From Halohasta litorea (lineage in GTDB: Archaea; Halobacteriota; Halobacteria; Halobacteriales; Haloferacaceae), in NCBI RefSeq assembly GCF_024494645.1, contig NZ_JANHDJ010000002.1, forward strand, positions 620,001-684,000: a stretch of DNA of 64,000 nt, read 5' to 3'. A program made the position numbers and the translations under genes. Below are positions 1-64,000 of this stretch, piece by piece; position 1 is the stretch's first letter; every line of letters starts with the position of its first letter. The notes beneath the pieces were generated by a model. That model was given only the letters and a program-made list of their open reading frames with translations. It did not search any database and had not been told where the DNA came from.

Positions 1-127
1 TTAAAATCAAGAGAATACCAGGGATGGCACTACCGAAGAGTTCCTCTCGCCATACCAGCGCGAAAATCCCTCCGTAGAGAACAACAGCACAGAATACGAG
101 GATAGCGAGCGTTCGAAGCGTTCCCAT
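1..127 (-). CDS. Small membrane protein, 3' part beyond window
   Basis: Reading leftward from an ATG at 125-127, 42 codons stay open to the window edge with no stop. The peptide starts MGTLRTLAILVF and has two hydrophobic stretches (about residues 5-25 and 33-42) separated by a charged WREEL turn, so it is probably a small integral membrane protein. The stop codon lies outside the window. It is divergent from the small genes that follow. I do not recognise the family. Confidence 0.5.
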   Translation of the reverse strand, partial: MGTLRTLAILVFCAVVLYGGIFALVWREELFGSAIPGILLIL

Positions 128-146
128 TACGAGATATTCAGCAGCG

Positions 147-347
147 ATGATAATGAAACCCGGGAGTCGCAATCGACCGAAACTGACCGTCGGCGGGATA
201 GTCAGAGCCGTCCTTTGTGATGTGCAGACGCAAGCGATTTCAGCCTCAGTCGTTGACGAATCCTATGGCGAAATCTGCTTGTTGGACACGAGGATTATCT
301 ACGAGAACCAGCCATCTAAGATGTATGCTCAAAACAGCTGGTGGTAG
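147..347 (+). CDS. Possible small ORF (66 aa), unrecognised
   Basis: A 66-codon frame with no recognisable domain, rich in basic residues at its N-terminus. Its stop is three bases before the next ATG, which would fit translational coupling with the membrane protein downstream. Nothing in the composition proves that it is coding, and it could be chance. Confidence 0.25.
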   Translation: MIMKPGSRNRPKLTVGGIVRAVLCDVQTQAISASVVDESYGEICLLDTRIIYENQPSKMYAQNSWW

Positions 348-350
348 CTA

Positions 351-614
351 ATGATTGATCCGCTGTCTCTCGGAATCGGCATCGTCATCGGTGCTGTCGT
401 TGGTATCGGCGGCAGCATCTGGTTCGTGAAGCGGAAACTCCAGCAAATGCAAAACAATATGCTTGGACCGATGGGCGGCATGATGCAGGACCCAGCAACC
501 CAACAGGACCAGCCGGACATGGAAGCCGTCATGGGAGATATGATGGACATGATGGAGAATCCAGACGGCGATGAATTGGACCTTGATGACGATGAGGTCG
601 ACTGGAAAAAGTAA
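351..614 (+). CDS. Small single-pass membrane protein with Met-rich, acidic tail
   Basis: The protein has 87 residues. Residues about 5-26 form one Gly-rich transmembrane helix with the small-residue repeats GIGIVIG and GGSIW. A short basic patch (VKRKLQ) follows, then a very Met-rich segment (MGGMM, MGDMMDMM) and an Asp/Glu-rich end. The basic patch right after the helix puts the C-terminus in the cytoplasm by the positive-inside rule (inference). The Met clusters could bind a metal or a protein partner, but that is speculation. No family is recognised. It is followed by a TATA-like element for the next gene, so it is probably its own short transcript. Confidence 0.6.
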   Translation: MIDPLSLGIGIVIGAVVGIGGSIWFVKRKLQQMQNNMLGPMGGMMQDPATQQDQPDMEAVMGDMMDMMENPDGDELDLDDDEVDWKK

Positions 615-675
615 TATGACTGATTAAAAACCACATACACATTCGGAAGGTTGGGATATTTTCTCAGGGCAATCG

Positions 676-682
676 TTTAAAA
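676..682 (+). promoter_or_regulatory. TATA box for the zinc-finger gene at 713
   Basis: The TTTAAAA element is centred about 34 bases before the ATG at 713, giving a predicted leader of only a few bases. It favours the ATG at 713 over the in-frame GTG at 683, which would lie upstream of the predicted transcript start. Confidence 0.5.
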
Positions 683-712
683 GTGAGTAGAAAACTCAAG
701 GCATGCCGACAG

Positions 713-1804
713 ATGACCGAAAGCACAACCGACCCGAATATGACCAGAGTAGAACACGTTGTTCTGAAACCGAACGCAGACGATATTAGCGTTGCTGCGA
801 CGGCCGAAGTACTACGCGCTGCAGGGCTTGATCAAGAACAATGTGACCCAAATAAATTCGACAGACTCGTTGAACAATGGAACACATCTGATCGCTGGAG
901 TGTCACCCGACACTCAACCACAATCCACGGCGATGTACGACAACCACACATAAACGGTATTCAGGAACACGATTATGCAGGAACTGTGTCTACTCGGCTC
1001 AAAACTCGAAGCTGGCACAACAAAATGATGGACACCGTAGAGTGCCCAGAATGTGGCTCTGAACACACACGCCTCTCACTTTACGGGCATCAAGACTCAC
1101 GGAGCTGCCGCGCACAACAAAATAAGAACGAAGTCAAAGAACGCGGACTACAGCAACTAACTACCCAATCAAAGTACCTCCGCGAACTAATTGAGGAACA
1201 CAGCGACGTTGGAATCAAAAAATTTGCAACAAAGTACGTGCCTGGCAGTCGAAACAAAAAGTCAGTACTTCGAAATTTGAGATACGCAACGCCAAATGGG
1301 ATCAAAAAAGCGCGACAGCAGTATCTCCCGGCACCTAACAAAAAGGGAACGACAGCCCAGATCGTGTGGCGGAACACAGATCACTGCATCGTGAAGACTG
1401 ATGACGCAATGCACGTCATTGACATCGAACATCCAGATCGGATCTACCGTCGACAATCATTGTACGTGAACCCAAGCATTGGCACCCTCATCAGTTACAA
1501 CCGTGATGGGTGGCGGGTTGGCGAAGCAATCACAAAATACGCAGGCAAAATCACAGAACAAATCTGGCACTCAGATCATGCTGTCATCGTGATTGAAACA
1601 GATGCTGGTACTGAACACACAATTAAAATCGATCACCCGATTGAGATTATCGGTCGTGATTCAAAATATCCAGATGAATTCGACTCCCATACGGACGCTA
1701 TCGATCACGGAGCGAATATCAGCATAGAAGCTAAGCCAACATCAGCCGGATTAATACCTGGAAAAATTGTTGCGGCCGATAACGGCGTTATCGTTGAACT
1801 GTAA
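713..1804 (+). CDS. Zinc-finger protein, unrecognised family
   Basis: The frame can be extended to a GTG at 683, but the TATA box at 676-682 places transcription start near 706, so the ATG at 713 (peptide MTESTTDPN) is preferred, giving 363 residues. Around residues 108-128 there is a CPECGSEH pair followed by a spaced His and Cys (YGHQDSRSC), which looks like one Cys2-His-Cys zinc site. The next ~90 residues are Lys/Arg/Gln-rich and may bind nucleic acid. The C-terminal ~160 residues read as beta-strand-rich, with alternating hydrophobic segments and many His and Asp residues. No catalytic motif is visible. It stands alone, with a 130-base AT-rich gap before the Mrr-type nuclease. Function unknown. 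Confidence 0.6.
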   Translation: MTESTTDPNMTRVEHVVLKPNADDISVAATAEVLRAAGLDQEQCDPNKFDRLVEQWNTSDRWSVTRHSTTIHGDVRQPHINGIQEHDYAGTVSTRLKTRSWHNKMMDTVECPECGSEHTRLSLYGHQDSRSCRAQQNKNEVKERGLQQLTTQSKYLRELIEEHSDVGIKKFATKYVPGSRNKKSVLRNLRYATPNGIKKARQQYLPAPNKKGTTAQIVWRNTDHCIVKTDDAMHVIDIEHPDRIYRRQSLYVNPSIGTLISYNRDGWRVGEAITKYAGKITEQIWHSDHAVIVIETDAGTEHTIKIDHPIEIIGRDSKYPDEFDSHTDAIDHGANISIEAKPTSAGLIPGKIVAADNGVIVEL

Positions 1805-1942
1805 ACCCAGACCCATCGCCACAGCAGCTTTAACCCGTCATCTCAACTAATCTGGTTCAGAGTTCTCTCCAATCAATACTGGAGTTGCCAGCCACTGACA
1901 ACGTATTTAGTACCTGCAATATATTCACCATATACTACTGAA

Positions 1943-3307
1943 ATGGCAGTCTTGGATGATCTCTCGGGGTTCGAATTTGAAGACGTAATCGAGGACGTAT
2001 TCCGGAACCTTGGCTACGAGAACGTCCGCCAAGCCACCCGAACAGCCGACGAAGGCCGAGACGTCATTATGGAAGAAGTCGTCGACGGGACCCGCCGAGC
2101 AGTCATCGTCGAATGCAAACACACCGACACCGTTGGCCGACCAGTCGTCCAAAAACTCCATTCAGCCATCGCCACCTTCGATTTCGACGGCCCAAAGCGA
2201 GGCATGGTCGTCACCACCGGGCGATTCACAGCCCCCGCCCAAGAGTACGCCGACAGACTACGGAAAAATGACGACCCGTATCCGATTGAACTACTCGGTG
2301 GAGAGGGACTCCGAGAAATCGCCGACGACATCGGCCTTGATCTCTACAATGGCCGCATCGAGATCCTCTGCAACGACGCCCTCCGCCCCTACGACGCCGC
2401 CACATCGGTCGCTGCGCCACTTCAAGAAGCGTTCCGTGACATCAACAATATCGACCAAGCCGAGCTCTCTGAGCCCCACTCACGAGTTCGGTTCCTCCCG
2501 ACAGTCACAATCACTGCAGATACGAACGCTGTTTTCGAGACATCAGTCGGTGTTATCCACCGAATCAACGACCGCACACAGTTCGTTGTCAATGCCGGAC
2601 GTGGCCATCCACACGTGGTCGACGACGCAGTTGCGACGTTGGTCATAGAGAACCTCCACACAACGGTTGAGCTGGACGATGATCGATTCCGAGACGTATT
2701 CGACCACGTTGACGAACAACGGTTCGGCCAGACCCAGACAGAGTACAAAGACTGGGCGGTCGATCACCTCCAGGACTACCATACGACGACAGTGACCTAC
2801 ACCGGCGGGAACAACGTCACGTACAACAAGACCTGCGAACCGAACCTATCCGACATCTCGGTCCAATCTATAGAACCGGTGTTTCTACCCGAAATACGCC
2901 TGTCGGCTGATCTCAAAGACTACTCGTATCCCTACAAGTACTACGCTGCAGGACCATCACGAGTTACCAGAGAAGACGGCATCCACCAATGCGTTCACTG
3001 CAACACGAAAGGTGTTGATGAGACTTACACCTACTGTGCTAACTGTGGCTCAATCAGCTGTGAAAGCCACATAAAAACCGAGCGACTGGAAAGTAAGCCC
3101 GTCTGTACGGGTTGTGCAATCACCGACCAGTTCGCACTGAAGACGAAGTACTTCTATAGCGAGGAGAATCTCGCTTCCTTCCGTGAAGAATATGCACAAA
3201 TGCCGATCCACGAGAAGGCCATGGAAAATAAGTTACTAATGGGTAGTGGCTTGGTGATGGCTCTACTCATGATGGTCGGTCTTGTTGTGGCGATTGGTAT
3301 GTTTTGA
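1943..3307 (+). CDS. Mrr-type restriction endonuclease-like protein with zinc ribbons and C-terminal membrane anchor
   Basis: Residues 5-110 fit the Mrr catalytic (PD-(D/E)XK) fold: an N-terminal helix with FEDVIEDVF, the metal-binding Asp in DEGRD (residue 40) and the ECK triplet at 57-59, then the usual 'GMVVTTGRFT' strand and helix. Mrr-family domains cut DNA, often modified DNA. The middle ~230 residues are not recognised. Residues about 350-395 carry several Cys pairs (CVHC, CANCGSISC, CTGC), consistent with one or two zinc ribbons, and residues about 432-453 form one strongly hydrophobic helix at the extreme C-terminus. A membrane-tethered Mrr nuclease could act on DNA as it enters the cell (inference). 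An AT-rich promoter region precedes the ATG, with TATA-like motifs in the 40 bases upstream. Confidence 0.75.
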   Translation: MAVLDDLSGFEFEDVIEDVFRNLGYENVRQATRTADEGRDVIMEEVVDGTRRAVIVECKHTDTVGRPVVQKLHSAIATFDFDGPKRGMVVTTGRFTAPAQEYADRLRKNDDPYPIELLGGEGLREIADDIGLDLYNGRIEILCNDALRPYDAATSVAAPLQEAFRDINNIDQAELSEPHSRVRFLPTVTITADTNAVFETSVGVIHRINDRTQFVVNAGRGHPHVVDDAVATLVIENLHTTVELDDDRFRDVFDHVDEQRFGQTQTEYKDWAVDHLQDYHTTTVTYTGGNNVTYNKTCEPNLSDISVQSIEPVFLPEIRLSADLKDYSYPYKYYAAGPSRVTREDGIHQCVHCNTKGVDETYTYCANCGSISCESHIKTERLESKPVCTGCAITDQFALKTKYFYSEENLASFREEYAQMPIHEKAMENKLLMGSGLVMALLMMVGLVVAIGMF

Positions 3308-3542
3308 TAAAGATGGTCTGTAGGTAAACATAATAAGTGTTTGATCACTGGTGAACCATCTTCTATGTGAACAAGTTCATCATACAGGGATTGTGTATTG
3401 AACCAATCCATGTGTGTGAAAATAGACCGCTACGCTTCGCTACAGTTGGTTTACCACACTCTAATGACACGCATTAATATATAATTACACAAACACACTC
3501 TTCTGTACTAAGTTGGTAGTGTTTCTAAGGATGTGTGAATCC

Positions 3543-4151
3543 TCAGTCTGCACCCCCCTTACCACTGTCTTGGGTGGTGAACTTGTTCATAGACACAGAT
3601 TCTCCGTGAACACCTTCAAAATCAATAATCACTCCTTTCTGCGGAGAATCCATTCCGGCTGAACCATACTGCATGATTTCGGCGGGGTCGTGCGCCCAAG
3701 CATATCCGTCCGGCCCAACAGCACCGTTTTCTCCATCGCCGTTAATCATGTCGTCAATAAGGTCATACGCGTACCGACGACTGACATTGGCAATGCCTTG
3801 AATGTTCTTTGGGAGAACCTTTGTGGCCTTATCATCTGACTTCTGAATATTGTTAGCGTACGTGACAATAGCCGAGATTTTTTCTTCCTTATTCGTCTTC
3901 TCAGCACCAATGTCTCCAAGAGTGTCCAACCGATTATGCAACTGATTATTTTCGTCTTCTAGATTACTGATTCGATCTTGGAGTTCCTCAATCTCATCGA
4001 GTGTACGAAATGTACACTCAATGAGGCCTTTTCGTTCCGTGAATGACACATCTGGAATTTCATTAACAAGTTTGTAATATGCCATACGAAGGTGCTTTTC
4101 TTCAGGTTCATTCTCCTCAATAATTCGGGCTTGATCATAGTCACGTGGCAT
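3543..4151 (-). CDS. Coiled-coil / HTH-like protein, unrecognised
   Basis: The protein has 202 residues. Residues about 50-78 form a heptad-like acidic coiled coil (DEIEELQDRISNLEDE). A segment with helix-turn-helix character follows (IQGIANVSRRYAYDLI, about residues 117-133), then a Gly-rich, probably extended C-terminus. A coiled coil plus HTH suggests a dimeric DNA-binding protein, but the family is not identified. On its own strand a GGTATAAATG element about 90 bases upstream of the ATG could be its TATA box. It is convergent with the Mrr-type nuclease gene. Confidence 0.55.
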   Translation of the reverse strand: MPRDYDQARIIEENEPEEKHLRMAYYKLVNEIPDVSFTERKGLIECTFRTLDEIEELQDRISNLEDENNQLHNRLDTLGDIGAEKTNKEEKISAIVTYANNIQKSDDKATKVLPKNIQGIANVSRRYAYDLIDDMINGDGENGAVGPDGYAWAHDPAEIMQYGSAGMDSPQKGVIIDFEGVHGESVSMNKFTTQDSGKGGAD

Positions 4152-4382
4152 CAGAATCTCACCACCCTACAGAGGTTGCTGCCTACACCGGCACAATCAT
4201 TTTTTGTGCTGTCTTTTTGTTGTGTCATTTTTATCCTGCATTTATACCTTATTTTTGCAGTAATATAAACTATGGGCTAGATGTCTGACGCAATTTCAAA
4301 TTTATCTACTAATATTATACATAACCTAAAGAAGGGGTAGAGCCCCAGTACATCATTATCAGGCGTAGTGAGAAGTAGAAAT

Positions 4383-4530
4383 GCTGTTCAAGAAGTAGTT
4401 TGGTACGACTACGATATCCCTACAGAGAAAACAAGGTGAATGGCTTGAGGTCATCCGGAGATCGATGATTCTCGAACAACTTGACCCCGAGGCAGTTCAG
4501 CTACTGACGAGGATTCCAAATTTAATCTAA
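4383..4530 (+). pseudogene. Decayed coding remnant, frameshifted
   Basis: This lies in a 600-base stretch without an intact gene. Frame one from 4383 reads AVQEVVWYDYDIPTEKTR and then stops. Shifting one base at about 4438 continues as EWLEVIRRSMILEQLDPEAV and on to a stop at 4530. Both halves have normal haloarchaeal codon and residue use, so this looks like the 3' end of a broken gene (possibly a mobile-element or regulator gene, not identified). The rest of 4152-4756 is AT-rich with T-runs at about 4199-4256, which are A-runs in the leader of the leftward gene. No other gene is visible. Confidence 0.4.
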
Positions 4531-4756
4531 AAACGAGTGGAGGGCTGCGGTGGAGGGTCTCTACGTCAACGGGGGACTTCTGTGGGGGCTGAGACTACAG
4601 ATTTTTCTACTAATCGATGACGGACCGTGTTTGTTAGCGTTTAGGCAATCGATCTGTACGACCACAAATAATGATCGGTGCCATGAACGTGTGAGTGTTA
4701 GTACGTTACTATCGTTACTATCATTGCCCAATTACGTTTTGTATACGTCATCTTTG

Positions 4757-5560
4757 ATGAATCGAAGTCAACGGATCCACATTGCTCCACTCGGTTTTGA
4801 ACACGACCGCATCGTTCTCCCCGCCAAAGAGTACGATGCAGACCACGTGATCCTCCTGGATTTCATTGCAGACAACATTTCTAGGCCAGCCTACCATCAA
4901 GACGTCATCGACGATTTAGAAACAGCAGGCATCACCATGACACAACTCGACTGTAACCTGTTTAATCTCTATGAGAGTATGTCCGTCATCGCAAACCAAG
5001 CTATCAAACACGACTCAGATGGCGACCAAGTGTACGTGAACCTCACAACCGGATCTACAATCACAGCCATCGGCGGCATGATCGCCTGCATGGTCACCGG
5101 AGCCGCAATCCCATACTACGTCAGAGCCGACGAGTACGCCTCCGGCACAGAACCTATCGGCCACGGCATGGAATTCGCCGACGAACTCCCACGATACCCA
5201 ATGGATGGCCCAGACGAGCAACAAGTCGCCGTCCTCGCATACCTCGCCTTCTGCAAACAAGAAGCAGAAACGGTTCCAGAAACCTACGATATCCGGAAAG
5301 ACGACCTCATCGAGTTCGGCAAAGAGAGTAAGTTACCGTTCGCCGCAGAGTACACTGGAGACACGAAAAAAGGGTACTACCGTCGACTTGACGCCCACGT
5401 CCTCGACCCGTTGCTCGACCGAGACTACATCACCATCGAAGCAGTCGGCCGATCAAAACGCGTCCATCCCACAAACATCGGGATCAACACCGCCAAAGCA
5501 TTCAGCTACCTCCTCCAAGAGACCGATGTCGACGTTCACCCTGAAGACATCAATATATGA
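4757..5560 (+). CDS. HFX_2341 (DUF6293) family regulator with CARF-like ligand-binding domain
   Basis: The frame is open from 4550, but the first 69 codons do not look like this family. The ATG at 4757 (MNRSQRIHIAPLGFEHDR) matches the normal N-terminus of HFX_2341-type haloarchaeal proteins, giving 267 residues. The first ~150 residues form a Rossmann-like domain with the strand-turn NLTTGST (about residues 94-100), equivalent to the nucleotide-binding turn of CARF domains (established for the CARF superfamily, inferred here). The C-terminal ~110 residues fit a winged-helix domain (YYRRLDAHVLDPLLDRDYI). CARF-HTH proteins usually control transcription in response to a nucleotide signal, sometimes next to defence genes. 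It is convergent with the McrBC operon, about 50 bases away. The ligand is unknown. Confidence 0.75.
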   Translation: MNRSQRIHIAPLGFEHDRIVLPAKEYDADHVILLDFIADNISRPAYHQDVIDDLETAGITMTQLDCNLFNLYESMSVIANQAIKHDSDGDQVYVNLTTGSTITAIGGMIACMVTGAAIPYYVRADEYASGTEPIGHGMEFADELPRYPMDGPDEQQVAVLAYLAFCKQEAETVPETYDIRKDDLIEFGKESKLPFAAEYTGDTKKGYYRRLDAHVLDPLLDRDYITIEAVGRSKRVHPTNIGINTAKAFSYLLQETDVDVHPEDINI

Positions 5561-5608
5561 ACACTCAATCAATTAAAAAAGAAATCTACCAAGTTCCTTA
5601 ATCTACGT

Positions 5609-6895
5609 TCAGAGATTACAACACGTCCTCAAGGCATTTTCAGCCGCATCTACAAGATTTTCCCTGTAATCCGCATACGTTGCTGCAGATGTCGCAGTTG
5701 GAAGGGTAACTGAGCGTAGTGAATAGGAATCGTCGACAACTGATCGAGAATCAGTCCAAGATGTTTGCTCGGGATATACAATCACGCCAGGCACGTCAAG
5801 AGCCAAAATGTACGAAGTCAATTGATACACGTCTCCGGAACTGGTAGATCCGGTTTTCCATTTGGCGTCACCGACAAGGCGGTACATCCCCGTCGAGTCA
5901 GAAATGACTACGTCGGGAGTCATCGAAACCGAGTGCGGTCCCTCAATGAGATTCGGGATCGAAGCTTGCCCCTCAACATGCCACCCTTCGTCTACTCGGT
6001 GGCTGGCCTCTCGAAATGCTCGTTCAACCATCGCCTCGAAAACACTGTTCATATTGAGGAATAAAGCGAACGACTGGCGGTGCCCAGGTGAAATATCCTC
6101 GAAGAATTCCTCGGAGAGAACAATGCGAGCTAATGAGAGTGCTGTCTCGTAATGCTGGTTGAGTCGTGTGAGATCAACTTGGTCTAACTCTGTGGCAGTA
6201 ACAAGTGTCTCTGAGACGTGTTGCCGGAGACGATTACGCTGGTAATCAAGACGGTCGGCGATATCGGTATCTTCGACAAGCGCGACAAGCCGACGAGTGG
6301 CAGTGAGAATCCCTTGGTTCAGTACCGTATCTGCAGTGTGTGCATCGTACTCGATTTCGAAGTCCGTCGGAACAGGACTCGAACGCTGTAACTGCTTAGT
6401 CAGGTTAATTCGCCCTCGAACCCGTTGGGCTGTTTCTTGCCGTCGTACGTAATCACGATGCAATCCTTGGTGTAGAACTTTTTCGAGTGCACTCGCGTAC
6501 AACGCACCTAATGCATCAATGAATGTTCTCGCCGGTGCAAGCGTGGTTGATGCATCGATGGTTTGTGCATCGATATCGAACGCAAACTGGAGTGCCCACA
6601 AGAGATTCGTGATCGTTTCTTTCGGCGTCACTTGGATTTGCAAACCACTAGGCGTAGTGACTACGCCAACGTGCTGAGCTGCCGACAACCGAACATTTCC
6701 AGAATGCGTGAATTCGAGCGTAATCGGTTTCGGGTCCGCATCAAGCGACTGGAGAAACGCGACATCCTCGTCACTCATCGGGAACGCGTCTGTTGTTTTG
6801 TGCTCGTCGAGTTCAATCGGATTACTGGGCGGATTTGTCTCACTCGTGGCAGTGATTGATCCGCCTGAAACAGCAATCTGGTCAGTTCTCTCCAT
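5609..6895 (-). CDS. mcrC: McrC-family subunit of McrBC-type restriction system
   Basis: The ATG at 6893-6895 (MERTDQIAVSGG) overlaps the end of the mcrB-like gene by 14 bases, the typical mcrB-mcrC arrangement, and is preferred over an upstream in-frame start. The protein has 428 residues, normal for McrC. The N-terminal half binds the AAA+ hexamer in the family. The C-terminal half has the PD-(D/E)XK signature: TPDVVI followed by VGDAKWK (about residues 333-352). McrC is the endonuclease subunit: it stimulates McrB NTP hydrolysis and cuts DNA after translocation by McrB. No sign of truncation. Methylation or other modification of the target DNA would be sensed by McrB. Confidence 0.88.
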   Translation of the reverse strand: MERTDQIAVSGGSITATSETNPPSNPIELDEHKTTDAFPMSDEDVAFLQSLDADPKPITLEFTHSGNVRLSAAQHVGVVTTPSGLQIQVTPKETITNLLWALQFAFDIDAQTIDASTTLAPARTFIDALGALYASALEKVLHQGLHRDYVRRQETAQRVRGRINLTKQLQRSSPVPTDFEIEYDAHTADTVLNQGILTATRRLVALVEDTDIADRLDYQRNRLRQHVSETLVTATELDQVDLTRLNQHYETALSLARIVLSEEFFEDISPGHRQSFALFLNMNSVFEAMVERAFREASHRVDEGWHVEGQASIPNLIEGPHSVSMTPDVVISDSTGMYRLVGDAKWKTGSTSSGDVYQLTSYILALDVPGVIVYPEQTSWTDSRSVVDDSYSLRSVTLPTATSAATYADYRENLVDAAENALRTCCNL

Positions 6896-9800
6896 TGACC
6901 GTCTCTGTTTGAATCTGTTCAACGATTTCCGTAACCGCTGAGGTTAATTGTTCGAATGCTCTATCGCTTAGCTCATCAAGATAGAGGTACGGATACTCGA
7001 ATTCAGGATCTTTCTCTGGATCGTCGGGTTGCCCCCATTCAATCCAATACGGATCGATCGTCTCAAGAATCGGGCGGAACGATTCGATGTCCTCCCGTGT
7101 GAGATCTCCTTTCCCCATGAGCCAATTCCACCGGAAACTGAACTTACCACCTTCTTTGAACTCAAACAGGCCGACGTTTGAATCAAATCCAGGCATCTCT
7201 ACATTCACTGATGGCCTTACTTCGCCACGTCCTGCATCAAGCTCTCCGATCTCGTTACCGATCTCCCAGAGTTCGAGAAGACGTTCGCGGAGTGGAGACT
7301 CCGCGTTTTGTTCAATCCGTTCTTTGAATGTCGCCGGAGTTCTCTCCCCGGCTGCCCATGCATCGTCGACAGTTGCTTGTTTCGCTCCGTCAGGTTCGAG
7401 TCGCTGTTCTAATGCCGCGTACTCGGAGATGCCCGCAATCGAACACAAGTCTTGATACAAGGATTCTGTTGAGAAATCCACGATTCGTTCTTCATCCCAG
7501 TCAATCAAACCAATGGCTACATTATCGAACAAATCTTGCTTGAGACGATCAAATTTCCCGAAGTAGTAATCTTCAAGCTGTGGTAACATATCGAACCGCC
7601 ACGTATCAGTCACTCCCGTCGCACGGTCATGGCCGAACAAGTGTGAATGCCCGATTTGTTTGCCTTTCCCGAGTTGATTCACACTACGAATCCGTGTGTT
7701 GAGTTCTTCGAGTGCAAGAATCGAAGCAGCAACGAGCTGGTCACGCCGTGACCCACCTTCTCGAACAACAGCTTCAGCATCCCCGAGATCATACGCTGTC
7801 ACTATTTTCTCGAAGTCCGGAGGGAACCCGTAAAACCGGAAGCGACGACGAAGCGCAGCATCAAGCAGCGCAATCGATTCATCCGCCGTGTTCATCGTCC
7901 CAATAAGATACAGATTCGGCGGTACAACGAACGATTCACTCGAATGGGCAAGACTTGACCGAGCTTCATTCGGTGCGTCAAGTCGTTTATCGAACTCCAG
8001 AAGCGTCATTAACTCACCGAAAATTTGGGCGAGGTTCCCACGATTGATTTCATCGATAATCAACACGTACGGTGGTGCGTTCTCTGGCGAGTCACTGTTC
8101 CGATAAGCGCGTTCAGCACGTTTACAAATCTGTTTGAACACACCTGGTTCGACAACATACTCAACAGCACCATCTCGTTCTTTAGCGGTGAGTCCCTCAA
8201 TGAAGTCTTCATACGAGAACGACGGGTGGAACGTCGTGAGCTCTAGTTGCTCATCTTTTGTTGGCCCATCTGTTCGCTCCGTAATCCACCATCGAGAGAA
8301 CTGCTGTGCAGTGTACGTTTTCCCCGTTCCTGGCGGCCCATAAAACACGAGTTGCCCGGTGTCTTCGAGCTGTTTCGCAATCGTTTTTGAATCAGTAGGT
8401 GGGTTACTTGGTGGTTCGATACGACCTCTCCCTTCTATGTCATATGCACCGTCCTGAAGAACACCCCATTTCACCTGATTGAGATTGACACGAACCCCGG
8501 CACGTGATTGGAGGTCGCGTCCGAGAGCCAAAAACACAGTCTCTGGTGGAGACGCCCGATTGATTGATCCGATGTTGTGTTGGTCTGCAAGGGCTATAAG
8601 CTCGTCTTCGAGTTCATCGTAGACGTTGAGAATACGTTCACACTGTTCAAATTTCTCGACCGTAATGGTAGTGTTTGGTTCTATCCCAGAGAGCGCTCGG
8701 CTCCACTGTTCAATATTCTCGGTGACAAGCTCTGTTGATAGTATATTGCCTTCTACGTTCTGACCGAGTTTTGTGAGTACATCCTCTGTCGCAGCTTTGA
8801 TGCTGTCGTACTTGTGAGATGATAAAACGTGTTCTCCAGGGTTTGCAACTCGCTTTTCAATATCGACTAAGTTGGAGAGTAATTCAGGTTCTCGTTCAGC
8901 AAGTACACATCTGATTGGTTCGAATGCGGTCGTTCGCACGAGTGTCTTGCGTGCCAACAGTCCAGTATCGATGTCCCACTCACTCACCGAGGGATGGTCC
9001 GTAGTGGGTACTGCAACCCAGTCGACGGGGTAGAGGTGAGGATGGCCGATAGAAACGTCTGGCACGTGATCGTTGAGGTACTCTGGCAAGTAATGGTACC
9101 CCGGTCGTTGAACCACTCCGATACCAAGTAATGTACCGCCATCTTTCGCAATGACGATTGTTCCAGGAGACAGTTTGTTTTTAAACCGGTTTAAATAGTC
9201 ACCAGCTTCCTCACTTTCCGAATCTTCAGTAGCTGTTTCAATCTCCCGGGAACTCAGATCCGAAAGATCGCCAATATCCCATCCGATAGAACACACACCT
9301 AATTCTTTCCATGCTGGCCACAGAACATCAGGGCCTCCGTCGCTTTCATGCCCTGCATTGAGTTGCCAGACATCTCGTCCAGCGATATCGTTTTGTTGGA
9401 ACCATTCGGTAACATTAGATTGTTCATTAGCCCAGTAACAATAGAAATCCAAGTGGCGAAGATGCGGATCAAAATTAAAATCTTGTTGTACGTCTTTGAA
9501 AATAGAGGCAGTATCTAAATATCGAGTTGTAGATGTAGAGATATCAAGCCCTAAGCAGGCTTTTAATGTTGATACACTTTGCTCGTTAATAATTGGGTAC
9601 TGCTGAGGATGAAGTAAACTAAGCAGTGCTGATTCCGTCCCAATCCCGATATTATGCAGTGACAGTTCTAACAAATCCTCAACTGCCGCATCCAATCTAG
9701 ACTCTTCTGCATCTGTCTCAAGAAGTATCTTGAACGTAGAAAGGAGTTGACTTTCCGTTCCTGAATCGGGCACTGCAGCATGATAAGCAGTTCCACCAAC

Positions 9801-10136
9801 AATCCCAACCCCACCGTAGTCCTCAATAAGTTCGATTACTTCCTCAATCTGTTCAGCATCTCCACGAGTGTCTCGTATCTGTTCAATTGTTCTCTCGGTT
9901 CCGATGGTGCTCGATATCTGTGTTACCGATTTAAGAGCAGTAAGCTCAGAGTCTGAAAACACGCCCGCTTGAATGTACGTCGATAATAATTTCCTAACGA
10001 CTTTTGCAGTCTGATCGTGGTTTAATTTGTTATCATCCCATTCCACATCTTGACGATAGTGTTCAACAAAGAACTGGGTACAGTACCACTTATTAGAATC
10101 AACATCAAGATTTGCCTCCGAATACTGAGAGATCAT
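6882..10136 (-). CDS. mcrB: McrB-family AAA+ NTPase with EVE/PUA-like specificity region
   Basis: An upstream TTG would lengthen the frame to 10199, but the ATG at 10136 lies about 27 bases after a TATTTGAG element (leaderless spacing), giving 1084 residues. Residues about 250-375 (VWQLNAGHESDGG ... HPHLYPVDWV) look like an EVE/PUA-type domain, a fold that reads modified bases. The C-terminal third is the McrB AAA+ motor: Walker A FYGPPGTGKT (about 596-605), Walker B LIIDEINRG (about 690-698), the sensor segment IGTMNTADESI and an arginine-rich RRRFRF. McrB forms hexamers, recognises modified DNA and translocates, and McrC cuts. The far N-terminal ~240 residues are unrecognised and helical. 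It is divergent from the exonuclease-helicase pair, with the two promoters sharing about 140 bases. Confidence 0.87.
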   Translation of the reverse strand: MISQYSEANLDVDSNKWYCTQFFVEHYRQDVEWDDNKLNHDQTAKVVRKLLSTYIQAGVFSDSELTALKSVTQISSTIGTERTIEQIRDTRGDAEQIEEVIELIEDYGGVGIVGGTAYHAAVPDSGTESQLLSTFKILLETDAEESRLDAAVEDLLELSLHNIGIGTESALLSLLHPQQYPIINEQSVSTLKACLGLDISTSTTRYLDTASIFKDVQQDFNFDPHLRHLDFYCYWANEQSNVTEWFQQNDIAGRDVWQLNAGHESDGGPDVLWPAWKELGVCSIGWDIGDLSDLSSREIETATEDSESEEAGDYLNRFKNKLSPGTIVIAKDGGTLLGIGVVQRPGYHYLPEYLNDHVPDVSIGHPHLYPVDWVAVPTTDHPSVSEWDIDTGLLARKTLVRTTAFEPIRCVLAEREPELLSNLVDIEKRVANPGEHVLSSHKYDSIKAATEDVLTKLGQNVEGNILSTELVTENIEQWSRALSGIEPNTTITVEKFEQCERILNVYDELEDELIALADQHNIGSINRASPPETVFLALGRDLQSRAGVRVNLNQVKWGVLQDGAYDIEGRGRIEPPSNPPTDSKTIAKQLEDTGQLVFYGPPGTGKTYTAQQFSRWWITERTDGPTKDEQLELTTFHPSFSYEDFIEGLTAKERDGAVEYVVEPGVFKQICKRAERAYRNSDSPENAPPYVLIIDEINRGNLAQIFGELMTLLEFDKRLDAPNEARSSLAHSSESFVVPPNLYLIGTMNTADESIALLDAALRRRFRFYGFPPDFEKIVTAYDLGDAEAVVREGGSRRDQLVAASILALEELNTRIRSVNQLGKGKQIGHSHLFGHDRATGVTDTWRFDMLPQLEDYYFGKFDRLKQDLFDNVAIGLIDWDEERIVDFSTESLYQDLCSIAGISEYAALEQRLEPDGAKQATVDDAWAAGERTPATFKERIEQNAESPLRERLLELWEIGNEIGELDAGRGEVRPSVNVEMPGFDSNVGLFEFKEGGKFSFRWNWLMGKGDLTREDIESFRPILETIDPYWIEWGQPDDPEKDPEFEYPYLYLDELSDRAFEQLTSAVTEIVEQIQTETVNGEN

Positions 10137-10240
10137 ACCCAGACACAAGCATTTACCACTCAAATAGTCTTGTAATTTGAGCAGTTTACTACTGAACAAT
10201 TTTGAGAGGGAATCCGAGTATTCATTCTCCCTGATATAGA

Positions 10241-10249
10241 CTTATATGA
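10241..10249 (+). promoter_or_regulatory. TATA box for the exonuclease-helicase operon
   Basis: CTTATATGA is centred about 31 bases before the ATG at 10276, predicting a leader of only about 5 bases. It faces away from the mcrB promoter. Confidence 0.5.
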
Positions 10250-10275
10250 TTTCAAACTGAATACATAATTGAGTA

Positions 10276-11799
10276 ATGCCGAATGACCAATCACTAGAGT
10301 TACTTTCACTTCCCTCCCAAGCGCTAACACGCTTATCTCAATCTGCAGTCCAGGATACAATCCAGTATTTTGAACCAGACCTTATCACGATTCCTGGTCC
10401 ACGAGACGCAGCAGCTTACGCACAAGTGCGTGATGCTGCTCCAGATGTTTTTGTGATTCACCCACAACTCGGTCGCAGCGGCGAACACATCACTCATTAC
10501 AGATACAGCACAGACACCGGAGTTCGTGAAGCATCGAACACCACTTCAGAACCCGGGATGATCGATGTACTTGCAGTCCAGAATCTCGATATCCTGACTC
10601 GTCTCCAATCAGAACTCGAAACCAACACCCGGGACACAGGAAGTAGAGCCGCGACATTCCTCATTCTCCCTCAACTCTCTATCGAATGGAACACGACTAG
10701 CCTCTCAACAACACTTCCAGAACAAGATCAACTTACAGCAATCAGTAACTGTCTTCCAGAACCAGTCACTGTTCTCGCTGGAGAACAACCAGCAGAGTAC
10801 AACCATGAGTGGACAGTACAGTCTACTCAGTCCTCAGACACATTACTGATTGTTGGATTAGGTGCACACAATCAAGGCAGTGCTACGGTTGCACAATACA
10901 GTTGTACAAGCCGTGGAACAGTCGCTGCAGAAGCTGTTGATGCTTCCAAATTCGGATTAAAAGCCTTGCATGGAGTGGGGGCGTCCACAGCACAACGATT
11001 GCAGCAAAAAGAATGTCGCACAACACAGGATGTTCGAAACCTATCTATCACAGAACTTGCTGAACTCCCCGGGATAGGCCCCACACGAGCTGAGAAAATA
11101 CACGGTCACGCCGACGTCATCGAATCAGGAGAACCACTCGTCCTCACGAACAAAACACCCATTAAAACACGCGGGAACCAGCCACCAGTCTGTTTAGATA
11201 TCGAGACCGATGGACTCTCACCGACGATCATCTGGCAATTCGGTGTTTACGATCCAGCCTCGGACACCCACCAAGCATTCATCGAGAAACACGACCCAAA
11301 GAACCCAGAAACCGTGCTTGAAGCGTTCATCACCTGGTTCATAGCAAATCACGGAAACAGAACCGTGCTTACATGGAACGGGTACGGATTCGATTACCCG
11401 CAAATCAAGCAATTCCTAACTCAATACTGTCCAGAGTACCTTGATGCGTGGGATGACGTTTGGACGTATGATTTGTATAAATGGGCGGTTCGAGATGGGA
11501 ACGCATTGCTGCCCGGTCGAACGAACAAACTCGATCATGTCGCTCGTGCACTCGGGTACGAGGCTGCAGGGACTGGGTTAACCGGCGCGAAAACAGCCGC
11601 CGTGTATCAAGAATTCATGCGTAATCCAGACGATCCCGAACGGGAACCCGACTGGGAGCGACACAAGCAATACTGTAAAGACGATTGTCAAGCCTTGTGG
11701 CACGTTTACCAAGCTATCACAGACGCGAAGCGACGTGACATGACCGACAGCGGCACCGGTGGTGTCAATGGGCAACAAGCTGGACTCACGGACTTCTAA
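10276..11799 (+). CDS. RNase H-like 3'-5' exonuclease with helix-hairpin-helix (MrfB/YprB-like)
   Basis: The protein has 507 residues. The N-terminal ~220 residues are unrecognised. A helix-hairpin-helix pair covers about residues 230-282 (ALHGVGASTAQRL and LAELPGIGPTRAEKI), a non-specific DNA-binding unit. The C-terminal domain is a DnaQ-like exonuclease: motif I LDIETDG (about 305-311), motif II TWNGYGFDYP (about 365-374) and motif III YCKDDCQALW (about 462-471), so the acidic catalytic residues are present. In Bacillus subtilis, MrfB (YprB) has this fold and works with the helicase MrfA in mitomycin-lesion repair. The next gene here is the matching helicase, two bases downstream. The placement between restriction and toxin genes leaves a defence role possible (inference). 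Confidence 0.8.
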   Translation: MPNDQSLELLSLPSQALTRLSQSAVQDTIQYFEPDLITIPGPRDAAAYAQVRDAAPDVFVIHPQLGRSGEHITHYRYSTDTGVREASNTTSEPGMIDVLAVQNLDILTRLQSELETNTRDTGSRAATFLILPQLSIEWNTTSLSTTLPEQDQLTAISNCLPEPVTVLAGEQPAEYNHEWTVQSTQSSDTLLIVGLGAHNQGSATVAQYSCTSRGTVAAEAVDASKFGLKALHGVGASTAQRLQQKECRTTQDVRNLSITELAELPGIGPTRAEKIHGHADVIESGEPLVLTNKTPIKTRGNQPPVCLDIETDGLSPTIIWQFGVYDPASDTHQAFIEKHDPKNPETVLEAFITWFIANHGNRTVLTWNGYGFDYPQIKQFLTQYCPEYLDAWDDVWTYDLYKWAVRDGNALLPGRTNKLDHVARALGYEAAGTGLTGAKTAAVYQEFMRNPDDPEREPDWERHKQYCKDDCQALWHVYQAITDAKRRDMTDSGTGGVNGQQAGLTDF

Positions 11800-11801
11800 T
11801 C

Positions 11802-14528
11802 ATGAGCGAACACAACACACCCGACACAGGATCTCAAATCGGCATGACTGGTGACACTCTCCTCGACACGTTTCCACGAACCAGTCTCACATCTGAGTCC
11901 GATTTTATAGAAACAATACAAATCCCGGAAAAACCAGCCGAAACGGTCCCTGCAGGCGATATTCTACGCCCAGAACTCGCCGAACCATACCCATTCGACT
12001 TGTTCAGTCACCAAGCAGCAGCACTCAACGCGCTCGAAGACAACGACAACGTCACCATCGCAACATCGACTTCCAGCGGTAAAACCCATATTTACGGCTT
12101 GCAAATCGCTCGGAATCTGCTTGATGCAGGCGTTCTCAACGCTGACGGAACCAGAGCAACAGAACGAAACGATGCATCAACCGCGCTGTGTGTCTACCCA
12201 ATGAAGGCGCTGACGAAAGACCAACACGAATCACTCACCGACCTATACGACCAACTTGGATTAGACATTCGTGTCGAAACCTACGACGGTGACACAACCG
12301 GCGACCGTCGAGCAATCAGGAACGAAGCAGACGTTATTCTCACAAACTTCGCAGCCCTAAACGTATATCTCGAACACCACGACAAGTGGAGCCGGTTCTA
12401 CAGTGCCCTCGACCTCGTCGCCATCGACGAATCACACACCTACACCGGTATCGAAGGCATGCACGTCGCATGGATTCTTCGACGCATGAAACGCGTCGCC
12501 ACCTACTGGGGCGGCAACCCACAGTACACCCTTACCTCCGCCACAATCGGGAACCCGCACGCTCACTCCTTAGAACTGCTTAACGAACCCGTCACAGTCA
12601 TTGACGACGATGGGTCACCACACGGCCCACGAGACATCGTCCTCTGGAACCCACCACCCAGAGACAAAACCCGAGACGCAACACCAGACGACGCACCATT
12701 CACGACTACAGATCAAGACAGTGAAACCGACGAATCTGACACCGAATTCGTTGCCGAACGTGTCCCAGCAAGCGTCGAAGCCCCGAAAGTATTCAACCAT
12801 CTTACCTCCAGTGAGATTCGCACCCTCCTGTTTTGCCCAAGCCGAAAACTCACCGAGCTAAGTATTCAACGAGCAGACGATCACCGGAAACACAATACTC
12901 GTGAGTACGATCTCACCAGCAAACCACAACGAGAAGCCTACAACGCCGGGCTCGGCCGCCGAACCCGACACTCCCGAGAACACCAATTCAAAACAGACGT
13001 TCTCACCGGACTCGCAACCACGTCAGCACTCGAACTCGGGATCGATATCGGCGATTTAGACGCCACCGTTCTCATGGGATATCCAGGACAACGACAATCA
13101 TTCTGGCAGCGAATCGGTCGCGCAGGCCGTGAAGCCAGTCACAGTCTCTCCGTACTCGTTGGTGACCATCGCACCCTCGACCAGTACATCATCAACCACC
13201 CCGAATACTTACTCGAAAACGACGTCGAAGACGCCGTCGTCGACACGTCAAACAACTCCGTGTTCGCCACACACGTCCTGTGTGCAAGCGACGAAATCGC
13301 GCTTACAGAAGATGACTTAGACACGTTCGCCGAAACAGACCGTCTCCGAGCTGCCGTCCAAATGTGGCGCGAAGCAGGCTACATCGACGGCTACCTTGAT
13401 GCCGCAGCCCACTACTGTGGTCCAAGCCGACCACAAACCCAAGTGAACCTGTACGGAAACAACGATACAGACTATCGGCTCGAATTAGCACCTGATGTCG
13501 ACCGCGACCATTGGGGACTCCCAGACGACCTTGACTTAGAACCCGTCGAACAAAACCGTGCCTACCGAGACTACCACGAAGGCGCAGTCAGACTCCAAAA
13601 CGGCCAACAGTTCGAAGTCGTGAACGTCGACGAAGAACGACCCCAACCCGTTATCCAACTCAAACCAGTCGATCACGACTACTACACTCGAACCCAAAAC
13701 AAAGTCAACGTATTAGATGCCGACTCCGAGGAAACACGGGACATCAACGGGTTCACGCTTCACTTCGGTCGAGGAACAGTACTCGTCCACTACCACTCCT
13801 ACGACCAAATGTACATCAGCAATAGTGAACCGAAACAACAGATGCTCGCCACCGAAACACCACCGATCCTCATGGACACTCAACTCTGCTGGGTCGAAGT
13901 CCCCGACGACGTCGAAACCGCACTCGTGCGAAAATACCAACACTACGGACTCGAAACCGGCGTCGACCCTGACGAAACCGGGATGGCTCACCTCGGGTAC
14001 GTTGCCGGGCTGCACGCCGCAGAACACGCAACCATACAAACCGCGCCACTCGAACTCAGAGTCGACAAAAACGACCTTGGTGGCCTCGCCACACTCGTCA
14101 TGGACACTCACTACACCCACAACGAGTATGACGAAATCACGGACTCAATCAGTGAATCATTCGAAGCCGCAAAACACGCTCTCGAACAACGCACTCAAGA
14201 ATTAGGCGGACAAACCCGGTCTGGCTGGTTCATCTACGACGGCGTCGAAGGCGGACTCGGCTTCGCACGCGCCATCTACGACAACTTCGAAGCCCTCTGC
14301 GAACGCGCCCGTGACCAACTCGAAAACTGTCAGTGCGGGCAACCAAACGGCTGTCCAGCCTGCACCTTCGACGAAAACTGCGGCAACGACAACAAACCAC
14401 TCCTCCGCCAATCAGCAGTCGACGTCCTGGATCAGCTCCTTGGTGATGCTGACCGCGAGGACCTCTCAGAGCACCTTCCAGACGATGACTACGGCGGCAA
14501 CCGTCGCCCCGTCGTTTTCTACTCGTGA
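11802..14528 (+). CDS. DEAD/DEAH-box helicase with zinc-binding MZB/DUF1998-type C-terminus (MrfA-like)
   Basis: The ATG lies two bases after the stop of the exonuclease gene, so the two are one operon. The protein has 908 residues. Motif I STSSGKTH (about 88-95), motif II IDESHTY (about 207-213), motif III LTSATIGN and motif VI QRIGRAGRE (about 433-441) define an SF2 helicase. Near the C-terminus (about 840-865) CQCG, CPAC and a further Cys in ENCGNDN form the four-cysteine site typical of DUF1998/MZB helicases such as MrfA and Hrq1. The family uses ATP to move 3'-5' on DNA. An Asp/Glu/Thr-rich insertion at about 275-320 between the helicase lobes looks like a haloadaptive loop. Confidence 0.85.
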   Translation: MSEHNTPDTGSQIGMTGDTLLDTFPRTSLTSESDFIETIQIPEKPAETVPAGDILRPELAEPYPFDLFSHQAAALNALEDNDNVTIATSTSSGKTHIYGLQIARNLLDAGVLNADGTRATERNDASTALCVYPMKALTKDQHESLTDLYDQLGLDIRVETYDGDTTGDRRAIRNEADVILTNFAALNVYLEHHDKWSRFYSALDLVAIDESHTYTGIEGMHVAWILRRMKRVATYWGGNPQYTLTSATIGNPHAHSLELLNEPVTVIDDDGSPHGPRDIVLWNPPPRDKTRDATPDDAPFTTTDQDSETDESDTEFVAERVPASVEAPKVFNHLTSSEIRTLLFCPSRKLTELSIQRADDHRKHNTREYDLTSKPQREAYNAGLGRRTRHSREHQFKTDVLTGLATTSALELGIDIGDLDATVLMGYPGQRQSFWQRIGRAGREASHSLSVLVGDHRTLDQYIINHPEYLLENDVEDAVVDTSNNSVFATHVLCASDEIALTEDDLDTFAETDRLRAAVQMWREAGYIDGYLDAAAHYCGPSRPQTQVNLYGNNDTDYRLELAPDVDRDHWGLPDDLDLEPVEQNRAYRDYHEGAVRLQNGQQFEVVNVDEERPQPVIQLKPVDHDYYTRTQNKVNVLDADSEETRDINGFTLHFGRGTVLVHYHSYDQMYISNSEPKQQMLATETPPILMDTQLCWVEVPDDVETALVRKYQHYGLETGVDPDETGMAHLGYVAGLHAAEHATIQTAPLELRVDKNDLGGLATLVMDTHYTHNEYDEITDSISESFEAAKHALEQRTQELGGQTRSGWFIYDGVEGGLGFARAIYDNFEALCERARDQLENCQCGQPNGCPACTFDENCGNDNKPLLRQSAVDVLDQLLGDADREDLSEHLPDDDYGGNRRPVVFYS

Positions 14529-14701
14529 ATCAGCGGCACACGTTCGACACATCACTTCGATACGCTTGGTGGTTACTCTATGACAACACGTGCGTACCGT
14601 CCAACAAACAGGATGGTCGACACCAGAGACCGGGCACGTCGAATTATGACGAGCCAAGCGTGATTCTATCCCAGCCCGAATAATATATGCGACACTAGAA
14701 A

Positions 14702-14711
14702 ACATATATTA
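14702..14711 (+). promoter_or_regulatory. TATA box for the toxin-antitoxin operon
   Basis: ACATATATTA is centred about 29 bases before the ATG at 14735. A GAGGAG stretch at 14716-14721 lies between them and could serve as a ribosome-binding site if the transcript starts early. Confidence 0.45.
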
Positions 14712-14734
14712 CTTAGAGGAGTGAACCAGTATCA

Positions 14735-15238
14735 ATGACCGATATCAATGATCGTGTAGTCGATGAGTGGACCGACGCAACAACAGCCAGAGAACGAGTC
14801 AAAGAGATACTTGAAGAGACCACTACCTCCTCGAAAGTCAGCACCATTGGAGACCAGGCTCGTGTGAGCGAACCAACCACCCGAAAGTACCTCAACGAAC
14901 TCGTCGAAGAGGGAATTGGTGTTACCGAACAGGACGGTCGCACAACCCTGTATAAACGCAATCAGGGTCGGCTCGTCGACAAACGGATCGAAGAACTCCG
15001 GACGACGTGTTCACATCAAGAACTCGTCGAGGCCATCCAAGAGATGAAAGAATCAATCCAGGAGTTCCGTGAAACCTACGATGTCGAGAGTCCCGAAGAT
15101 CTCGTAATCGAACTCGAACCCGGCGACGAAGGATGGAGTGACGTTGGACAGTGGCAGTCGACACGTCGAAATCTTGCGATTGCGAAGGCCGCCATCCAAG
15201 TGGACGAAGCATACCGATTGGCCGAAGCCGACGTGTGA
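14735..15238 (+). CDS. Winged-helix protein, probable antitoxin of a TumE-type pair
   Basis: The protein has 167 residues. Residues about 25-78 form a winged helix (VSTIGDQARVSEPTTRKYL then a wing with GRTTLYKR), and a long amphipathic helical segment (about 85-120) could mediate dimerisation. It resembles the short haloarchaeal ArsR-like/DUF7342 proteins often encoded just before a small partner gene. Its TGA stop overlaps the GTG start of the next gene (GTGTGA), so the two are co-translated. I infer an autorepressing antitoxin role from the partner. Family memory only, no search. Confidence 0.65.
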   Translation: MTDINDRVVDEWTDATTARERVKEILEETTTSSKVSTIGDQARVSEPTTRKYLNELVEEGIGVTEQDGRTTLYKRNQGRLVDKRIEELRTTCSHQELVEAIQEMKESIQEFRETYDVESPEDLVIELEPGDEGWSDVGQWQSTRRNLAIAKAAIQVDEAYRLAEADV

Positions 15239-15681
15239 CTGACGACTGGGACCGAATCGACACAGGTACTCCCGATCCGCACTTGATGATGCGGGTCCGG
15301 ACGGTCGCTGAGAACTACGAACCACTTGTGGCTACCACAGAGTTCGATGATCCACTCAATCCAGACGTAGTTCATCTCCATCTTACTGACGGTATCAACG
15401 CCAGTTCTGGCCGATTTGACGTAACGTGGACCACCAAGAGATACTATCGATACCACTACACAGAGGGAGATTCGTTCAATTACCGATACGACTGCCATCC
15501 TCGAATCGAACTACCAGATACTCACTTCCACGAACCCCCGCATGCAGCTCACGATGATGCTGTTCCGTCCTGTATCGAGGTTCAACCCGTTCGGCTTGTG
15601 ACGCTTGCTGTCCTCCAACTGTGGCGGGATACAGCTGAAACTGGTGACCTTCGGCTTCTTCAACAACCGAACCCACCGTAG
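15235..15681 (+). CDS. TumE-like toxin candidate
   Basis: The start is a GTG that overlaps the previous gene's stop. The protein has 148 residues. The core RYYRYHYTEGD ... FNYRYDCHPRIEL ... PHAAHDDAVPS (about residues 65-112) has the spacing of the TumE/DUF6516 toxin family, in which a Y-H-Y strand and an R-Y-D strand precede a proline/histidine-rich loop and a final helix. The chemistry of TumE toxins is not settled. The coupling to a winged-helix protein supports a toxin-antitoxin reading. It could instead be an uncharacterised partner with a similar fold. Confidence 0.55.
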   Translation: MTDDWDRIDTGTPDPHLMMRVRTVAENYEPLVATTEFDDPLNPDVVHLHLTDGINASSGRFDVTWTTKRYYRYHYTEGDSFNYRYDCHPRIELPDTHFHEPPHAAHDDAVPSCIEVQPVRLVTLAVLQLWRDTAETGDLRLLQQPNPP

Positions 15682-15763
15682 CGAGTTCAAGATCTCTCTG
15701 TCGGTCACTGTTTGTCCTTGACGCTCGGATGAGGTTCCCCGGTGTGTGTTCACGGTGTTTTCG

Positions 15764-15916
15764 CTATGCTTCCTTGTCCTCCTCGCCGAATTGCTTGTTG
15801 AACAGCGCAGTCGCCCGCTCGTAGCCACCATATCCTTCGAGACGTTCCTCGTCGTTGGTTACTGCCCAGTACGTCGCCTTATGTTCCTCGAGGTCTCGGT
15901 TCTTCAATCGTCTTAC
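15764..15916 (-). pseudogene. C-terminal fragment of a small acidic protein
   Basis: On the minus strand, 50 codons read ... NRDLEEHKATYWAVTNDEER and end ... FGEEDKEA before a TAG at 15764. Residue use is typically haloarchaeal, but I see no start codon or promoter, so it looks like the 3' remnant of a gene. It fills most of the 317-base gap between the TumE-like gene and the zinc-ribbon gene. The rest of the gap shows nothing I can identify. Confidence 0.35.
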
Positions 15917-15998
15917 CTACCATAGCCCGACATAATGAAGGTGAATTGAAAATTGTATGTGTATAATGAAATGTCTCTACTAGTGTAGTTATGACGAG

Positions 15999-16472
15999 TT
16001 ACTTGCCTCCTCTTTCAGTCACAGAAAGGTACAACGCATAATTGCCAGTATACCGCTTCGTATCCCGTATTTTTGTTCGCTGAAGGTTCAACTCAACCCG
16101 TGTCTCATCATTTTCAAGATCAAGAATCGGTTTGAGAAGACCTGCAATGGTCTCAATGAACTGCGCATCACCGGTAACACGAATATTCGAAATGTCTGTT
16201 TCGAAAGTACCTCCCTCGAACCCAGCCGGTTTCGGGAGCATCGACCGCTTCAATTCTGACGAGTTCGGTCTCTCACAGTTTCGAAGCCACTTCACAGCAT
16301 TCTTCTTCCGAATAGCACCGCTTTTCGTCGATGGGAGTTTCTCAAGCTCAGTTCCAACGGTCTCTGCCTGACGAGAAAGAATTGGTGCACCACCTGTCGG
16401 GTTACAATCTGTACACTGCTCACCATCTTCACCAGGTACTACAAGAACACCACACTCCTCACAAAAATTCAT
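15999..16472 (-). CDS. Zinc-ribbon protein, unrecognised
   Basis: The protein has 157 residues. MNFCEECG and CTDCN near the N-terminus form a four-cysteine zinc ribbon like those in RPB9/TFS-type proteins. A basic helical stretch (IRKKNAVKWLRNC, about 53-65) follows, then a domain of alternating strands to the C-terminus. The ribbon suggests nucleic-acid or protein binding. Family not recognised. It is convergent with the TumE-like operon and divergent from the vWA gene. Confidence 0.65.
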   Translation of the reverse strand: MNFCEECGVLVVPGEDGEQCTDCNPTGGAPILSRQAETVGTELEKLPSTKSGAIRKKNAVKWLRNCERPNSSELKRSMLPKPAGFEGGTFETDISNIRVTGDAQFIETIAGLLKPILDLENDETRVELNLQRTKIRDTKRYTGNYALYLSVTERGGK

Positions 16473-16633
16473 ATATCTACTACATATTCTAAACAGGTAA
16501 TAAAACTATCAGTGCAACCACGATTCAACAATACACAGCTAATCAACTACATTCCGAACCAGCGTGTCTATATCGACCGTATCAGTCTCGATTGGGACAG
16601 TGTTATCAGGCTGACTAGTCGTTATACTAACGT

Positions 16634-17266
16634 ATGGATACGCACATCACCTTCGTGCTTGACTCTTCAGGGTCGATGGATGCAATCGCTGACGACACCA
16701 GAGGCGGATTCAATACATTTCTCAAAGATCAGCGCGACCAAGAAGGGACAGCGACGGTCACGTTGTACGATTTCAACACCACCGTCGACCAGATTTACGA
16801 AACATATCCCGTTGCCGACGCTCCAGAGCTCACCGCTGAGAACTACAAGCCTCGCGGGCGGACAGCATTGCACGACGCCATCGCTCGGGCCGTCGACGAA
16901 ACCGCCGAAGACATTACGGCCGTTGACCCGGCTGAACAACCTGAAAACGTAATCATCGTTGTGCTGACCGATGGGAAGGAAAACGCTTCTGAGACACCCA
17001 AAGATGCTGTGCGAGGCCGCATAGAGACCCGACAGGAAGCCGACGGATGGGAGTTTCTCTTCATCGGTGCAAACCAAGATGCAGTGCTGACCGCCGAAGG
17101 AATGGGTATTGAACAGGACCGCTCGTTAACAATGGCTCACGACGGCGAGGGAACCAGAGACGCCTACAAATCAACATCCGAAAGCATCAGTGAGGCCCGT
17201 ACAGAAGGCTCTATGAGCGGGTATGACGACGAAGACCGCCAGCGTCAGGAACGTAGTGATACCTAA
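16634..17266 (+). CDS. von Willebrand factor A (vWA) domain protein
   Basis: The 210-residue protein begins directly with the vWA strand. The MIDAS metal site is complete: DSSGS at residues 10-14, a Thr in GRTALHD (about residue 78) and an Asp in LTDGKE (about 114). The C-terminal ~40 residues (about 170-210) are Ser/Thr/Glu-rich and probably disordered. There is no signal peptide or membrane segment, so it is cytoplasmic. vWA proteins of this small kind occur in phage, plasmid and defence loci (for example ternary or AAA-linked systems), usually as adaptors that bind a partner through the metal. No AAA+ partner is adjacent here, so its partner is unknown. Confidence 0.75.
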   Translation: MDTHITFVLDSSGSMDAIADDTRGGFNTFLKDQRDQEGTATVTLYDFNTTVDQIYETYPVADAPELTAENYKPRGRTALHDAIARAVDETAEDITAVDPAEQPENVIIVVLTDGKENASETPKDAVRGRIETRQEADGWEFLFIGANQDAVLTAEGMGIEQDRSLTMAHDGEGTRDAYKSTSESISEARTEGSMSGYDDEDRQRQERSDT

Positions 17267-17336
17267 CGCTCACAACTAACTCGCTGAACCGAGATCTAAT
17301 TTTCCGATCTGAATCCCATTTCAATGAGTATCGTAA

Positions 17337-19721
17337 TTATGTTGACTCCGACTCGTCATTCGAAGATACGTACCAGGCAATGGCTGCCTCGACGACTGGT
17401 TCGTAGCTATCGAAGACATAGTCCTCATTAGCTATTATCGAATCAAGATATCGACAATGACTCTCCAAGACGTCAATTTCTTTAGTGATTGCATCGTCGC
17501 TCGAAATCACAGCCGCAATCCCTTCGGCAGCAAGCGCTGAAAGAGACTCAACCTCATCATCAGCGACAGCCGTAAGCGCACGCTCGGCTGCCGGACTCCC
17601 CTGAAACCCAATCGTGAACTGTTCGCGTGCAGTACCAGCGGCCTCTCCAGCCAAGAGGGCAGCAACGTACTCGCTGACAGCCGCTGTGATCACCTGCGTG
17701 ATCGTTTCAACTTCCGAATCGGCCGCAACAGCCTGGTCAGCTAACGCGACAGCAGCCGGATTAAGCTGAAGCGTTTCCGTCGCTTGCGAGATAGCTTCCT
17801 CAGGTTCACTCACAGTCGATTCACCGGTGTCTGCATCGTTTGCTTCTGGCTGTTGAGATTGGTCGTGATCTTCATCTGTAGTATCGTTTGTAGTGGTCGC
17901 ATCCTGGTCCTCTGATTCATCATCAGTATGTTCAACATCGGTTGTCGTGGTGGACGTCCCAGCAGATGACTCTCCCTCGTCTAATGAGTCGTCGACGTCT
18001 ACCTCCGTGGTACTTTCTTCGCTCTCTTTTTGATCCGTGGATGATGTTGCCGTATCGGTTGGTGATTTGGATTCTGTCGAAGTAGTCTCTGTATCCTGTG
18101 CTTTCTCAACGGCTTGCTTTTGTGCAGCGACAGCTTCCAAGATCTCAGCTTCAGTCAGGCTGCCGTCATCAAGTGCAGCCTGCAGTTGCGGATCAATTTC
18201 ATCGAACTCACCAGGACCAGTTGTACGTATTAACCCGTGTGAAGGAGTGTCCGATGCGTCAGCGTCGTCTGAATTCGTATTACTCGTCGGCATTGTTAGT
18301 GTAGTGGAAGTGGTTGATTCATCAACGGAGGCACTGCTACCTGTGGTCGGAACGTCAGCATCTACGCTAGCTTCGTGAGTCTGGTGAAACATCGAAGCTA
18401 ACCGATCTGTATTGAGTCCCTCTGCAGCGAGATCCGGAGTGGTATGGCGATCAAGTGACGGCACAGAAAACGACAACATGAGTTCGGACCCAGCGAACTG
18501 CTGGAGATTACGACCACTATCACGAGGAACAGTACCGCCACCCATCCACGGCGGGAGACGCCACTGTGAACCGTCGTAGAGAAGGTTTTCATCAGTATCT
18601 CCCGATCCCCATACGACACCAGATAAATCATTGAACTCCTCTTTTGCGCCGTGATGCCTGTGTGTAATCACCGTCTCCGTCGGCTCAATCGCCTCATGCA
18701 CCTCAACAAGTGTTTCGCGCGTCGGGTGATTCGAGAGCGTATGCGTATGAATCGTACACTGACCGTCTGTCAGCGGTGTTTTCCCCGACCCGATGAGTTG
18801 GACGACACACGCATTCGGATCCTCTTGGAGCACGCCGAAAAGCCGCCCACTACTCTGTTCACGGGGGATATCTGGTCCAGCAATCGTAATCACGCCGGCT
18901 TCTAAACACTCGTCCGTATGACTGAACTCTGGAATTGACGTTACGTGGTCGCACTCGTAGTCTAATTCGTCATAGAGTTTTGCTACCTGGCCAACGACAC
19001 GAATCGGAACGTGTCGATTATACTCGGCAGCAATCGCTGTGAGCAGGTACGCAATCTGTGGGCCAACAAGCCCACTCGCAGTTACAAGCGTCCGAGAGCC
19101 ACCATGAGCGTGGGAGATAGCTGTCCCCAACGCCTCTGTGATGGCTGATTCGAACTCGTTGTTCGTCGCACCCGTCAAAAAGAGCACGTCTACGTCGACG
19201 AACCCATCTGAGTCAAACCCAGGGAATCCCCCAGCTTGACGAACAGTAAAATCACCCGTCGCTAATATGTGGTGCGTGTCATCGTCATCCGTCACTCGGA
19301 ACAAGAACCCGACTGCTCCCGGAACATGACCTGCTGGCACTGGATGAACTTCGATGCCGGGGCCAATGGTTGTCCAGCCATCTATCGGCGCTATTGCAGA
19401 TGTGACAGCCTCGGAGGCAGTGATATCGTATTTGCTGGTGGCAACATCAAACACATCTCCCAAGATGGTCGCTGTGGCGGGAGACGTGAATATCGGGACG
19501 TCACCACGATGTGCCGCGGTTAATTCCGCATAGTGGTCGACGTGTGCATGAGTGAGACAAATCGCTACCAATCTATCACTCGGACTCAGCAACGAATCAA
19601 GATCGACACCGTCACCAGCATCAACGAGAATACATGCAGTCTCCGTGCTATCGGTCCCAAATCGAAGGAGAAATGACTCATTACCGCTGTTTGGATTGGC
19701 ATGATTAAACGAGAGACGCAC
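17337..19721 (-). CDS. Metallo-beta-lactamase/beta-CASP-like hydrolase with long acidic linker
   Basis: The protein has 794 residues. The N-terminal ~400 residues form an MBL fold: THAHVDHY at 57-64 gives the HxHxDH zinc motif, a downstream GDF (about 155) gives the bridging Asp, and THRHHGAKEE (about 350) gives a late His cluster. The inserted region resembles a beta-CASP cap as in RNase J/Int9-type nucleases, so a phosphodiester substrate (RNA or DNA) is likely (inference). Residues about 455-640 are Ser/Thr/Asp/Glu-rich and disordered. The last ~150 residues (ETITQVITAAVSEYVAALL ...) form an Ala-rich helical domain of unknown role. The C-terminal extension is unusual for the family. Confidence 0.72.
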   Translation of the reverse strand: MRLSFNHANPNSGNESFLLRFGTDSTETACILVDAGDGVDLDSLLSPSDRLVAICLTHAHVDHYAELTAAHRGDVPIFTSPATATILGDVFDVATSKYDITASEAVTSAIAPIDGWTTIGPGIEVHPVPAGHVPGAVGFLFRVTDDDDTHHILATGDFTVRQAGGFPGFDSDGFVDVDVLFLTGATNNEFESAITEALGTAISHAHGGSRTLVTASGLVGPQIAYLLTAIAAEYNRHVPIRVVGQVAKLYDELDYECDHVTSIPEFSHTDECLEAGVITIAGPDIPREQSSGRLFGVLQEDPNACVVQLIGSGKTPLTDGQCTIHTHTLSNHPTRETLVEVHEAIEPTETVITHRHHGAKEEFNDLSGVVWGSGDTDENLLYDGSQWRLPPWMGGGTVPRDSGRNLQQFAGSELMLSFSVPSLDRHTTPDLAAEGLNTDRLASMFHQTHEASVDADVPTTGSSASVDESTTSTTLTMPTSNTNSDDADASDTPSHGLIRTTGPGEFDEIDPQLQAALDDGSLTEAEILEAVAAQKQAVEKAQDTETTSTESKSPTDTATSSTDQKESEESTTEVDVDDSLDEGESSAGTSTTTTDVEHTDDESEDQDATTTNDTTDEDHDQSQQPEANDADTGESTVSEPEEAISQATETLQLNPAAVALADQAVAADSEVETITQVITAAVSEYVAALLAGEAAGTAREQFTIGFQGSPAAERALTAVADDEVESLSALAAEGIAAVISSDDAITKEIDVLESHCRYLDSIIANEDYVFDSYEPVVEAAIAWYVSSNDESEST

Positions 19722-19852
19722 GTATAACCAAAACGATAGTAAGCATCATATAATTTCGGTTGATAGTTACTGTATCACCTGAAATGTCTAACTGATTTCC
19801 CGCTAAATCCGCACAGTAACTCAGAAGAATAGACAAACTCTGTCTACACTAT

Positions 19853-20182
19853 CTAATACAGAGAATCATCGTCCTGACGGACCCACTCTTGTTCCTCTGT
19901 GAAGTGACGTTTCGGCTCATAAGAGTCGAAATCGTTTTCTTTTTTCCAATTTCCAGAATCCCCCTCAATAAGTCCCTCTTTTCTGAGATGTCCAAGGTGT
20001 TCAAGTATGATTTCAGAGCCTACCTCAAACATCTCTGCAAGTTCATCCTCGTCAAAGGAATCAACTTCTGAAGTTTCTTCTAATATAGCTACACTCAACG
20101 ATTTGTATTGTCCCTGATCATCTCTCACACGATATGAGCCGTCACGAAATGAACCCTCAATGTGCCAACGGTCATCTGCCAT
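19853..20182 (-). CDS. Small winged-helix-like protein, unrecognised
   Basis: The protein has 109 residues. Residues about 30-78 fit a short helix-turn-helix with wing (FDEDELAEMFEVGSEIILEHLGHLRKEGLI). The C-terminus is charged and probably flexible. The N-terminal strand pattern (WHIEGSFRDGSYRVRD) may be a small beta sheet. It is probably a DNA-binding regulator, with no known family. It is separated from the helicase gene by 363 bases that contain only AT-rich promoter sequence and no other gene. Confidence 0.5.
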   Translation of the reverse strand: MADDRWHIEGSFRDGSYRVRDDQGQYKSLSVAILEETSEVDSFDEDELAEMFEVGSEIILEHLGHLRKEGLIEGDSGNWKKENDFDSYEPKRHFTEEQEWVRQDDDSLY

Positions 20183-20514
20183 TAAAACATAATTCTACTC
20201 TGATTGAATAAATTAATCGTCTACCTTGACTGTCCTAGTTTCATTTTAAACAAAATACAGAACACCTTCTTTCAAGTTCTTATCTGAGAATACCTAGTCT
20301 ATGAGTAAATTTGCAACAATTATCCCAGTATCGTCAGACTCCACAACGCTTCTGGAAAGCTGAACACCCTTCCTCTACACACATACCACATAATGTCCTC
20401 CAGAATCAATCCGTGAGCCACACACTTACAACTCTTTTTGATCGTATCACCTGCCAAATTCAACTAAATTAACTTATGCTTTGTGTACGCATCTGACAAA
20501 CATTTAAGCGACAC

Positions 20515-20527
20515 TATGTATTATTTA
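20515..20527 (+). promoter_or_regulatory. TATA region for the SF1 helicase gene
   Basis: TATGTATTATTTA lies about 20-31 bases before the ATG at 20546, at the distance expected for a leaderless transcript. The rest of the gap 20183-20545 shows no gene or clear repeat. Confidence 0.45.
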
Positions 20528-20545
20528 GATATCTAAGATCGATTC

Positions 20546-22927
20546 ATGAATAATCTATTGACACAGGCAGTAACACAGTTTCAACCCTCGGATTTTCAAC
20601 TTGCAACATTCTCTCAACAAAAGTTATTAAAAACAAATGATTGGGAGACAGAACATGGCGTAGACATAACTTGGCTGAAATCAAACGCAATGTCTGCCGA
20701 GTTGCTTGTTGGAGGCGTACTTCATATCCCCCTACACGAACCAAATAGTGCAGAATTAACTGGAGAATATATTGAATTCAAAGACACAAAGTTTGGAGAA
20801 TACTTCATATATGATGATCCATCAAGAGGTCGCTCTCGTTTATCGGTGAACAGCTTCTCAAACACAGCTATTGCAAGCCAAGTTCGGTATTGGACAAATG
20901 ATTACCAACCACAGTCTGCTCCATCATATGCAACCTCTGCCGATACCACAGCCGAACACCAGAACAAACTGGAAGCCAACGCAATCAGTTCAATGTCTGA
21001 TTCTGAATCAAAAAAATGGTTCTCAGAACTCACCAACTTTGTAAATTCTCTAGAATCAGATACTCGTGAAGAGAACAGAAACTCGTATCTTAACAGTTCA
21101 TTTCGTTCTCACGCTCGCAACCACGGTGGCATTCAACAACTGCTACCCATGGGAACCACCTCAACAAGTACACACGAAAGAGTATACAAATTCGTTGTGC
21201 CTGCAGAAGAGGAAGACAACCCACGCCCTCTCGACTTGATCGGCGACTACGGTCTCTTCCCAAAAAGTGAAGTACTGGTCGACCTCCATAATGGGTCAGA
21301 CGATCAACGAGAAGGGTCTGAATATGCCAAATTCCCGATCAAAGCGGAACTTGCATTCTGGAGTGAGAATGAAAGAAGTATTGGCATAAGTGTCTCTCAA
21401 AAACACTCCAAACGATTCCTTGATCGCGCCCTCACAGACGATACTGAACTGTATCAAATCGTTGGATTACTTAACCGAGTTCCATATAAACGTGAACGAG
21501 ACGCAATAGAGCAAATCCAATCTAACTCTGAAAAACGACGTGTACTGACCGGGAACAAACGGCTTACATTTAGACCGGACTTCGCTATCGCAACCCGTGA
21601 TATCCAACCAGATCCAACTGACGAGGATCCCAACCCGGATCCAGTTCGTTTCTACGATACAACTAGTGACACCCCGCTGGTCGGCGGTGTGAAATTAAAC
21701 GAATATCAAGCAGAGGCGGCCGAACTCTGTCTTCGATCTAAAGAAGTCTACTGTATCCATGGCCCACCTGGAACAGGCAAAACGCGTACACTGAACGCAA
21801 TCGCCCGACAAGTGATTGCAGAGGGTGGAACAGTCCTTATGAGCGCCCACAGCAATCAGGCAGTCGACAACTTATTAGTTGGAGACTCAGCACCCAACAC
21901 CCCCGACGAAGGGAGTCTTCACGCACTCTCTCAAGACCCGAACGAAACGTTAGACATCTCCATCTCACGAGTCGGTACGAATTCATCCGACAAGGTCGTG
22001 CAAAAACACTATATTGGTGAGAGTACCTCCAGTGCAAATATCGTAGGAGCCACTACAAGCGCTGCTGATATGTTCGATGCAGGTACCTTCGATCTCGCCA
22101 TCGTAGACGAAGCCACCCAAGCGAGTATTCCAGCGACACTCGTTCCGTACACTTGCGCTGATAAACTCATCCTTGCCGGAGACCACAAACAGCTCCCCCC
22201 GTACAAGAGTACAGAAGCAGAAGAGCGTCCAATATATGTTTCACTGTTTGAGCATATGATTGAAACATACGACACAGGTATCCAGACGATGCTTCAACGA
22301 CAGTACCGTATGAACGAACAAATCGCCGAGTTCCCATCCCAAGCGTTCTACAACAGTTCACTCGAAACCGCAGACCGAAATACAAACTGGACTGTGCCAG
22401 GTGAACCCCCGCTAATCGGTATTAACATTGATGGGCCGGAATCCAGCAGTGGTACAAGTAAAAAGAATGAACGTGAAGCTCGTGTAGTTACGAAGCGTGT
22501 CAAAGCCTTAGCGGAAAAAAGTGTGCGGATGAGTGATATCGGGATCATCACTCCTTACTCGGCGCAGATACCTACAATTAAGCAACACTTACATAATCAC
22601 GTTGAGGAACGAACGAATCGCATCACCATTGACACCATTGATGCGTTCCAAGGAAGTGAACGTGAAGCCATTATTATTTCATTCGTCCGCTCCAACGATA
22701 CCGGCGAATCAGGTTTCTTAACACTTCCAGATGAAGGGCCACGTCGACTAAACGTCGCGTTGACACGAGCAAAAAAGCACTTATCTATAATCGCTGATTT
22801 CGAAACACTCTCACAAACACCCAACTATCGCAGCGAACAAGAAACCAGTAGCCAAGTCTATGCAGAACTGGCCGAGTTCCTACGAAATCAAGAAGTAATG
22901 CTTGAACCAGGGATGAAATTAGAGTAA
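20546..22927 (+). CDS. UPF1/DNA2-like SF1 helicase
   Basis: The protein has 793 residues. The C-terminal half contains the full SF1B motif set: Walker A GPPGTGKTRT (about 406-415), motif Ia region SAHSNQAVDN, Walker B IVDEATQAS (about 513-521), motif III LAGDHKQLPPY, motif IV QRQYRMNE, motif V DTIDAFQGSE and motif VI NVALTRAKKHL. The order and the QPP motif place it with the UPF1/Dna2/IGHMBP2 group, which unwinds DNA or RNA in the 5'-3' direction. The N-terminal ~390 residues are unrecognised, more AT-rich at the DNA level, and may be a nuclease or substrate-recognition module, but I see no PD-(D/E)XK triplet. Such helicases are common in defence islands. Immediately downstream lies a McrC-like fragment. 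Confidence 0.85.
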   Translation: MNNLLTQAVTQFQPSDFQLATFSQQKLLKTNDWETEHGVDITWLKSNAMSAELLVGGVLHIPLHEPNSAELTGEYIEFKDTKFGEYFIYDDPSRGRSRLSVNSFSNTAIASQVRYWTNDYQPQSAPSYATSADTTAEHQNKLEANAISSMSDSESKKWFSELTNFVNSLESDTREENRNSYLNSSFRSHARNHGGIQQLLPMGTTSTSTHERVYKFVVPAEEEDNPRPLDLIGDYGLFPKSEVLVDLHNGSDDQREGSEYAKFPIKAELAFWSENERSIGISVSQKHSKRFLDRALTDDTELYQIVGLLNRVPYKRERDAIEQIQSNSEKRRVLTGNKRLTFRPDFAIATRDIQPDPTDEDPNPDPVRFYDTTSDTPLVGGVKLNEYQAEAAELCLRSKEVYCIHGPPGTGKTRTLNAIARQVIAEGGTVLMSAHSNQAVDNLLVGDSAPNTPDEGSLHALSQDPNETLDISISRVGTNSSDKVVQKHYIGESTSSANIVGATTSAADMFDAGTFDLAIVDEATQASIPATLVPYTCADKLILAGDHKQLPPYKSTEAEERPIYVSLFEHMIETYDTGIQTMLQRQYRMNEQIAEFPSQAFYNSSLETADRNTNWTVPGEPPLIGINIDGPESSSGTSKKNEREARVVTKRVKALAEKSVRMSDIGIITPYSAQIPTIKQHLHNHVEERTNRITIDTIDAFQGSEREAIIISFVRSNDTGESGFLTLPDEGPRRLNVALTRAKKHLSIIADFETLSQTPNYRSEQETSSQVYAELAEFLRNQEVMLEPGMKLE

Positions 22928-22994
22928 ACAATTACTGTCCCGCATCACATCCTTTCGTGCGGATGCTAAATCGTATATATGATGTGTATGTGTG

Positions 22995-23185
22995 TTAGCT
23001 TGTGTCAATAAATCCTAATTGGAGTGAAAAAATCGATGAGCGGGGAATGCCAATTGATCCGCTTAATGCAAGCAAACGCTTCAACACAAGATTCTCACCG
23101 GTGTCGTTATCGTTTGTCCGATATTGTTGCAGCAACTCACTCTCTGTTTCGAATGATAGATCCCACTTCGCGGAGAACACACACC
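22995..23185 (-). pseudogene. Fragment of a McrC-like (DUF2357-type) protein
   Basis: On the minus strand the segment NDNDTGENLVLKRLLAL closely matches NYDTSENLVLKRLLAVI of the McrC-like protein encoded at 26405-27754, but the surrounding sequence does not continue the match and no long frame exists. I take it as the remnant of a related nuclease gene. It occupies part of the 463-base gap after the helicase gene. The rest of that gap (to 23390) is AT-rich with no recognisable gene. Confidence 0.45.
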
Positions 23186-23390
23186 TATAGGCACTCTATT
23201 GCGATTTTCCACGTTTCTACACAAGAGCGTATAACACTCTTATGTAGAACTGTGGAATCCTCTCATAACAAAGCAATCAATGAGGATAGTCGTAGTTGGG
23301 CTCTCGTGTGACTCACGAGATGTTTATAATCTATACCCCTTAGATTCAGTAAACTTTGAAGCCACCAGTAAAGTCAACAGTAGACCGAGA

Positions 23391-23813
23391 TTACTCTTTT
23401 ATAGACCAACCCATTTCAGATGCAGATATGTCGTGCTCCTTGAGGAATCTCTTCTGCCGCGTCACCGGCCAAGAATCTCCGTACCTCTTCGCATATTCCA
23501 TTCGCTTACTATCATTCTCAGTCTCCTGTTTTGACTTGCCAGCCAAACCATTTGTATCAGATACCTCAGAATCTCTGTTCTGACGAGGATTCTTATTAGA
23601 CTCACCCTTCTGTGTTGACCGATGATTCGATTTGTCGGTTCCCACGTACTGATTTGATTCAGCTTCAGAGAGCGTATTATCAGCATCTGGATCAAACGTT
23701 GGACCGCCACCCATCCTGTCATGATGGGTGCCTTGACTATCTCCGAACGTCCCTGGAGAAGAATCACCGACATCATGCGCCTTGTCTTTCCGGCGGCGGT
23801 TGTACCGTGTCAT
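23391..23813 (-). CDS. Hydrophilic, probably disordered protein
   Basis: An ATG at 23811-23813 gives 140 residues (MTRYNRRRKDK ...). The protein is extremely rich in Asn, Ser, Gln, Asp, Lys and Gly, with almost no hydrophobic core until the last ~25 residues (WPVTRQKRFLKEHDISASEMGW), which could form a small helix-turn-helix-like unit. No family is recognised. The disordered composition and basic N-terminus could suit DNA binding (inference). Confidence 0.45.
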   Translation of the reverse strand: MTRYNRRRKDKAHDVGDSSPGTFGDSQGTHHDRMGGGPTFDPDADNTLSEAESNQYVGTDKSNHRSTQKGESNKNPRQNRDSEVSDTNGLAGKSKQETENDSKRMEYAKRYGDSWPVTRQKRFLKEHDISASEMGWSIKE

Positions 23814-23974
23814 CAATAAATAGAATACTTCTTAGCTACTTAACACTAAGTAATAAAATATTGGCATTAATTTGGAGTAGAGTTAATGAGCCAATTGTAT
23901 TTTGCTCCTTAGTATTTCACCGGAAATCACACTATGGAAAAAATCCCCCACTAGAGAGATCGGAGGCTCTCTGG

Positions 23975-24322
23975 TCAGTCTGACGACGAACTCGCCGGCG
24001 ACTGCAGATCTAACTCCTGTTGGTCTGAAGTATGTGGGATAGAGATGTACTGATTTTCCCATTCACGTCGACGCACAAGCAATTGTTCGCCACTCGATGT
24101 CAGCTCGTAGTAGTTGGTGCGCTGGTCTTGGCTGCCTTTCTTGACGAGTTCGTAGTCGACTAACGTGTCTAAGTTTGGGTAGAGTCGACCGTGATTGACG
24201 TTGTCGATGTGAGTTTCGAGTTGCTGTTGGACAGTCTGGCCGGAGGGCTGATCTAATCCGGCGATGACGTACAGGAGGTCACGCTGGAAGCCAGTCAGTT
24301 CGAAAGATTCTGTGAGGACCAT
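23975..24322 (-). CDS. PadR family transcriptional regulator
   Basis: The frame opens further upstream, but the ATG at 24322 (MVLTESFELTGFQRDLLY) matches the usual N-terminus of haloarchaeal PadR proteins, giving 115 residues. The core has the PadR winged helix: ELTGFQRDLLYVIAGL, QTVQQQLETHI, the YPNLDTLVDYELVKKG recognition region and the YYELTSSGEQLL wing. PadR proteins are dimeric repressors, often of neighbouring genes. The C-terminal tail is acidic and Ser-rich. The gene to its left edge on the same strand is the disordered protein, and upstream lies an unrecognised gene that ends about 107 bases away and may share its transcript. Confidence 0.8.
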   Translation of the reverse strand: MVLTESFELTGFQRDLLYVIAGLDQPSGQTVQQQLETHIDNVNHGRLYPNLDTLVDYELVKKGSQDQRTNYYELTSSGEQLLVRRREWENQYISIPHTSDQQELDLQSPASSSSD

Positions 24323-24429
24323 TCCAATTGAGAATATATCGTCCACCCAATTAGTTTGTTTGGGTGGCACAGACAATGATGGATAGTTCCCACCCACAGA
24401 TTCACATAATCGAGATATTGGCCAGGACC

Positions 24430-24801
24430 TCAATCATCCACAATCCGTTTGAGCGTCATCGGTTCACCATCTGGGCCCTCTAATTTACAAGTCAAATCAC
24501 AATCCAGCTGGGCGACCATGTTTTCAATTTCAGTCGGTGTTGGAAGTTCATCCGGTGCCAATCCCAACCAGACAGCGACAGTCGACGACGAGAGATCGCT
24601 GTACTGAGCAACAATCCCTCCAAATTTGCTCGCATCGGCCCACTGTGAGAAATCTCCCCGGTTTTGAACCCACATCGCAAACAAGTTACCAAGAGACGAT
24701 GTGCTTTCGTGCCCCCTGTATAGTGAGAGTCGCTCTTCACCATCGACTTCGAGCGCAATTTGCCATTCGTAGCGGGGTGCAGCCACATTGTGTCGCTCCA
24801 T
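24430..24801 (-). CDS. Unrecognised small protein
   Basis: The ATG at 24801 (MERHNVAAPRYEW) gives 123 residues and is preferred over an upstream in-frame codon because a GAATAAAAAA TATA-like run lies 25-30 bases before it. The sequence alternates strands and helices (QIALEVDGEERLSLYRG, LGNLFAMWVQNRG, TEIENMVAQL) with no catalytic motif visible. It ends 107 bases before the PadR start on the same strand, so PadR may control it or be co-transcribed with it. Confidence 0.5.
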   Translation of the reverse strand: MERHNVAAPRYEWQIALEVDGEERLSLYRGHESTSSLGNLFAMWVQNRGDFSQWADASKFGGIVAQYSDLSSSTVAVWLGLAPDELPTPTEIENMVAQLDCDLTCKLEGPDGEPMTLKRIVDD

Positions 24802-24877
24802 TAGCACTCCAAACGGATTTTTTATTCTACAAAACAGTACCGTTTTAACAGTATTTATCAAATAGTAAATACTAACG

Positions 24878-24886
24878 CTAATATAC
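24878..24886 (+). promoter_or_regulatory. TATA box for the small zinc protein at 24907
   Basis: CTAATATAC is centred about 25 bases before the ATG at 24907, the spacing of a leaderless start. It supports that ATG over the internal ATG at 24967. Confidence 0.4.
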
Positions 24887-24906
24887 GGGTATCGAGACCT
24901 TCAGCT

Positions 24907-25146
24907 ATGCTCCGCCGCATCTTCTTGGCCCGGTTCAGCTTTCTGTCGACAATATTCAGTACGAGTATGACCGATTCCAGAGGTGCACAAAAACGCATTG
25001 ACGTGGGAGCCTACCAATGCCTCCGTTGTGACACGCTAAACTACGTACATTTCCCAAACGAAACAGTTGCCGAACCCGACCTTTGTCGAGAGTGTGAGAA
25101 AGATGGACCGTATCGGATCAACTTTTGCCATTGCCTTTTCAAATAA
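24907..25146 (+). CDS. Small zinc-ribbon protein
   Basis: The protein has 79 residues. CLRC (about 38-41) and CREC (about 60-63) form a four-cysteine zinc ribbon, with further Cys/His residues at the end (FCHCLF). The first ~20 residues are partly hydrophobic (LARFSFLSTIF) and could be a short amphipathic or membrane-associated helix. If translation begins at the ATG at 24967 this segment is absent. Family not recognised. Confidence 0.5.
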   Translation: MLRRIFLARFSFLSTIFSTSMTDSRGAQKRIDVGAYQCLRCDTLNYVHFPNETVAEPDLCRECEKDGPYRINFCHCLFK

Positions 25147-25218
25147 TAATTGAGTTCAGTATTCAGATATTAGCCGTACTCACGGTTAGCCTACGCAAAG
25201 TCATACCGTTTCCTATTA

Positions 25219-26124
25219 TCACGCGGTCATTCGTTTCATCATTTTATGTGTCCGCTCAATACTTTGCAGCGTATCGAGGACATCTGCTAATAGTATAACT
25301 TCAACTCCGTCTGGAGATTGCTTGACGGAATTACGCGAAAAATAGAATGCCCGTGTCTGATCGCCTGCTTCTGATTTAAGATCATCTAATGCTGATTCGG
25401 AGATCGTCTTTGTGTTTTTCACTTCACCGAAAACACGGTCCTCTCCTATACCCCCGATCAGATCGAAGTTTTGATTGACGCCTCCGGAACCTCCTGGTTG
25501 GATTAGTGGATAATACTCATACTCTTCTCGAAGGTATTCCTCACATAATCGTTCTGTTTGATCCGGAGAATAAGATGTCGGTTCATTAATAGGGAATTGT
25601 TCGTCATTAAGTAATGAGCGTACCTGTTCCTCCACAGCCCCCCAGTGAGTGAACGTTGTATAGGGAGGCTCGTATGCGCTCAGAAGATACTCGCCAGCAT
25701 CCAGTTGGCGAATAGATTCCTCTAACTGAATACCTTTGTAAATGTAACTGATTTCTTCGTCGTTTTCAAGTTGTTTTTTCGCTTTGACGGGATCTGTGTA
25801 TCTTTTTGAACGTGTCCCGTCCTCTTCAACGCCGATAATAAATGGTTCTGTCTCAGGGGGAACAACTCCTAGAATTCTCCCGCGGTCATAGTTGTCGTTG
25901 CTAGCATTCAGTTGAATGAGACATATTGCACCAGATTCTGCAGCATTGGCCATCTCTTCAATATCGGTCTCTCCGTCATCATAATTGTCATCAGAGAAAC
26001 TTGCTATATCATCGTAATGACAAAGGATATATCCGTCCTTATAAAACTCAGTGAGTGTGTCATCGGATGGGCTATCAGGTGCAAGACGGTGAAAGAACAC
26101 TTTCAGATTGGATTCTCTGTCCAC
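25219..26124 (-). CDS. PD-(D/E)XK nuclease-like protein, probable restriction or defence nuclease
   Basis: The start is a GTG (codon 26122-26124), giving 301 residues. Residues about 10-150 are a mixed alpha/beta domain that resembles a PUA/EVE-like reader only weakly (GAICLIQL, RGRILGVV), so this is a guess. The C-terminal part has FDLIGGIGEDRVFGEVKNT (about 220-240), with an Asp and an EVK spaced as in PD-(D/E)XK endonucleases, then a helix and the strand TRAFYFSRN. The spacing suggests DNA cleavage, target unknown. It is a single gene on the minus strand, separated by 280 bases from the second McrBC-like operon. That gap shows no gene. Confidence 0.6.
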   Translation of the reverse strand: MDRESNLKVFFHRLAPDSPSDDTLTEFYKDGYILCHYDDIASFSDDNYDDGETDIEEMANAAESGAICLIQLNASNDNYDRGRILGVVPPETEPFIIGVEEDGTRSKRYTDPVKAKKQLENDEEISYIYKGIQLEESIRQLDAGEYLLSAYEPPYTTFTHWGAVEEQVRSLLNDEQFPINEPTSYSPDQTERLCEEYLREEYEYYPLIQPGGSGGVNQNFDLIGGIGEDRVFGEVKNTKTISESALDDLKSEAGDQTRAFYFSRNSVKQSPDGVEVILLADVLDTLQSIERTHKMMKRMTA

Positions 26125-26404
26125 ATCAAGATTTCATACGCCAGCTACTTATTATTCACCTTGATTGATATACTGTTTCGGGGTTAAAACTGAATAGGAT
26201 ATGTTTGCTCTTGGGTACAATATTGTTGGTGGAGAGATTTCTTGCGATTTTACGCTCCGTCGTCTCAGTGATCTGCTCTCTCAGAACGGTGGCGAGACGG
26301 GTGAATAACAGATATGTACCTCGTGGCAGGCTTCGTCGACACCCGGATATCCCTTTATTCGGCAGGCCATCAGTACAACCCAGAATTCAGCTTAAGATAC
26401 TGGG

Positions 26405-27754
26405 TCACGATACAATTTGAACCAACAATTGCTGCAGCTTATCCTCCAGTTCAGATGCTTGCAGGATCTTGATTTCGCTCCCAGATTGCCCATCCAAATC
26501 CACCGTCTCGTCTTGCAAATCCTGGACGACGAGCAACCCATTCGCTCCATCCCCAAAGTACGACCCATCTGAGCCACTATCAAACACAAATTCGTCATCA
26601 ACACGAAGGAACGCCAAGTACTCCAAGGTCTCCTTGATCCCTTGACGAATCGTATCCGTCCGTGAACTGTTCTTCACTTCCGTAATGAAATACTCCCGCC
26701 CATCGCTCTCTGCGGAGTTCACCTCCAGGACAATAAGATCCGGACGCCCAGTGTGATTCGTGAACTTCTGGTCAGTGAAATATTGATTCGCCACACTCCG
26801 AGCAGTCGTCTGTACCTTCTCCGTTCGAGACAAATCATCCGATTCCTCGTCCGGGTACGCCAAGAATGACAAGTCACGATCTGCCGCTGAGCTATCGTGA
26901 TACAGCACGACCTCTGTGTCGCCCTCTATCCGTGCAACCTCTTGTCGACCGGATCGAATAGTGCTGAACGTGGCACGCTCCTCTGAGAGGTCTTCGAGCG
27001 TCGCCACAAATCGGAACAAGACAAACAACTCGAAGAGCGTATCCTCATCATCCGGCGTGATCGCTGTCGTATCCAGTAACCGCCGTAACTCTTCGGGATC
27101 CCCGTTGTGAAGCCGTCGACGAATCTGGAGTATCGACGCCGCATCACGATACAGGGCCTGCCGTGATTCGGCCGCAGCCGTCAGCATCCTGTCGGTCGGT
27201 TCGTAGGCTTTCGGATCCCGGATCCGCCGGACGTGGACGTTCCGGTCGACGATCCGTGTGAGGTCATCAATGAGCTGTTCGTTCCATGTTGATTCGACCC
27301 ACTCGTAGTTGTTCTTGAGGTACTCATCAGCCTCGTGGAGGGTGTTGTAAATAACTGCAAGCAGGCGTTTGAGCACGAGATTCTCACTGGTGTCATAATT
27401 GCTCGTCCGGTTCTCACACACAAACAGCGACGTGTCACCCGGATTCTCGCTGTACCGTTGTTTGATCGTCGACCCCCAGTTGATTTTGCCGTCGACAGTC
27501 CCACGTCTAACCTGCGAGACCGACCGTGTGTCTGTTCGTATGTTTCGGAGACGCTTGGGGAGTTGCTCAACGAAACTCACGACCTCCGGTAACAAGACAA
27601 AATGTAGGTCTAAGAGTAACTCATACTCTTCAAACCGATTATCGAGCTGTTGAGGCTTCAGCGAACGAGCCAGCTCCTCTTCCGGGAATGCCCCATGCAT
27701 CACGTACGCTAGGATATCGTCAGTGACGTGATCAAGGAGTTCTTGTCTATTCAT
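26405..27754 (-). CDS. McrC-like nuclease subunit (DUF2357-type) of second McrBC-like system
   Basis: The ATG overlaps the last codons of the upstream AAA+ gene by 8 bases, so both are translated from one transcript. The protein has 449 residues. The N-terminal ~320 residues are largely helical with the conserved ENLVLKRLLAVI segment (about 117-128). The nuclease signature is GRPDLIVLEVNS then YFITEVKNS (about 333-360), a PD-(D/E)XK triad. Fused or paired McrC-like proteins of this type act as the DNA-cutting partner of an McrB-like motor. It is not closely related in sequence to the McrC encoded at 5609-6895. Confidence 0.75.
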   Translation of the reverse strand: MNRQELLDHVTDDILAYVMHGAFPEEELARSLKPQQLDNRFEEYELLLDLHFVLLPEVVSFVEQLPKRLRNIRTDTRSVSQVRRGTVDGKINWGSTIKQRYSENPGDTSLFVCENRTSNYDTSENLVLKRLLAVIYNTLHEADEYLKNNYEWVESTWNEQLIDDLTRIVDRNVHVRRIRDPKAYEPTDRMLTAAAESRQALYRDAASILQIRRRLHNGDPEELRRLLDTTAITPDDEDTLFELFVLFRFVATLEDLSEERATFSTIRSGRQEVARIEGDTEVVLYHDSSAADRDLSFLAYPDEESDDLSRTEKVQTTARSVANQYFTDQKFTNHTGRPDLIVLEVNSAESDGREYFITEVKNSSRTDTIRQGIKETLEYLAFLRVDDEFVFDSGSDGSYFGDGANGLLVVQDLQDETVDLDGQSGSEIKILQASELEDKLQQLLVQIVS

Positions 27755-30700
27755 TTTCCGAGATGGTTACCTGCAGCATGTCACGCGCGGCATCGTCGAG
27801 CAGTGTCTCATCAATGGGCTGAACACGAGCGATCTCGCGGAGAATATCTTCTCGCTTCCGGACCCCCTCCAGTTGTGGGCAAATGAAGCTGATCACCGCT
27901 TGTGTGAGTCGTATCGATGCTGAGGCTGTCCTGTGAGCCTCCATAGCTGCCAAAATATCTCTGACGACCGCTGGGCCAACTGAACGATCCTCGACCGCTG
28001 AATTGGTCGCCCGCCATACCTTGCCGACGGACAGCAATTCTGCGTCCTCGATGTTAATGTTCCATCGACCCGCATACTCTCGCATCATTCCTTGGAGAGC
28101 AGCAGAATCGGTGGGTAGCGTCGGCGCAGGCACTCGGATGAACGCGAACCGTCGCATGAACGCATAACTCATCTCATACAGTGACGTCTTGTCGTAGGTG
28201 TTCAGCGTTGCAAACAACCGCCAGGACGCCGGGATCACATACTGGTGGGGGGCTGGGGCGTTCAGTGATTGTTCTGCTGGCGCGAGCGAAATTTCGACGT
28301 CGTCGCGCGTATACGGGAGTTGGACTGGTTGTCCCGACAGCACCGTGAACAGTTGCCCGAATGCTTTGTCGATATCAGCACGGTTGAGTTCGTCAATCAC
28401 CAGCGGCTCGTTGAGTTGGGTCGCGTCCTGTCGCTGTTTCAGTCGGTTTAGGATCAACCCAGGCGAGAATTCGAGAGCGTTGTCGGTGCTGCTGTCCCCG
28501 TCCGGCATATAGCCGCCGACGGTATCAAACGTCGACCAATCGGCGGTCGCTGTCGTCATTTGAGACCCAGAGAACAGGTAAGGGTACTCCGATTCGAGAT
28601 ACTCACAGACGCGGCGGGCGATCTCTGTCTTCCCGGTCCCTGGTGGGCCTGTCAGAATGAGGTGTTTGCCGGTTTGGAGTGCGACCTGGATCTGTTCGAG
28701 GATCTCTTTGCCCTCGCCGTCCGGGAAGTACAACCCATCCAGGATCGAGTCTGGAAGCGACCCCGTGAACGGTTTGTGCAACGCCACCGGTGGCACTTCA
28801 GTCACTCGACCCGCAAGGACATCAGTGAGCGCCACGCCTCTAGATTGCTCGGTGCCGGTCCCGAGTGACTCGATAACTCGATGGCGAGGGAACCCTTTCC
28901 CACTCACCTCACGGCAAATCTCATCCGCACGGTCAAATGGGACCAAATTCCGGGTTACAGATTGCAACTCTGCAGAGACCTGTGCCGCGGTTTTCTCCAC
29001 TACTTGTGTCGTCAGATCAACCTCGTTCAACTGGCCCGTCGTGAAGAGACGCTCGAAGACAACCAGTAGCGGGAAGGAATTACCCTTCGGCCCGCCTTCA
29101 TGCTCATCGTACCACCACGACTCAGTATCGCTTTTTGAGGTAGTCGTCCGAACAATTCCCCCACCGATCAACCCGCTTTCCTGTGCTTCGAGATCTTCCC
29201 AACTCGGGTTCGACCGCGAATGAAACAGAATTATATCGCCCTGATTTAGCTTATTCCAGGCTTCTCGCTCGTCTCGTTCGAACGAAAGCGCCGCGTACTC
29301 GAAGGTCGTGAGCCAGTAGTCCGGTGGCGCAGTGAACTTGTATACCTCCACATCACTCGTCGAGAGATGATCTACAAGCGGGTGTCCTGGATTCTCTAAC
29401 CCCGCCCCAGAGGATCCACCTGTATTGTCTGGTGTTTCAATTTCGTACTCTTCTCTCAGCACGAGCTTGATTTTGACTTGATTCGCATTCGACTGCTCAC
29501 CAGCGTGTTCTTGCAGTTCTCGGAGGAACACGACAAACAACGTCTCACTTGGTGAGAGATGATTGAGCGACCCGGACTGAAGCGTTACAGCTTGAGCTTC
29601 AAGCTGCTCTTTGACATCAGCATAGAGTCCTCGGATCTGTGTGAGCTTCGTCGACCGCTCGACCGAAACAACCGAACCCGGCTCCAACCCCCGCAAAGCG
29701 TCGGTCCAATCTCGAACAATCGTCTCACCAAGCTGGTCAGCAAGCCAATTCGACTCACCAGGAGCGGTTTTCACCCGCTTCAAGATATCCGACTCAGCAG
29801 CTGCTACCGTCTCGTACTCATCAGCGGGTCCAAATCGATGTGAAGGCAGTGACTCAAGCGGAAAATCTAATTCCTCCAACGCAGCAGCCAACTCATCGGA
29901 AACGGTGACGAACAGGTCAAGCAGTTCTGGCGGACACTGCGTAAAGTACCCACCTTGGACAAAGCCCCGATTCTGATTATAAAATATCTTACTGTACTCT
30001 GCTCGAATCTCTTGTAGAGACTTCTCGAACGTCTCCTCGTCAAGCAGCTCACCACGAACATCGATTGGGGTATCGAACTCCCGGTAGTTCGTCAACAACC
30101 GCCGGTACCCTTCTTGTTCTTCTGACCAGTCGAATTCCGGGAGCCCCTCAAAATCCGTTTCAAGTTCAGAACTGATTTGCGAAACACCGACAACTTGCTC
30201 AACATCCTGTAAGAGATGAATCACGAAATCACCAACCGACGCTTCCCGCATCGTCGCATACCGATCATACCCCCCACTATCTTGCGACGGAGAGTAAATC
30301 GCGTTCCCAAGCCTCAACTCACCCTCTTGCTTATACTGATGACCTTCAACCGATGTCTTCTCGATCCAAACACGTGTTCCCTGTTCGTCTCCCAGCAGAC
30401 TCTCACCGTACTCCGTCACTGAATATACTCCATCTTGTTTCGTAACGGCACCAAGCGACTCCAGCCACTCCACGTGACGCACCACAACCCCCCACGGCAA
30501 CCGATGGTCAGGATACTGTGTCTGCATCGCCTCCTGGATCTCATCTTTTGATTTCGGCCCACTTTCGAGAGAATACAGTATCGTTTCAAATCCATCTACG
30601 TTCTCGACAAGCGCATCAAAAACAACATCTCGATTCTCAGTTTCAAGATACTCTTCAGCACGAGACGACAGTCGGTACTCTCTATCAGTCCGCTCAAGCA

Positions 30701-31313
30701 TCCCGATAGAACGCTGGAAAGACAAATACTTCTGTATCGTACTGTCGCCTTCTTCATTTAGTTCAGCGTGAAACCACTCTTCGAGTTCGGATTCATTCGG
30801 CGTCGCATCAGCAACATACTGTAACAACGAGCGGAGATTAGACAGTCGACTCTCAACCCCACCAAAAAATCGATCCACAGTCATTCGTCGACCGTCTGAC
30901 CCACCCCCAAACGAGTCATCTGGTGTCGATAAATTGTTCTCCGATGAATCCTTACCAGTTCGTTCTAACTGCCCTTGTTGATCATCTCTCCACGCTGCTT
31001 CGACTTTTTCAAGTGCAGGATCAAAGTACTCAGCATGAACCGAACTACTGTCTTCTACGGAATCCTCCCACGTTTCTCGCCCACACTTAGCCTGAATCGT
31101 ACTAATTACAACCCCCGAATCCTCTGCAATCCGTTTTTGCGCAGTATGACGACGTTCCTTAGTAGATTCATTTGGATCTGTATCTTCAAGAAACACCTGA
31201 GTTACAGCCATAATCTGTTTTTCCCGGGAAGGACTATCGTCCCACTTAGCAGGCAAATACTGATCCAGGAGTTCATTGAGGAAAGCATCAGAACGATCCG
31301 AATCTTCTACCAT
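27747..31313 (-). CDS. McrB-like AAA+ NTPase with EVE-like region
   Basis: The protein has 1188 residues. The first ~130 residues include an HTH-like stretch with a Cys (VVISTIQAKCGRE). Then comes a long helical and winged-helix-like region (about 160-320). Residues about 640-760 (VEVYKFTAPPDYW ... GDIILFHSRSN ... GLIGGGIVRT) look like an EVE/PUA-type module: Trp/Tyr-rich strands, a 'GDIILF' turn and an 'IGGG' strand. The AAA+ motor follows: Walker A LTGPPGTGKTE (about 884), Walker B VIDELNRAD (about 971), sensor ATLNTYDKTSLYE and FMRRFAF. A MoxR/McrB-type hexamer that reads modified DNA and drives its McrC-like partner is inferred. The sensor sequence differs from the first McrB, so this is a separate lineage. 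Confidence 0.78.
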   Translation of the reverse strand: MVEDSDRSDAFLNELLDQYLPAKWDDSPSREKQIMAVTQVFLEDTDPNESTKERRHTAQKRIAEDSGVVISTIQAKCGRETWEDSVEDSSSVHAEYFDPALEKVEAAWRDDQQGQLERTGKDSSENNLSTPDDSFGGGSDGRRMTVDRFFGGVESRLSNLRSLLQYVADATPNESELEEWFHAELNEEGDSTIQKYLSFQRSIGMLERTDREYRLSSRAEEYLETENRDVVFDALVENVDGFETILYSLESGPKSKDEIQEAMQTQYPDHRLPWGVVVRHVEWLESLGAVTKQDGVYSVTEYGESLLGDEQGTRVWIEKTSVEGHQYKQEGELRLGNAIYSPSQDSGGYDRYATMREASVGDFVIHLLQDVEQVVGVSQISSELETDFEGLPEFDWSEEQEGYRRLLTNYREFDTPIDVRGELLDEETFEKSLQEIRAEYSKIFYNQNRGFVQGGYFTQCPPELLDLFVTVSDELAAALEELDFPLESLPSHRFGPADEYETVAAAESDILKRVKTAPGESNWLADQLGETIVRDWTDALRGLEPGSVVSVERSTKLTQIRGLYADVKEQLEAQAVTLQSGSLNHLSPSETLFVVFLRELQEHAGEQSNANQVKIKLVLREEYEIETPDNTGGSSGAGLENPGHPLVDHLSTSDVEVYKFTAPPDYWLTTFEYAALSFERDEREAWNKLNQGDIILFHSRSNPSWEDLEAQESGLIGGGIVRTTTSKSDTESWWYDEHEGGPKGNSFPLLVVFERLFTTGQLNEVDLTTQVVEKTAAQVSAELQSVTRNLVPFDRADEICREVSGKGFPRHRVIESLGTGTEQSRGVALTDVLAGRVTEVPPVALHKPFTGSLPDSILDGLYFPDGEGKEILEQIQVALQTGKHLILTGPPGTGKTEIARRVCEYLESEYPYLFSGSQMTTATADWSTFDTVGGYMPDGDSSTDNALEFSPGLILNRLKQRQDATQLNEPLVIDELNRADIDKAFGQLFTVLSGQPVQLPYTRDDVEISLAPAEQSLNAPAPHQYVIPASWRLFATLNTYDKTSLYEMSYAFMRRFAFIRVPAPTLPTDSAALQGMMREYAGRWNINIEDAELLSVGKVWRATNSAVEDRSVGPAVVRDILAAMEAHRTASASIRLTQAVISFICPQLEGVRKREDILREIARVQPIDETLLDDAARDMLQVTISENE

Positions 31314-31472
31314 TTAAAATAGATTAGATTGTGACATTGTATACTTGTTACGCATCATGTAGATTAACACTGAACACAGTTACTACACCGCTCAAGATCT
31401 CTCTCGTTAAATGATTCTCCGAAAACTGTTCAGTTGACCTAGTATACTAACTCCCTCAAAACGAAAAGCGTA

Positions 31473-31655
31473 AGCAAAGTTGTCATCTATATCCGTGTCC
31501 CAACGAACAGGTAGGGCCCAGATCACTATGTTCGGGAACTCGAATCATTTCTTGCTTGCGAGTACCCTGATGCCGATCTCAAAAGATACATCGATATAAT
31601 CTCTGGGACCACCCAGAGCGGCGGGAAGAGTACCATCCAAAACCACAAAATATAG
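31473..31655 (+). pseudogene. Serine recombinase (resolvase) N-terminal remnant
   Basis: SKVVIYIRVPTNR from 31473 matches the first strand of serine recombinases (VxYxRVS), including the position where the catalytic Ser should be, here Pro. After a frame change the text continues HYVRELESFLACEYPDADLK and on to a DIISGTTQSGGKS segment, as in the family, and stops at 31655. The gene is truncated and frameshifted. It occupies the middle of the 416-base gap between the second McrBC-like operon and the AT-rich clamp cassette, where it may record how one of them arrived. Confidence 0.6.
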
Positions 31656-31729
31656 TGACAACTGATAAGTCACAGTAACAATGAATGATTCAAATAGTGG
31701 ATTCGATTATATATCGTAGATGAGTAATT

Positions 31730-32926
31730 ATGAAAGAAGCAATACGAGATAACGTCCGGGCCTACTTTGAGCAAGATATAGACGATAATAGAAATATATA
31801 CTTCAAAAGATACAATTCTTCAAAGGAGTTCAATAAGGACAATATACAAGAGATTATAAGCAAAGTATCTGAAGTAGATATCGAGAAACTCTCGTCAATT
31901 GACCAGAGTGGATATGAGATTCGCATCGACCAATCTCCGGTTTTAATTTGGAGACTAGAGAAGTCTAAATGGCTTATTATCTATTCAAGCTCGTTACCTC
32001 AGAAGTCTCGAAATGGGATTGATAAATTATCGAGCAAAGTGGGATGGTTGTTAGAGATTTATTTCGATAATACTGTTATAGATTCATTGTATAATGAATT
32101 TAGTCCTAATGATGATAGTGTCAATATCAAACGTCGTTGGGATCCTTATTGGCTCTACCAAAATTCCTCAGACGTACCTGATGAGTTTTTAGAGTATTAT
32201 CAAGATAATATTAAGAAATTTGTAGAGAAAGAAATAGAATTCAATTTGAAAACTCCGAAATGGATGGTAGATGATACATTAAAACAAAGAGTAGATAATG
32301 ATCTACTTGAAAAATCAGATATATCTAAAACACAATTTACATTCTTATCCCCAAAGGCAAATATTCGACAGGATGGGGGAACGAAAGCAGAACCATCTTC
32401 ATCTGGAGTAACAGTCCGTCAAGAAGGTCAGATTGTACATAGACAGGGTAATCCTGATGCTACATTCGAAATGGTGGGAATAATGGATGATCAAACAAAT
32501 CCCCCAGTTCAATTTGAGGAAATATTTAATGAGACAGAATATGAACAATATGAATCCGGGATTATTGACGTTAATAGTTATGGGAAGAATAAAATTCTAA
32601 AAGTGGAATTCCCTGAGAAAAAATTCGATAAGGAATCCAGTATTACTTTATCTAATCTGCTTACTGTAGGGCAATCTGACGTTGATCTACATGGAGTAAT
32701 TAAGGGTAGAGATGGGTTAGAATTCCTGTCTGAAACATACACTGCCTACGATTGCGGAAAGTATGAGATCTTATTTACTGGTGAAGGTGATTCTCCCTGT
32801 ATTTATATAAAGCCAATATCGGGAACTCCAGAAAGCTTGGAGTATATCTACAAGAAAGTAAGTCAAAAGTTTGACTCTCGAACAGTCGCAAAAATCGTAG
32901 ATAATATGTCTGATGTGGGGATCTAA
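31730..32926 (+). CDS. Unrecognised protein, first gene of AT-rich clamp cassette
   Basis: The protein has 398 residues and is unusually rich in Ile, Asn, Lys and Ser compared with its neighbours, because the DNA is much more AT-rich. No motif is recognised. An ATTATATAT element lies about 17-24 bases before the ATG. Residues about 75-115 read as strand-helix (IWRLEKSKWLIIYSS). A low-complexity linker sits near 212-235, and the last 150 residues have regular strands (EILFTGEG, CIYIKPISG). The stop is two bases before the next ATG, so translation is coupled with the two genes that follow. Confidence 0.6.
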   Translation: MKEAIRDNVRAYFEQDIDDNRNIYFKRYNSSKEFNKDNIQEIISKVSEVDIEKLSSIDQSGYEIRIDQSPVLIWRLEKSKWLIIYSSSLPQKSRNGIDKLSSKVGWLLEIYFDNTVIDSLYNEFSPNDDSVNIKRRWDPYWLYQNSSDVPDEFLEYYQDNIKKFVEKEIEFNLKTPKWMVDDTLKQRVDNDLLEKSDISKTQFTFLSPKANIRQDGGTKAEPSSSGVTVRQEGQIVHRQGNPDATFEMVGIMDDQTNPPVQFEEIFNETEYEQYESGIIDVNSYGKNKILKVEFPEKKFDKESSITLSNLLTVGQSDVDLHGVIKGRDGLEFLSETYTAYDCGKYEILFTGEGDSPCIYIKPISGTPESLEYIYKKVSQKFDSRTVAKIVDNMSDVGI

Positions 32927-32928
32927 TA

Positions 32929-33846
32929 ATGTCGTTATCTTCGTATTATGATCTTTCTTGGAATGACTCCCACACACAGTGTCTTAGTAGATTGTATTCT
33001 CTGTACTTTGATGAGATCTTCTGGGAAGATCAACTACTAGACATTGGATATAATGGTCACCCAGATCCAACCTATGATCTTGATGCAGGAGTATCTCAAC
33101 CAGACTTTATAGCATATAATACAGATGGTGATGTGCAGCACATTTCAATTATAGATATAGACGCTACGCCCCCTGAGAATGAAAAAGAGTTAATAGAATC
33201 TGAATTATCCCAACTTGAGAAATATGAGGAAATATCAGAAGAAATGATAAATAAGTTTCTTAGTCTTCGAAATAAGTCGCTATCTGTTAATCACCAAGAG
33301 ACGGTTGCCCTGGTTACGGATAAAACATATAATAATCATAGAGACAAATTTAAATCAGTAGTCCAAGAGTTAGGGATTATTTTATGGTCGATTAAAGAGC
33401 AAGATACTCCATTAATCAAGAAGGTTTCCGGAGAACATGCAAGTATAGAGCTAAATCGAATGTTAAATTCAGGGGTTAATGTATTCCCAGATGGCGATGA
33501 TCTATTATACTTTAGTAGAAATACAGATTCAAGTCTCATCGAATTTGAATTTATACAGAGACTCTTGACCTATTGCTCACGCGAGACAAAAAGGGAATTT
33601 ACATTCGATGAAGTTGATGAGATCATGATACGTACTCGTCCACCGATGCTTAGACATATTCCTCAGAATGAGAGGATAGAATACTGGAAAGAATATGTCT
33701 ATCGACTTCTGAACGATCATCAGTTGTTAGAGCAAACAGGTTCAGATAGATATCAATGGAAAAAGAAACGGTTTACATCTGAGCCTCGAGATCGAAAAAG
33801 GATCCTGAGTAAAATAAAGGATAAATTGCGGCCTGGTGAAGAATGA
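32929..33846 (+). CDS. Unrecognised protein, possible degenerate nuclease fold with C-terminal winged helix
   Basis: The protein has 305 residues. QPDFIAYNTDGDVQHISIIDID (in two strands, about 58-80) resembles the core of a PD-(D/E)XK fold (PD ... strand ... D-x-D), but the expected Lys after the second acid is missing, so catalytic activity is doubtful. Residues about 205-265 look like a helical winged-helix segment (FIQRLLTYCSRE ... RLLNDHQLLEQTG). Its last codon overlaps the ATG of the clamp-like gene (ATGA). Function unknown. Confidence 0.55.
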   Translation: MSLSSYYDLSWNDSHTQCLSRLYSLYFDEIFWEDQLLDIGYNGHPDPTYDLDAGVSQPDFIAYNTDGDVQHISIIDIDATPPENEKELIESELSQLEKYEEISEEMINKFLSLRNKSLSVNHQETVALVTDKTYNNHRDKFKSVVQELGIILWSIKEQDTPLIKKVSGEHASIELNRMLNSGVNVFPDGDDLLYFSRNTDSSLIEFEFIQRLLTYCSRETKREFTFDEVDEIMIRTRPPMLRHIPQNERIEYWKEYVYRLLNDHQLLEQTGSDRYQWKKKRFTSEPRDRKRILSKIKDKLRPGEE

Positions 33847-34598
33847 CTGTCCAATTTGAACTTCCACGGAAGACATTAGATAATATCTTAGATGGGTTAG
33901 CTACCGTGATCACTGGAGATAGTGACTCTACACTTGATTTAAATTTTGTCGCAGAGGAATCCGATGTTATCCACATATATGTCAAGAAGTTCAATAATAT
34001 TCAAATACTACATACAATAAGAGACGGTGGTGAAATTAAAATTAGCGTGGATGAACCACGCAGGTCCGTCTTTAGCTCACAGATTCTTAGGGACGTAGTA
34101 AAGAAATCTAAGCAAGAGCGTTTAAAGCTCAAACTTGTGGATGATAATTTTCGCATACAGGTTGGAGATCAATGGTTCACACAACCTCTGGAGATTGAGT
34201 TGCCATTATATCATGGGTCAGAATTTCAGGAACGTATTGAAAATGATTCTATGGAGCAGATTGCATCTCTCAACAGAGAACATACTATTGAAGCACTGAG
34301 TATGATGTCCGTTATATCTCCAGAATTCGGATGTGAAATCAAAGAAAACAAACTTTGGATTCGAGTGTCGGATACAGTGAACGGTTCTGGTGATGTGATG
34401 CAACAGCTTGAGTCTCCACCAGATATTGGAGACTCTACATTTGAATATGAAACAAATCCAGTTCTCTCATACCTAAATACAACGACATCAGACAATATTG
34501 ATCTATACCTATCTACTGATGGTGCGCTAAAATTAATCACTGAAAGGGGAGATCATTCATCCTCACTTATGCTAGCGCGAAGAATAGTGAACAGGTGA
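33843..34598 (+). CDS. Divergent PCNA-like DNA sliding clamp
   Basis: The protein has 251 residues, the size of archaeal PCNA (about 245-250). The order of strands and helices matches: SSQILRDVVKKSKQ (about 78-91) aligns with the LSRLEEV helix of haloarchaeal PCNA, then FRIQVGDQW, then REHTIEALSMMSVISPE aligns with the second-domain helix, and the C-terminus SYLNTTTSDNIDLYLSTDG ... SLMLARRIVN aligns with DYLKDM ... VTYMLAPRIQ, including the terminal ARRI/APRI strand. Sequence identity is low, so this is a remote match. PCNA rings tether polymerases and nucleases to DNA. It is the third gene of an AT-rich cassette, overlaps the previous gene by four bases, and is distinct from a host clamp gene, which I would expect elsewhere. 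Confidence 0.6.
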   Translation: MTVQFELPRKTLDNILDGLATVITGDSDSTLDLNFVAEESDVIHIYVKKFNNIQILHTIRDGGEIKISVDEPRRSVFSSQILRDVVKKSKQERLKLKLVDDNFRIQVGDQWFTQPLEIELPLYHGSEFQERIENDSMEQIASLNREHTIEALSMMSVISPEFGCEIKENKLWIRVSDTVNGSGDVMQQLESPPDIGDSTFEYETNPVLSYLNTTTSDNIDLYLSTDGALKLITERGDHSSSLMLARRIVNR

Positions 34599-34611
34599 AT
34601 AATCAATTCTA

Positions 34612-35271
34612 CTACGATCTATAATCTTTGTATCTGTTAGTAGAGTTAGAATTTGCTTTATTAGTTATTGAACTCTCTAATTCATCAATCTCATCATCTA
34701 ACCGATCTTCTAGCGAAGTAGATTTTATTTTAATTCGATTAGACCTATTTCTAATCAAGTCACCTAATCCACATTCCATGACTCTTTCTTCTTGTTCATC
34801 CCAGTAAGAGACTCGAATGGTCCAAACATCAAGAGCAATTGGTCCATCGTCAGAGTCCTCTTCTAACCGTTGGTGAAGTGGTTCCATTCTAAGCCGCCTA
34901 ATTTGTTCATTAGTAGACATTATTTGCGAATAATGCCTATGAATCGATTTATGCAGATCGGGATCAATCTTCGACAGTACGTTACTTTGAACAGCAGCAT
35001 TCCATGAATCAACTGTATATAGATCTACAGAATAATGATCTACATCCACATCAGAATCTCCTTGTTCTGATAACGTTTTGTAATTTCCTATGGCTATATC
35101 TTGGTTTAATTCTAATTCATTACGTAATGCCAATAGACTATTCAGATTTGTTTTTGTACCATCTTCTTTCTTAGCTCTTCTATCCAGCCCAAAGGCGATA
35201 TAGACGCCAATTAATGTAGCAAAGAGTGTAGAAATAAACGACACTGCTGTACTATCTACCGCTACGCTCAT
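34612..35271 (-). CDS. Membrane-anchored coiled-coil protein, unrecognised
   Basis: The protein has 219 residues. One transmembrane helix lies at the N-terminus (about 8-28, VSFISTLFATLIGVYIAFGL) and a basic, then mainly helical cytoplasmic part follows, including a coiled-coil-like C-terminus (SLEDRLDDEIDELESS). It is convergent with the clamp-like gene and 13 bases from it, and has the same high AT content. It may therefore belong to the same cassette, as an effector at the membrane (inference). Confidence 0.6.
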   Translation of the reverse strand: MSVAVDSTAVSFISTLFATLIGVYIAFGLDRRAKKEDGTKTNLNSLLALRNELELNQDIAIGNYKTLSEQGDSDVDVDHYSVDLYTVDSWNAAVQSNVLSKIDPDLHKSIHRHYSQIMSTNEQIRRLRMEPLHQRLEEDSDDGPIALDVWTIRVSYWDEQEERVMECGLGDLIRNRSNRIKIKSTSLEDRLDDEIDELESSITNKANSNSTNRYKDYRS

Positions 35272-35412
35272 TCATTTTGATTATTTTATTTAGTAGATAT
35301 AAAACAGTTTATGAATTGTAAGAAGGTACCTGTGCTGGATCAATCCCACCAGTGAGCGAATACAATAACTTGACCGCGGAACTCGTCCAGCCGAGAAGAA
35401 ATTGTCCACTGA

Positions 35413-35598
35413 GAACGGCACCACGGTACACCTGGTGAAGGAGTTATTACACCCGAGATAGACCCAGCCTTCCGTCGACTACAGACACTATCTGCTGAGG
35501 AACTCACCAGACATATTGACCGGGTTGAACGTGATCTCGATGATCTGGCCACCGGAGTAGATGCATGGGAAGACGCTGCCGATACTTCAGATAAATAG
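35413..35598 (+). pseudogene. Truncated C-terminal fragment of a small acidic protein
   Basis: The frame runs from just after a TGA (35410-35412) to a TAG at 35596-35598 with no start codon. The peptide ends PEIDPAFRRLQTLSAEELTR ... ERDLDDLATGVDAWEDAADTSDK, which has normal haloarchaeal residue use and helical heptads. It looks like the 3' end of a lost gene. The remaining sequence to 35865 is non-coding. Near 35825-35832 an ATTATTTA element could be the TATA box for the next gene. Confidence 0.35.
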
Positions 35599-35883
35599 TC
35601 AGAGTTCGACTAGGTTGACGACACGCACCGTCACATCCACTCGATACGTGGATACACAACCCACGAAAACACATGTGCAACATCCAACAGGCTAAGAGAT
35701 CATAGTAATCGGAAACACACCAACAATTACACAGAGTCATCGAACCAGATGTGTAATCACACTGAATATGCTTGAAATGGGGTTTCTAGCCTTTAGGCGG
35801 CCCTAGACGCTGTTTACGGCGATAATTATTTAACAGTTGAAAGTATTGGTTGATATGTCTCCCAATTGAACACAGCCGGAGAC

Positions 35884-36780
35884 ATGGAGCATACTTTGAG
35901 TTCACACGCAAAACCCCCAGAACTCAGTACAGCGCAGCAAACACTACACGAAGCAGTCAACGCCCGCCGAATTTATCAGCATATCAGAGGCATCCATCCC
36001 CGAGTAGAGCTGCCACATGAGGCGTATGAAGAGTGGCTTGATGGTAATCGGGGTGTTGAGTACGTAATAATCAACTTTTCTGACGCTGATGAAGTCATCG
36101 AGCGAGACGGTGACTTATCACAAGTGCTTGAACCATGGCACATTCCGGTAGTTCTCGGTACTGAGCATGATGGAGTGCTCAATGAGCGTACCTTCCAGGA
36201 TATAGTTGACCTGCTGAAAATCGTCCAGCCAGCGATTTATGTTCCCGATGTGGTCTACAGCTACAACTGGATGGACGATGAGATTCAAGAGTATGCTATC
36301 GAAGCATATACCAGCCACGTCAGGTCTCTGCAACAAGAAATTATCGAGCAGGACTTCGATATCCGGTTGCTTCCGACCAATAAGGGCTGGAAGTACGACC
36401 ACTTCGTAGAGTACCGCGACCTCTGGGATGAGTTTGATTACACGGAGTTTGCATTCTACGCGGTCCAGTACACCGGCGGCGATGCTGGAAATGCAATCAA
36501 CGTGTTACAGAGTCATGTCCGAAACGTGATTTCGGCTCTTGATCCAGACGACGTGTTCCTGATCGGCAGGCTCGCGGAAGACGATCTCTTCGGGTTCGCT
36601 CCACGTGTATGTGGTGCTACAGGACTGCGACAGTGGAAGAGGGCCTGTCGTACCGAAGACGGGTTTTCGCAGAATCTGTGGTCAGAGTTCCAAGAAAACC
36701 GGAGAGCCAAACTAGCGTTTACTGACGACCAAGAGCAACGGCCACTGACTGACTTCTCCGACGAAACGGAGGATACCTAA
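35884..36780 (+). CDS. Unrecognised protein, first gene of the DsbA-like/EVE-nuclease run
   Basis: The frame extends back to a TTG at 35866, but the ATG at 35884 (MEHTLSSHAKPPEL) is preferred, giving 298 residues. A TATA-like ATTATTTA is about 55 bases upstream. Strand-helix repeats are visible: YVIINFSDADEVI, PVVLGTEHDGVL, AIYVPDVVYSYN, DIRLLPTNKGWKYDHFVEY, EFAFYAVQYTGGDA, VFLIGRLAEDDLFGFAPRV. This is compatible with a TIM-barrel fold, and the last pieces are loosely reminiscent of tRNA-guanine transglycosylase-like proteins, but I would not assign it. The stop is three bases before the next ATG, so it is in one operon with the DsbA-like gene. Confidence 0.6.
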   Translation: MEHTLSSHAKPPELSTAQQTLHEAVNARRIYQHIRGIHPRVELPHEAYEEWLDGNRGVEYVIINFSDADEVIERDGDLSQVLEPWHIPVVLGTEHDGVLNERTFQDIVDLLKIVQPAIYVPDVVYSYNWMDDEIQEYAIEAYTSHVRSLQQEIIEQDFDIRLLPTNKGWKYDHFVEYRDLWDEFDYTEFAFYAVQYTGGDAGNAINVLQSHVRNVISALDPDDVFLIGRLAEDDLFGFAPRVCGATGLRQWKRACRTEDGFSQNLWSEFQENRRAKLAFTDDQEQRPLTDFSDETEDT

Positions 36781-36783
36781 CCG

Positions 36784-38031
36784 ATGTTCATATTTATGGG
36801 ATCATACAGCGGCGGCAACAATCAGACAGTGAGTACTGACTCGGAGGATCAGGAATCGACAGAAGACCATTCACAAGCCGGTATTGATGATTACACCGGT
36901 GACGATGGGGGGGACTCTGAACAGGATTCATCAGCGGATGAAGCTGCTGCAGGCGTTGCCGGTGCTGCGGTAAGCGCAGCTGGTGCTAGTGCAGCTTCAG
37001 GTGCTGCAGGTGCTGCTGGTGCTGCGGGAGCCGGTGCCGGTGCAGGTGCTGAGCCACCAGAGTGCGACAATGATGAGGACACCAGTGAATCGGAGAATCA
37101 AGACTCAGAGACTGAGGAGACGAAACAGCCTGAGTCACCGGAGATAGAAGATCCAAAGCGAGAAGACGACATCGGCGACCCTGAGACGGAAACTGAGCTG
37201 GAAGACCACGAAGAAAAGGACACGGATCATAACGAGGACGCCGACAACGACGAGGAAAACCAGGAAACCGACGAAGACGACGAAGACGAGGACGATGAGG
37301 AAGACGAAGATGAGACCCTGGTCGTGGTTCAGAGAGTCGACCCGCTTAGTGCAATGTCGTGGGCTGTTCAACCAGTCATGAAACGTGTTGAGGAATGTTA
37401 TGACGATGACGTTGAGCTCATTTACAAACCGGCCCCTGTTCGTGAGTTCGATCCGGCAGAAGAAAAACAACACTGGAAAAATGTGAGTCAGGAACTGGAG
37501 ATGCCGGTTGACCCGTCGTTTTGGGACGGTACTCCACCGGAGTCAACTGCGCTGCTCACCAAAGCGTTCGAAGCCGCCAATAGGCAACAGCGTGGCATAG
37601 AGTTTATCCGCGCGTTGTGGCGTCGAGCTATTGCTGCTGGCCATGACATTGCCAATAAAGAGATCCTGATTGATTTAGCCACAGATCTCAGCTTGAATCG
37701 GCAGCAGTTCATAGCTGACTTGGACGCGATTACGTTGGACTCGTCCGAGGATATTGATCTTCCAAAGACCCATCTCCAGATTCATGATCTGCCAGTTTCG
37801 TGGACTGGGCGTATCCGGTATACGGACTTTAACGAGCAGTTCACGTTCCAAGGCATAGATGAGCAGGAACCCCAGGACTTGGAAGGCTTCGTTAGTGAGC
37901 ATGGTCCTGTGGCCACCCCTGAAGTAATGGAGATCTATGGTGTCCACCGTGAGAAAGCGGTCGAGTCACTCCAAAACCTCGCCGGTGTGTCGTCGTTTGA
38001 GATTGGTGGCGAACGGTTCTGGGACCTCTAA
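36784..38031 (+). CDS. DsbA-like thioredoxin-fold protein with Ala/Gly and acidic extension, active-site Cys replaced by Ser
   Basis: The protein has 415 residues. The first ~175 residues are low complexity: acidic/Ser, then an Ala/Gly run (about 55-90), then an Asp/Glu-rich run. After that a DsbA-type domain starts: TLVVVQRVDPLSAMSWAVQPV (two segments, about 177-200) corresponds to the 'DPxCPWCWxFxPV' start of FrnE/DsbA-family proteins, but the CxxC is SAMS. The helical insertion and later strands (KEILIDLATDLSLNRQQFIADL) match the family. Without cysteines it is unlikely to be an oxidoreductase and may instead bind a partner. The C-terminal part has an HTH-like stretch (TPEVMEIYGVHREKAVESL). 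The acidic region is unlike its neighbours. Confidence 0.65.
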   Translation: MFIFMGSYSGGNNQTVSTDSEDQESTEDHSQAGIDDYTGDDGGDSEQDSSADEAAAGVAGAAVSAAGASAASGAAGAAGAAGAGAGAGAEPPECDNDEDTSESENQDSETEETKQPESPEIEDPKREDDIGDPETETELEDHEEKDTDHNEDADNDEENQETDEDDEDEDDEEDEDETLVVVQRVDPLSAMSWAVQPVMKRVEECYDDDVELIYKPAPVREFDPAEEKQHWKNVSQELEMPVDPSFWDGTPPESTALLTKAFEAANRQQRGIEFIRALWRRAIAAGHDIANKEILIDLATDLSLNRQQFIADLDAITLDSSEDIDLPKTHLQIHDLPVSWTGRIRYTDFNEQFTFQGIDEQEPQDLEGFVSEHGPVATPEVMEIYGVHREKAVESLQNLAGVSSFEIGGERFWDL

Positions 38032-38106
38032 ACAACTCATAGGCAACTTGGTCAAGGTCTCAGATAGATATTGTGCTACTATTTTCACAGGTGACAATGA
38101 GATATT

Positions 38107-39096
38107 ATGGTTCGTAATTTACAACAACAAACTCACTCAACTCCTGAGGAAGATCACGATAGGCTTTCTCAACTCTTCAAGCTACACGAGCAGATCGTAA
38201 TCTATGAACCAGTCAACATACCTGAGGTGTTTGGTAAGGACCCAGATCAGACAGTAGCATTCGAAGTTGCGTTAGCGGCATTGCTCGCCACGGCTGTTTT
38301 ATCGGTGTCAATCTCAGTGTCAGTCCTTGAATTGGGGAGTGCTATTGCAGCAATTCTGCTGTTAGCTACAACTGTAGTCAGAAAAATGATCTTAGATAAT
38401 TCATTCATTGACACCGATCAAAAGATGCAGAAAACTACGGGTTGGATGCAGTACTTGATGATTCTGTCAGTCATCTACCTTGCTATCTATATAACGGAAT
38501 CTGTATTCGCGGCTCTGTTAGGGAATGTTTTGCTGGTGTCAGCAGGAGTATTGACACTAGGAGTTCTCACACTGATGTTCGTATATGAATTTACTTTCGG
38601 AGACCTATTTTTTTGGGCAGCAGTGAAGTTCCATAATCTTGCAGTGAGAGATGATCTCAATTATTTCACTCATGGATTACTTGAATTGGCACGGACAATG
38701 TTAGCTATATCACCGCAAGTATTCAATGAAGAGCATCCAGCCGTACGGAAGATACGATACCAGGGCTTTAGAGCACCGGTACGAGGCTCCAAGCAGTTTA
38801 CGGTCAGTGTTCTGCTCGGAGCCACACTGGGAATCTTAGGTTTCGGTGCGTTAGTGACTGTTCCACTCTTACATCTATTCGGAGAATTAAGTATATTGTA
38901 TACAGTACTAGCTGTGGTTCTATTGGGCGGTTCAAGTTTATTCCTGCAATCCCTGCTACAATTTTTATTGTCACGGTATGGAAATGCCTCTTTTGAAGAG
39001 GTGAGTGGACTTAGAGAGGATATATTACCAGTAATGATTGTATTATCTGTTGCCTTGATATACGAAATAGAACCCGTGATAGTATCATTTGGGTAA
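38107..39096 (+). CDS. Polytopic membrane protein, unrecognised
   Basis: The protein has 329 residues. About seven to nine hydrophobic helices are visible: a pair at about 50-90, three or four between 110 and 170, a cluster at 225-285 and one at 305-325, with short polar loops. The N-terminal ~45 residues and the 175-215 loop are cytoplasmic by charge (inference). No transporter or enzyme motif is recognised. It starts 75 bases after the DsbA-like gene and lies 60 bases before the EVE-like nuclease gene, on the same strand. Such membrane partners are common as effectors or pores in defence loci, but that is context only. Confidence 0.65.
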   Translation: MVRNLQQQTHSTPEEDHDRLSQLFKLHEQIVIYEPVNIPEVFGKDPDQTVAFEVALAALLATAVLSVSISVSVLELGSAIAAILLLATTVVRKMILDNSFIDTDQKMQKTTGWMQYLMILSVIYLAIYITESVFAALLGNVLLVSAGVLTLGVLTLMFVYEFTFGDLFFWAAVKFHNLAVRDDLNYFTHGLLELARTMLAISPQVFNEEHPAVRKIRYQGFRAPVRGSKQFTVSVLLGATLGILGFGALVTVPLLHLFGELSILYTVLAVVLLGGSSLFLQSLLQFLLSRYGNASFEEVSGLREDILPVMIVLSVALIYEIEPVIVSFG

Positions 39097-39156
39097 TGAT
39101 AGCCGTGATTAGTGTTCTGCACAACATTCAAGCAATTACCACTGGCTTTTGATATT

Positions 39157-40197
39157 ATGTCTCGCCTATATCTCACTCCCGTAGGTTCTGATTGGATAGA
39201 AGAGTTTGAACGAACCGTTGCATCTCCATTCTCGCTCGCAGATATTGAGCTACCACCGGGCCTTGAAGATGAGCAAGAGGTTCGCATCTGGGGGACCACA
39301 GAAGGGCTACAAAAACGCGACTACTTTATGAAAATGGAGCCTGGCGATCCGATCTTATTCTACTCAGAGGGTGCATTTTTCGCGTCAGGTCGGGTCGGGA
39401 CAACAATTGAAGATGCTTCTTTAGGCGAAGCAATCTGGGATAGTGAAAACAGCTCACTCATCTACACCGTTTCTGATTACAAGCCAATTTCCATTACACC
39501 GGATGAGATTGGTGATCTGTTAGGATACGCTGATGGCTGGAATCCGCAAGGATTCGTTCACGTATCACAGAAGGCAGTTAACTCGTTGTTGACCGAGTAC
39601 AGCTCCATCGAAGAAGCCTTTCAGGACCTTCGGTCAGGCGAGTCGACGACTGGACCATCAGACCCAGACACCGGTGACGAAGAAACTGGTAACGGAGCAG
39701 ATGACGGTCGTATCCACACAGAGATTCAATGGTTCCTCGTCCAACTGGGCCTGCAGCACGGTTACGATGTTCACGTCGCAATCAATGACAAGAATCGAAC
39801 ATACGAAGGTGAGTCGTTAGGCGAGAGTTGTCTCGATGAACTCGTTTTACCGGGGTTCAGCGACGCCGTCACCAAAATCATCCAGTACGTCGACGTTATC
39901 TGGCTTACCGGGGACGCAATCGTTGCAATGTTCGAAGTCGAAAGCACGACAAGCATTTACAGCGGCATTCTACGGATGACTGATTTCGTGACTAGGGTTC
40001 CTAACTTCGCCGTCGACATGTATATCGTAGCCCCTGAGTCGGATGCTGACCGCGTTCGAAAAGAAATGACTCGACCAACCTTCGAAGCGGTACTGAGTCC
40101 AGTCAAGCACAGCTCGCTCCAATTTTTGAGTTTCGAGGATGTACGAGATACGTACGAAACCGTTGAACGAGCAGGTCCACTGCAGGAAGTGTTTTGA
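39157..40197 (+). CDS. EVE-like domain fused to PD-(D/E)XK nuclease
   Basis: The ATG at 39157 (MSRLYLTPVGSDW) is preferred, giving 346 residues. Residues 1-155 resemble an EVE/PUA-type reader: KRDYFMKMEPGDPILFYSEG is the 'GDxxLFY' turn, FASGRVG the next strand and a 'WNPQGF' loop. A short acidic linker follows (about 170-185). The C-terminal 160 residues have EIQWFLVQLGLQHGYDVHV, DVIWLTGDAIVAMFEVES and later FAVDMYIVAP, fitting a PD-(D/E)XK fold with catalytic Asp and E-x-E rather than E-x-K. EVE-nuclease fusions are thought to restrict modified DNA. It is the last gene of a four-gene run. Confidence 0.7.
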   Translation: MSRLYLTPVGSDWIEEFERTVASPFSLADIELPPGLEDEQEVRIWGTTEGLQKRDYFMKMEPGDPILFYSEGAFFASGRVGTTIEDASLGEAIWDSENSSLIYTVSDYKPISITPDEIGDLLGYADGWNPQGFVHVSQKAVNSLLTEYSSIEEAFQDLRSGESTTGPSDPDTGDEETGNGADDGRIHTEIQWFLVQLGLQHGYDVHVAINDKNRTYEGESLGESCLDELVLPGFSDAVTKIIQYVDVIWLTGDAIVAMFEVESTTSIYSGILRMTDFVTRVPNFAVDMYIVAPESDADRVRKEMTRPTFEAVLSPVKHSSLQFLSFEDVRDTYETVERAGPLQEVF

Positions 40198-40290
40198 ATC
40201 TCTACTGAGATGTTCTCCCTAGCTCGTTAGTGAATTGAACAGATAGGCAACGACGATTCATCATTGAGTTCCTCAAAAATCTCACCCATC

Positions 40291-41607
40291 TCACCAAATC
40301 TCATGCTGTTTGGTCTCTATCGTATCTACAGATATTGTGATCTCTGTCACGAATGCGCTGTGGTCACGGTACGCAGAACTGATCCGCGCGGCAGGCCCTG
40401 TATAGAGGACTGGCGTGCCATCAGCGGTCTCAAATACATACCCTGAGTCGAAATCATTGTTTTTCGGCCGATGCTCATCACCCACTAATACACAATCAAA
40501 CGACACCCGTGATTCTGCAAGCAATCGATCTATATTAACATCAGCGTCAGACCCCCGGTATGGCGTCACTCCGTCATGCAGACACAGCACGTTGGGGCCC
40601 GTCGATGCCGCTTCAAACTCTATATCTGACGGAGTCCATTTACGCGAGTGGAACTTCCCGACATCGTCGATCCCGACGTTCCCAGCAGAGATACCATACG
40701 CATCAACCGGGCCGTCAGCAACAGATGTGGGGCTTGTCGATAATTCTGTGAGACGTCCGTTCTGAATCTGCTCTTTGAGCCACGCAATACCGTTTACTGA
40801 CTTCGAATGCATCGGTTCATACGATGTGTGATCATGCGATCCGATAATACAGTACACCGGAATTCTACGTTCGGATAGTAATTCGAGGCGGAACGCTGCA
40901 GCCGACAGTGTGTCTGCATCCACTTCATGATCCAAAATATCGCCAGTGTGAATTACCGCATCCACATCTCGATCAATAGCAATCTCAACGACCCGTTTTG
41001 CTGTATCCACGCTCGACAAATTATAAATCCATTGTACAGTCTTCCCGCTTCCTGTAGTAATCCGGTTCTCATAACCGAAATGGGTATCACTCACAAACAG
41101 GATCGCCGTCTCATCACTGTCAGCACCTCTGCCTAGACTTTTTTGAGCATGGTGAACTCGATCCGGATCAAGCAACATATTAACTCCATTGCCCGGACGA
41201 TCCGCTGTTGGTTCTGCCGGAAATTCCGCTAACAGCGATATCGCACGATCAATTTCTTCCCCCGTCACTTTCACCGGGAGAACCTCTTCAGAGTTAGGCG
41301 CAACCGGCAACACCGCTCCAGACGGCACATACCGTTTGTCCTCCGGCCGCGGCTCCGCCACTGTAATCGCCGAAAACTCTGTCACTCGATCTCCATTCCC
41401 ATATTGCCGCGCGTGGTCCTTCCGCTTCCCATGATTCCGCTTATTCTGCTGCTTTCCGTAACACGACGCCTCATCAGCCAACAACTCTCCGCCATACAAG
41501 ACGGACTTCAGTGCTTGCTTCCACTCTGAATCCGTTCCAGAAGGCAGCGACCCATAGAGAACAGAAAGACAATCATAGAACTCTGTCAATTCATTCCCAG
41601 CGGCCAT
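40291..41607 (-). CDS. Mre11/SbcD-like metallophosphoesterase
   Basis: The ATG at 41607 (MAAGNELTEF) is chosen, giving 438 residues. The calcineurin-like phosphoesterase motifs are in order: FVSDTHFGY (about 170-178), IHTGDILDH, IIGSHDHTSY and LCLHDG. The final motif reads LVGDEHRP where many relatives have GH-x-H, so one metal ligand differs (Asp instead of His). The N-terminal ~150 residues are basic and probably disordered or nucleic-acid binding (YGKQQNKRNHGKRKDH). Nucleases of this fold cut DNA ends together with SMC-type ATPases. It is divergent from the first BREX gene with about 120 bases between the ATGs. Confidence 0.72.
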   Translation of the reverse strand: MAAGNELTEFYDCLSVLYGSLPSGTDSEWKQALKSVLYGGELLADEASCYGKQQNKRNHGKRKDHARQYGNGDRVTEFSAITVAEPRPEDKRYVPSGAVLPVAPNSEEVLPVKVTGEEIDRAISLLAEFPAEPTADRPGNGVNMLLDPDRVHHAQKSLGRGADSDETAILFVSDTHFGYENRITTGSGKTVQWIYNLSSVDTAKRVVEIAIDRDVDAVIHTGDILDHEVDADTLSAAAFRLELLSERRIPVYCIIGSHDHTSYEPMHSKSVNGIAWLKEQIQNGRLTELSTSPTSVADGPVDAYGISAGNVGIDDVGKFHSRKWTPSDIEFEAASTGPNVLCLHDGVTPYRGSDADVNIDRLLAESRVSFDCVLVGDEHRPKNNDFDSGYVFETADGTPVLYTGPAARISSAYRDHSAFVTEITISVDTIETKQHEIW

Positions 41608-41696
41608 TGTATACGCTACTCCATTTCTGTGAGGCGATATCAACTCGGCGATTGTTTCTAACTCCTACGGAAACTTGAGTGATCAGAGACGCTGGT

Positions 41697-41705
41697 TCTA
41701 AACCC
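41697..41705 (+). promoter_or_regulatory. Likely promoter of the BREX operon
   Basis: TTCTAAACC lies about 22-30 bases before the ATG at 41727, at a leaderless distance. The match to the haloarchaeal TATA box is moderate. Confidence 0.35.
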
Positions 41706-41726
41706 TCCCCAATTGTGGGTGTACGT

Positions 41727-42386
41727 ATGACCTCTGTTGATGCCACTAGCGCGTTTACCTCGGTCAGAGAAACGCTTGAAAAAGCAGGAATAGAAGACGA
41801 CTTCTTCTTCTTAGATCTTATCGCCTCCCGTCTATTACTAGAACGAGTCGGCGAATCGACTAATCTGGATTGGTGGGAGTCCCGAGTCCTGTCTAAGACT
41901 GGCCGTACCCGTCTGTCTGAAGTAACCCCAAAAACACAGCTAAAGTCCCGAATTACTCTCGCGTTGAAAGTCGGGCGCAAAGCAGAATCAGATCGCCTTC
42001 CTGATGACTCAATTTCGCTGTTTTACTTTGGTCCGCAGATAGAATCTCGTATCACCGCTGCTATTGATGAGCTTGAAAGCAACGACGATCTGACGTTGGA
42101 GCCACTGGAAAATTTATCAATCGATTCGCTGGAAGAGGGATGGACTGACGCTATTATTACCGAAACTGCATCAAACATCTCAGGGACGGATACTCCAGAA
42201 TCTCAGCAGAACCCGGCCCCTGGCGACTCTTATTTAATCAACGAGAGTGGTTATACTCAATCAGAGGTTGAACCCGACAAGTGGAGAATTCTCACAACCC
42301 TCCTCCAGGGATACGGCCAATGTACCGATCAGCTTCAGGTTCCGTACTATACCCTTGAGTCAGAGCTTAAATCGGAGAGCGCGTGA
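41727..42386 (+). CDS. brxE: BrxE-like protein, first gene of BREX locus
   Basis: The ATG at 41727 (MTSVDATSAF) gives 219 residues. FFFLDLIASRLLLERVGES (about 25-43), LDWWESRVLSKTG (about 46-58) and VTPKTQLKSRITLAL (about 66-80) match the pattern of BrxE proteins: 'RLLxxxLGE', 'WWxS', then an alanine-type helical pair and 'LFxLPxxxE' (here SLFYFGPQIE). BrxE is best known from BREX type 6, with unknown activity. It is nine bases upstream of brxA, so one operon. The match is recalled from the family, not searched. Confidence 0.62.
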   Translation: MTSVDATSAFTSVRETLEKAGIEDDFFFLDLIASRLLLERVGESTNLDWWESRVLSKTGRTRLSEVTPKTQLKSRITLALKVGRKAESDRLPDDSISLFYFGPQIESRITAAIDELESNDDLTLEPLENLSIDSLEEGWTDAIITETASNISGTDTPESQQNPAPGDSYLINESGYTQSEVEPDKWRILTTLLQGYGQCTDQLQVPYYTLESELKSESA

Positions 42387-42395
42387 TGTGTTCAT

Positions 42396-43208
42396 ATGAG
42401 CAATGAACACATCGAGCCGGAAGACGGGGAAGGAGTACAATCTGAAGAGAGCCTCGATCCGAAAATAGCCCACCACAGCACGTACATCGACGAGACAAAA
42501 CGGATTCTCCAAACGTATGTTGAATGCGGTTCTTACGAAGATTTGGAACACCAAGTCATTGAGGGGAATATCCTGAATAAGAATACTGAGGAGTATCGGA
42601 AAAACATTCTTCGAGAAGTTACGCGCAGACACATTCCTGACAAAGAGGAGTACATCGAAACCCCGCTAATGCACGCAGTAACCTCGGATATCCGTAGTGA
42701 CGTTATCGACTGGTGTCTCTACTACGAGTTCGCACAAGATCCATTCATCCGGCGCATTACGACCGATTTCCTCTACCCCGAATTTGAGCGTGGAACGCTC
42801 TCCGTACAGGCAGTCGACATCGTCGAATTCATTGAATCGATCCAAAACAACTACGCCGATCTTCAGGACCGCTCGGATTCAACAATCAACGAAGCCGCCA
42901 CAAAATACCTCACTGCACTTCGGAACTTCGGACTTCTAGAGGGAACTCAACGGAAGGAATTCGCAGTTACACACGTTCCGGATGAGGCTTTCGCGTACGT
43001 AGTGTACCGACTCTTCGAAAAAGGTGCGAAATCTGCAACGGAGATCCTTGAGCACGAAGACTGGAAATTGTTCCTAATGAATGAGTCAGAGGTACAGCGA
43101 CGGATTCGTGATATCTCCCCCTTGTATATTAGCTATGAGAAACGCGGTTCTACACAACGACTGGTGAAAAAGTATGATAGCATGGAGGATCTAATCGATG
43201 CCTTCTGA
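42396..43208 (+). CDS. brxA: BREX protein BrxA
   Basis: The protein has 270 residues. The segment after residue ~30 (HHSTYIDETKRILQTYVEC, GNILNKNTEEYRKNILREV, ETPLMHAVTSDIRSDVIDW) matches the DUF1819/BrxA family, whose structure is a small helical DNA-binding protein in Escherichia coli BREX. The stop overlaps the ATG of brxB. The N-terminal 25 residues are acidic and extra relative to bacterial BrxA. Confidence 0.8.
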   Translation: MSNEHIEPEDGEGVQSEESLDPKIAHHSTYIDETKRILQTYVECGSYEDLEHQVIEGNILNKNTEEYRKNILREVTRRHIPDKEEYIETPLMHAVTSDIRSDVIDWCLYYEFAQDPFIRRITTDFLYPEFERGTLSVQAVDIVEFIESIQNNYADLQDRSDSTINEAATKYLTALRNFGLLEGTQRKEFAVTHVPDEAFAYVVYRLFEKGAKSATEILEHEDWKLFLMNESEVQRRIRDISPLYISYEKRGSTQRLVKKYDSMEDLIDAF

Positions 43209-43767
43209 TTTTCAGGAACGGCTCGAAGAAGTCGAACGGCTTGTCCGAGATGAACGGGACGAGGTCGGAAGGCGGGCAGGTGTCCCATTCATTGTATTTA
43301 CCTACAATCCCGCCGACGAAATCGAAGTCGACGAAGAGGTTCGAAACCTAATTGACAAACTGGAGTACCACGACCAAACTGTCGCAGCAATCGATATGCG
43401 TGAATTGGTCTTCAATATTCTCGAAGACCGTGGCATATTAGAGAACGTAATCGAACTTGAACGACGAGATCGAGAACAGCTACTGGACGGGCTGAAATCA
43501 TCGTTGCTAGACGATGGGAAGATGGGGAAACTGGCATCCGAAATCGCTGCTCAGGCGGAAGACGCTGACACGGTCATCGTCTACCGTATGGGTATTCTAT
43601 ATCCATTCGCTAGCGCTTCAACATTAATGGGACAATTAGAGACGAATACACCGGACGACACACCTATTGTATTTTCTTATCCAGCGAAAGTAGATGACCG
43701 GAGTTTAAGATTCCTCGATGAATCTGAGGGAACATATTATCGAGCAAGAGTGATTGGACATGAGTAA
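43198..43767 (+). CDS. brxB: BREX protein BrxB
   Basis: The protein has 189 residues, normal for DUF1788/BrxB. It shows PFIVFTYNPADEIEVDEEV near residue 24, then 'VAAIDMRELVFNIL' and the strand TVIVYRMGILYPFASASTL, typical of BrxB in BREX loci. Its exact job is unknown. BrxB is required for BREX defence in other species. It overlaps brxA at the start and brxC at the end. Confidence 0.8.
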   Translation: MPSDFQERLEEVERLVRDERDEVGRRAGVPFIVFTYNPADEIEVDEEVRNLIDKLEYHDQTVAAIDMRELVFNILEDRGILENVIELERRDREQLLDGLKSSLLDDGKMGKLASEIAAQAEDADTVIVYRMGILYPFASASTLMGQLETNTPDDTPIVFSYPAKVDDRSLRFLDESEGTYYRARVIGHE

Positions 43768-46700
43768 TACTACATCCCCCCACCAGATTCACGAGATCTT
43801 CTACCGGCCAATTAATCGGAAGATTGATCGAGTCGTCAAAGTCGACAACGATGAACCAGGCGTCGTCAAGAAAGAACTTGAGGAGTACATCCTCACCCCA
43901 CAGCTTGAACGGCACTTCTCAGACGCGCTAGAAGCCGTCATCGACACGGAACACACACAGACAGAAGACGTCGGAATGTGGGTCTCCGGATTCTTTGGCT
44001 CAGGGAAAAGCCACTTCATGAAGATCCTTGGTCATGTCTTGGAGAACCGAAAATTCGGGGATACCCGTGCGGCCGAAATGTTCCGAGACCGTATCGAAGG
44101 GAACGAAATGCTCGACGGGGCAGTCTCGTCGGTCACGACAAAATTCGAGTCGGAGGTGATGATGTTCCAGATCGGAGCGAAAGCTGACGCCACCGGGAGT
44201 GAGTCAATCACCGAGATCATTCACCGAGAGTTCAACATATCCCGTGGCTATGCCTCGATGCCTTGGGTCGCTCAGATGGAGCAGCAACTCGAATCACGTG
44301 GTGTGTACGATGAGTTTGTCGAAACCATCGAATCGAATACGGGGAAAGATTGGACAGAAGCTCGGAAAGATGCATTCTTTGTTCGGTCGGATATGGAGAC
44401 CGCATTAGTCGAGGCAACCGATGATTTCGACAACGAAGACGAGGCGACCCGGGCAATCGACGACGTCCAGGATAATGTCCTGATCAACGCGTCGACCCTT
44501 GCTGAGGATATGGTCAACTATGTCGAACAACAAGAGACGGAGACCGGTGACAACCACCGATACTTCGTCTTCATCGATGAAATCTCTCAGTTCATTGGTG
44601 ATGACGGGCAGCTCCTCTTAGAACTCCAGAGTATCGTTGAGGAATTCGGGCAGAAGGGTAAAGGGAAGGTCTTCCTGGGAGTTACTTCCCAAGAGCAGCT
44701 CCAGCAACTCATTCCCGGCGTACTCGAAAAAGAAGCCGAAGAATCAAAGGTCATAGATCGTTTTCCACATCGGTTTGACCTCACTTCCGAGAATCTCGAT
44801 AAGGTAGTTCGTGACCGTGTGCTTAGCAAGAAGGGTGAATTCAGAGGTGCTATCGGAGACCTCTATGATGAACACGAAGGTATCCTTTCTGCTAGATACA
44901 AACTCGACTCTAGCCAGAGCCTGAAACCGATCACTCGGGAGAACTTCATTGATTGCTACCCGTTCCTTCCCTACCAGCTTGACATCCTTCCAGAGATGTT
45001 CAAGGCACTCGGGAAAGGTACTGATGACCAACTCGCTGGCAGCGAGCGTACACTCATCGACGTCACACAAAGCGTCCTCAAAGACGAGGACCACCTCTAT
45101 AACGACGAACTCGGGGCACTTGTGACGCTGGACATGATCTTCGACGAGATCAGTAACGACATTCCTAACAGCGACGTGCAATCGATTCGAGAGGCACGAC
45201 CGAAAGACGTAGATCACGAAACTGCACGTCGGGTTCTCAAATCACTCTACCTGCTTCAACAACTCGCCTGGATCCCAAATACAGCCGACAACATTGCGAC
45301 GTCACTCCAGACCGAACTCGGACCTACCCAGCAGTTGGAAAGCAGTGTTGAAGACACACTTGATGCTCTTGTCAATGCCGGGTATGTGGGTCGAAGCGAA
45401 GAAGGATACCGGTTCCTCCGTGAGACCGAACGTGAACTCGAAAACGAGATCAAGGGCATCGAGGTCGGTCCAGGTGACATTCGCCGCTCCTCAAAGCGGT
45501 TCCTGAATGATATCCTTGACGAAACATCTCGAATCAACTACGAGGGAAAGACCTTCAAAGTGAACTTGAGCATCGACGGGGAGGAAATCACGTCAAAGGG
45601 CCACGTCAACCTAAAAACGTACTCTCCGATTTACCAGCGCTACGAAGATCTTGACCCAGATGGCCTGAAGACGCAGAGCTTCAGCGAGGATGATACGCTG
45701 TATTGGATCGCCGACAACGAGAAACAGCACAATATCTATCAAAAGCTAAAATCGATCTTCCAGATCAACACCGTTGTCAAAGAAAAACGCGGCAACCAAC
45801 TTAGTCAAGAAGAGCAAGAGGCCCTCGGTCAGAAACAGGAAGACCTCCAGCGGCTCCGTAACGAAGTCGAACGTGAATTCAAACGGAGCTTCCAGCGTGG
45901 GGTTCTCATCTACAACGGCGACACCGAAGAGTTCGACACGACAAACACCTCTCTTTCGTCGCTCGTCGCACGAAAGACCGATAACGCCATCCCAAAGGTA
46001 TTCACCAGCTTCAAACATGGCTCTGCGACGGTCAGAGAACGTCACATTGAGCAGATATTCGGCGATCTCGCTGGGTCGTCGAATCCATCAGTCTTCTCAG
46101 ACTTGGGCGTTGTTCAAGACGGCGAACTCATCGCTGAGGCCCGTATCGCTTCGGAAGTCGAAGATGAAATCCAACGCCGCGAGAAAGCAGGTGAATCCCG
46201 CGGCGGAAGTGACCTGATTGACCACTTTGGTGAACCACCGTATGGGTGGGGCCGAGAGGTTGTCCGTCTCGCTGCAGCCGTACTCTTCCGGAATGGATCG
46301 ATCATCCCAACATACAAAGAACGAACCTACGGGACGTACACAGAAGACGGCGCACAGGAACTGTTCACCCAAGTTACGAAGTTCAAGTCTACCTCGTTCG
46401 ACGAGCGCGAAACCGTCGACATTGAAACACGGACAAACGCCAAGCAACTCCTGGATCGTCTGTTCGACCGGAAGGTCAAATCGACGGATCAGGCTGTCGA
46501 CGAAGGCATTCGAGAGGAAGCCAACGACTGGGTCTCTACTACCAGCACACTGCTTTCACAGCTCCGTCGTGTTGGGTTCCCGCTCGCAGACGACATTGAA
46601 CAGTTCCAAACCCGACTCCAAAACCTGATTCAACAACCCACATCGGCCAAACGAATTAAACAGTTCGTCAAGTTCGAAACAGAGCTGGAAGGCCTCACGA

Positions 46701-47404
46701 AGACCGCGAAAGATGTCTCCCAATTCTGTGGCGAGACAGGCGGACAAAATCGTCTCAAAGAATACGAGACGATACAGCAATTCATAACGGCTGAGTGGGA
46801 GTCGCTCACTGATGAGGCAGACAGTCATCCAGGACTCGTTGACATCAGCGATGAAGCCCGCGACGCCGCTGAGCGCGTCGCAAACACCCTGGATACCGAG
46901 GGGGTAATTAGCCAGTGGAACAACGTCAAGACGGATTATCGGAACGCAGCAGAAGCCTTTGCCGCGACGTATGAATCCCTGTATGCGAAACGTTACGAGA
47001 CATACAGCGACGCTATCGATTCGGTTAAATCATACGCAGGATCCGAAATCGATGAAGACGATCTCAACTCAGCGTTATCTGACTTGACAGCCCGACAGGG
47101 TGACGGAACGGTCGATCTGGATATCTCGAACACAGACCACATCAATCCAGATCCCTCGCTCACCCGTCTGATCGAACACATCCAGACCGTCGACGCATAC
47201 GAAAACAGCGCGAAAACCGATATCGACAACTTGGGCGGAGGTTGGGGCGGTGGAACGGTCCGCGAGAGCGTCGACATCGACGCCATCTTCGGGAACATTG
47301 TCGTTACGGACTCAACTGATGTCGAAAAACCGATTTCTGACTTACGAGCCGAGGTTGAGGAACTCCTCGATCAAGAAGGCGACGTCGAAATTCGGTTTAG
47401 GTAA
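43760..47404 (+). CDS. brxC: BREX ATPase BrxC/PglY
   Basis: The ATG at 43760 overlaps the brxB stop, giving 1214 residues. An upstream TTG is less likely. It has a P-loop GFFGSGKS (about 77-84) and Walker B FVFIDEIS (about 270-277), consistent with the DUF6079/PglY AAA family, and long helical regions (for example YDEHEGILSARYKLDSSQSL). A coiled-coil and Gly-rich end precede the C-terminus (GGGWGGGTV). BrxC is thought to be the large ATPase in BREX and is essential in several systems. Codon use is as in its neighbours, with no sign of truncation. Confidence 0.85.
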   Translation: MSNTTSPHQIHEIFYRPINRKIDRVVKVDNDEPGVVKKELEEYILTPQLERHFSDALEAVIDTEHTQTEDVGMWVSGFFGSGKSHFMKILGHVLENRKFGDTRAAEMFRDRIEGNEMLDGAVSSVTTKFESEVMMFQIGAKADATGSESITEIIHREFNISRGYASMPWVAQMEQQLESRGVYDEFVETIESNTGKDWTEARKDAFFVRSDMETALVEATDDFDNEDEATRAIDDVQDNVLINASTLAEDMVNYVEQQETETGDNHRYFVFIDEISQFIGDDGQLLLELQSIVEEFGQKGKGKVFLGVTSQEQLQQLIPGVLEKEAEESKVIDRFPHRFDLTSENLDKVVRDRVLSKKGEFRGAIGDLYDEHEGILSARYKLDSSQSLKPITRENFIDCYPFLPYQLDILPEMFKALGKGTDDQLAGSERTLIDVTQSVLKDEDHLYNDELGALVTLDMIFDEISNDIPNSDVQSIREARPKDVDHETARRVLKSLYLLQQLAWIPNTADNIATSLQTELGPTQQLESSVEDTLDALVNAGYVGRSEEGYRFLRETERELENEIKGIEVGPGDIRRSSKRFLNDILDETSRINYEGKTFKVNLSIDGEEITSKGHVNLKTYSPIYQRYEDLDPDGLKTQSFSEDDTLYWIADNEKQHNIYQKLKSIFQINTVVKEKRGNQLSQEEQEALGQKQEDLQRLRNEVEREFKRSFQRGVLIYNGDTEEFDTTNTSLSSLVARKTDNAIPKVFTSFKHGSATVRERHIEQIFGDLAGSSNPSVFSDLGVVQDGELIAEARIASEVEDEIQRREKAGESRGGSDLIDHFGEPPYGWGREVVRLAAAVLFRNGSIIPTYKERTYGTYTEDGAQELFTQVTKFKSTSFDERETVDIETRTNAKQLLDRLFDRKVKSTDQAVDEGIREEANDWVSTTSTLLSQLRRVGFPLADDIEQFQTRLQNLIQQPTSAKRIKQFVKFETELEGLTKTAKDVSQFCGETGGQNRLKEYETIQQFITAEWESLTDEADSHPGLVDISDEARDAAERVANTLDTEGVISQWNNVKTDYRNAAEAFAATYESLYAKRYETYSDAIDSVKSYAGSEIDEDDLNSALSDLTARQGDGTVDLDISNTDHINPDPSLTRLIEHIQTVDAYENSAKTDIDNLGGGWGGGTVRESVDIDAIFGNIVVTDSTDVEKPISDLRAEVEELLDQEGDVEIRFR

Positions 47405-47468
47405 CTGGTAGCACAGATTCAATTCGACCCAATCTTGGGTATTACACCCTGGGAGAGGCCCGGGGTTC

Positions 47469-48110
47469 CTATTCAATTAAACCAGCGTGGTCGCGTAGTT
47501 TGTAGTAGAAATTCCCGATATCTGCCGTAAGGCCTTCTTCGTGTAGCTGCTGTTCTACATACTTCCGGATCGACCTCTGGTCATCTGGTTTGCTGACATC
47601 GACCTCGATATTGGAGTCTTTGTCGTATGTGAATACACCTCCGTCCTTATGTGTGAAGTCAGACGGGACGACGTGGGTCAAGCGTTCTTCTTGAAGCACC
47701 GAGGGGACTGGCCGACCATCTAGCTCGTGCAGGCTCTCAACTAGCTGCTTACGGTCCAATTCTGCTGGCAGATAGAGACGTCGGTCTCCTTCGGAGTGGC
47801 TGACTACGTCGCCATGAAAATCTAGTAATCCTTCAGCAACTAGGTCGTCTAGACGTCTTCGGACCGTACCCAAGTCGCCGTACACTGTGAGGTCGAAAAC
47901 ATCACGAGGTGTAACAAAAACCTCTGCTGGATGTCCTACTTTTTCTACCGGGTCAATCGATTCTGTATGTAGGACTTCAGCTTGTAGACCGCCGATTTGC
48001 CGCCGTAATCCATGTTTTGTACGGCCAGCTTCAACTGTTATAAACTCATTCTTGTCGTAGTACACTGCCGATATTATCGCCCACAATTCAAGGTCTGTAT
48101 AGGTCGTCAC
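47469..48110 (-). CDS. Winged-helix-type protein inverted inside BREX locus, possible regulator
   Basis: The upstream in-frame start is a TTG, but the GTG at 48110 (VTTYTDLELW) follows an AAATATTTT element by about 30 bases, so it is chosen, giving 213 residues. Residues about 65-115 look like a winged helix (VFVTPRDVFDLTVYGDLGTVRRRLDDLVAEGLLDF, with wing HSEGDRRLYLP). The C-terminal ~60 residues are charged and helical (SIRKYVEQQLHEEGL). It lies between brxC and pglX on the opposite strand. A BREX regulator role by position is an inference. It is not a WYL protein, unlike the known BrxR. Confidence 0.6.
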   Translation of the reverse strand: MTTYTDLELWAIISAVYYDKNEFITVEAGRTKHGLRRQIGGLQAEVLHTESIDPVEKVGHPAEVFVTPRDVFDLTVYGDLGTVRRRLDDLVAEGLLDFHGDVVSHSEGDRRLYLPAELDRKQLVESLHELDGRPVPSVLQEERLTHVVPSDFTHKDGGVFTYDKDSNIEVDVSKPDDQRSIRKYVEQQLHEEGLTADIGNFYYKLRDHAGLIE

Positions 48111-48208
48111 TGTACTCTTACTATAGACACACCCATACAAATATTTTGCGCCTCTATAAGAAAAAAGACGGATTTTGTATCTTTGATCAGCCAAAGGGTT
48201 ACCCGCAA

Positions 48209-48251
48209 TTATAAAAGACCGCGAATGTTTGTCGTTTGTATAACATCGCGG
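48209..48251 (+). promoter_or_regulatory. pglX promoter with TATA box and hairpin/operator-like inverted repeat
   Basis: TTATAAAAG (48209-48217) predicts transcription start near 48240, leaving a leader of about 80 bases before the pglX ATG at 48319. Directly after the TATA box, CCGCGAATGTT (48219-48229) and AACATCGCGG (48242-48251) form an inverted repeat with one bulged base. At the DNA level it spans the start site, where a repressor could bind. At the RNA level only the second arm would be transcribed, so an operator is more plausible than a leader hairpin. Confidence 0.4.
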
Positions 48252-48318
48252 GCGGAAATCACGCTACGGCATCCTGCCGTCCCGTCCGTTTCGTGGCGGT
48301 ACACATCCCCTACAATCC

Positions 48319-51300
48319 ATGTCCACTACACACGGTCAACCCGGCCTCTCGTCGGATCAACGCTCGACTATTCGAAGTGCGATTCTCAGTACGCGACACA
48401 CGCTTGAAGACGAGCTTCGACGTCAACTCGAAAAGTACGGTATCTATGAGGCGAAGAAGCTTCCACTCGATAAATTAAGCCACCTCTCTGCCGAGGGAAT
48501 TCATACTCGCCGTACACTGGATGCGGCTATCGAACGAGAACTCGAATCGACTGAAGGCGATCTGGAGCGGTCGATCACTAACTACGTCCGCGAGGCGACA
48601 AAGACTTATCTCAACCGATTTGTCGCACTGAAAGCAATCGAGGTTCGTGGCCTCGTTGAGGAAACTATCACAGAGCGGCCGGAGTACGGCAATCGGTCGT
48701 ACATGCACCATACTGTCGCCGAAATCACCGGTGAGCTTACAAATGCTCCCGACGACGGCTTCGGTGCCGCACTCGACCTCGCGTATCAAGAGATCGGGGC
48801 GGAGATTCGGATGATATTCGAGGAGTCCGAACACACTGCTATCGACCTCGATGTGCAGGTCAGAGAAGAGGTACTCGACGAATTAGATGCGATTGCTGAC
48901 GATGCTTGGGAGAGTGACGAGGCACTGGGGTGGGTGTACCAGTATTTCGGTGAGGATGAGCGAATAGACATTGATGAGCGCATCAAAAAAGAGAATTACA
49001 AGGTTGCTGGCACAGACATAGCTACAAAAACCCAGCTATTTACTCCGCGGCACATCGTTGAGTGGATAGTCGATAATTCCTTAGGACGGACGTGGCTGGA
49101 GATGTGTGGTAAAAAGACAAATATCGACTCGGAGAACAATTGTTTCTTTCTCTCTCCTTTGGAAGAATCGCTGCAAGAGCGTGAGCCTAAACCGGTAGAG
49201 GAAATATCAGTACTTGATCCGGCGTGTGGTAGCGGCCATATGCTGACCTACGCCTTTGACGTGTTGTATCAGATGTACTCGGAAGAAGGTGAGATACCAA
49301 AAAAATATATCCCGCGAGAAATTCTCCGCAATAATCTCTACGGTGTCGATATCGATTCAGGTGCAGCTCAAATCGCTGCTCTATCACTGTACCTCAAAGC
49401 AAAGCAAAAATCACCAGATGTAGCGATTCCAAAATTAAATGTTGTATCGGCAGATGCAGTACTCGTGAACGGCGACAGAAAACAGGCTATTATCAGCCGT
49501 GCTGAGACGGAATTAGAACGCGAAATATTAGAACAAATATGGGGAAGTTTTGATAATATCCGCGAACTTGGAAGTTTAATTCAAATTGAAGACCAGATTG
49601 ACGAGTTATTAGAAAAACACCACGAGGATTTTGCTGCACAGGGCCAAGCCCAATTTACACCTGAAGGAGAAATAACAACGCAGGCTACCTTCGTAAACGA
49701 AGGGCGAGAGGATTCGTGGGCAGGGCTGAAAAAGCGTCTAATGGACAATGTTCGTACACTTGCCCGCGATGGATTAGAACAGAATGATCCTATTGAGGAG
49801 ATGTTTGCTAATGAGGTAGAAAAGACAGTTGAACTGCTAGATCTACTTGTTGACGAGTATGATGTTGTAGTGAGTAATCCACCCTATCTTCAGAGTAAAA
49901 AGATGGGAGAGGATCTAAAAGAGTTTGTGCGTTCTAACTACAAGGGCAAAACGGACGTGTATGCCGCTTTTATAGAGCGATGTCTTTCGTTCACGGACAG
50001 TGAGGGATATTCAGCAACTATCACACCTGCAAACTTTATGTTTCTCTACTATTCTCGTGGGTTACGAAAAAAACTATTAGAAGAGTCAAATTTCGTTGAA
50101 GCCCTTCATCTCAGTGACCGTGACGAGGCATATATGAATATTGCGTCAGTTGCTACGCCACTGGACGGAGAGCCTATGAAATCCCGTTTCACTAGGATTG
50201 TCGAATCAGATGATAAACTTGCGGCTTCACAATCTGTTATTGATAACCTCCGCAAAACAGGTTATGACAATAGAGTATACGTATTCTCTCAAGAACGAAT
50301 ACATGACATCGGACGTCGGCCGTTCCTCTATTGGTTTGGAGAAGAAACATTAAGTCTATTCTCAGATTACCCTAGCTTGGATGAAAATGCAGAAATCAAA
50401 TCAGGACTATCTACGTCAGATGATGACCGATTTGTTAGAAAGGTGTGGGAGTTACCAAGTTCTCAAATAGGACGTCGTTACCGACGATTTCAAAAAAGTG
50501 GAACCGATTCCCCGTACTACGACTATCCAGAGGACTTCGTCGACTGGGGTACAAACGGACAGGACTTACGCGACGCGGATGGAAATTTCCGCAATGAAGA
50601 GTTCTATTTTAAACAAGGTGTGTCATTTCGAGCATTCGGAAACCATTTTACTGCTAGAATACAGGCGGATGATGCTATATTCTCACACAAATCACATTCT
50701 GTATTTTCTGATGTTTTATCTGATAAGATTCTCCTGGCGAATCTCAATTCAACGCTACACCGGTTCATCGCCAACGGGCTGAATCCGGGTCTTAGCTTTG
50801 AGGTTGGAGACGGAAAGCGCCTCCCAATAAAACCGGAGTACGACCGTGCCGAAGAACTAGAATCTCTTATTGAAGTTGGAATCGAAAATAGACTTCTTAT
50901 TTCAGAGATGAGAGAAACAAGTGCTGACTACGATGGTAAGCAAGTTGCGGCTGTGCTTTCTGGAGGTCTGACAAATTTTCTTATAGCTGAGGATCGGATG
51001 AGAGCCTGCATCCTCATTGCACATGGAGCATCGGACACAATTCTCTTTGAGGAATACAATATCTCAAAAGGAACCCGGGAGCAGATGTACGCGAACTTAC
51101 CAAAGAACACGACTGATTTCCCAGTTGTAAAGGGTTGTCACGTTGAGTACCACGATACACTATCCGAACACGTGACGCTTGAGTCCACCACTGACGAGCA
51201 GCTCACCAAGGCAGTTGAGACTTTGAAATTGATGGACCAACCCTCGTTAAGGGAGGCTGCACTGGAGACTGAATTGTCACCGCTAACGGTCGCCCAATTA

Positions 51301-52002
51301 CGTTATGAGCACAACCTGTACTCAGATGAGGAGTTCACCGAAGCAGCGGGTCGTATTGTCTCATTGATTATTGGTTCTGTATTGGGCCGGTGGAGTACGG
51401 GTTGCGATGTTCCAACGGTAGATGACGAATTCCTCACTTTCGATTTAGGAGACAAGAGAATTGAATGGCTGGTTGATGAATCCATCAAGGCGCTATTCGA
51501 CGACCCATCAGCGGCTGAGAATGAGTTGGAGGATGTGTTGAATCACCATCCAATTGAGTGGATTCGTGAGCGATTCTTTCGGTATCACCATGTTGATGAA
51601 TATAAACCCCGCGGAGAACGGAGTCCGATTTATTGGCAACTTGAAAGTCCAGACGGGGCCTTCAGCTGTTTCGTCTACTACCACGATATAGATAATAATA
51701 CGCTCCCAAAACTAAGAGGACAGTATCTGGATCCACGTATTAGCGAACTCGGAAATGAACTCGAAACCTTGAACGCTCAAACCAGTGGTGACAACCCAGA
51801 CAAGGACCTTTTGAACAGGAAAGAACAAGTTCAGAACGACCTCGACGATATCAGAGAGTTCCGAAATACTATTGACGAAATGATTGACGACGGTGTCACA
51901 GTTGATATCGAGAAGGGCATCTGGGAAAACATCAAAGAGTGGGACAAGTACGAAGTCCTCGAAACTGGCCTGCCGAAATTGAAATCAGGTTATTCCCGGT
52001 AA
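48319..52002 (+). CDS. pglX: BREX adenine-N6 DNA methyltransferase PglX
   Basis: The protein has 1227 residues, normal for PglX. Motif I is DPACGSGHM (300-308) and motif IV is NPPY (520-523), so this is a gamma-type N6-adenine methyltransferase. Helical N-terminal and large C-terminal regions (target recognition) surround the catalytic core. In BREX it marks self DNA at a non-palindromic site and is needed for exclusion. The gene has its own promoter and a divergent regulator-like gene upstream, instead of following brxC directly. The recognition site cannot be read from sequence. Confidence 0.9.
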   Translation: MSTTHGQPGLSSDQRSTIRSAILSTRHTLEDELRRQLEKYGIYEAKKLPLDKLSHLSAEGIHTRRTLDAAIERELESTEGDLERSITNYVREATKTYLNRFVALKAIEVRGLVEETITERPEYGNRSYMHHTVAEITGELTNAPDDGFGAALDLAYQEIGAEIRMIFEESEHTAIDLDVQVREEVLDELDAIADDAWESDEALGWVYQYFGEDERIDIDERIKKENYKVAGTDIATKTQLFTPRHIVEWIVDNSLGRTWLEMCGKKTNIDSENNCFFLSPLEESLQEREPKPVEEISVLDPACGSGHMLTYAFDVLYQMYSEEGEIPKKYIPREILRNNLYGVDIDSGAAQIAALSLYLKAKQKSPDVAIPKLNVVSADAVLVNGDRKQAIISRAETELEREILEQIWGSFDNIRELGSLIQIEDQIDELLEKHHEDFAAQGQAQFTPEGEITTQATFVNEGREDSWAGLKKRLMDNVRTLARDGLEQNDPIEEMFANEVEKTVELLDLLVDEYDVVVSNPPYLQSKKMGEDLKEFVRSNYKGKTDVYAAFIERCLSFTDSEGYSATITPANFMFLYYSRGLRKKLLEESNFVEALHLSDRDEAYMNIASVATPLDGEPMKSRFTRIVESDDKLAASQSVIDNLRKTGYDNRVYVFSQERIHDIGRRPFLYWFGEETLSLFSDYPSLDENAEIKSGLSTSDDDRFVRKVWELPSSQIGRRYRRFQKSGTDSPYYDYPEDFVDWGTNGQDLRDADGNFRNEEFYFKQGVSFRAFGNHFTARIQADDAIFSHKSHSVFSDVLSDKILLANLNSTLHRFIANGLNPGLSFEVGDGKRLPIKPEYDRAEELESLIEVGIENRLLISEMRETSADYDGKQVAAVLSGGLTNFLIAEDRMRACILIAHGASDTILFEEYNISKGTREQMYANLPKNTTDFPVVKGCHVEYHDTLSEHVTLESTTDEQLTKAVETLKLMDQPSLREAALETELSPLTVAQLRYEHNLYSDEEFTEAAGRIVSLIIGSVLGRWSTGCDVPTVDDEFLTFDLGDKRIEWLVDESIKALFDDPSAAENELEDVLNHHPIEWIRERFFRYHHVDEYKPRGERSPIYWQLESPDGAFSCFVYYHDIDNNTLPKLRGQYLDPRISELGNELETLNAQTSGDNPDKDLLNRKEQVQNDLDDIREFRNTIDEMIDDGVTVDIEKGIWENIKEWDKYEVLETGLPKLKSGYSR

Positions 52003-52069
52003 TGTTGTCCGTGTCGTAGCTAGCACGGAAGGTTTATGTTGATTTCTTGAGTTTCGGTTATATATTCAA

Positions 52070-52261
52070 ATGGTGGAACCTGGTGCAACCTCTGATGAGA
52101 TTCGAGAGGAGATATTTGATTCATTCACGTCGAGAATTGAAGAGAGCGACATTAACGAGGAAACAGCCGAAACAATACTCACCGAAACCTTAGCAGATGA
52201 TCCACCACAAGAATTCTCGGAGGAGCTTATAGCGATAGTTAGTGAAGACGATGAAGCTTGA
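52070..52261 (+). CDS. Small acidic protein before SMC-like ATPase
   Basis: The protein has 63 residues and is mainly helical and acidic (SDEIREEIFDSFTSRIEESD). It lies 67 bases after pglX. Its last codons overlap the ATG at 52251 of the following gene, so they are coupled. No family recognised. A small partner that binds the ATPase is possible. Confidence 0.55.
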   Translation: MVEPGATSDEIREEIFDSFTSRIEESDINEETAETILTETLADDPPQEFSEELIAIVSEDDEA

Positions 52262-54743
52262 GAAACTTGATATCAAGAATTTTCGAGGAATAAAGGGAAG
52301 CTATACGTTCGAGCCCGAGGGCAATAATGCGATTATCGTCGGACCCAATGGTTCTGGAAAAAGTTCGATATTGGAAGCTATCAACTACCTTCTCACAAAT
52401 AGAATAAGCCAATTAGATCGGGAGGGGATGAAGAACGTCAAGAAGCAGAATGTTATCCCCAACATCGACGCAACTGGCGATTGTGCAGTATCTGGTGTCT
52501 TCAAACATGCCGAAGATGAAAATCAAGCTTCCGTAACTCGATTAGTTAATTCGAATGATCTGGAACCGCCGAAAGAGGATCTACCATTCTCGCTACAAAG
52601 AACAATTGATACTGCGCTTCAAGGTCAGCACATCCTTACACGAGATGATCTACTGGACTTGATAATTGCCCAACCAGGGTCCCGGAGGGAGGTTCTTAGT
52701 GAACTACTAGATCTACCAGACATCGATGAACGACGCCTCGCTCTCCAACGAACTCGAAAAGCGCTCAAAGATCAACAGGAAAAGGCGAAAGCATCCCGAA
52801 ACACATCGTGCGAGCGATTAAAAGATCTCACAGGATCGAATGCATCTGATTCTACTGGACTTCGAACAGATACTCTTGAGTCAATCAATCATCTTAGAGA
52901 TTCGTTCGGTGGGGATTCTGTGGATAATATTGATCCTGAAACGGTTCGAGAAGAGATTGGTTCACCTGCGGAAGCGGTGTCAACGCAAGCTCTTCAACGA
53001 GAGCAACCGCGGAAGGAGTTAGAACAGTTCGCGGACTGGTTGGAAGAGTTACGAGCTGATCTTCCCGAACAAATTGAACAACTGGAAGCCTTACTCAAGG
53101 ATTATCAGCAGAAAGAGGCTTCGGAAGTTGCCGTGTCAAGGCTCGAATTGCTGGAACAGGGAGAAGAGGTCATCACCTATGAGACAGACATATGTCCGCT
53201 CTGTGAGCAAGACTGGCTGGGAGATCGGTCCTTACTAGAAGATGTGCGTCAACGACGTGAGAAACTTCACGAATTCAGGGAGATCGTGGACGACATTAAT
53301 CAGCTACAAGATAACCTCAGAACGGATTTCCAACAGGGATTAAACTACTTAGAGTACTTAACAAAGGAGTTGGAGGAAGACGAATACCCAGAAGTCGAGA
53401 ATCTATCAATATTATTTGGAGAAATAAAAAAATCATCAGAGCTGCTGTCTGGTGATTTACTCGAAGATATCGATATTACCCTGCGAAATCTTCCTGTTTT
53501 CGAGTTGAATGATTTAAAAATAAATGTCGGGATTAGTGGAGGAATTAGAGAAACAAAATCTCTGCAATCAAGAGCCGAAAATCTTGGGGACCTCAGTGAC
53601 ACCGAACAGCGATACGAGCGTCTCAAGTCAATTGCTGATCGGTGGATGGAATACAAAAATTTGGACACGAAAGTTGACCGGCTGGCTTCCCTTGCCTCTG
53701 ATACAGAGACTGCCGAGTCGGCGTTTATAAACGCCCGACGAAAAGTAATTGGAGAGATTTACAATGACATTACAGATCGAGTTGAAACGTATTATAATTC
53801 AATTCATCCAGATGAATCAGATACTTCGACTTCGATTGTAGTTACAGAGACAGGTGCTGATCTACAAAAGGAGTTCTACGATGCAGGAGAGTATCCACCA
53901 CATTCAGTGTTCAGTGAGGGCCACTTAGACTCCTTAGGGCTCTGTCTCCATCTTGCCCTTGCCGACTATCTTCAGCAAGACGAAAAATCACTCCTGCTCT
54001 TAGATGATGTGGTGATGTCCGTGGATCAGAACCACCGTCTCGAAATTGCTCGAATGATCGCTGAAGAGTTCGCCGAAGACTACCAAGTGATCATTACAAC
54101 CCATGATGAATTATGGGCCGAGCAATTGTCAAGTCAGGGAGCGTTAAAGGGTGGACCACAGATACGACTGAAGGAATGGTCCTTTGATGGTGGTTTGAAT
54201 GAGAGCCGGGGCTACATTGATGTCTATGAACAGTGGGAAACTGTCGAAGCTGCGATGGAATCTGATCAGATGGAACGAGCAGCTCACGAACTTCGGTATG
54301 CTACAGAACGGATGCTCCAGCAGTGTGCAGTATCGTTAGGAGGGAAAGTAGAATATGATCCTCGTCTTAGACACACGCTTAGCGATTTTAAAGACTCAGT
54401 TTGTCGCCGGTTGGGTACTTTGACTGGAAGGGCGAAAAACAGTCTTGACCAATCTGGCGAGATGTTCGCAGAGGCGAATGAGTTGGATAACGCGTATGGA
54501 TCGATTCTTAACGATCTGGGACAACAACTCAATAAGGTGAACCGTCGTGTTCACTGGACCCCTGGTCGATGGCTGACGCTAAGTCCAGACGAATTTGAGG
54601 AAGTGTTTGAAGCACACAAGGCAGCTTACGAACTCTTGTACTGCGATAAATGTGGATCGTGTATTCGCTACGAGGAATTCGGGGGAGATTACCATGAGCT
54701 TCGTTGCAATTGCCGAGAGCACTACGATATCCAATGGAACTAG
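52251..54743 (+). CDS. SMC/Rad50-like ATPase with CxxC hook motif, inserted in BREX
   Basis: The ATG at 52251 (MKLEKLDIKNFRGIKG) is preferred over an upstream GTG, giving 830 residues. It has Walker A GPNGSGKSS (about 31-39), long coiled-coil arms, a CPLCEQDW motif near the middle (about 315) that resembles a Rad50 zinc hook, and Walker B SLLLLDDVVMSVD (about 580) with a following TTHDELW His loop. After the ATPase head there are ~200 extra residues, ending with CDKCGSC and CNCREH zinc-like pairs (about 797-820). Proteins of this kind bind or process DNA ends, often with an Mre11-like nuclease; a metallophosphoesterase gene lies at the start of the same locus. It is located between pglX and pglZ, an unusual place. 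Confidence 0.82.
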   Translation: MKLEKLDIKNFRGIKGSYTFEPEGNNAIIVGPNGSGKSSILEAINYLLTNRISQLDREGMKNVKKQNVIPNIDATGDCAVSGVFKHAEDENQASVTRLVNSNDLEPPKEDLPFSLQRTIDTALQGQHILTRDDLLDLIIAQPGSRREVLSELLDLPDIDERRLALQRTRKALKDQQEKAKASRNTSCERLKDLTGSNASDSTGLRTDTLESINHLRDSFGGDSVDNIDPETVREEIGSPAEAVSTQALQREQPRKELEQFADWLEELRADLPEQIEQLEALLKDYQQKEASEVAVSRLELLEQGEEVITYETDICPLCEQDWLGDRSLLEDVRQRREKLHEFREIVDDINQLQDNLRTDFQQGLNYLEYLTKELEEDEYPEVENLSILFGEIKKSSELLSGDLLEDIDITLRNLPVFELNDLKINVGISGGIRETKSLQSRAENLGDLSDTEQRYERLKSIADRWMEYKNLDTKVDRLASLASDTETAESAFINARRKVIGEIYNDITDRVETYYNSIHPDESDTSTSIVVTETGADLQKEFYDAGEYPPHSVFSEGHLDSLGLCLHLALADYLQQDEKSLLLLDDVVMSVDQNHRLEIARMIAEEFAEDYQVIITTHDELWAEQLSSQGALKGGPQIRLKEWSFDGGLNESRGYIDVYEQWETVEAAMESDQMERAAHELRYATERMLQQCAVSLGGKVEYDPRLRHTLSDFKDSVCRRLGTLTGRAKNSLDQSGEMFAEANELDNAYGSILNDLGQQLNKVNRRVHWTPGRWLTLSPDEFEEVFEAHKAAYELLYCDKCGSCIRYEEFGGDYHELRCNCREHYDIQWN

Positions 54744-54824
54744 CTTGGTGAAATATCGTTGATTCAGTACACCTATGTCGGAAAACCCGAAATTGAAATC
54801 AACCCCCATTAACAATACAAACTA

Positions 54825-57251
54825 ATGGGAGATCTTGCGGATAGCATTATTACTGAACTCAGACAAAAATTTGACCGACATCCTGTCTGGGTGTGGTACG
54901 ACGCACAAGAAAAGTATAGAGGTGTTCTTAACGAGGTCGAATCCGACCTTGACAACGTTACGCTCGCACGCTACGACGGTAGCTACTTTGAGCTAAAGCT
55001 CCGCCTCCGAAACGAGGATCCGAACTACGAGCGGAACTGGCTGTTCTACATCCCCGAATCACGGAACGACGCCGAGTGGTTCCGCGACATCCACGCACTC
55101 GGTCGACAGTACCGTGTCGGTCAGGACATCGACGACACACCGGTGACGCAATTCCTCGTCGAGCATGACGAAGAGATCCCAGATGCGTACGAAGACTGGG
55201 GACAGAACCGAGAAGTACAGCGTCTAGCCTTCTTTTGCGTTCTCTTCGATACCGCTGGTCCAGCGACCGACGATTGGGTTCGAACCTATCTCGCCGAGCC
55301 TGAAGACTACCGTGAGCAGATCGAGGACAACGCAATGGCCGACGCCTGGGACGCACAACTCCGAGAGGAATACGGAGTCACCGCAGGACTCGATCCGAAA
55401 GAGCTAGCGACACAGCTCCTTTTCGGCGAAGTGGCAAGCCGAGCACCGACGTCCCGGTACGATGAACTTGCGGCAGACGACACACGCGCTGCTGCGGCAT
55501 TCTGTGATGGCTGGCAGCAGTACGCCCCTGCTGAATTCACACGCTACGCACAGATAATCGAGGAGGACTACGACCTTGCAGAGGCTGTCATCGACTCCGA
55601 CCGAATTCACTGGGACGCCACGGCGTTCAAAGGCATCGACATGGGCCTCATTCGGCTCGTTATGGATCGACTCGCCGAAGAGACGTACGTTGACCTCCCG
55701 GAGATCGCGGCAGACCTACAACAGACGGTCACCGAACGGCGGGACACCTTCTGGAGCAATGAGGACCTCGTCGATTGGTCGGTCCCTGCCTTGGCGGTTG
55801 ATACGCTCCAGCTGGTTGGAACAGTCGACACTGACGAAGCCAAGACACTCTCGTCGGAAGAACTCGCTCAGAAATACACGAGGAGCGACGGCTGGTGGCA
55901 AGTCGACGCAGCCTATCGACAGTATATTAATGCGACTCAGAAGGCAACGTATCCGTATCCGAATGAGACGAAGGTGAAACAGCGGGTTACCAAACACTAC
56001 ATGTCCTTCCTCCAAGGAGTGAATCGTCCGCTTGCAGACATCCTAAGCAACGACCCGACTCTCGGCACACCGCAGACCTCGTTCTATGAAGAATTTGCGG
56101 ATCTTGAGGCTGGCACCGCGATCATCATCTGTGACGGGCTTCGCTACGAACTTGCCGAAGCGATCAAGCAAAACCTCGAACGACGGACTAATTTCGAACA
56201 GAACCTGAGCGCAGTCAGCGCTGCGTTACCTTCCATCACCGAGGTGGGGATGGCTGCACACCTTCCGGGTGAACTCGGCCTCTCACTCGAAGATGATGAC
56301 CTTGTCGTGACTAGTGGCGGTGAGGAAATGTCCGGTAAATCAGATCGTGTCGACCGACTCAGTGCCGCTGGCTTCGAAGTCACAGATATGGATGAGATGA
56401 GCACTGTTTCATTGGAGGATCTGACGGGAGCGGACCCGGTTCCTCGTGTAGTCTACTCGGGTACAATAGATAAGCTTGGAGAGAGCCTCGACGATGACGC
56501 CGCCTTTAGCCAAGTCGCCTCCCACGTCGACGACGTCGAACGAACGGTCCAACGGCTGAAACAGGCTGGGTACACGCGGTTTGTCATCACGAGCGACCAC
56601 GGATTCCTATACACGGACCGGTTGTCCGATGATCTTAAAGTGGAGTCTCCCGATCTCGCGCCGGTCGTCAAACGACGATTCGCAGCTGCTGACAGTGATG
56701 CTCCACTTGTCGATACGGACGAATTCATTGAGGTGGATCACAATTCGTTGTCCGACCTCGGAATCAACGCTCCAGATCTCAAGCTACTATTTCCCAGGAG
56801 TATCGCCTGTTTCAAAGCACAGGGAGGTAATATGCGGTACTTCCATGGAGGAATTTCGCTCCAAGAGCTTCTCGTCCCGTGTTTGACCGTAACTACAGGA
56901 GAAATCGAAGAAAGTGCGTCGATCAGCTATGATGTTTCGATCCCGGACCCGATCACGAACTCAATCATCTCTGTCGAGATCGAAGCCAAAAGCGGGCAAG
57001 TAGCGTTCGACCCATCACCGATACTCGAAGTCCGTGCTAACATCGACAACGAACCTGTTGCGGATCCTGTTTCGATGGAAATCTCGCCCGGAACTAATAG
57101 TGGACGTATACGGCTAAAACAGGGAGCAATCTCTGGAGAAAGTTCCGTTCAGTTCGAAGTCATTGATACCGACACCAGGGAAACAATCACTCGGAAAACG
57201 GTTGAGCTCGATCTTCTGTTTGGAGATGACGATATGGGATTCGACGTCTAA
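54825..57251 (+). CDS. pglZ: BREX phosphatase-fold protein PglZ
   Basis: The protein has 808 residues. The alkaline-phosphatase-fold motifs are visible: AIIICDGLRYE (about 432-442) carries the first metal-binding Asp at 437, and FVITSDHGFLYT (about 586-597) the DHG at 591-593. The C-terminal ~130 residues form a beta-rich domain. PglZ is a core BREX protein that acts with PglX and is needed for both methylation and exclusion in other systems. It starts 81 bases after the SMC-like gene, and brxL follows after 123 bases. Confidence 0.9.
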   Translation: MGDLADSIITELRQKFDRHPVWVWYDAQEKYRGVLNEVESDLDNVTLARYDGSYFELKLRLRNEDPNYERNWLFYIPESRNDAEWFRDIHALGRQYRVGQDIDDTPVTQFLVEHDEEIPDAYEDWGQNREVQRLAFFCVLFDTAGPATDDWVRTYLAEPEDYREQIEDNAMADAWDAQLREEYGVTAGLDPKELATQLLFGEVASRAPTSRYDELAADDTRAAAAFCDGWQQYAPAEFTRYAQIIEEDYDLAEAVIDSDRIHWDATAFKGIDMGLIRLVMDRLAEETYVDLPEIAADLQQTVTERRDTFWSNEDLVDWSVPALAVDTLQLVGTVDTDEAKTLSSEELAQKYTRSDGWWQVDAAYRQYINATQKATYPYPNETKVKQRVTKHYMSFLQGVNRPLADILSNDPTLGTPQTSFYEEFADLEAGTAIIICDGLRYELAEAIKQNLERRTNFEQNLSAVSAALPSITEVGMAAHLPGELGLSLEDDDLVVTSGGEEMSGKSDRVDRLSAAGFEVTDMDEMSTVSLEDLTGADPVPRVVYSGTIDKLGESLDDDAAFSQVASHVDDVERTVQRLKQAGYTRFVITSDHGFLYTDRLSDDLKVESPDLAPVVKRRFAAADSDAPLVDTDEFIEVDHNSLSDLGINAPDLKLLFPRSIACFKAQGGNMRYFHGGISLQELLVPCLTVTTGEIEESASISYDVSIPDPITNSIISVEIEAKSGQVAFDPSPILEVRANIDNEPVADPVSMEISPGTNSGRIRLKQGAISGESSVQFEVIDTDTRETITRKTVELDLLFGDDDMGFDV

Positions 57252-57374
57252 GCACGAAAGAGATCCACCACTCATCAATAACAGAGCTATTGAATTGGAG
57301 ATCGATACAATCTCTTGCTTTCGTACTTGGGATGATCGACACGAATATGCCTCCGGCTACACTTTCGCTAAACA

Positions 57375-59402
57375 ATGACAACAGAGGACGTCGATAAGAA
57401 AGCCCTCGACGTCTTTCCCGGACGTGTCGTCCGGAAGGACCTCGTCCAGGATATTAAGTCCGGAGTGAACGTCCCAACCTACGTTCTCGAATATCTCATC
57501 GGACAATACTGCGCAACTGACGATGAGGAATCTTTGGAGGAGGGACTTGAAAAAGTTAAACAGATTCTATCGAAGCACTACGTCCGTCCCGACGAAGCTG
57601 AGTTCGTCAAGAGTGAAGTACGTGAGCGTGGTCGATATCGGGTTATTGATAAAATAACAGTCAGACTCGACGAGCAGCAGGATGCCTACATTGGTTCGTT
57701 CGTTAATCTTGGATTGAATGGTATCGAGATTAATGAACACCTTGTCAGCAAACATCCTAAACTCTTAGGCGGTGGTGTGTGGGCCATCATTGACTTAGAG
57801 TACCTACCAGATAACGCGAACAGTCCGAAGAGTATCTTCGGTATTGATTCGTTCAAACCCATCCAAGTGTCGAATCTCGATCTTGATCAATTGAAAGATC
57901 GTCGACGGGAGTTCACCCGTGATGAGTGGATGAACCTCATTCTCCAGAGTGTCGGGTATGACCCCACTTCATTCAGTGACCGCGAGAAACTGCTCTTTTT
58001 GACTCGCTGTCTCCCGCTCGTCGAGTTCAATTACAACTACGTAGAGCTAGGACCTCGAGGAACTGGTAAGAGCTATCTTTACAGAGAAATTAGTCCCCAC
58101 TCGATACTCATTTCTGGTGGGAAAACCACTGTCGCGAAGCTTTTCTTGAATCTTAACACTGGACGAATTGGGCTCGTTGGCCGGTGGGACGTAGTAGCCT
58201 TTGACGAAGTCGGTGGTCTCAAATTCACAGACTCTGAAGCCGTTCAGATGCTCAAGGACTACATGGAGTCGGGGAGCTTCTCCCGCGGTACCGAGGAACT
58301 TACCGCACAAGCCTCGATGGTCTATATTGGGAACATAGATCTGGATGTGAAGAGCGTTCTCAAGAGTTCCCATCTGTTTGAACCATTCCCTGATGAGATG
58401 CAAGACCTCGCCCTCATCGACCGATTCCATTACTACCTCCCTGGTTGGGAAGTCCCGAAGATGCGTTCCGAATTCTTTGGCGATCAGTTCGGATTCATCG
58501 TCGATTACTTCGCCGAGTTCGTCCGTGAGCTGCGGAAAGAATCATACGGAGATGCCATCAACGAGGAGTTTGCGTTTGGAGATCACCTAAACCAACGAGA
58601 CGAGAAGGCTGTTCGAAAAACGGTATCTGGCTTACTTAAACTGCTTCACCCACATGGAGAGTACACAAAAGAAGAGCTCCGCGAATATCTTGAATTCGCT
58701 ATGGAGGGACGTCGTCGTATCAAAGAGCAATTAAAACGAATTGGTGGAATGGAGTACCGAGCAGTTGAATTCTCGTACCTCGATCTAAACACGAAAGAAG
58801 AGATCTACGTCACTGTCCGAGAGGAAGCTGATGAATCCCTTATTCCACCTGGAACACAGCAGGCAGGGACTGTATATACTATTGGAGATAGTGACGGTCG
58901 ACATGCTCCATTCCGAATCGAGACACAGACACTCCCTGGGTCCGGTAAAACGAGCATTTCAGGCACACCTGGGAAACTGATGAAAGAGTCCTTCGGAACC
59001 GCGTGCGATTATCTACAGGCAAATATGCGGGAGCTCAGTCGTGACGAGACCTTAGCCGAGTACGATATCAACGTACAAATTCTCAACCCATCCGATGCGA
59101 ATGAAGGTGGAGAAACAAGTGTTGGTCTCCTCGTTGGGATCGTCTCAGGTATCCTTGACCGACCTGTCCGCTCCCAAGCAGTTGTCCTTGGGGCAATGAG
59201 CCTAATGGGTGAACTGGTTGCAGTGAATTCCCTCGTCGACAAGCTCCAGTTAGCGGCTGACTCAGGAGCAAAGACAGTGTTACTGCCTGCAAAGAATAAA
59301 GGAGACTTCGCAAATATACCAGACGAGCTTCTCGATCAGCTTCAACTTGTATTCTATACTGATCCGCTGGATGCAGCTAGTAAGGCGATTGAACTGGAGT
59401 AA
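57375..59402 (+). CDS. brxL: BREX Lon-like ATPase BrxL
   Basis: The protein has 675 residues. The AAA+ part has GPRGTGKS (about 226-233) and Walker B VVAFDEVGGL (about 273-282). The C-terminal ~170 residues form the Lon-protease-like domain: GETSVGLLVGIVSG carries the likely Ser, and LVDKLQLAADSGAKTVLLP the likely Lys. BrxL forms large rings that bind DNA in the type 1 BREX system. Its presence, together with brxA-brxB-brxC-pglX-pglZ, indicates a type 1 BREX. Confidence 0.9.
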   Translation: MTTEDVDKKALDVFPGRVVRKDLVQDIKSGVNVPTYVLEYLIGQYCATDDEESLEEGLEKVKQILSKHYVRPDEAEFVKSEVRERGRYRVIDKITVRLDEQQDAYIGSFVNLGLNGIEINEHLVSKHPKLLGGGVWAIIDLEYLPDNANSPKSIFGIDSFKPIQVSNLDLDQLKDRRREFTRDEWMNLILQSVGYDPTSFSDREKLLFLTRCLPLVEFNYNYVELGPRGTGKSYLYREISPHSILISGGKTTVAKLFLNLNTGRIGLVGRWDVVAFDEVGGLKFTDSEAVQMLKDYMESGSFSRGTEELTAQASMVYIGNIDLDVKSVLKSSHLFEPFPDEMQDLALIDRFHYYLPGWEVPKMRSEFFGDQFGFIVDYFAEFVRELRKESYGDAINEEFAFGDHLNQRDEKAVRKTVSGLLKLLHPHGEYTKEELREYLEFAMEGRRRIKEQLKRIGGMEYRAVEFSYLDLNTKEEIYVTVREEADESLIPPGTQQAGTVYTIGDSDGRHAPFRIETQTLPGSGKTSISGTPGKLMKESFGTACDYLQANMRELSRDETLAEYDINVQILNPSDANEGGETSVGLLVGIVSGILDRPVRSQAVVLGAMSLMGELVAVNSLVDKLQLAADSGAKTVLLPAKNKGDFANIPDELLDQLQLVFYTDPLDAASKAIELE

Positions 59403-59481
59403 CAAGGTAAATATCTACACCATTGATAGCTGGTTGGGTCTAACCAAGGCATTCTAGAAGACAGTTCCAGTCGGAGTATGA

Positions 59482-59987
59482 CTCTCGTCAAAAATAGATG
59501 ATCTGAGGGAGACCATCAACACCGGTGAGCAGGACGACCGGGTCAAAGCACTCAAAAGACGAAAAGAGCTCAAATCTCAATACGAAGAGGTCGACGCAGA
59601 ACTCACTGACCTACGCCAGCGTCGGGATCAAGAGTTTCCCGAGAAACACTGGAGATCCGACAGAGACATGCTGTCAACGTACGTGTGCTCCGCTTAACTG
59701 TGACTCAGGTCGAGTACGAGCAGGGAGAAATAGTGTTTGAATTTTTTGAGGAAGAAATCACACGGAGTATGACTGTCGGGTACGGGAGCGGTATTGGAAT
59801 AACAGATGAAGTAAAGTGTCCACCGTGTAACCAAGCCCTCACATAGAATAATCTCAAATCAATAAAAACAGAATTCAATGCGCTAAGTGCAATTCAAGTA
59901 CCGATTGATAGGGGTGCTTGGTATACATTGTCATCTGAAACCAGCTTATTGTCTCTGACGATGAGAGTGAACCAATGTGTATATTAA
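59482..59987 (+). pseudogene. Broken coiled-coil/zinc-ribbon gene
   Basis: Frame one from 59482 reads DDLRETINTGEQDDRVKALK and a coiled-coil KELKSQYEEVDAELTDLRQRRD before stopping at 59697. A second frame gives LRLTVTQVEYEQGEIVFEFF ... GITDEVKCPPCNQ, followed by an in-frame TAG (59845-59847) and then NNLKSIKTEFNALSAIQ ... to a TAA at 59985-59987. All pieces look like one gene broken by at least one frameshift and one stop. It occupies the whole gap after brxL. The original family is unknown. Confidence 0.5.
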
Positions 59988-59988
59988 A

Positions 59989-60723
59989 TCACGATTTTGA
60001 ATCAGATTCAAGCGTTGGGACTTCAGATTCGTTCCACATCTCATTCATTTGTATTCTAAGATCAACAGTACTATCATATGTTTTTAACATTATCTCTTTT
60101 TTAAGAAGGGATGATTTTGATTCTGTTTCGATATATATTTTCCCGAAAATTGTCTCTGTGTAGAATTTATACAATTCTGCTGCAATTGTATTGTAGAATT
60201 CGGCTATCGAATCATCTTTATTGGGATTTGGTAGTTGTTGAGAATCAATCTCTATATCTGGAGAATAGTCTTGATTAGTTGCGTCTGCTGATACGGAAGT
60301 TACTAGTCCATATCGAACCCGTTCATTAAGTACGTATTGAATAACTTTCCCACGTGAGAATGTGTCTTCTCCGTACATATCTAGTATTCTTCCCCAAATT
60401 TCCCAGATATACTTGCATCCGTCCTCAAACTGTTTCTCTAAGTTGTTTGGCACTCTTCCCTTCTCAGTTAGTCTATATTTTTTCTTTTGACCTCGACGCC
60501 AATCGTCTGGTGTTTCAACAATACTTTCTTCTTCGTATTTTTCTAACCGACTTTTTAATGTGTTTCTAGAAATAATATCATTCACTTCTCGCAGTAGCTC
60601 ATTAAAGCCGATCCCATCAGGATAATCATCTAAGGTCTCAAGAATTTGTTCTTGTTGCTTTTGTTCCAGTGTTCCATCACTGGCTAAGTTTTGATGTGGG
60701 AAAGGCCCCATATCTTCAGTCAT
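59989..60723 (-). CDS. Winged-helix regulator-like protein, AT-rich
   Basis: The ATG at 60723 (MTEDMGPFPHQN) is chosen over an upstream GTG, giving 244 residues. Residues about 25-95 fit a winged helix of the PadR/replication-type (DDYPDGIGFNELLREVNDIISRNTLKSRLEKYEEESIVE then KKKYRLTEKGR wing). The C-terminal 130 residues are helical and unrecognised. Two copies of ACTATACCA lie just upstream of its start. DNA composition is AT-rich, as in the next operon. Confidence 0.6.
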   Translation of the reverse strand: MTEDMGPFPHQNLASDGTLEQKQQEQILETLDDYPDGIGFNELLREVNDIISRNTLKSRLEKYEEESIVETPDDWRRGQKKKYRLTEKGRVPNNLEKQFEDGCKYIWEIWGRILDMYGEDTFSRGKVIQYVLNERVRYGLVTSVSADATNQDYSPDIEIDSQQLPNPNKDDSIAEFYNTIAAELYKFYTETIFGKIYIETESKSSLLKKEIMLKTYDSTVDLRIQMNEMWNESEVPTLESDSKS

Positions 60724-60817
60724 TGGTATAGTAGTGGTATAGTGGTTCACTCCTCCATATTACTTATGCAATTGGTGCGATAGAATTGATGAGGAGGGCA
60801 TCAAGAGCCGACAACCG

Positions 60818-61093
60818 ATGAGTCGAGTGGAATTTGGAGAGAGCATACAGAGAAATAAGATCCAATTAAGAACAAAGATGGCAAAATATAGCGTAACATC
60901 TGACACGGGACTACAAGTTGACGAACATGGTCCTACAAATGAGAAACCGGAATACACTCTTGATGAGGTGTCGGCCTTCTTTGCTGGTCGAACACTGATC
61001 TATCAAGAGAAAAAACAGCTTCGAACAGCCACGTCCATCTCATCAACTCGTACACGTGAAATACGTCGTATGTTAGTTCGAAACAATCTATGA
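60818..61093 (+). CDS. Small protein, first gene of ART/GNAT operon
   Basis: The protein has 91 residues, or 71 if translation starts at the ATG at 60878. Basic near the C-terminus (RTREIRRMLVRNNL) with a helical turn (LDEVSAFFAGRTLIYQEKKQ). Its stop overlaps the next ATG (ATGA). It could be an antitoxin or regulator, as the first short gene of such operons often is, but there is no recognisable family. Confidence 0.5.
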   Translation: MSRVEFGESIQRNKIQLRTKMAKYSVTSDTGLQVDEHGPTNEKPEYTLDEVSAFFAGRTLIYQEKKQLRTATSISSTRTREIRRMLVRNNL

Positions 61094-61752
61094 CCAGTGA
61101 CAGTGATAAGGAATTACATCATCCAGCTGGACTCATTAGTGATAATGAGTCTGAGTGCTTGTTTGATGGAGAAACCTCACAAAAGGCCCGTGATGAGCTA
61201 CGTGAGCAAATCAGTAATCGACTCGGACAAACACTCCGTGATTTCGCGGTAGTGTACCCGACACTCCGAGAATGCGATATTGAATCTGTATTTGATCCAG
61301 ACTCTCCCCGGAAAGTCACTGAAGTTCGAGCAGCCACACAGGATGCACTTGCGATGTTTGTCTATGGTATGTTGACTAACGGTGATATGCTTGAGATGCG
61401 ACTCCAGGATGCGATTCAGAACGCGGCAATAAGCTACGGTGAACAAATTGATGTGAAACTGAGCCTCCGTCGTGGGCCGCTTCCAACCATTGAACAGTTC
61501 ATTGTACAAGCTGATGAGGAAGGAATCTCTGAGGGAACACTCACCTTATTGGAGTACTTTTTATATGAAACAGATGTGAGCCAAGAAAAATTAATTGAGG
61601 CTGCAGAATGTTTATCTATCGACTTCTCAGAAGAGGATATAGTAAGTGCTAATGAGATGGGTCCGTGTGTCCGAAAACCACAGATTGCTTTTACTGACGT
61701 AACGATAACCGATGAAGAAATTGAAGACAGCACGGAAAACAATAAATGGTAG
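61090..61752 (+). CDS. Unrecognised protein in ART/GNAT operon
   Basis: The protein has 220 residues and is acidic and mainly helical (ARDELREQISNRLGQTLRDF, TEVRAATQDALAMFVYGMLTN, EGTLTLLEYFLYETDVSQEKL). No catalytic motif is visible. It overlaps the small gene before it and is four bases from the next start. It may be the antitoxin or a substrate-binding partner of the ADP-ribosyltransferase-like protein that follows (inference). Confidence 0.55.
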   Translation: MTSDSDKELHHPAGLISDNESECLFDGETSQKARDELREQISNRLGQTLRDFAVVYPTLRECDIESVFDPDSPRKVTEVRAATQDALAMFVYGMLTNGDMLEMRLQDAIQNAAISYGEQIDVKLSLRRGPLPTIEQFIVQADEEGISEGTLTLLEYFLYETDVSQEKLIEAAECLSIDFSEEDIVSANEMGPCVRKPQIAFTDVTITDEEIEDSTENNKW

Positions 61753-61756
61753 CTAA

Positions 61757-62446
61757 ATGAAATCAAAAAATTTTGTAGGTCGAAATGAAGAAATATCTAT
61801 AGATACCTCTACAATACTCTACCACGTCGCTTCTGCCACCAACTTGCCCTCTATCCTTGAACACGGAATTTTACCCGCAGATTCGACACATCGAGATTAT
61901 TTAGAAACAAAGTTGTCACATATTGCTACAGATCATGGGATAGAATTTCCAGTTGTCAGACAAGATTGTGTGTTTTGTTACCCTTCAATAGACATTGCTC
62001 TCATGGGTATACACCCAGACACCGAGTGTAACAATAGCCTTATTTCACATAGCGGGATCGTTCTTGTTGATGCAGCAAGTACAGATACCAATCTGTATAT
62101 GGGTGAATTCCGGTATATTTCTGATGCAATAGATTTCCAACAGATGGTGAGACCTGATGAGGCGATGATCTCCAAATCTTTTGAAGATGCTTTGGCTCGC
62201 TACGCTAAATCATTCACTGAAATAGAAAAAATCTCACAAATAGGAAATCTCTCAGAGCAGTTCCACACCCCAGAAGTGGTTATTGAAGGAGGCGTCAAAC
62301 CAAGTGCAATCACTGAATGTATTTTCTGGAAACAACTCCACACTCAAGGACTCCCACAACCAGTACGAGCAGGTGGTAGTGACGAAGGAAGTCTCAGTCG
62401 ACGATCACGTATTGAGGAAAAATATAGAAATAGGAATTGTAGATAG
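61757..62446 (+). CDS. ADP-ribosyltransferase-like protein
   Basis: The protein has 229 residues. ILYHVASATNLPSILEHGIL (about 20-39) matches the N-terminal signature of ADP-ribosyltransferase-fold proteins (YHxT/V ... NxxSIxxxGL), as in DarT-like and RNA 2'-phosphotransferase (Tpt1)-like families. Residues about 120-145 (RYISDAIDFQQMVRPDEAM) and HTPEVVIEGGVKPSAIT (about 174-190) supply the later elements, including a Glu at 177 in the place of the catalytic acid. The substrate could be DNA, RNA or protein. The 3' neighbour is a GNAT acetyltransferase whose ATG directly follows its stop. Confidence 0.6.
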   Translation: MKSKNFVGRNEEISIDTSTILYHVASATNLPSILEHGILPADSTHRDYLETKLSHIATDHGIEFPVVRQDCVFCYPSIDIALMGIHPDTECNNSLISHSGIVLVDAASTDTNLYMGEFRYISDAIDFQQMVRPDEAMISKSFEDALARYAKSFTEIEKISQIGNLSEQFHTPEVVIEGGVKPSAITECIFWKQLHTQGLPQPVRAGGSDEGSLSRRSRIEEKYRNRNCR

Positions 62447-63109
62447 ATGACTAGACCGGACTCGAATAGCACTCAAGATCAGTTGCGTGTTCGGCCTGCT
62501 GAGAGTGAGGAAGACGTCTACTTTCTAGCTCAACAAGAGCATCATTACTTTGCACCTGCCAATGATTGGCCGGAAGAAATTCCACTCAATTACTTGCCAA
62601 TTGTAGGGGGGAATATACCCGATAGCTCAGAAAATAAAACCCCACTAGATGCTTATGGTGTGATTGCTGAGCACTCACCCTCGAAAACCAACCAGACTGT
62701 TAGAATCGGAGGAGGTGTCGTATTACTCTATGATCGAAATGATGCTGCTGATACTTTACCCCCAGTCGGTGGTTTTCCTCATGCAATAGTCTGTGATGTG
62801 AATGCCTATCTATTATTCACTGTCGTTGACCCAGCATGGCAAGGACAAGGAATTGGTCGGAGAATCTTACAGGATCGGCTTCATTGGATCGACTCAACAA
62901 ACGCAGAAATGGTCTTTACCTGTGGATGGGAGCGCGACTCTAATGGAAGCAGTCGACCGCTTCTTAGCGATGCTGGATTTACCGAAAAACGGACAATCGA
63001 AAGTTTTTATTCCGATCATAGCCGACCCTCATGTCCAGATTGCGGTGCTTGGCCAACCAACGATAAAATGTGTCAATGTCGTACAACAGTATGGATCAAA
63101 TATCTATAA
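62447..63109 (+). CDS. GNAT acetyltransferase with C-terminal zinc motif
   Basis: The protein has 220 residues. LLFTVVDPAWQGQGIGRRIL (about 121-140) is the classic GNAT acetyl-CoA-binding motif A (Q/RxxGxG/A). The last ~30 residues have CPDCG and CQC, a zinc-like site not usual for GNATs. GNAT toxins acetylate tRNA charged amino acids in type II toxin-antitoxin systems, but housekeeping GNATs share the motif. It is translationally coupled to the ADP-ribosyltransferase-like gene: the TAG stop ends at 62446 and the ATG starts at 62447. Confidence 0.72.
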   Translation: MTRPDSNSTQDQLRVRPAESEEDVYFLAQQEHHYFAPANDWPEEIPLNYLPIVGGNIPDSSENKTPLDAYGVIAEHSPSKTNQTVRIGGGVVLLYDRNDAADTLPPVGGFPHAIVCDVNAYLLFTVVDPAWQGQGIGRRILQDRLHWIDSTNAEMVFTCGWERDSNGSSRPLLSDAGFTEKRTIESFYSDHSRPSCPDCGAWPTNDKMCQCRTTVWIKYL

Positions 63110-63320
63110 TCAAGAGCCACAGATTTGTTTACTATATCCACTTAGCCGGGTTATGCTCCAACTGGATTAGAATCTCGGTAGAAGAAAGTTTACCACGGTC
63201 AGAGCGATATGAAATAGCCCTGTTTTAATCGAGTATTCCAGAGAATATGCCTATGAATTAAACTTGGTTGGTTCTATGGCCGACTTCTTGTGAAGTTGGA
63301 TCGTGATCGATTACACAAGA

Positions 63321-63554
63321 TTACCCAGAAATAGACCAAATAAGAGAATTTCCAACTTTACGACTTTGGATATCTCCCTTCTCCTCGATAGATTTTAGTC
63401 GAGCATAGGCTGTACGGTGGGTGCACCCTACTTTATTGGCTATTTCAGAAGTTCCAGCCATACCGTCTAGCTCTTCAATAGCATCTAAGAACTCCTCATC
63501 ATGGTAACTCGTGGTATATTTTCCGGAGTCCTCGTCGCGATCCTTACCGGGCAT
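63321..63554 (-). CDS. Small HTH regulator
   Basis: The protein has 77 residues. Residues about 33-68 fit a winged helix (TSEIANKVGCTHRTAYARLKSIEEKGDI then RKVGNSLIW wing), typical of very short haloarchaeal regulators. It is transcribed away from the half-site array at 63611-63668, which it could bind (inference). Confidence 0.65.
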   Translation of the reverse strand: MPGKDRDEDSGKYTTSYHDEEFLDAIEELDGMAGTSEIANKVGCTHRTAYARLKSIEEKGDIQSRKVGNSLIWSISG

Positions 63555-63610
63555 ACTGAAATCATAGAATAACGCAGCGTATGTAGGTAATGGATTGGTT
63601 CATCGATTCA

Positions 63611-63668
63611 ACCATCTCATTTTCATGTGATGGTAAGATTTATACCATTACATAGTGTATGTTATGGT
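63611..63668. promoter_or_regulatory. Array of four 10-bp half-sites in alternating orientation around a TATA box
   Basis: Half-sites ACCATCTCAT (63611-63620), ATGTGATGGT (63625-63634), ACCATTACAT (63644-63653) and ATGTTATGGT (63659-63668) are copies or reverse complements of ATGTGATGGT with at most one difference each. They are separated by 4, 9 and 5 bases. The spacer between the second and third contains TTTATA-like sequence, which could be the promoter of the gene at 63760. Alternating inverted half-sites are the usual form of a dimer operator. Confidence 0.55.
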
Positions 63669-63759
63669 GTGGAAATCCAGTCCCTTTGGGGCAAAAATCA
63701 TATCGAAATTGCCCGGGTGCTAAGGACACCAGGGCTGGGTTCCCCACGTCAAAGGAACC

Positions 63760-64000
63760 ATGGAAGAATCAACATCGAAAGTTGAAGACAGTACCGATGG
63801 ACAATTGATTGAAGATATATGTCAAATAAAATGGATTGCGCTCGGGGAGGGGGCCGTGGTGTGTCAGGTGTGCGGCTCCTCGCTGTCGGACGGTTCGGCG
63901 GTGACGGTGTTTGTGTATCGTCCGGCGGGCCAACCCACCTTTGAGGTTGGTCACGTGATTTGCGGTGAGAACGACCACGATCTGCCGACGTATTTCACAC
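63760..64000 (+). CDS. Small zinc-binding haloarchaeal protein, 3' part beyond window
   Basis: The ATG at 63760 opens 80 codons to the window edge. The first ~25 residues are acidic and AT-rich in DNA (MEESTSKVEDSTDG). From about residue 30 the text becomes GC-rich, with CQVCGSSLSDGSAV and an ICGENDH later, typical of small haloarchaeal proteins with zinc-type Cys pairs. A leader of about 90 bases follows the TATA-like element at about 63638-63643. The stop lies outside the window. Confidence 0.65.
   Translation, partial: MEESTSKVEDSTDGQLIEDICQIKWIALGEGAVVCQVCGSSLSDGSAVTVFVYRPAGQPTFEVGHVICGENDHDLPTYFT

What the first reader, a model, noticed from the sequence alone, without database searches (positions are those of the whole stretch)
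41727..59402. Complete BREX locus with an inserted SMC/Rad50-like ATPase, brxE and inverted regulator
The genes brxA, brxB, brxC, pglX, pglZ and brxL identify a type 1-like BREX, but with brxE (known from type 6) at the front, a winged-helix gene on the opposite strand between brxC and pglX, and a small acidic ORF plus an SMC-like ATPase with CxxC hook motif between pglX and pglZ. The divergent Mre11-like metallophosphoesterase at 40291 could partner the SMC-like ATPase (Mre11-Rad50 style). This makes a composite subtype.
Basis: partly seen in the sequence, partly recalled or inferred. Interest (0 to 1): 0.74.

Follow-up and report, generated by a model that had tools for sequence, protein, structure and literature searches.

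The report
Haloarchaeal BREX with swappable ATPase cassette
A complete virus-defence (BREX) operon of a salt-loving archaeon carries, in a slot where related operons hold quite different genes, a self-contained two-gene ATPase cassette, while the neighbouring phosphoesterase gene turns out to belong to the BREX system itself and not to the ATPase.

Summary
The BREX locus is real and intact: brxE-brxA-brxB-brxC-pglX-pglZ-brxL, all supported by profile HMMs. It is not a composite subtype. BrxE leads every related haloarchaeal locus whose 5' end was readable, so this is the ordinary haloarchaeal type-1-like BREX.

The Mre11-Rad50 idea fails. The divergent metallophosphoesterase (MPE) is tied to BREX, not to the ATPase. 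It sits head-to-head with brxE in 15 of 18 loci of this clade (Fisher p=1.5e-21 over 391 genomes), and its divergence tracks brxE (r=0.84) and the core but not pglX (r=0.10). Only the window has both MPE and the ATPase; the other two BREX loci with the ATPase lack MPE.

The SMC-like ATPase is one gene of a mobile two-gene cassette. A short acidic ORF overlaps or abuts its start in all 17 relatives checked, including alphaproteobacteria. The cassette carries its own promoter-like box, is equally similar (75% DNA) to a BREX-borne and a BREX-free copy, and fills the pglX-pglZ slot. Other loci fill that slot with TATA-binding proteins, nucleases or GmrSD.

The inverted "regulator" is an orphan ORF. 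The MPE link and the cassette are the new parts; their mechanisms are inferred.

The parts
40291..41607 (-). Mre11-like metallophosphoesterase (MPE), about 438 aa, divergent from brxE; N-terminal domain also found in large restriction-type proteins
   Evidence: Pfam Metallophos E=9e-12; full-length relatives next to brxE in 15 of 18 clade loci; start placed at the conserved ATG
41608..41726 (.). 119-bp divergent intergenic region with a conserved TTCTAA box about 26 nt before the brxE ATG and a TTTAATAT-like box about 29 nt before the MPE ATG on the other strand (putative leaderless promoters)
   Evidence: alignment of 14 loci; promoter role inferred
41727..42386 (+). brxE (BrxE family, not the type-6 equivalog)
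   Evidence: NF033447 105 bits (cut-off 40); NF033448 41 bits (cut-off 80)
42396..43208 (+). brxA
   Evidence: PF08849 E=1.5e-16; PADLOC BrxA 3e-19
43198..43767 (+). brxB
   Evidence: PF08747 E=4e-17
43754..47404 (+). brxC
   Evidence: NF033441 888 bits (cut-off 400)
47469..48194 (-). orphan ORF, 241 aa, in cargo slot 1 (brxC-pglX); function unknown
   Evidence: no match in three libraries; no relative in the 391-genome class sample
48319..52002 (+). pglX, N6-adenine methyltransferase
   Evidence: PADLOC PglX E=4e-140; Eco57I 2e-28
52020..52069 (+). conserved upstream box (AAGGTTTATG..GATTTCTTGAGTTTC) of the ATPase cassette, putative own promoter
   Evidence: shared with the BREX-free copy in L018, where pglX homology is absent; promoter role inferred
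52070..52261 (+). small acidic protein (63 aa, pI 4.05), first gene of the cassette
   Evidence: an equivalent short ORF overlaps or abuts the ATPase start in all 17 relatives checked
52242..54743 (+). Rad50/SMC-like ABC ATPase with CPLC zinc hook and C-terminal domain plus Zn ribbon
   Evidence: SMC_N E=3e-22; alignment A2 of 15 sequences; PDB profile matches to SMC3 and Rad50
54825..57251 (+). pglZ
   Evidence: PF08665 E=4e-22; TIGR02687 177 bits, below its cut-off of 270
57375..59402 (+). brxL (Lon-related form)
   Evidence: TIGR02653 894 bits (cut-off 628); PADLOC BrxL 3e-284

Best explanation
This is the ordinary haloarchaeal type-1-like BREX: BrxE, BrxA, BrxB, BrxC, PglX, PglZ, BrxL. It has two features not described for it in the survey I read. 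First, a divergent metallophosphoesterase is a near-constant eighth gene of this clade and most likely acts in or next to the BREX effector step, as an auxiliary nuclease or phosphodiesterase on viral DNA or a nucleotide signal. Second, the two gaps flanking pglX are cargo slots. In the window, slot 2 holds a mobile two-gene cassette: a short acidic protein plus a zinc-hook Rad50-like ABC ATPase. This cassette most likely works on its own as a DNA- or infection-sensing backup, in the manner of PARIS or Lamassu, with the short protein as a partner or inhibitor. Shown here: gene content, conservation, linkage, coevolution and presence of the cassette inside and outside BREX. Inferred: that the host methylates DNA with this PglX, the MPE activity, the cassette's sensing role, and any cooperation between them.
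For: HMM matches for all seven BREX proteins. Gene order conserved in the haloarchaeal type-1-like loci compared. MPE: 15 of 18 full-length copies next to brxE, Fisher p=1.5e-21; distances correlate with brxE 0.84, brxC 0.75, pglZ 0.75, but pglX 0.10; copies outside this BREX branch among the BREX-borne ones, one of them directly behind the pglZ of a different BREX-like operon in Halorarius halobius. Cargo slots: TBPs, Mrr, NucS-type, GmrSD and unknown genes in other loci. Cassette: small ORF joined to the ATPase in 17 of 17 relatives; BREX-free copies in G288 and G174 and on plasmids; same pglX-pglZ slot in a BREX-5 of Halorhabdus tiamatea at about 32% identity; DNA identity 75% to both BREX-borne and BREX-free copies. 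Precedent: an ATPase-DUF4435 (PARIS) pair added to the Salmonella BREX (PMC9009780, PMC11341690).
Against: MPE is missing from three loci of this clade (two in G367, one in G029) and from the 50%-identity haloarchaeal clade, so BREX can do without it. MPE has conserved changes at two metal-site motifs (G[S/T]HD for GNHD/E, GDEH for GHxH), so it may be weak or inactive. Adjacency alone could give correlated distances. No experimental data; structure models failed (mean pLDDT 45.5 and 31.6).
Confidence: 0.72

Rival explanations
1. Mre11-Rad50-style pair: the MPE and the SMC-like ATPase form one nuclease complex recruited into BREX.
For: Both are present in the window; MPE's catalytic domain is Mre11-like (NCBIfam Mre11_Halo 69 bits, far below the cut-off of 550; PDB Mre11), and the ATPase has a Rad50-type hook.
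Against: They share 1 of 391 genomes (p=0.54). G029 and H. tiamatea carry the ATPase in BREX without MPE; 14 MPE-BREX loci show no ATPase. Of the stand-alone ATPase cassettes only one (G372) had an MPE match within the 20-kb stretch, and that is an mre11-like gene followed by a rad50-like one.
Confidence: 0.05
2. A true composite BREX subtype in which small protein and ATPase are integral BREX subunits.
For: The same slot is used in a type-1-like and a type-5 BREX; co-directional with pglX and pglZ.
Against: Most copies lie outside BREX (13 of 16 genomes); the cassette has its own upstream box and clean ends against the BREX-free copy; at genome level ATPase and type-1-like BREX are not significantly linked (p=0.06).
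Confidence: 0.15
3. MPE is a hitchhiker: a neighbouring gene held only by the shared divergent promoter region, or a phosphoesterase without a BREX role.
For: Adjacency can by itself produce correlated divergence; it is absent from some BREX loci; two ligand motifs are changed.
Against: Retained across 5 families and many genera while the cargo genes turn over; a copy sits beside the pglZ of a different BREX-like operon in another orientation; its N-terminal domain recurs in large restriction-type proteins.
Confidence: 0.25
4. The cassette is a Lamassu (LmuB/LmuC) system missing its effector gene.
For: Best PADLOC match of the ATPase is LmuB, E=1.8e-29 over nearly the whole profile; LmuB proteins are Rad50-like, often with a hook, and go with a small protein LmuC (PMC10586767).
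Against: No LmuA-type effector recognised next to the copies examined; the small protein is about 58-97 aa with no library match; a C-terminal domain plus zinc ribbon is present; Walker B reads DD rather than the Glu-to-Gln change reported for LmuB.
Confidence: 0.2

Closest known systems
BREX type 1 (surveyed in PMC12839542)
   Same: All six core genes brxA, brxB, brxC, pglX, pglZ, brxL in canonical order
   Different: BrxE at the front; divergent MPE; cargo genes on both sides of pglX
BREX type 6 (BrxE-containing)
   Same: BrxE family protein at the head of a type-1-like core
   Different: Below the type-6 BrxE and PglZ cut-offs; has BrxL, and none of the operon genes tested matched BrxD or the BrxHI helicase
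PARIS (AriA-AriB) embedded in Salmonella BREX
   Same: ATPase-centred two-gene module embedded within a BREX operon; AriA profile matches the ATPase at E=2e-14
   Different: No TOPRIM or DUF4435 partner; the partner is a short acidic protein; the ATPase has a CPLC hook and C-terminal zinc ribbon
Lamassu / ABC-3C (LmuB)
   Same: Rad50-like ABC ATPase with hook, encoded with a small gene
   Different: No effector gene; much shorter small protein; different Walker B; extra C-terminal domain
Mre11 nuclease
   Same: Calcineurin-like catalytic domain, DxH and GDxxD motifs
   Different: 178-aa N-terminal domain, G[S/T]HD and GDEH motifs, far below Mre11 cut-offs; linked to BREX, not Rad50

Membership tests
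BREX type 1 | brxA, brxB, brxC, pglX, pglZ, brxL in one operon | tested here: met
   order conserved
BREX type 1 | N6-adenine methylation of a non-palindromic site and block of virus replication | not testable with these tools
   needs long-read methylation calls and infection assays
BREX type 6 | type-6 BrxE equivalog | tested here: not met
   NF033448 41 bits against a cut-off of 80
BREX type 6 | BrxD and BrxHI in place of BrxL | tested here: not met
   BrxL present; none of the window operon genes matched BrxD/BrxHI models
Mre11-Rad50 complex | nuclease and ATPase genes paired across genomes | tested here: not met
   1 shared genome of 391, p=0.54; ATPase-bearing BREX loci without MPE
Lamassu | LmuA effector gene in the operon | tested here: not met
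   neighbours of the window copy and of L018, L020, L124-L126
Lamassu | LmuB-type Rad50-like ATPase | tested here: inconclusive
   PADLOC LmuB E=1.8e-29, but also mad3, AriA and PtuA matches
PARIS | AriA ATPase with AriB TOPRIM/DUF4435 partner | tested here: not met
   partner is a 63-aa protein with no library match

The most novel reading that the evidence does not exclude
Haloarchaeal BREX has an eighth, lineage-specific component, a divergently transcribed metallophosphoesterase that takes part in the effector step; and the small-acidic-protein plus zinc-hook ATPase pair is an undescribed stand-alone defence family shared by haloarchaea and alphaproteobacteria that is loaded as cargo into BREX operons.
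Probability: 0.45. Interest if true: 0.66.

Novelty: new variant of a known kind. Interest (0 to 1): 0.55.

Why it matters
How BREX stops viruses is unresolved, and PglZ nuclease activity explains only part of it (PMC12205998; PMC12839542). A phosphoesterase that stays with and coevolves with one BREX clade is a direct, deletable candidate for a missing activity. The cargo slots around pglX show BREX operons acting as carriers for exchangeable defence modules in archaea, as the embedded PARIS does in Salmonella, and give a place to look for new ones. The two-gene ATPase cassette is one such candidate, small enough to test by itself.

Tried and rejected
Mre11-Rad50 pairing: rejected on distribution. 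Composite subtype or type 6: rejected. Opposite-strand ORF as a conserved regulator: no relative in the 391-genome class sample. Viral origin of MPE or ATPase: no MPE in IMG/VR; only one full-length but weak (25%) ATPase relative. The named-genome scan with a BrxC alignment returned bacterial and methanogen BREX only; tblastn found no MPE, BrxE or ATPase relative in those 80 loci, but their flanks are often short and BrxE evolves fast, so this is weak negative evidence. The C-terminal domain of the ATPase has a conserved Nx[N/R][V/I]H motif; a HEPN-like RNase role was considered but is not supported.

Full report
What is there. The window lies in a 3.8-Mb haloarchaeal genome (G000, contig C23). 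HMM scans confirm brxE, brxA, brxB, brxC, pglX, pglZ and brxL, all open and full length. Alignment of 14 loci places the brxE start at 41727 and the phosphoesterase start at 41607, leaving a 119-bp divergent region with two conserved A+T-rich boxes about 26 and 29 nt before the two start codons; a divergent pair of leaderless promoters is the natural reading, but it is inferred.

Comparison with other haloarchaea. Of 391 genomes of the class, 95 have a PglZ match over the Pfam cut-off. I fetched the type-1-like loci and mapped the window proteins on them. The order brxE-A-B-C-pglX-pglZ-brxL is constant wherever the locus is complete, and BrxE heads each of them. So BrxE does not mark a composite type here; it is standard in this lineage. 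The NCBIfam broad BrxE family is met and the type-6 equivalog is not. The survey of BREX diversity PMC12839542 likewise treats types 5 and 6 as subtypes of type 1.

The phosphoesterase. Full-length relatives (60-76% identity) exist in 18 of 391 genomes, the window's included. Fifteen lie head-to-head with brxE, in five families; two of these loci are split by contig ends, and I joined them only by gene order. Three loci of the clade lack it: both copies in G367, and G029. Genome-level association with this BREX clade: 15 both, 3 MPE only, 3 BREX only (one of these, G236, is cut off before brxE and cannot be judged), p=1.5e-21. In 12 complete loci the pairwise distances of MPE correlate with those of brxE (0.84), brxB (0.77), brxC, pglZ and brxL (0.75) and brxA (0.71), all p=0.0002 by permutation, but not pglX (0.10, p=0.25). 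pglX is the specificity gene and evidently exchanged, so the contrast shows that not every neighbour tracks the core. Distance correlation does not correct for shared ancestry, and adjacency alone could contribute. A phylogeny places the copies outside this BREX among the BREX-borne ones: one follows pglZ of a different, BREX-3-like operon on a Halorarius halobius plasmid, one follows an Eco57I-type methyltransferase and an HKD-nuclease helicase in G127, and two stand apart from BREX. The catalytic domain is Mre11-like, but GNH[D/E] reads G[S/T]HD and GHxH reads GDEH in all copies aligned; metal binding and activity may therefore be altered. The N-terminal domain recurs in 2,768-3,266-aa proteins, one shown to carry helicase and restriction-nuclease domains, and in a protein with homing-endonuclease-associated repeats, which suggests a defence-related DNA- or protein-binding role. 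The main text of PMC12839542 does not mention calcineurin or metallophosphoesterase, and a full-text search found no paper describing such a BREX gene (by titles and abstracts). The library is incomplete, so this is not proof of novelty.

The ATPase and the small protein. Relatives covering most of the ATPase occur in 16 of 391 genomes. Three are inside a BREX-type locus: the window, G029 (76%; same slot, no MPE), and the BREX-5 on plasmid pHTIA of Halorhabdus tiamatea (G079; about 32%; same slot). The rest are elsewhere; further relatives sit on plasmids of Haloarcula, Phaeobacter and Rhizobium. A short acidic ORF overlaps or abuts the ATPase start in all 17 relatives checked (for L020 the ORF was found by tblastn). 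All 15 aligned ATPases keep the P-loop, CPLC hook, signature, Walker B 'DD' and H-loop; 12 have the C-terminal domain, most of these with a zinc ribbon. The window cassette is equally similar to the BREX-borne copy in G029 (75.1% DNA) and the BREX-free copy in G288 (75.4%). Similarity to G288 starts about 50 bp before the small ORF and ends just after the ATPase stop, while similarity to G029 runs through into pglX and pglZ. This is what a self-contained mobile unit looks like.

Cargo slots. In other loci the brxC-pglX and pglX-pglZ gaps are empty or hold TATA-binding-protein paralogues, Mrr or NucS-type nucleases, GmrSD, or unknown genes, in either orientation. The opposite-strand 241-aa ORF of the window fits this pattern and has no relatives in the class sample. 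The Salmonella BREX with its embedded ATPase-DUF4435 (PARIS) pair is a described parallel (PMC9009780, PMC11341690).

Mechanism. Established for other BREX systems: PglX supplies site specificity and methylation, and PglZ is a metal-dependent nuclease that contributes to defence (PMC11341690, PMC12205998). Inferred here: MPE adds a second phosphodiesterase activity in this lineage; the ATPase cassette senses infection or unusual DNA independently and acts as a backup. The role of the short protein (inhibitor, adaptor or effector) is open. MPE and ATPase are not partners: they share one genome of 391 (p=0.54), and the other BREX loci with the ATPase have no MPE.

Limits. The genomes searched are unnamed, one per species. 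Structure prediction could only use single sequences and failed. I found no methylation or infection data for this strain.

Noticed in passing
L093:13587-14126, L094:13574-14113, L097 (two), L100:5966-6505, L102:13005-13685, L106:5930-6574, L113:12368-12916; also L120:5103-6200: TATA-binding-protein paralogues sit in the cargo slots of seven haloarchaeal BREX loci and beside another N6-methyltransferase system. They score lower against the TBP model than each genome's best TBP. A general transcription factor as BREX cargo is unexpected; it might act on the BREX promoter.
   Followed up: partly
window:39112-40197: Gene just beyond the MPE with a restriction-enzyme-like C-terminal half (PADLOC REase_II E=2e-12); an 83%-identical partial copy lies just upstream of brxE in another BREX clade (L111:3-731).
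   Followed up: partly
L224:3107-12907, L225:5009-13315, L226:741-2339, L227:3681-5243: The N-terminal domain of the MPE recurs in giant and other defence-type proteins; in L224 the giant gene stands beside a McrB-like gene pair that also neighbours MPE in Halorarius and precedes brxE in G029.
   Followed up: partly
L018, L022/L123, L024, L029, L032: A UvrD-type helicase plus PD-(D/E)XK nuclease pair recurs within about 10 kb of the ATPase cassette in several genomes.
   Followed up: no
L030:8554-15416 and L120:13278-19349: In one genome the ATPase cassette, and in another the MPE, lies directly beside an mre11-rad50-like gene pair; probably chance, untested.
   Followed up: no
window:36784-38031: Very acidic protein with a DsbA/thioredoxin-like domain (E=1.6e-9) upstream of the locus.
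   Followed up: no
L101:5946-7007, L107:5934-6995, L113:13043-14142: A 353-aa cargo protein without any Pfam or PADLOC match recurs in the pglX-pglZ slot; in L113 it appears split into two overlapping frames.
   Followed up: no
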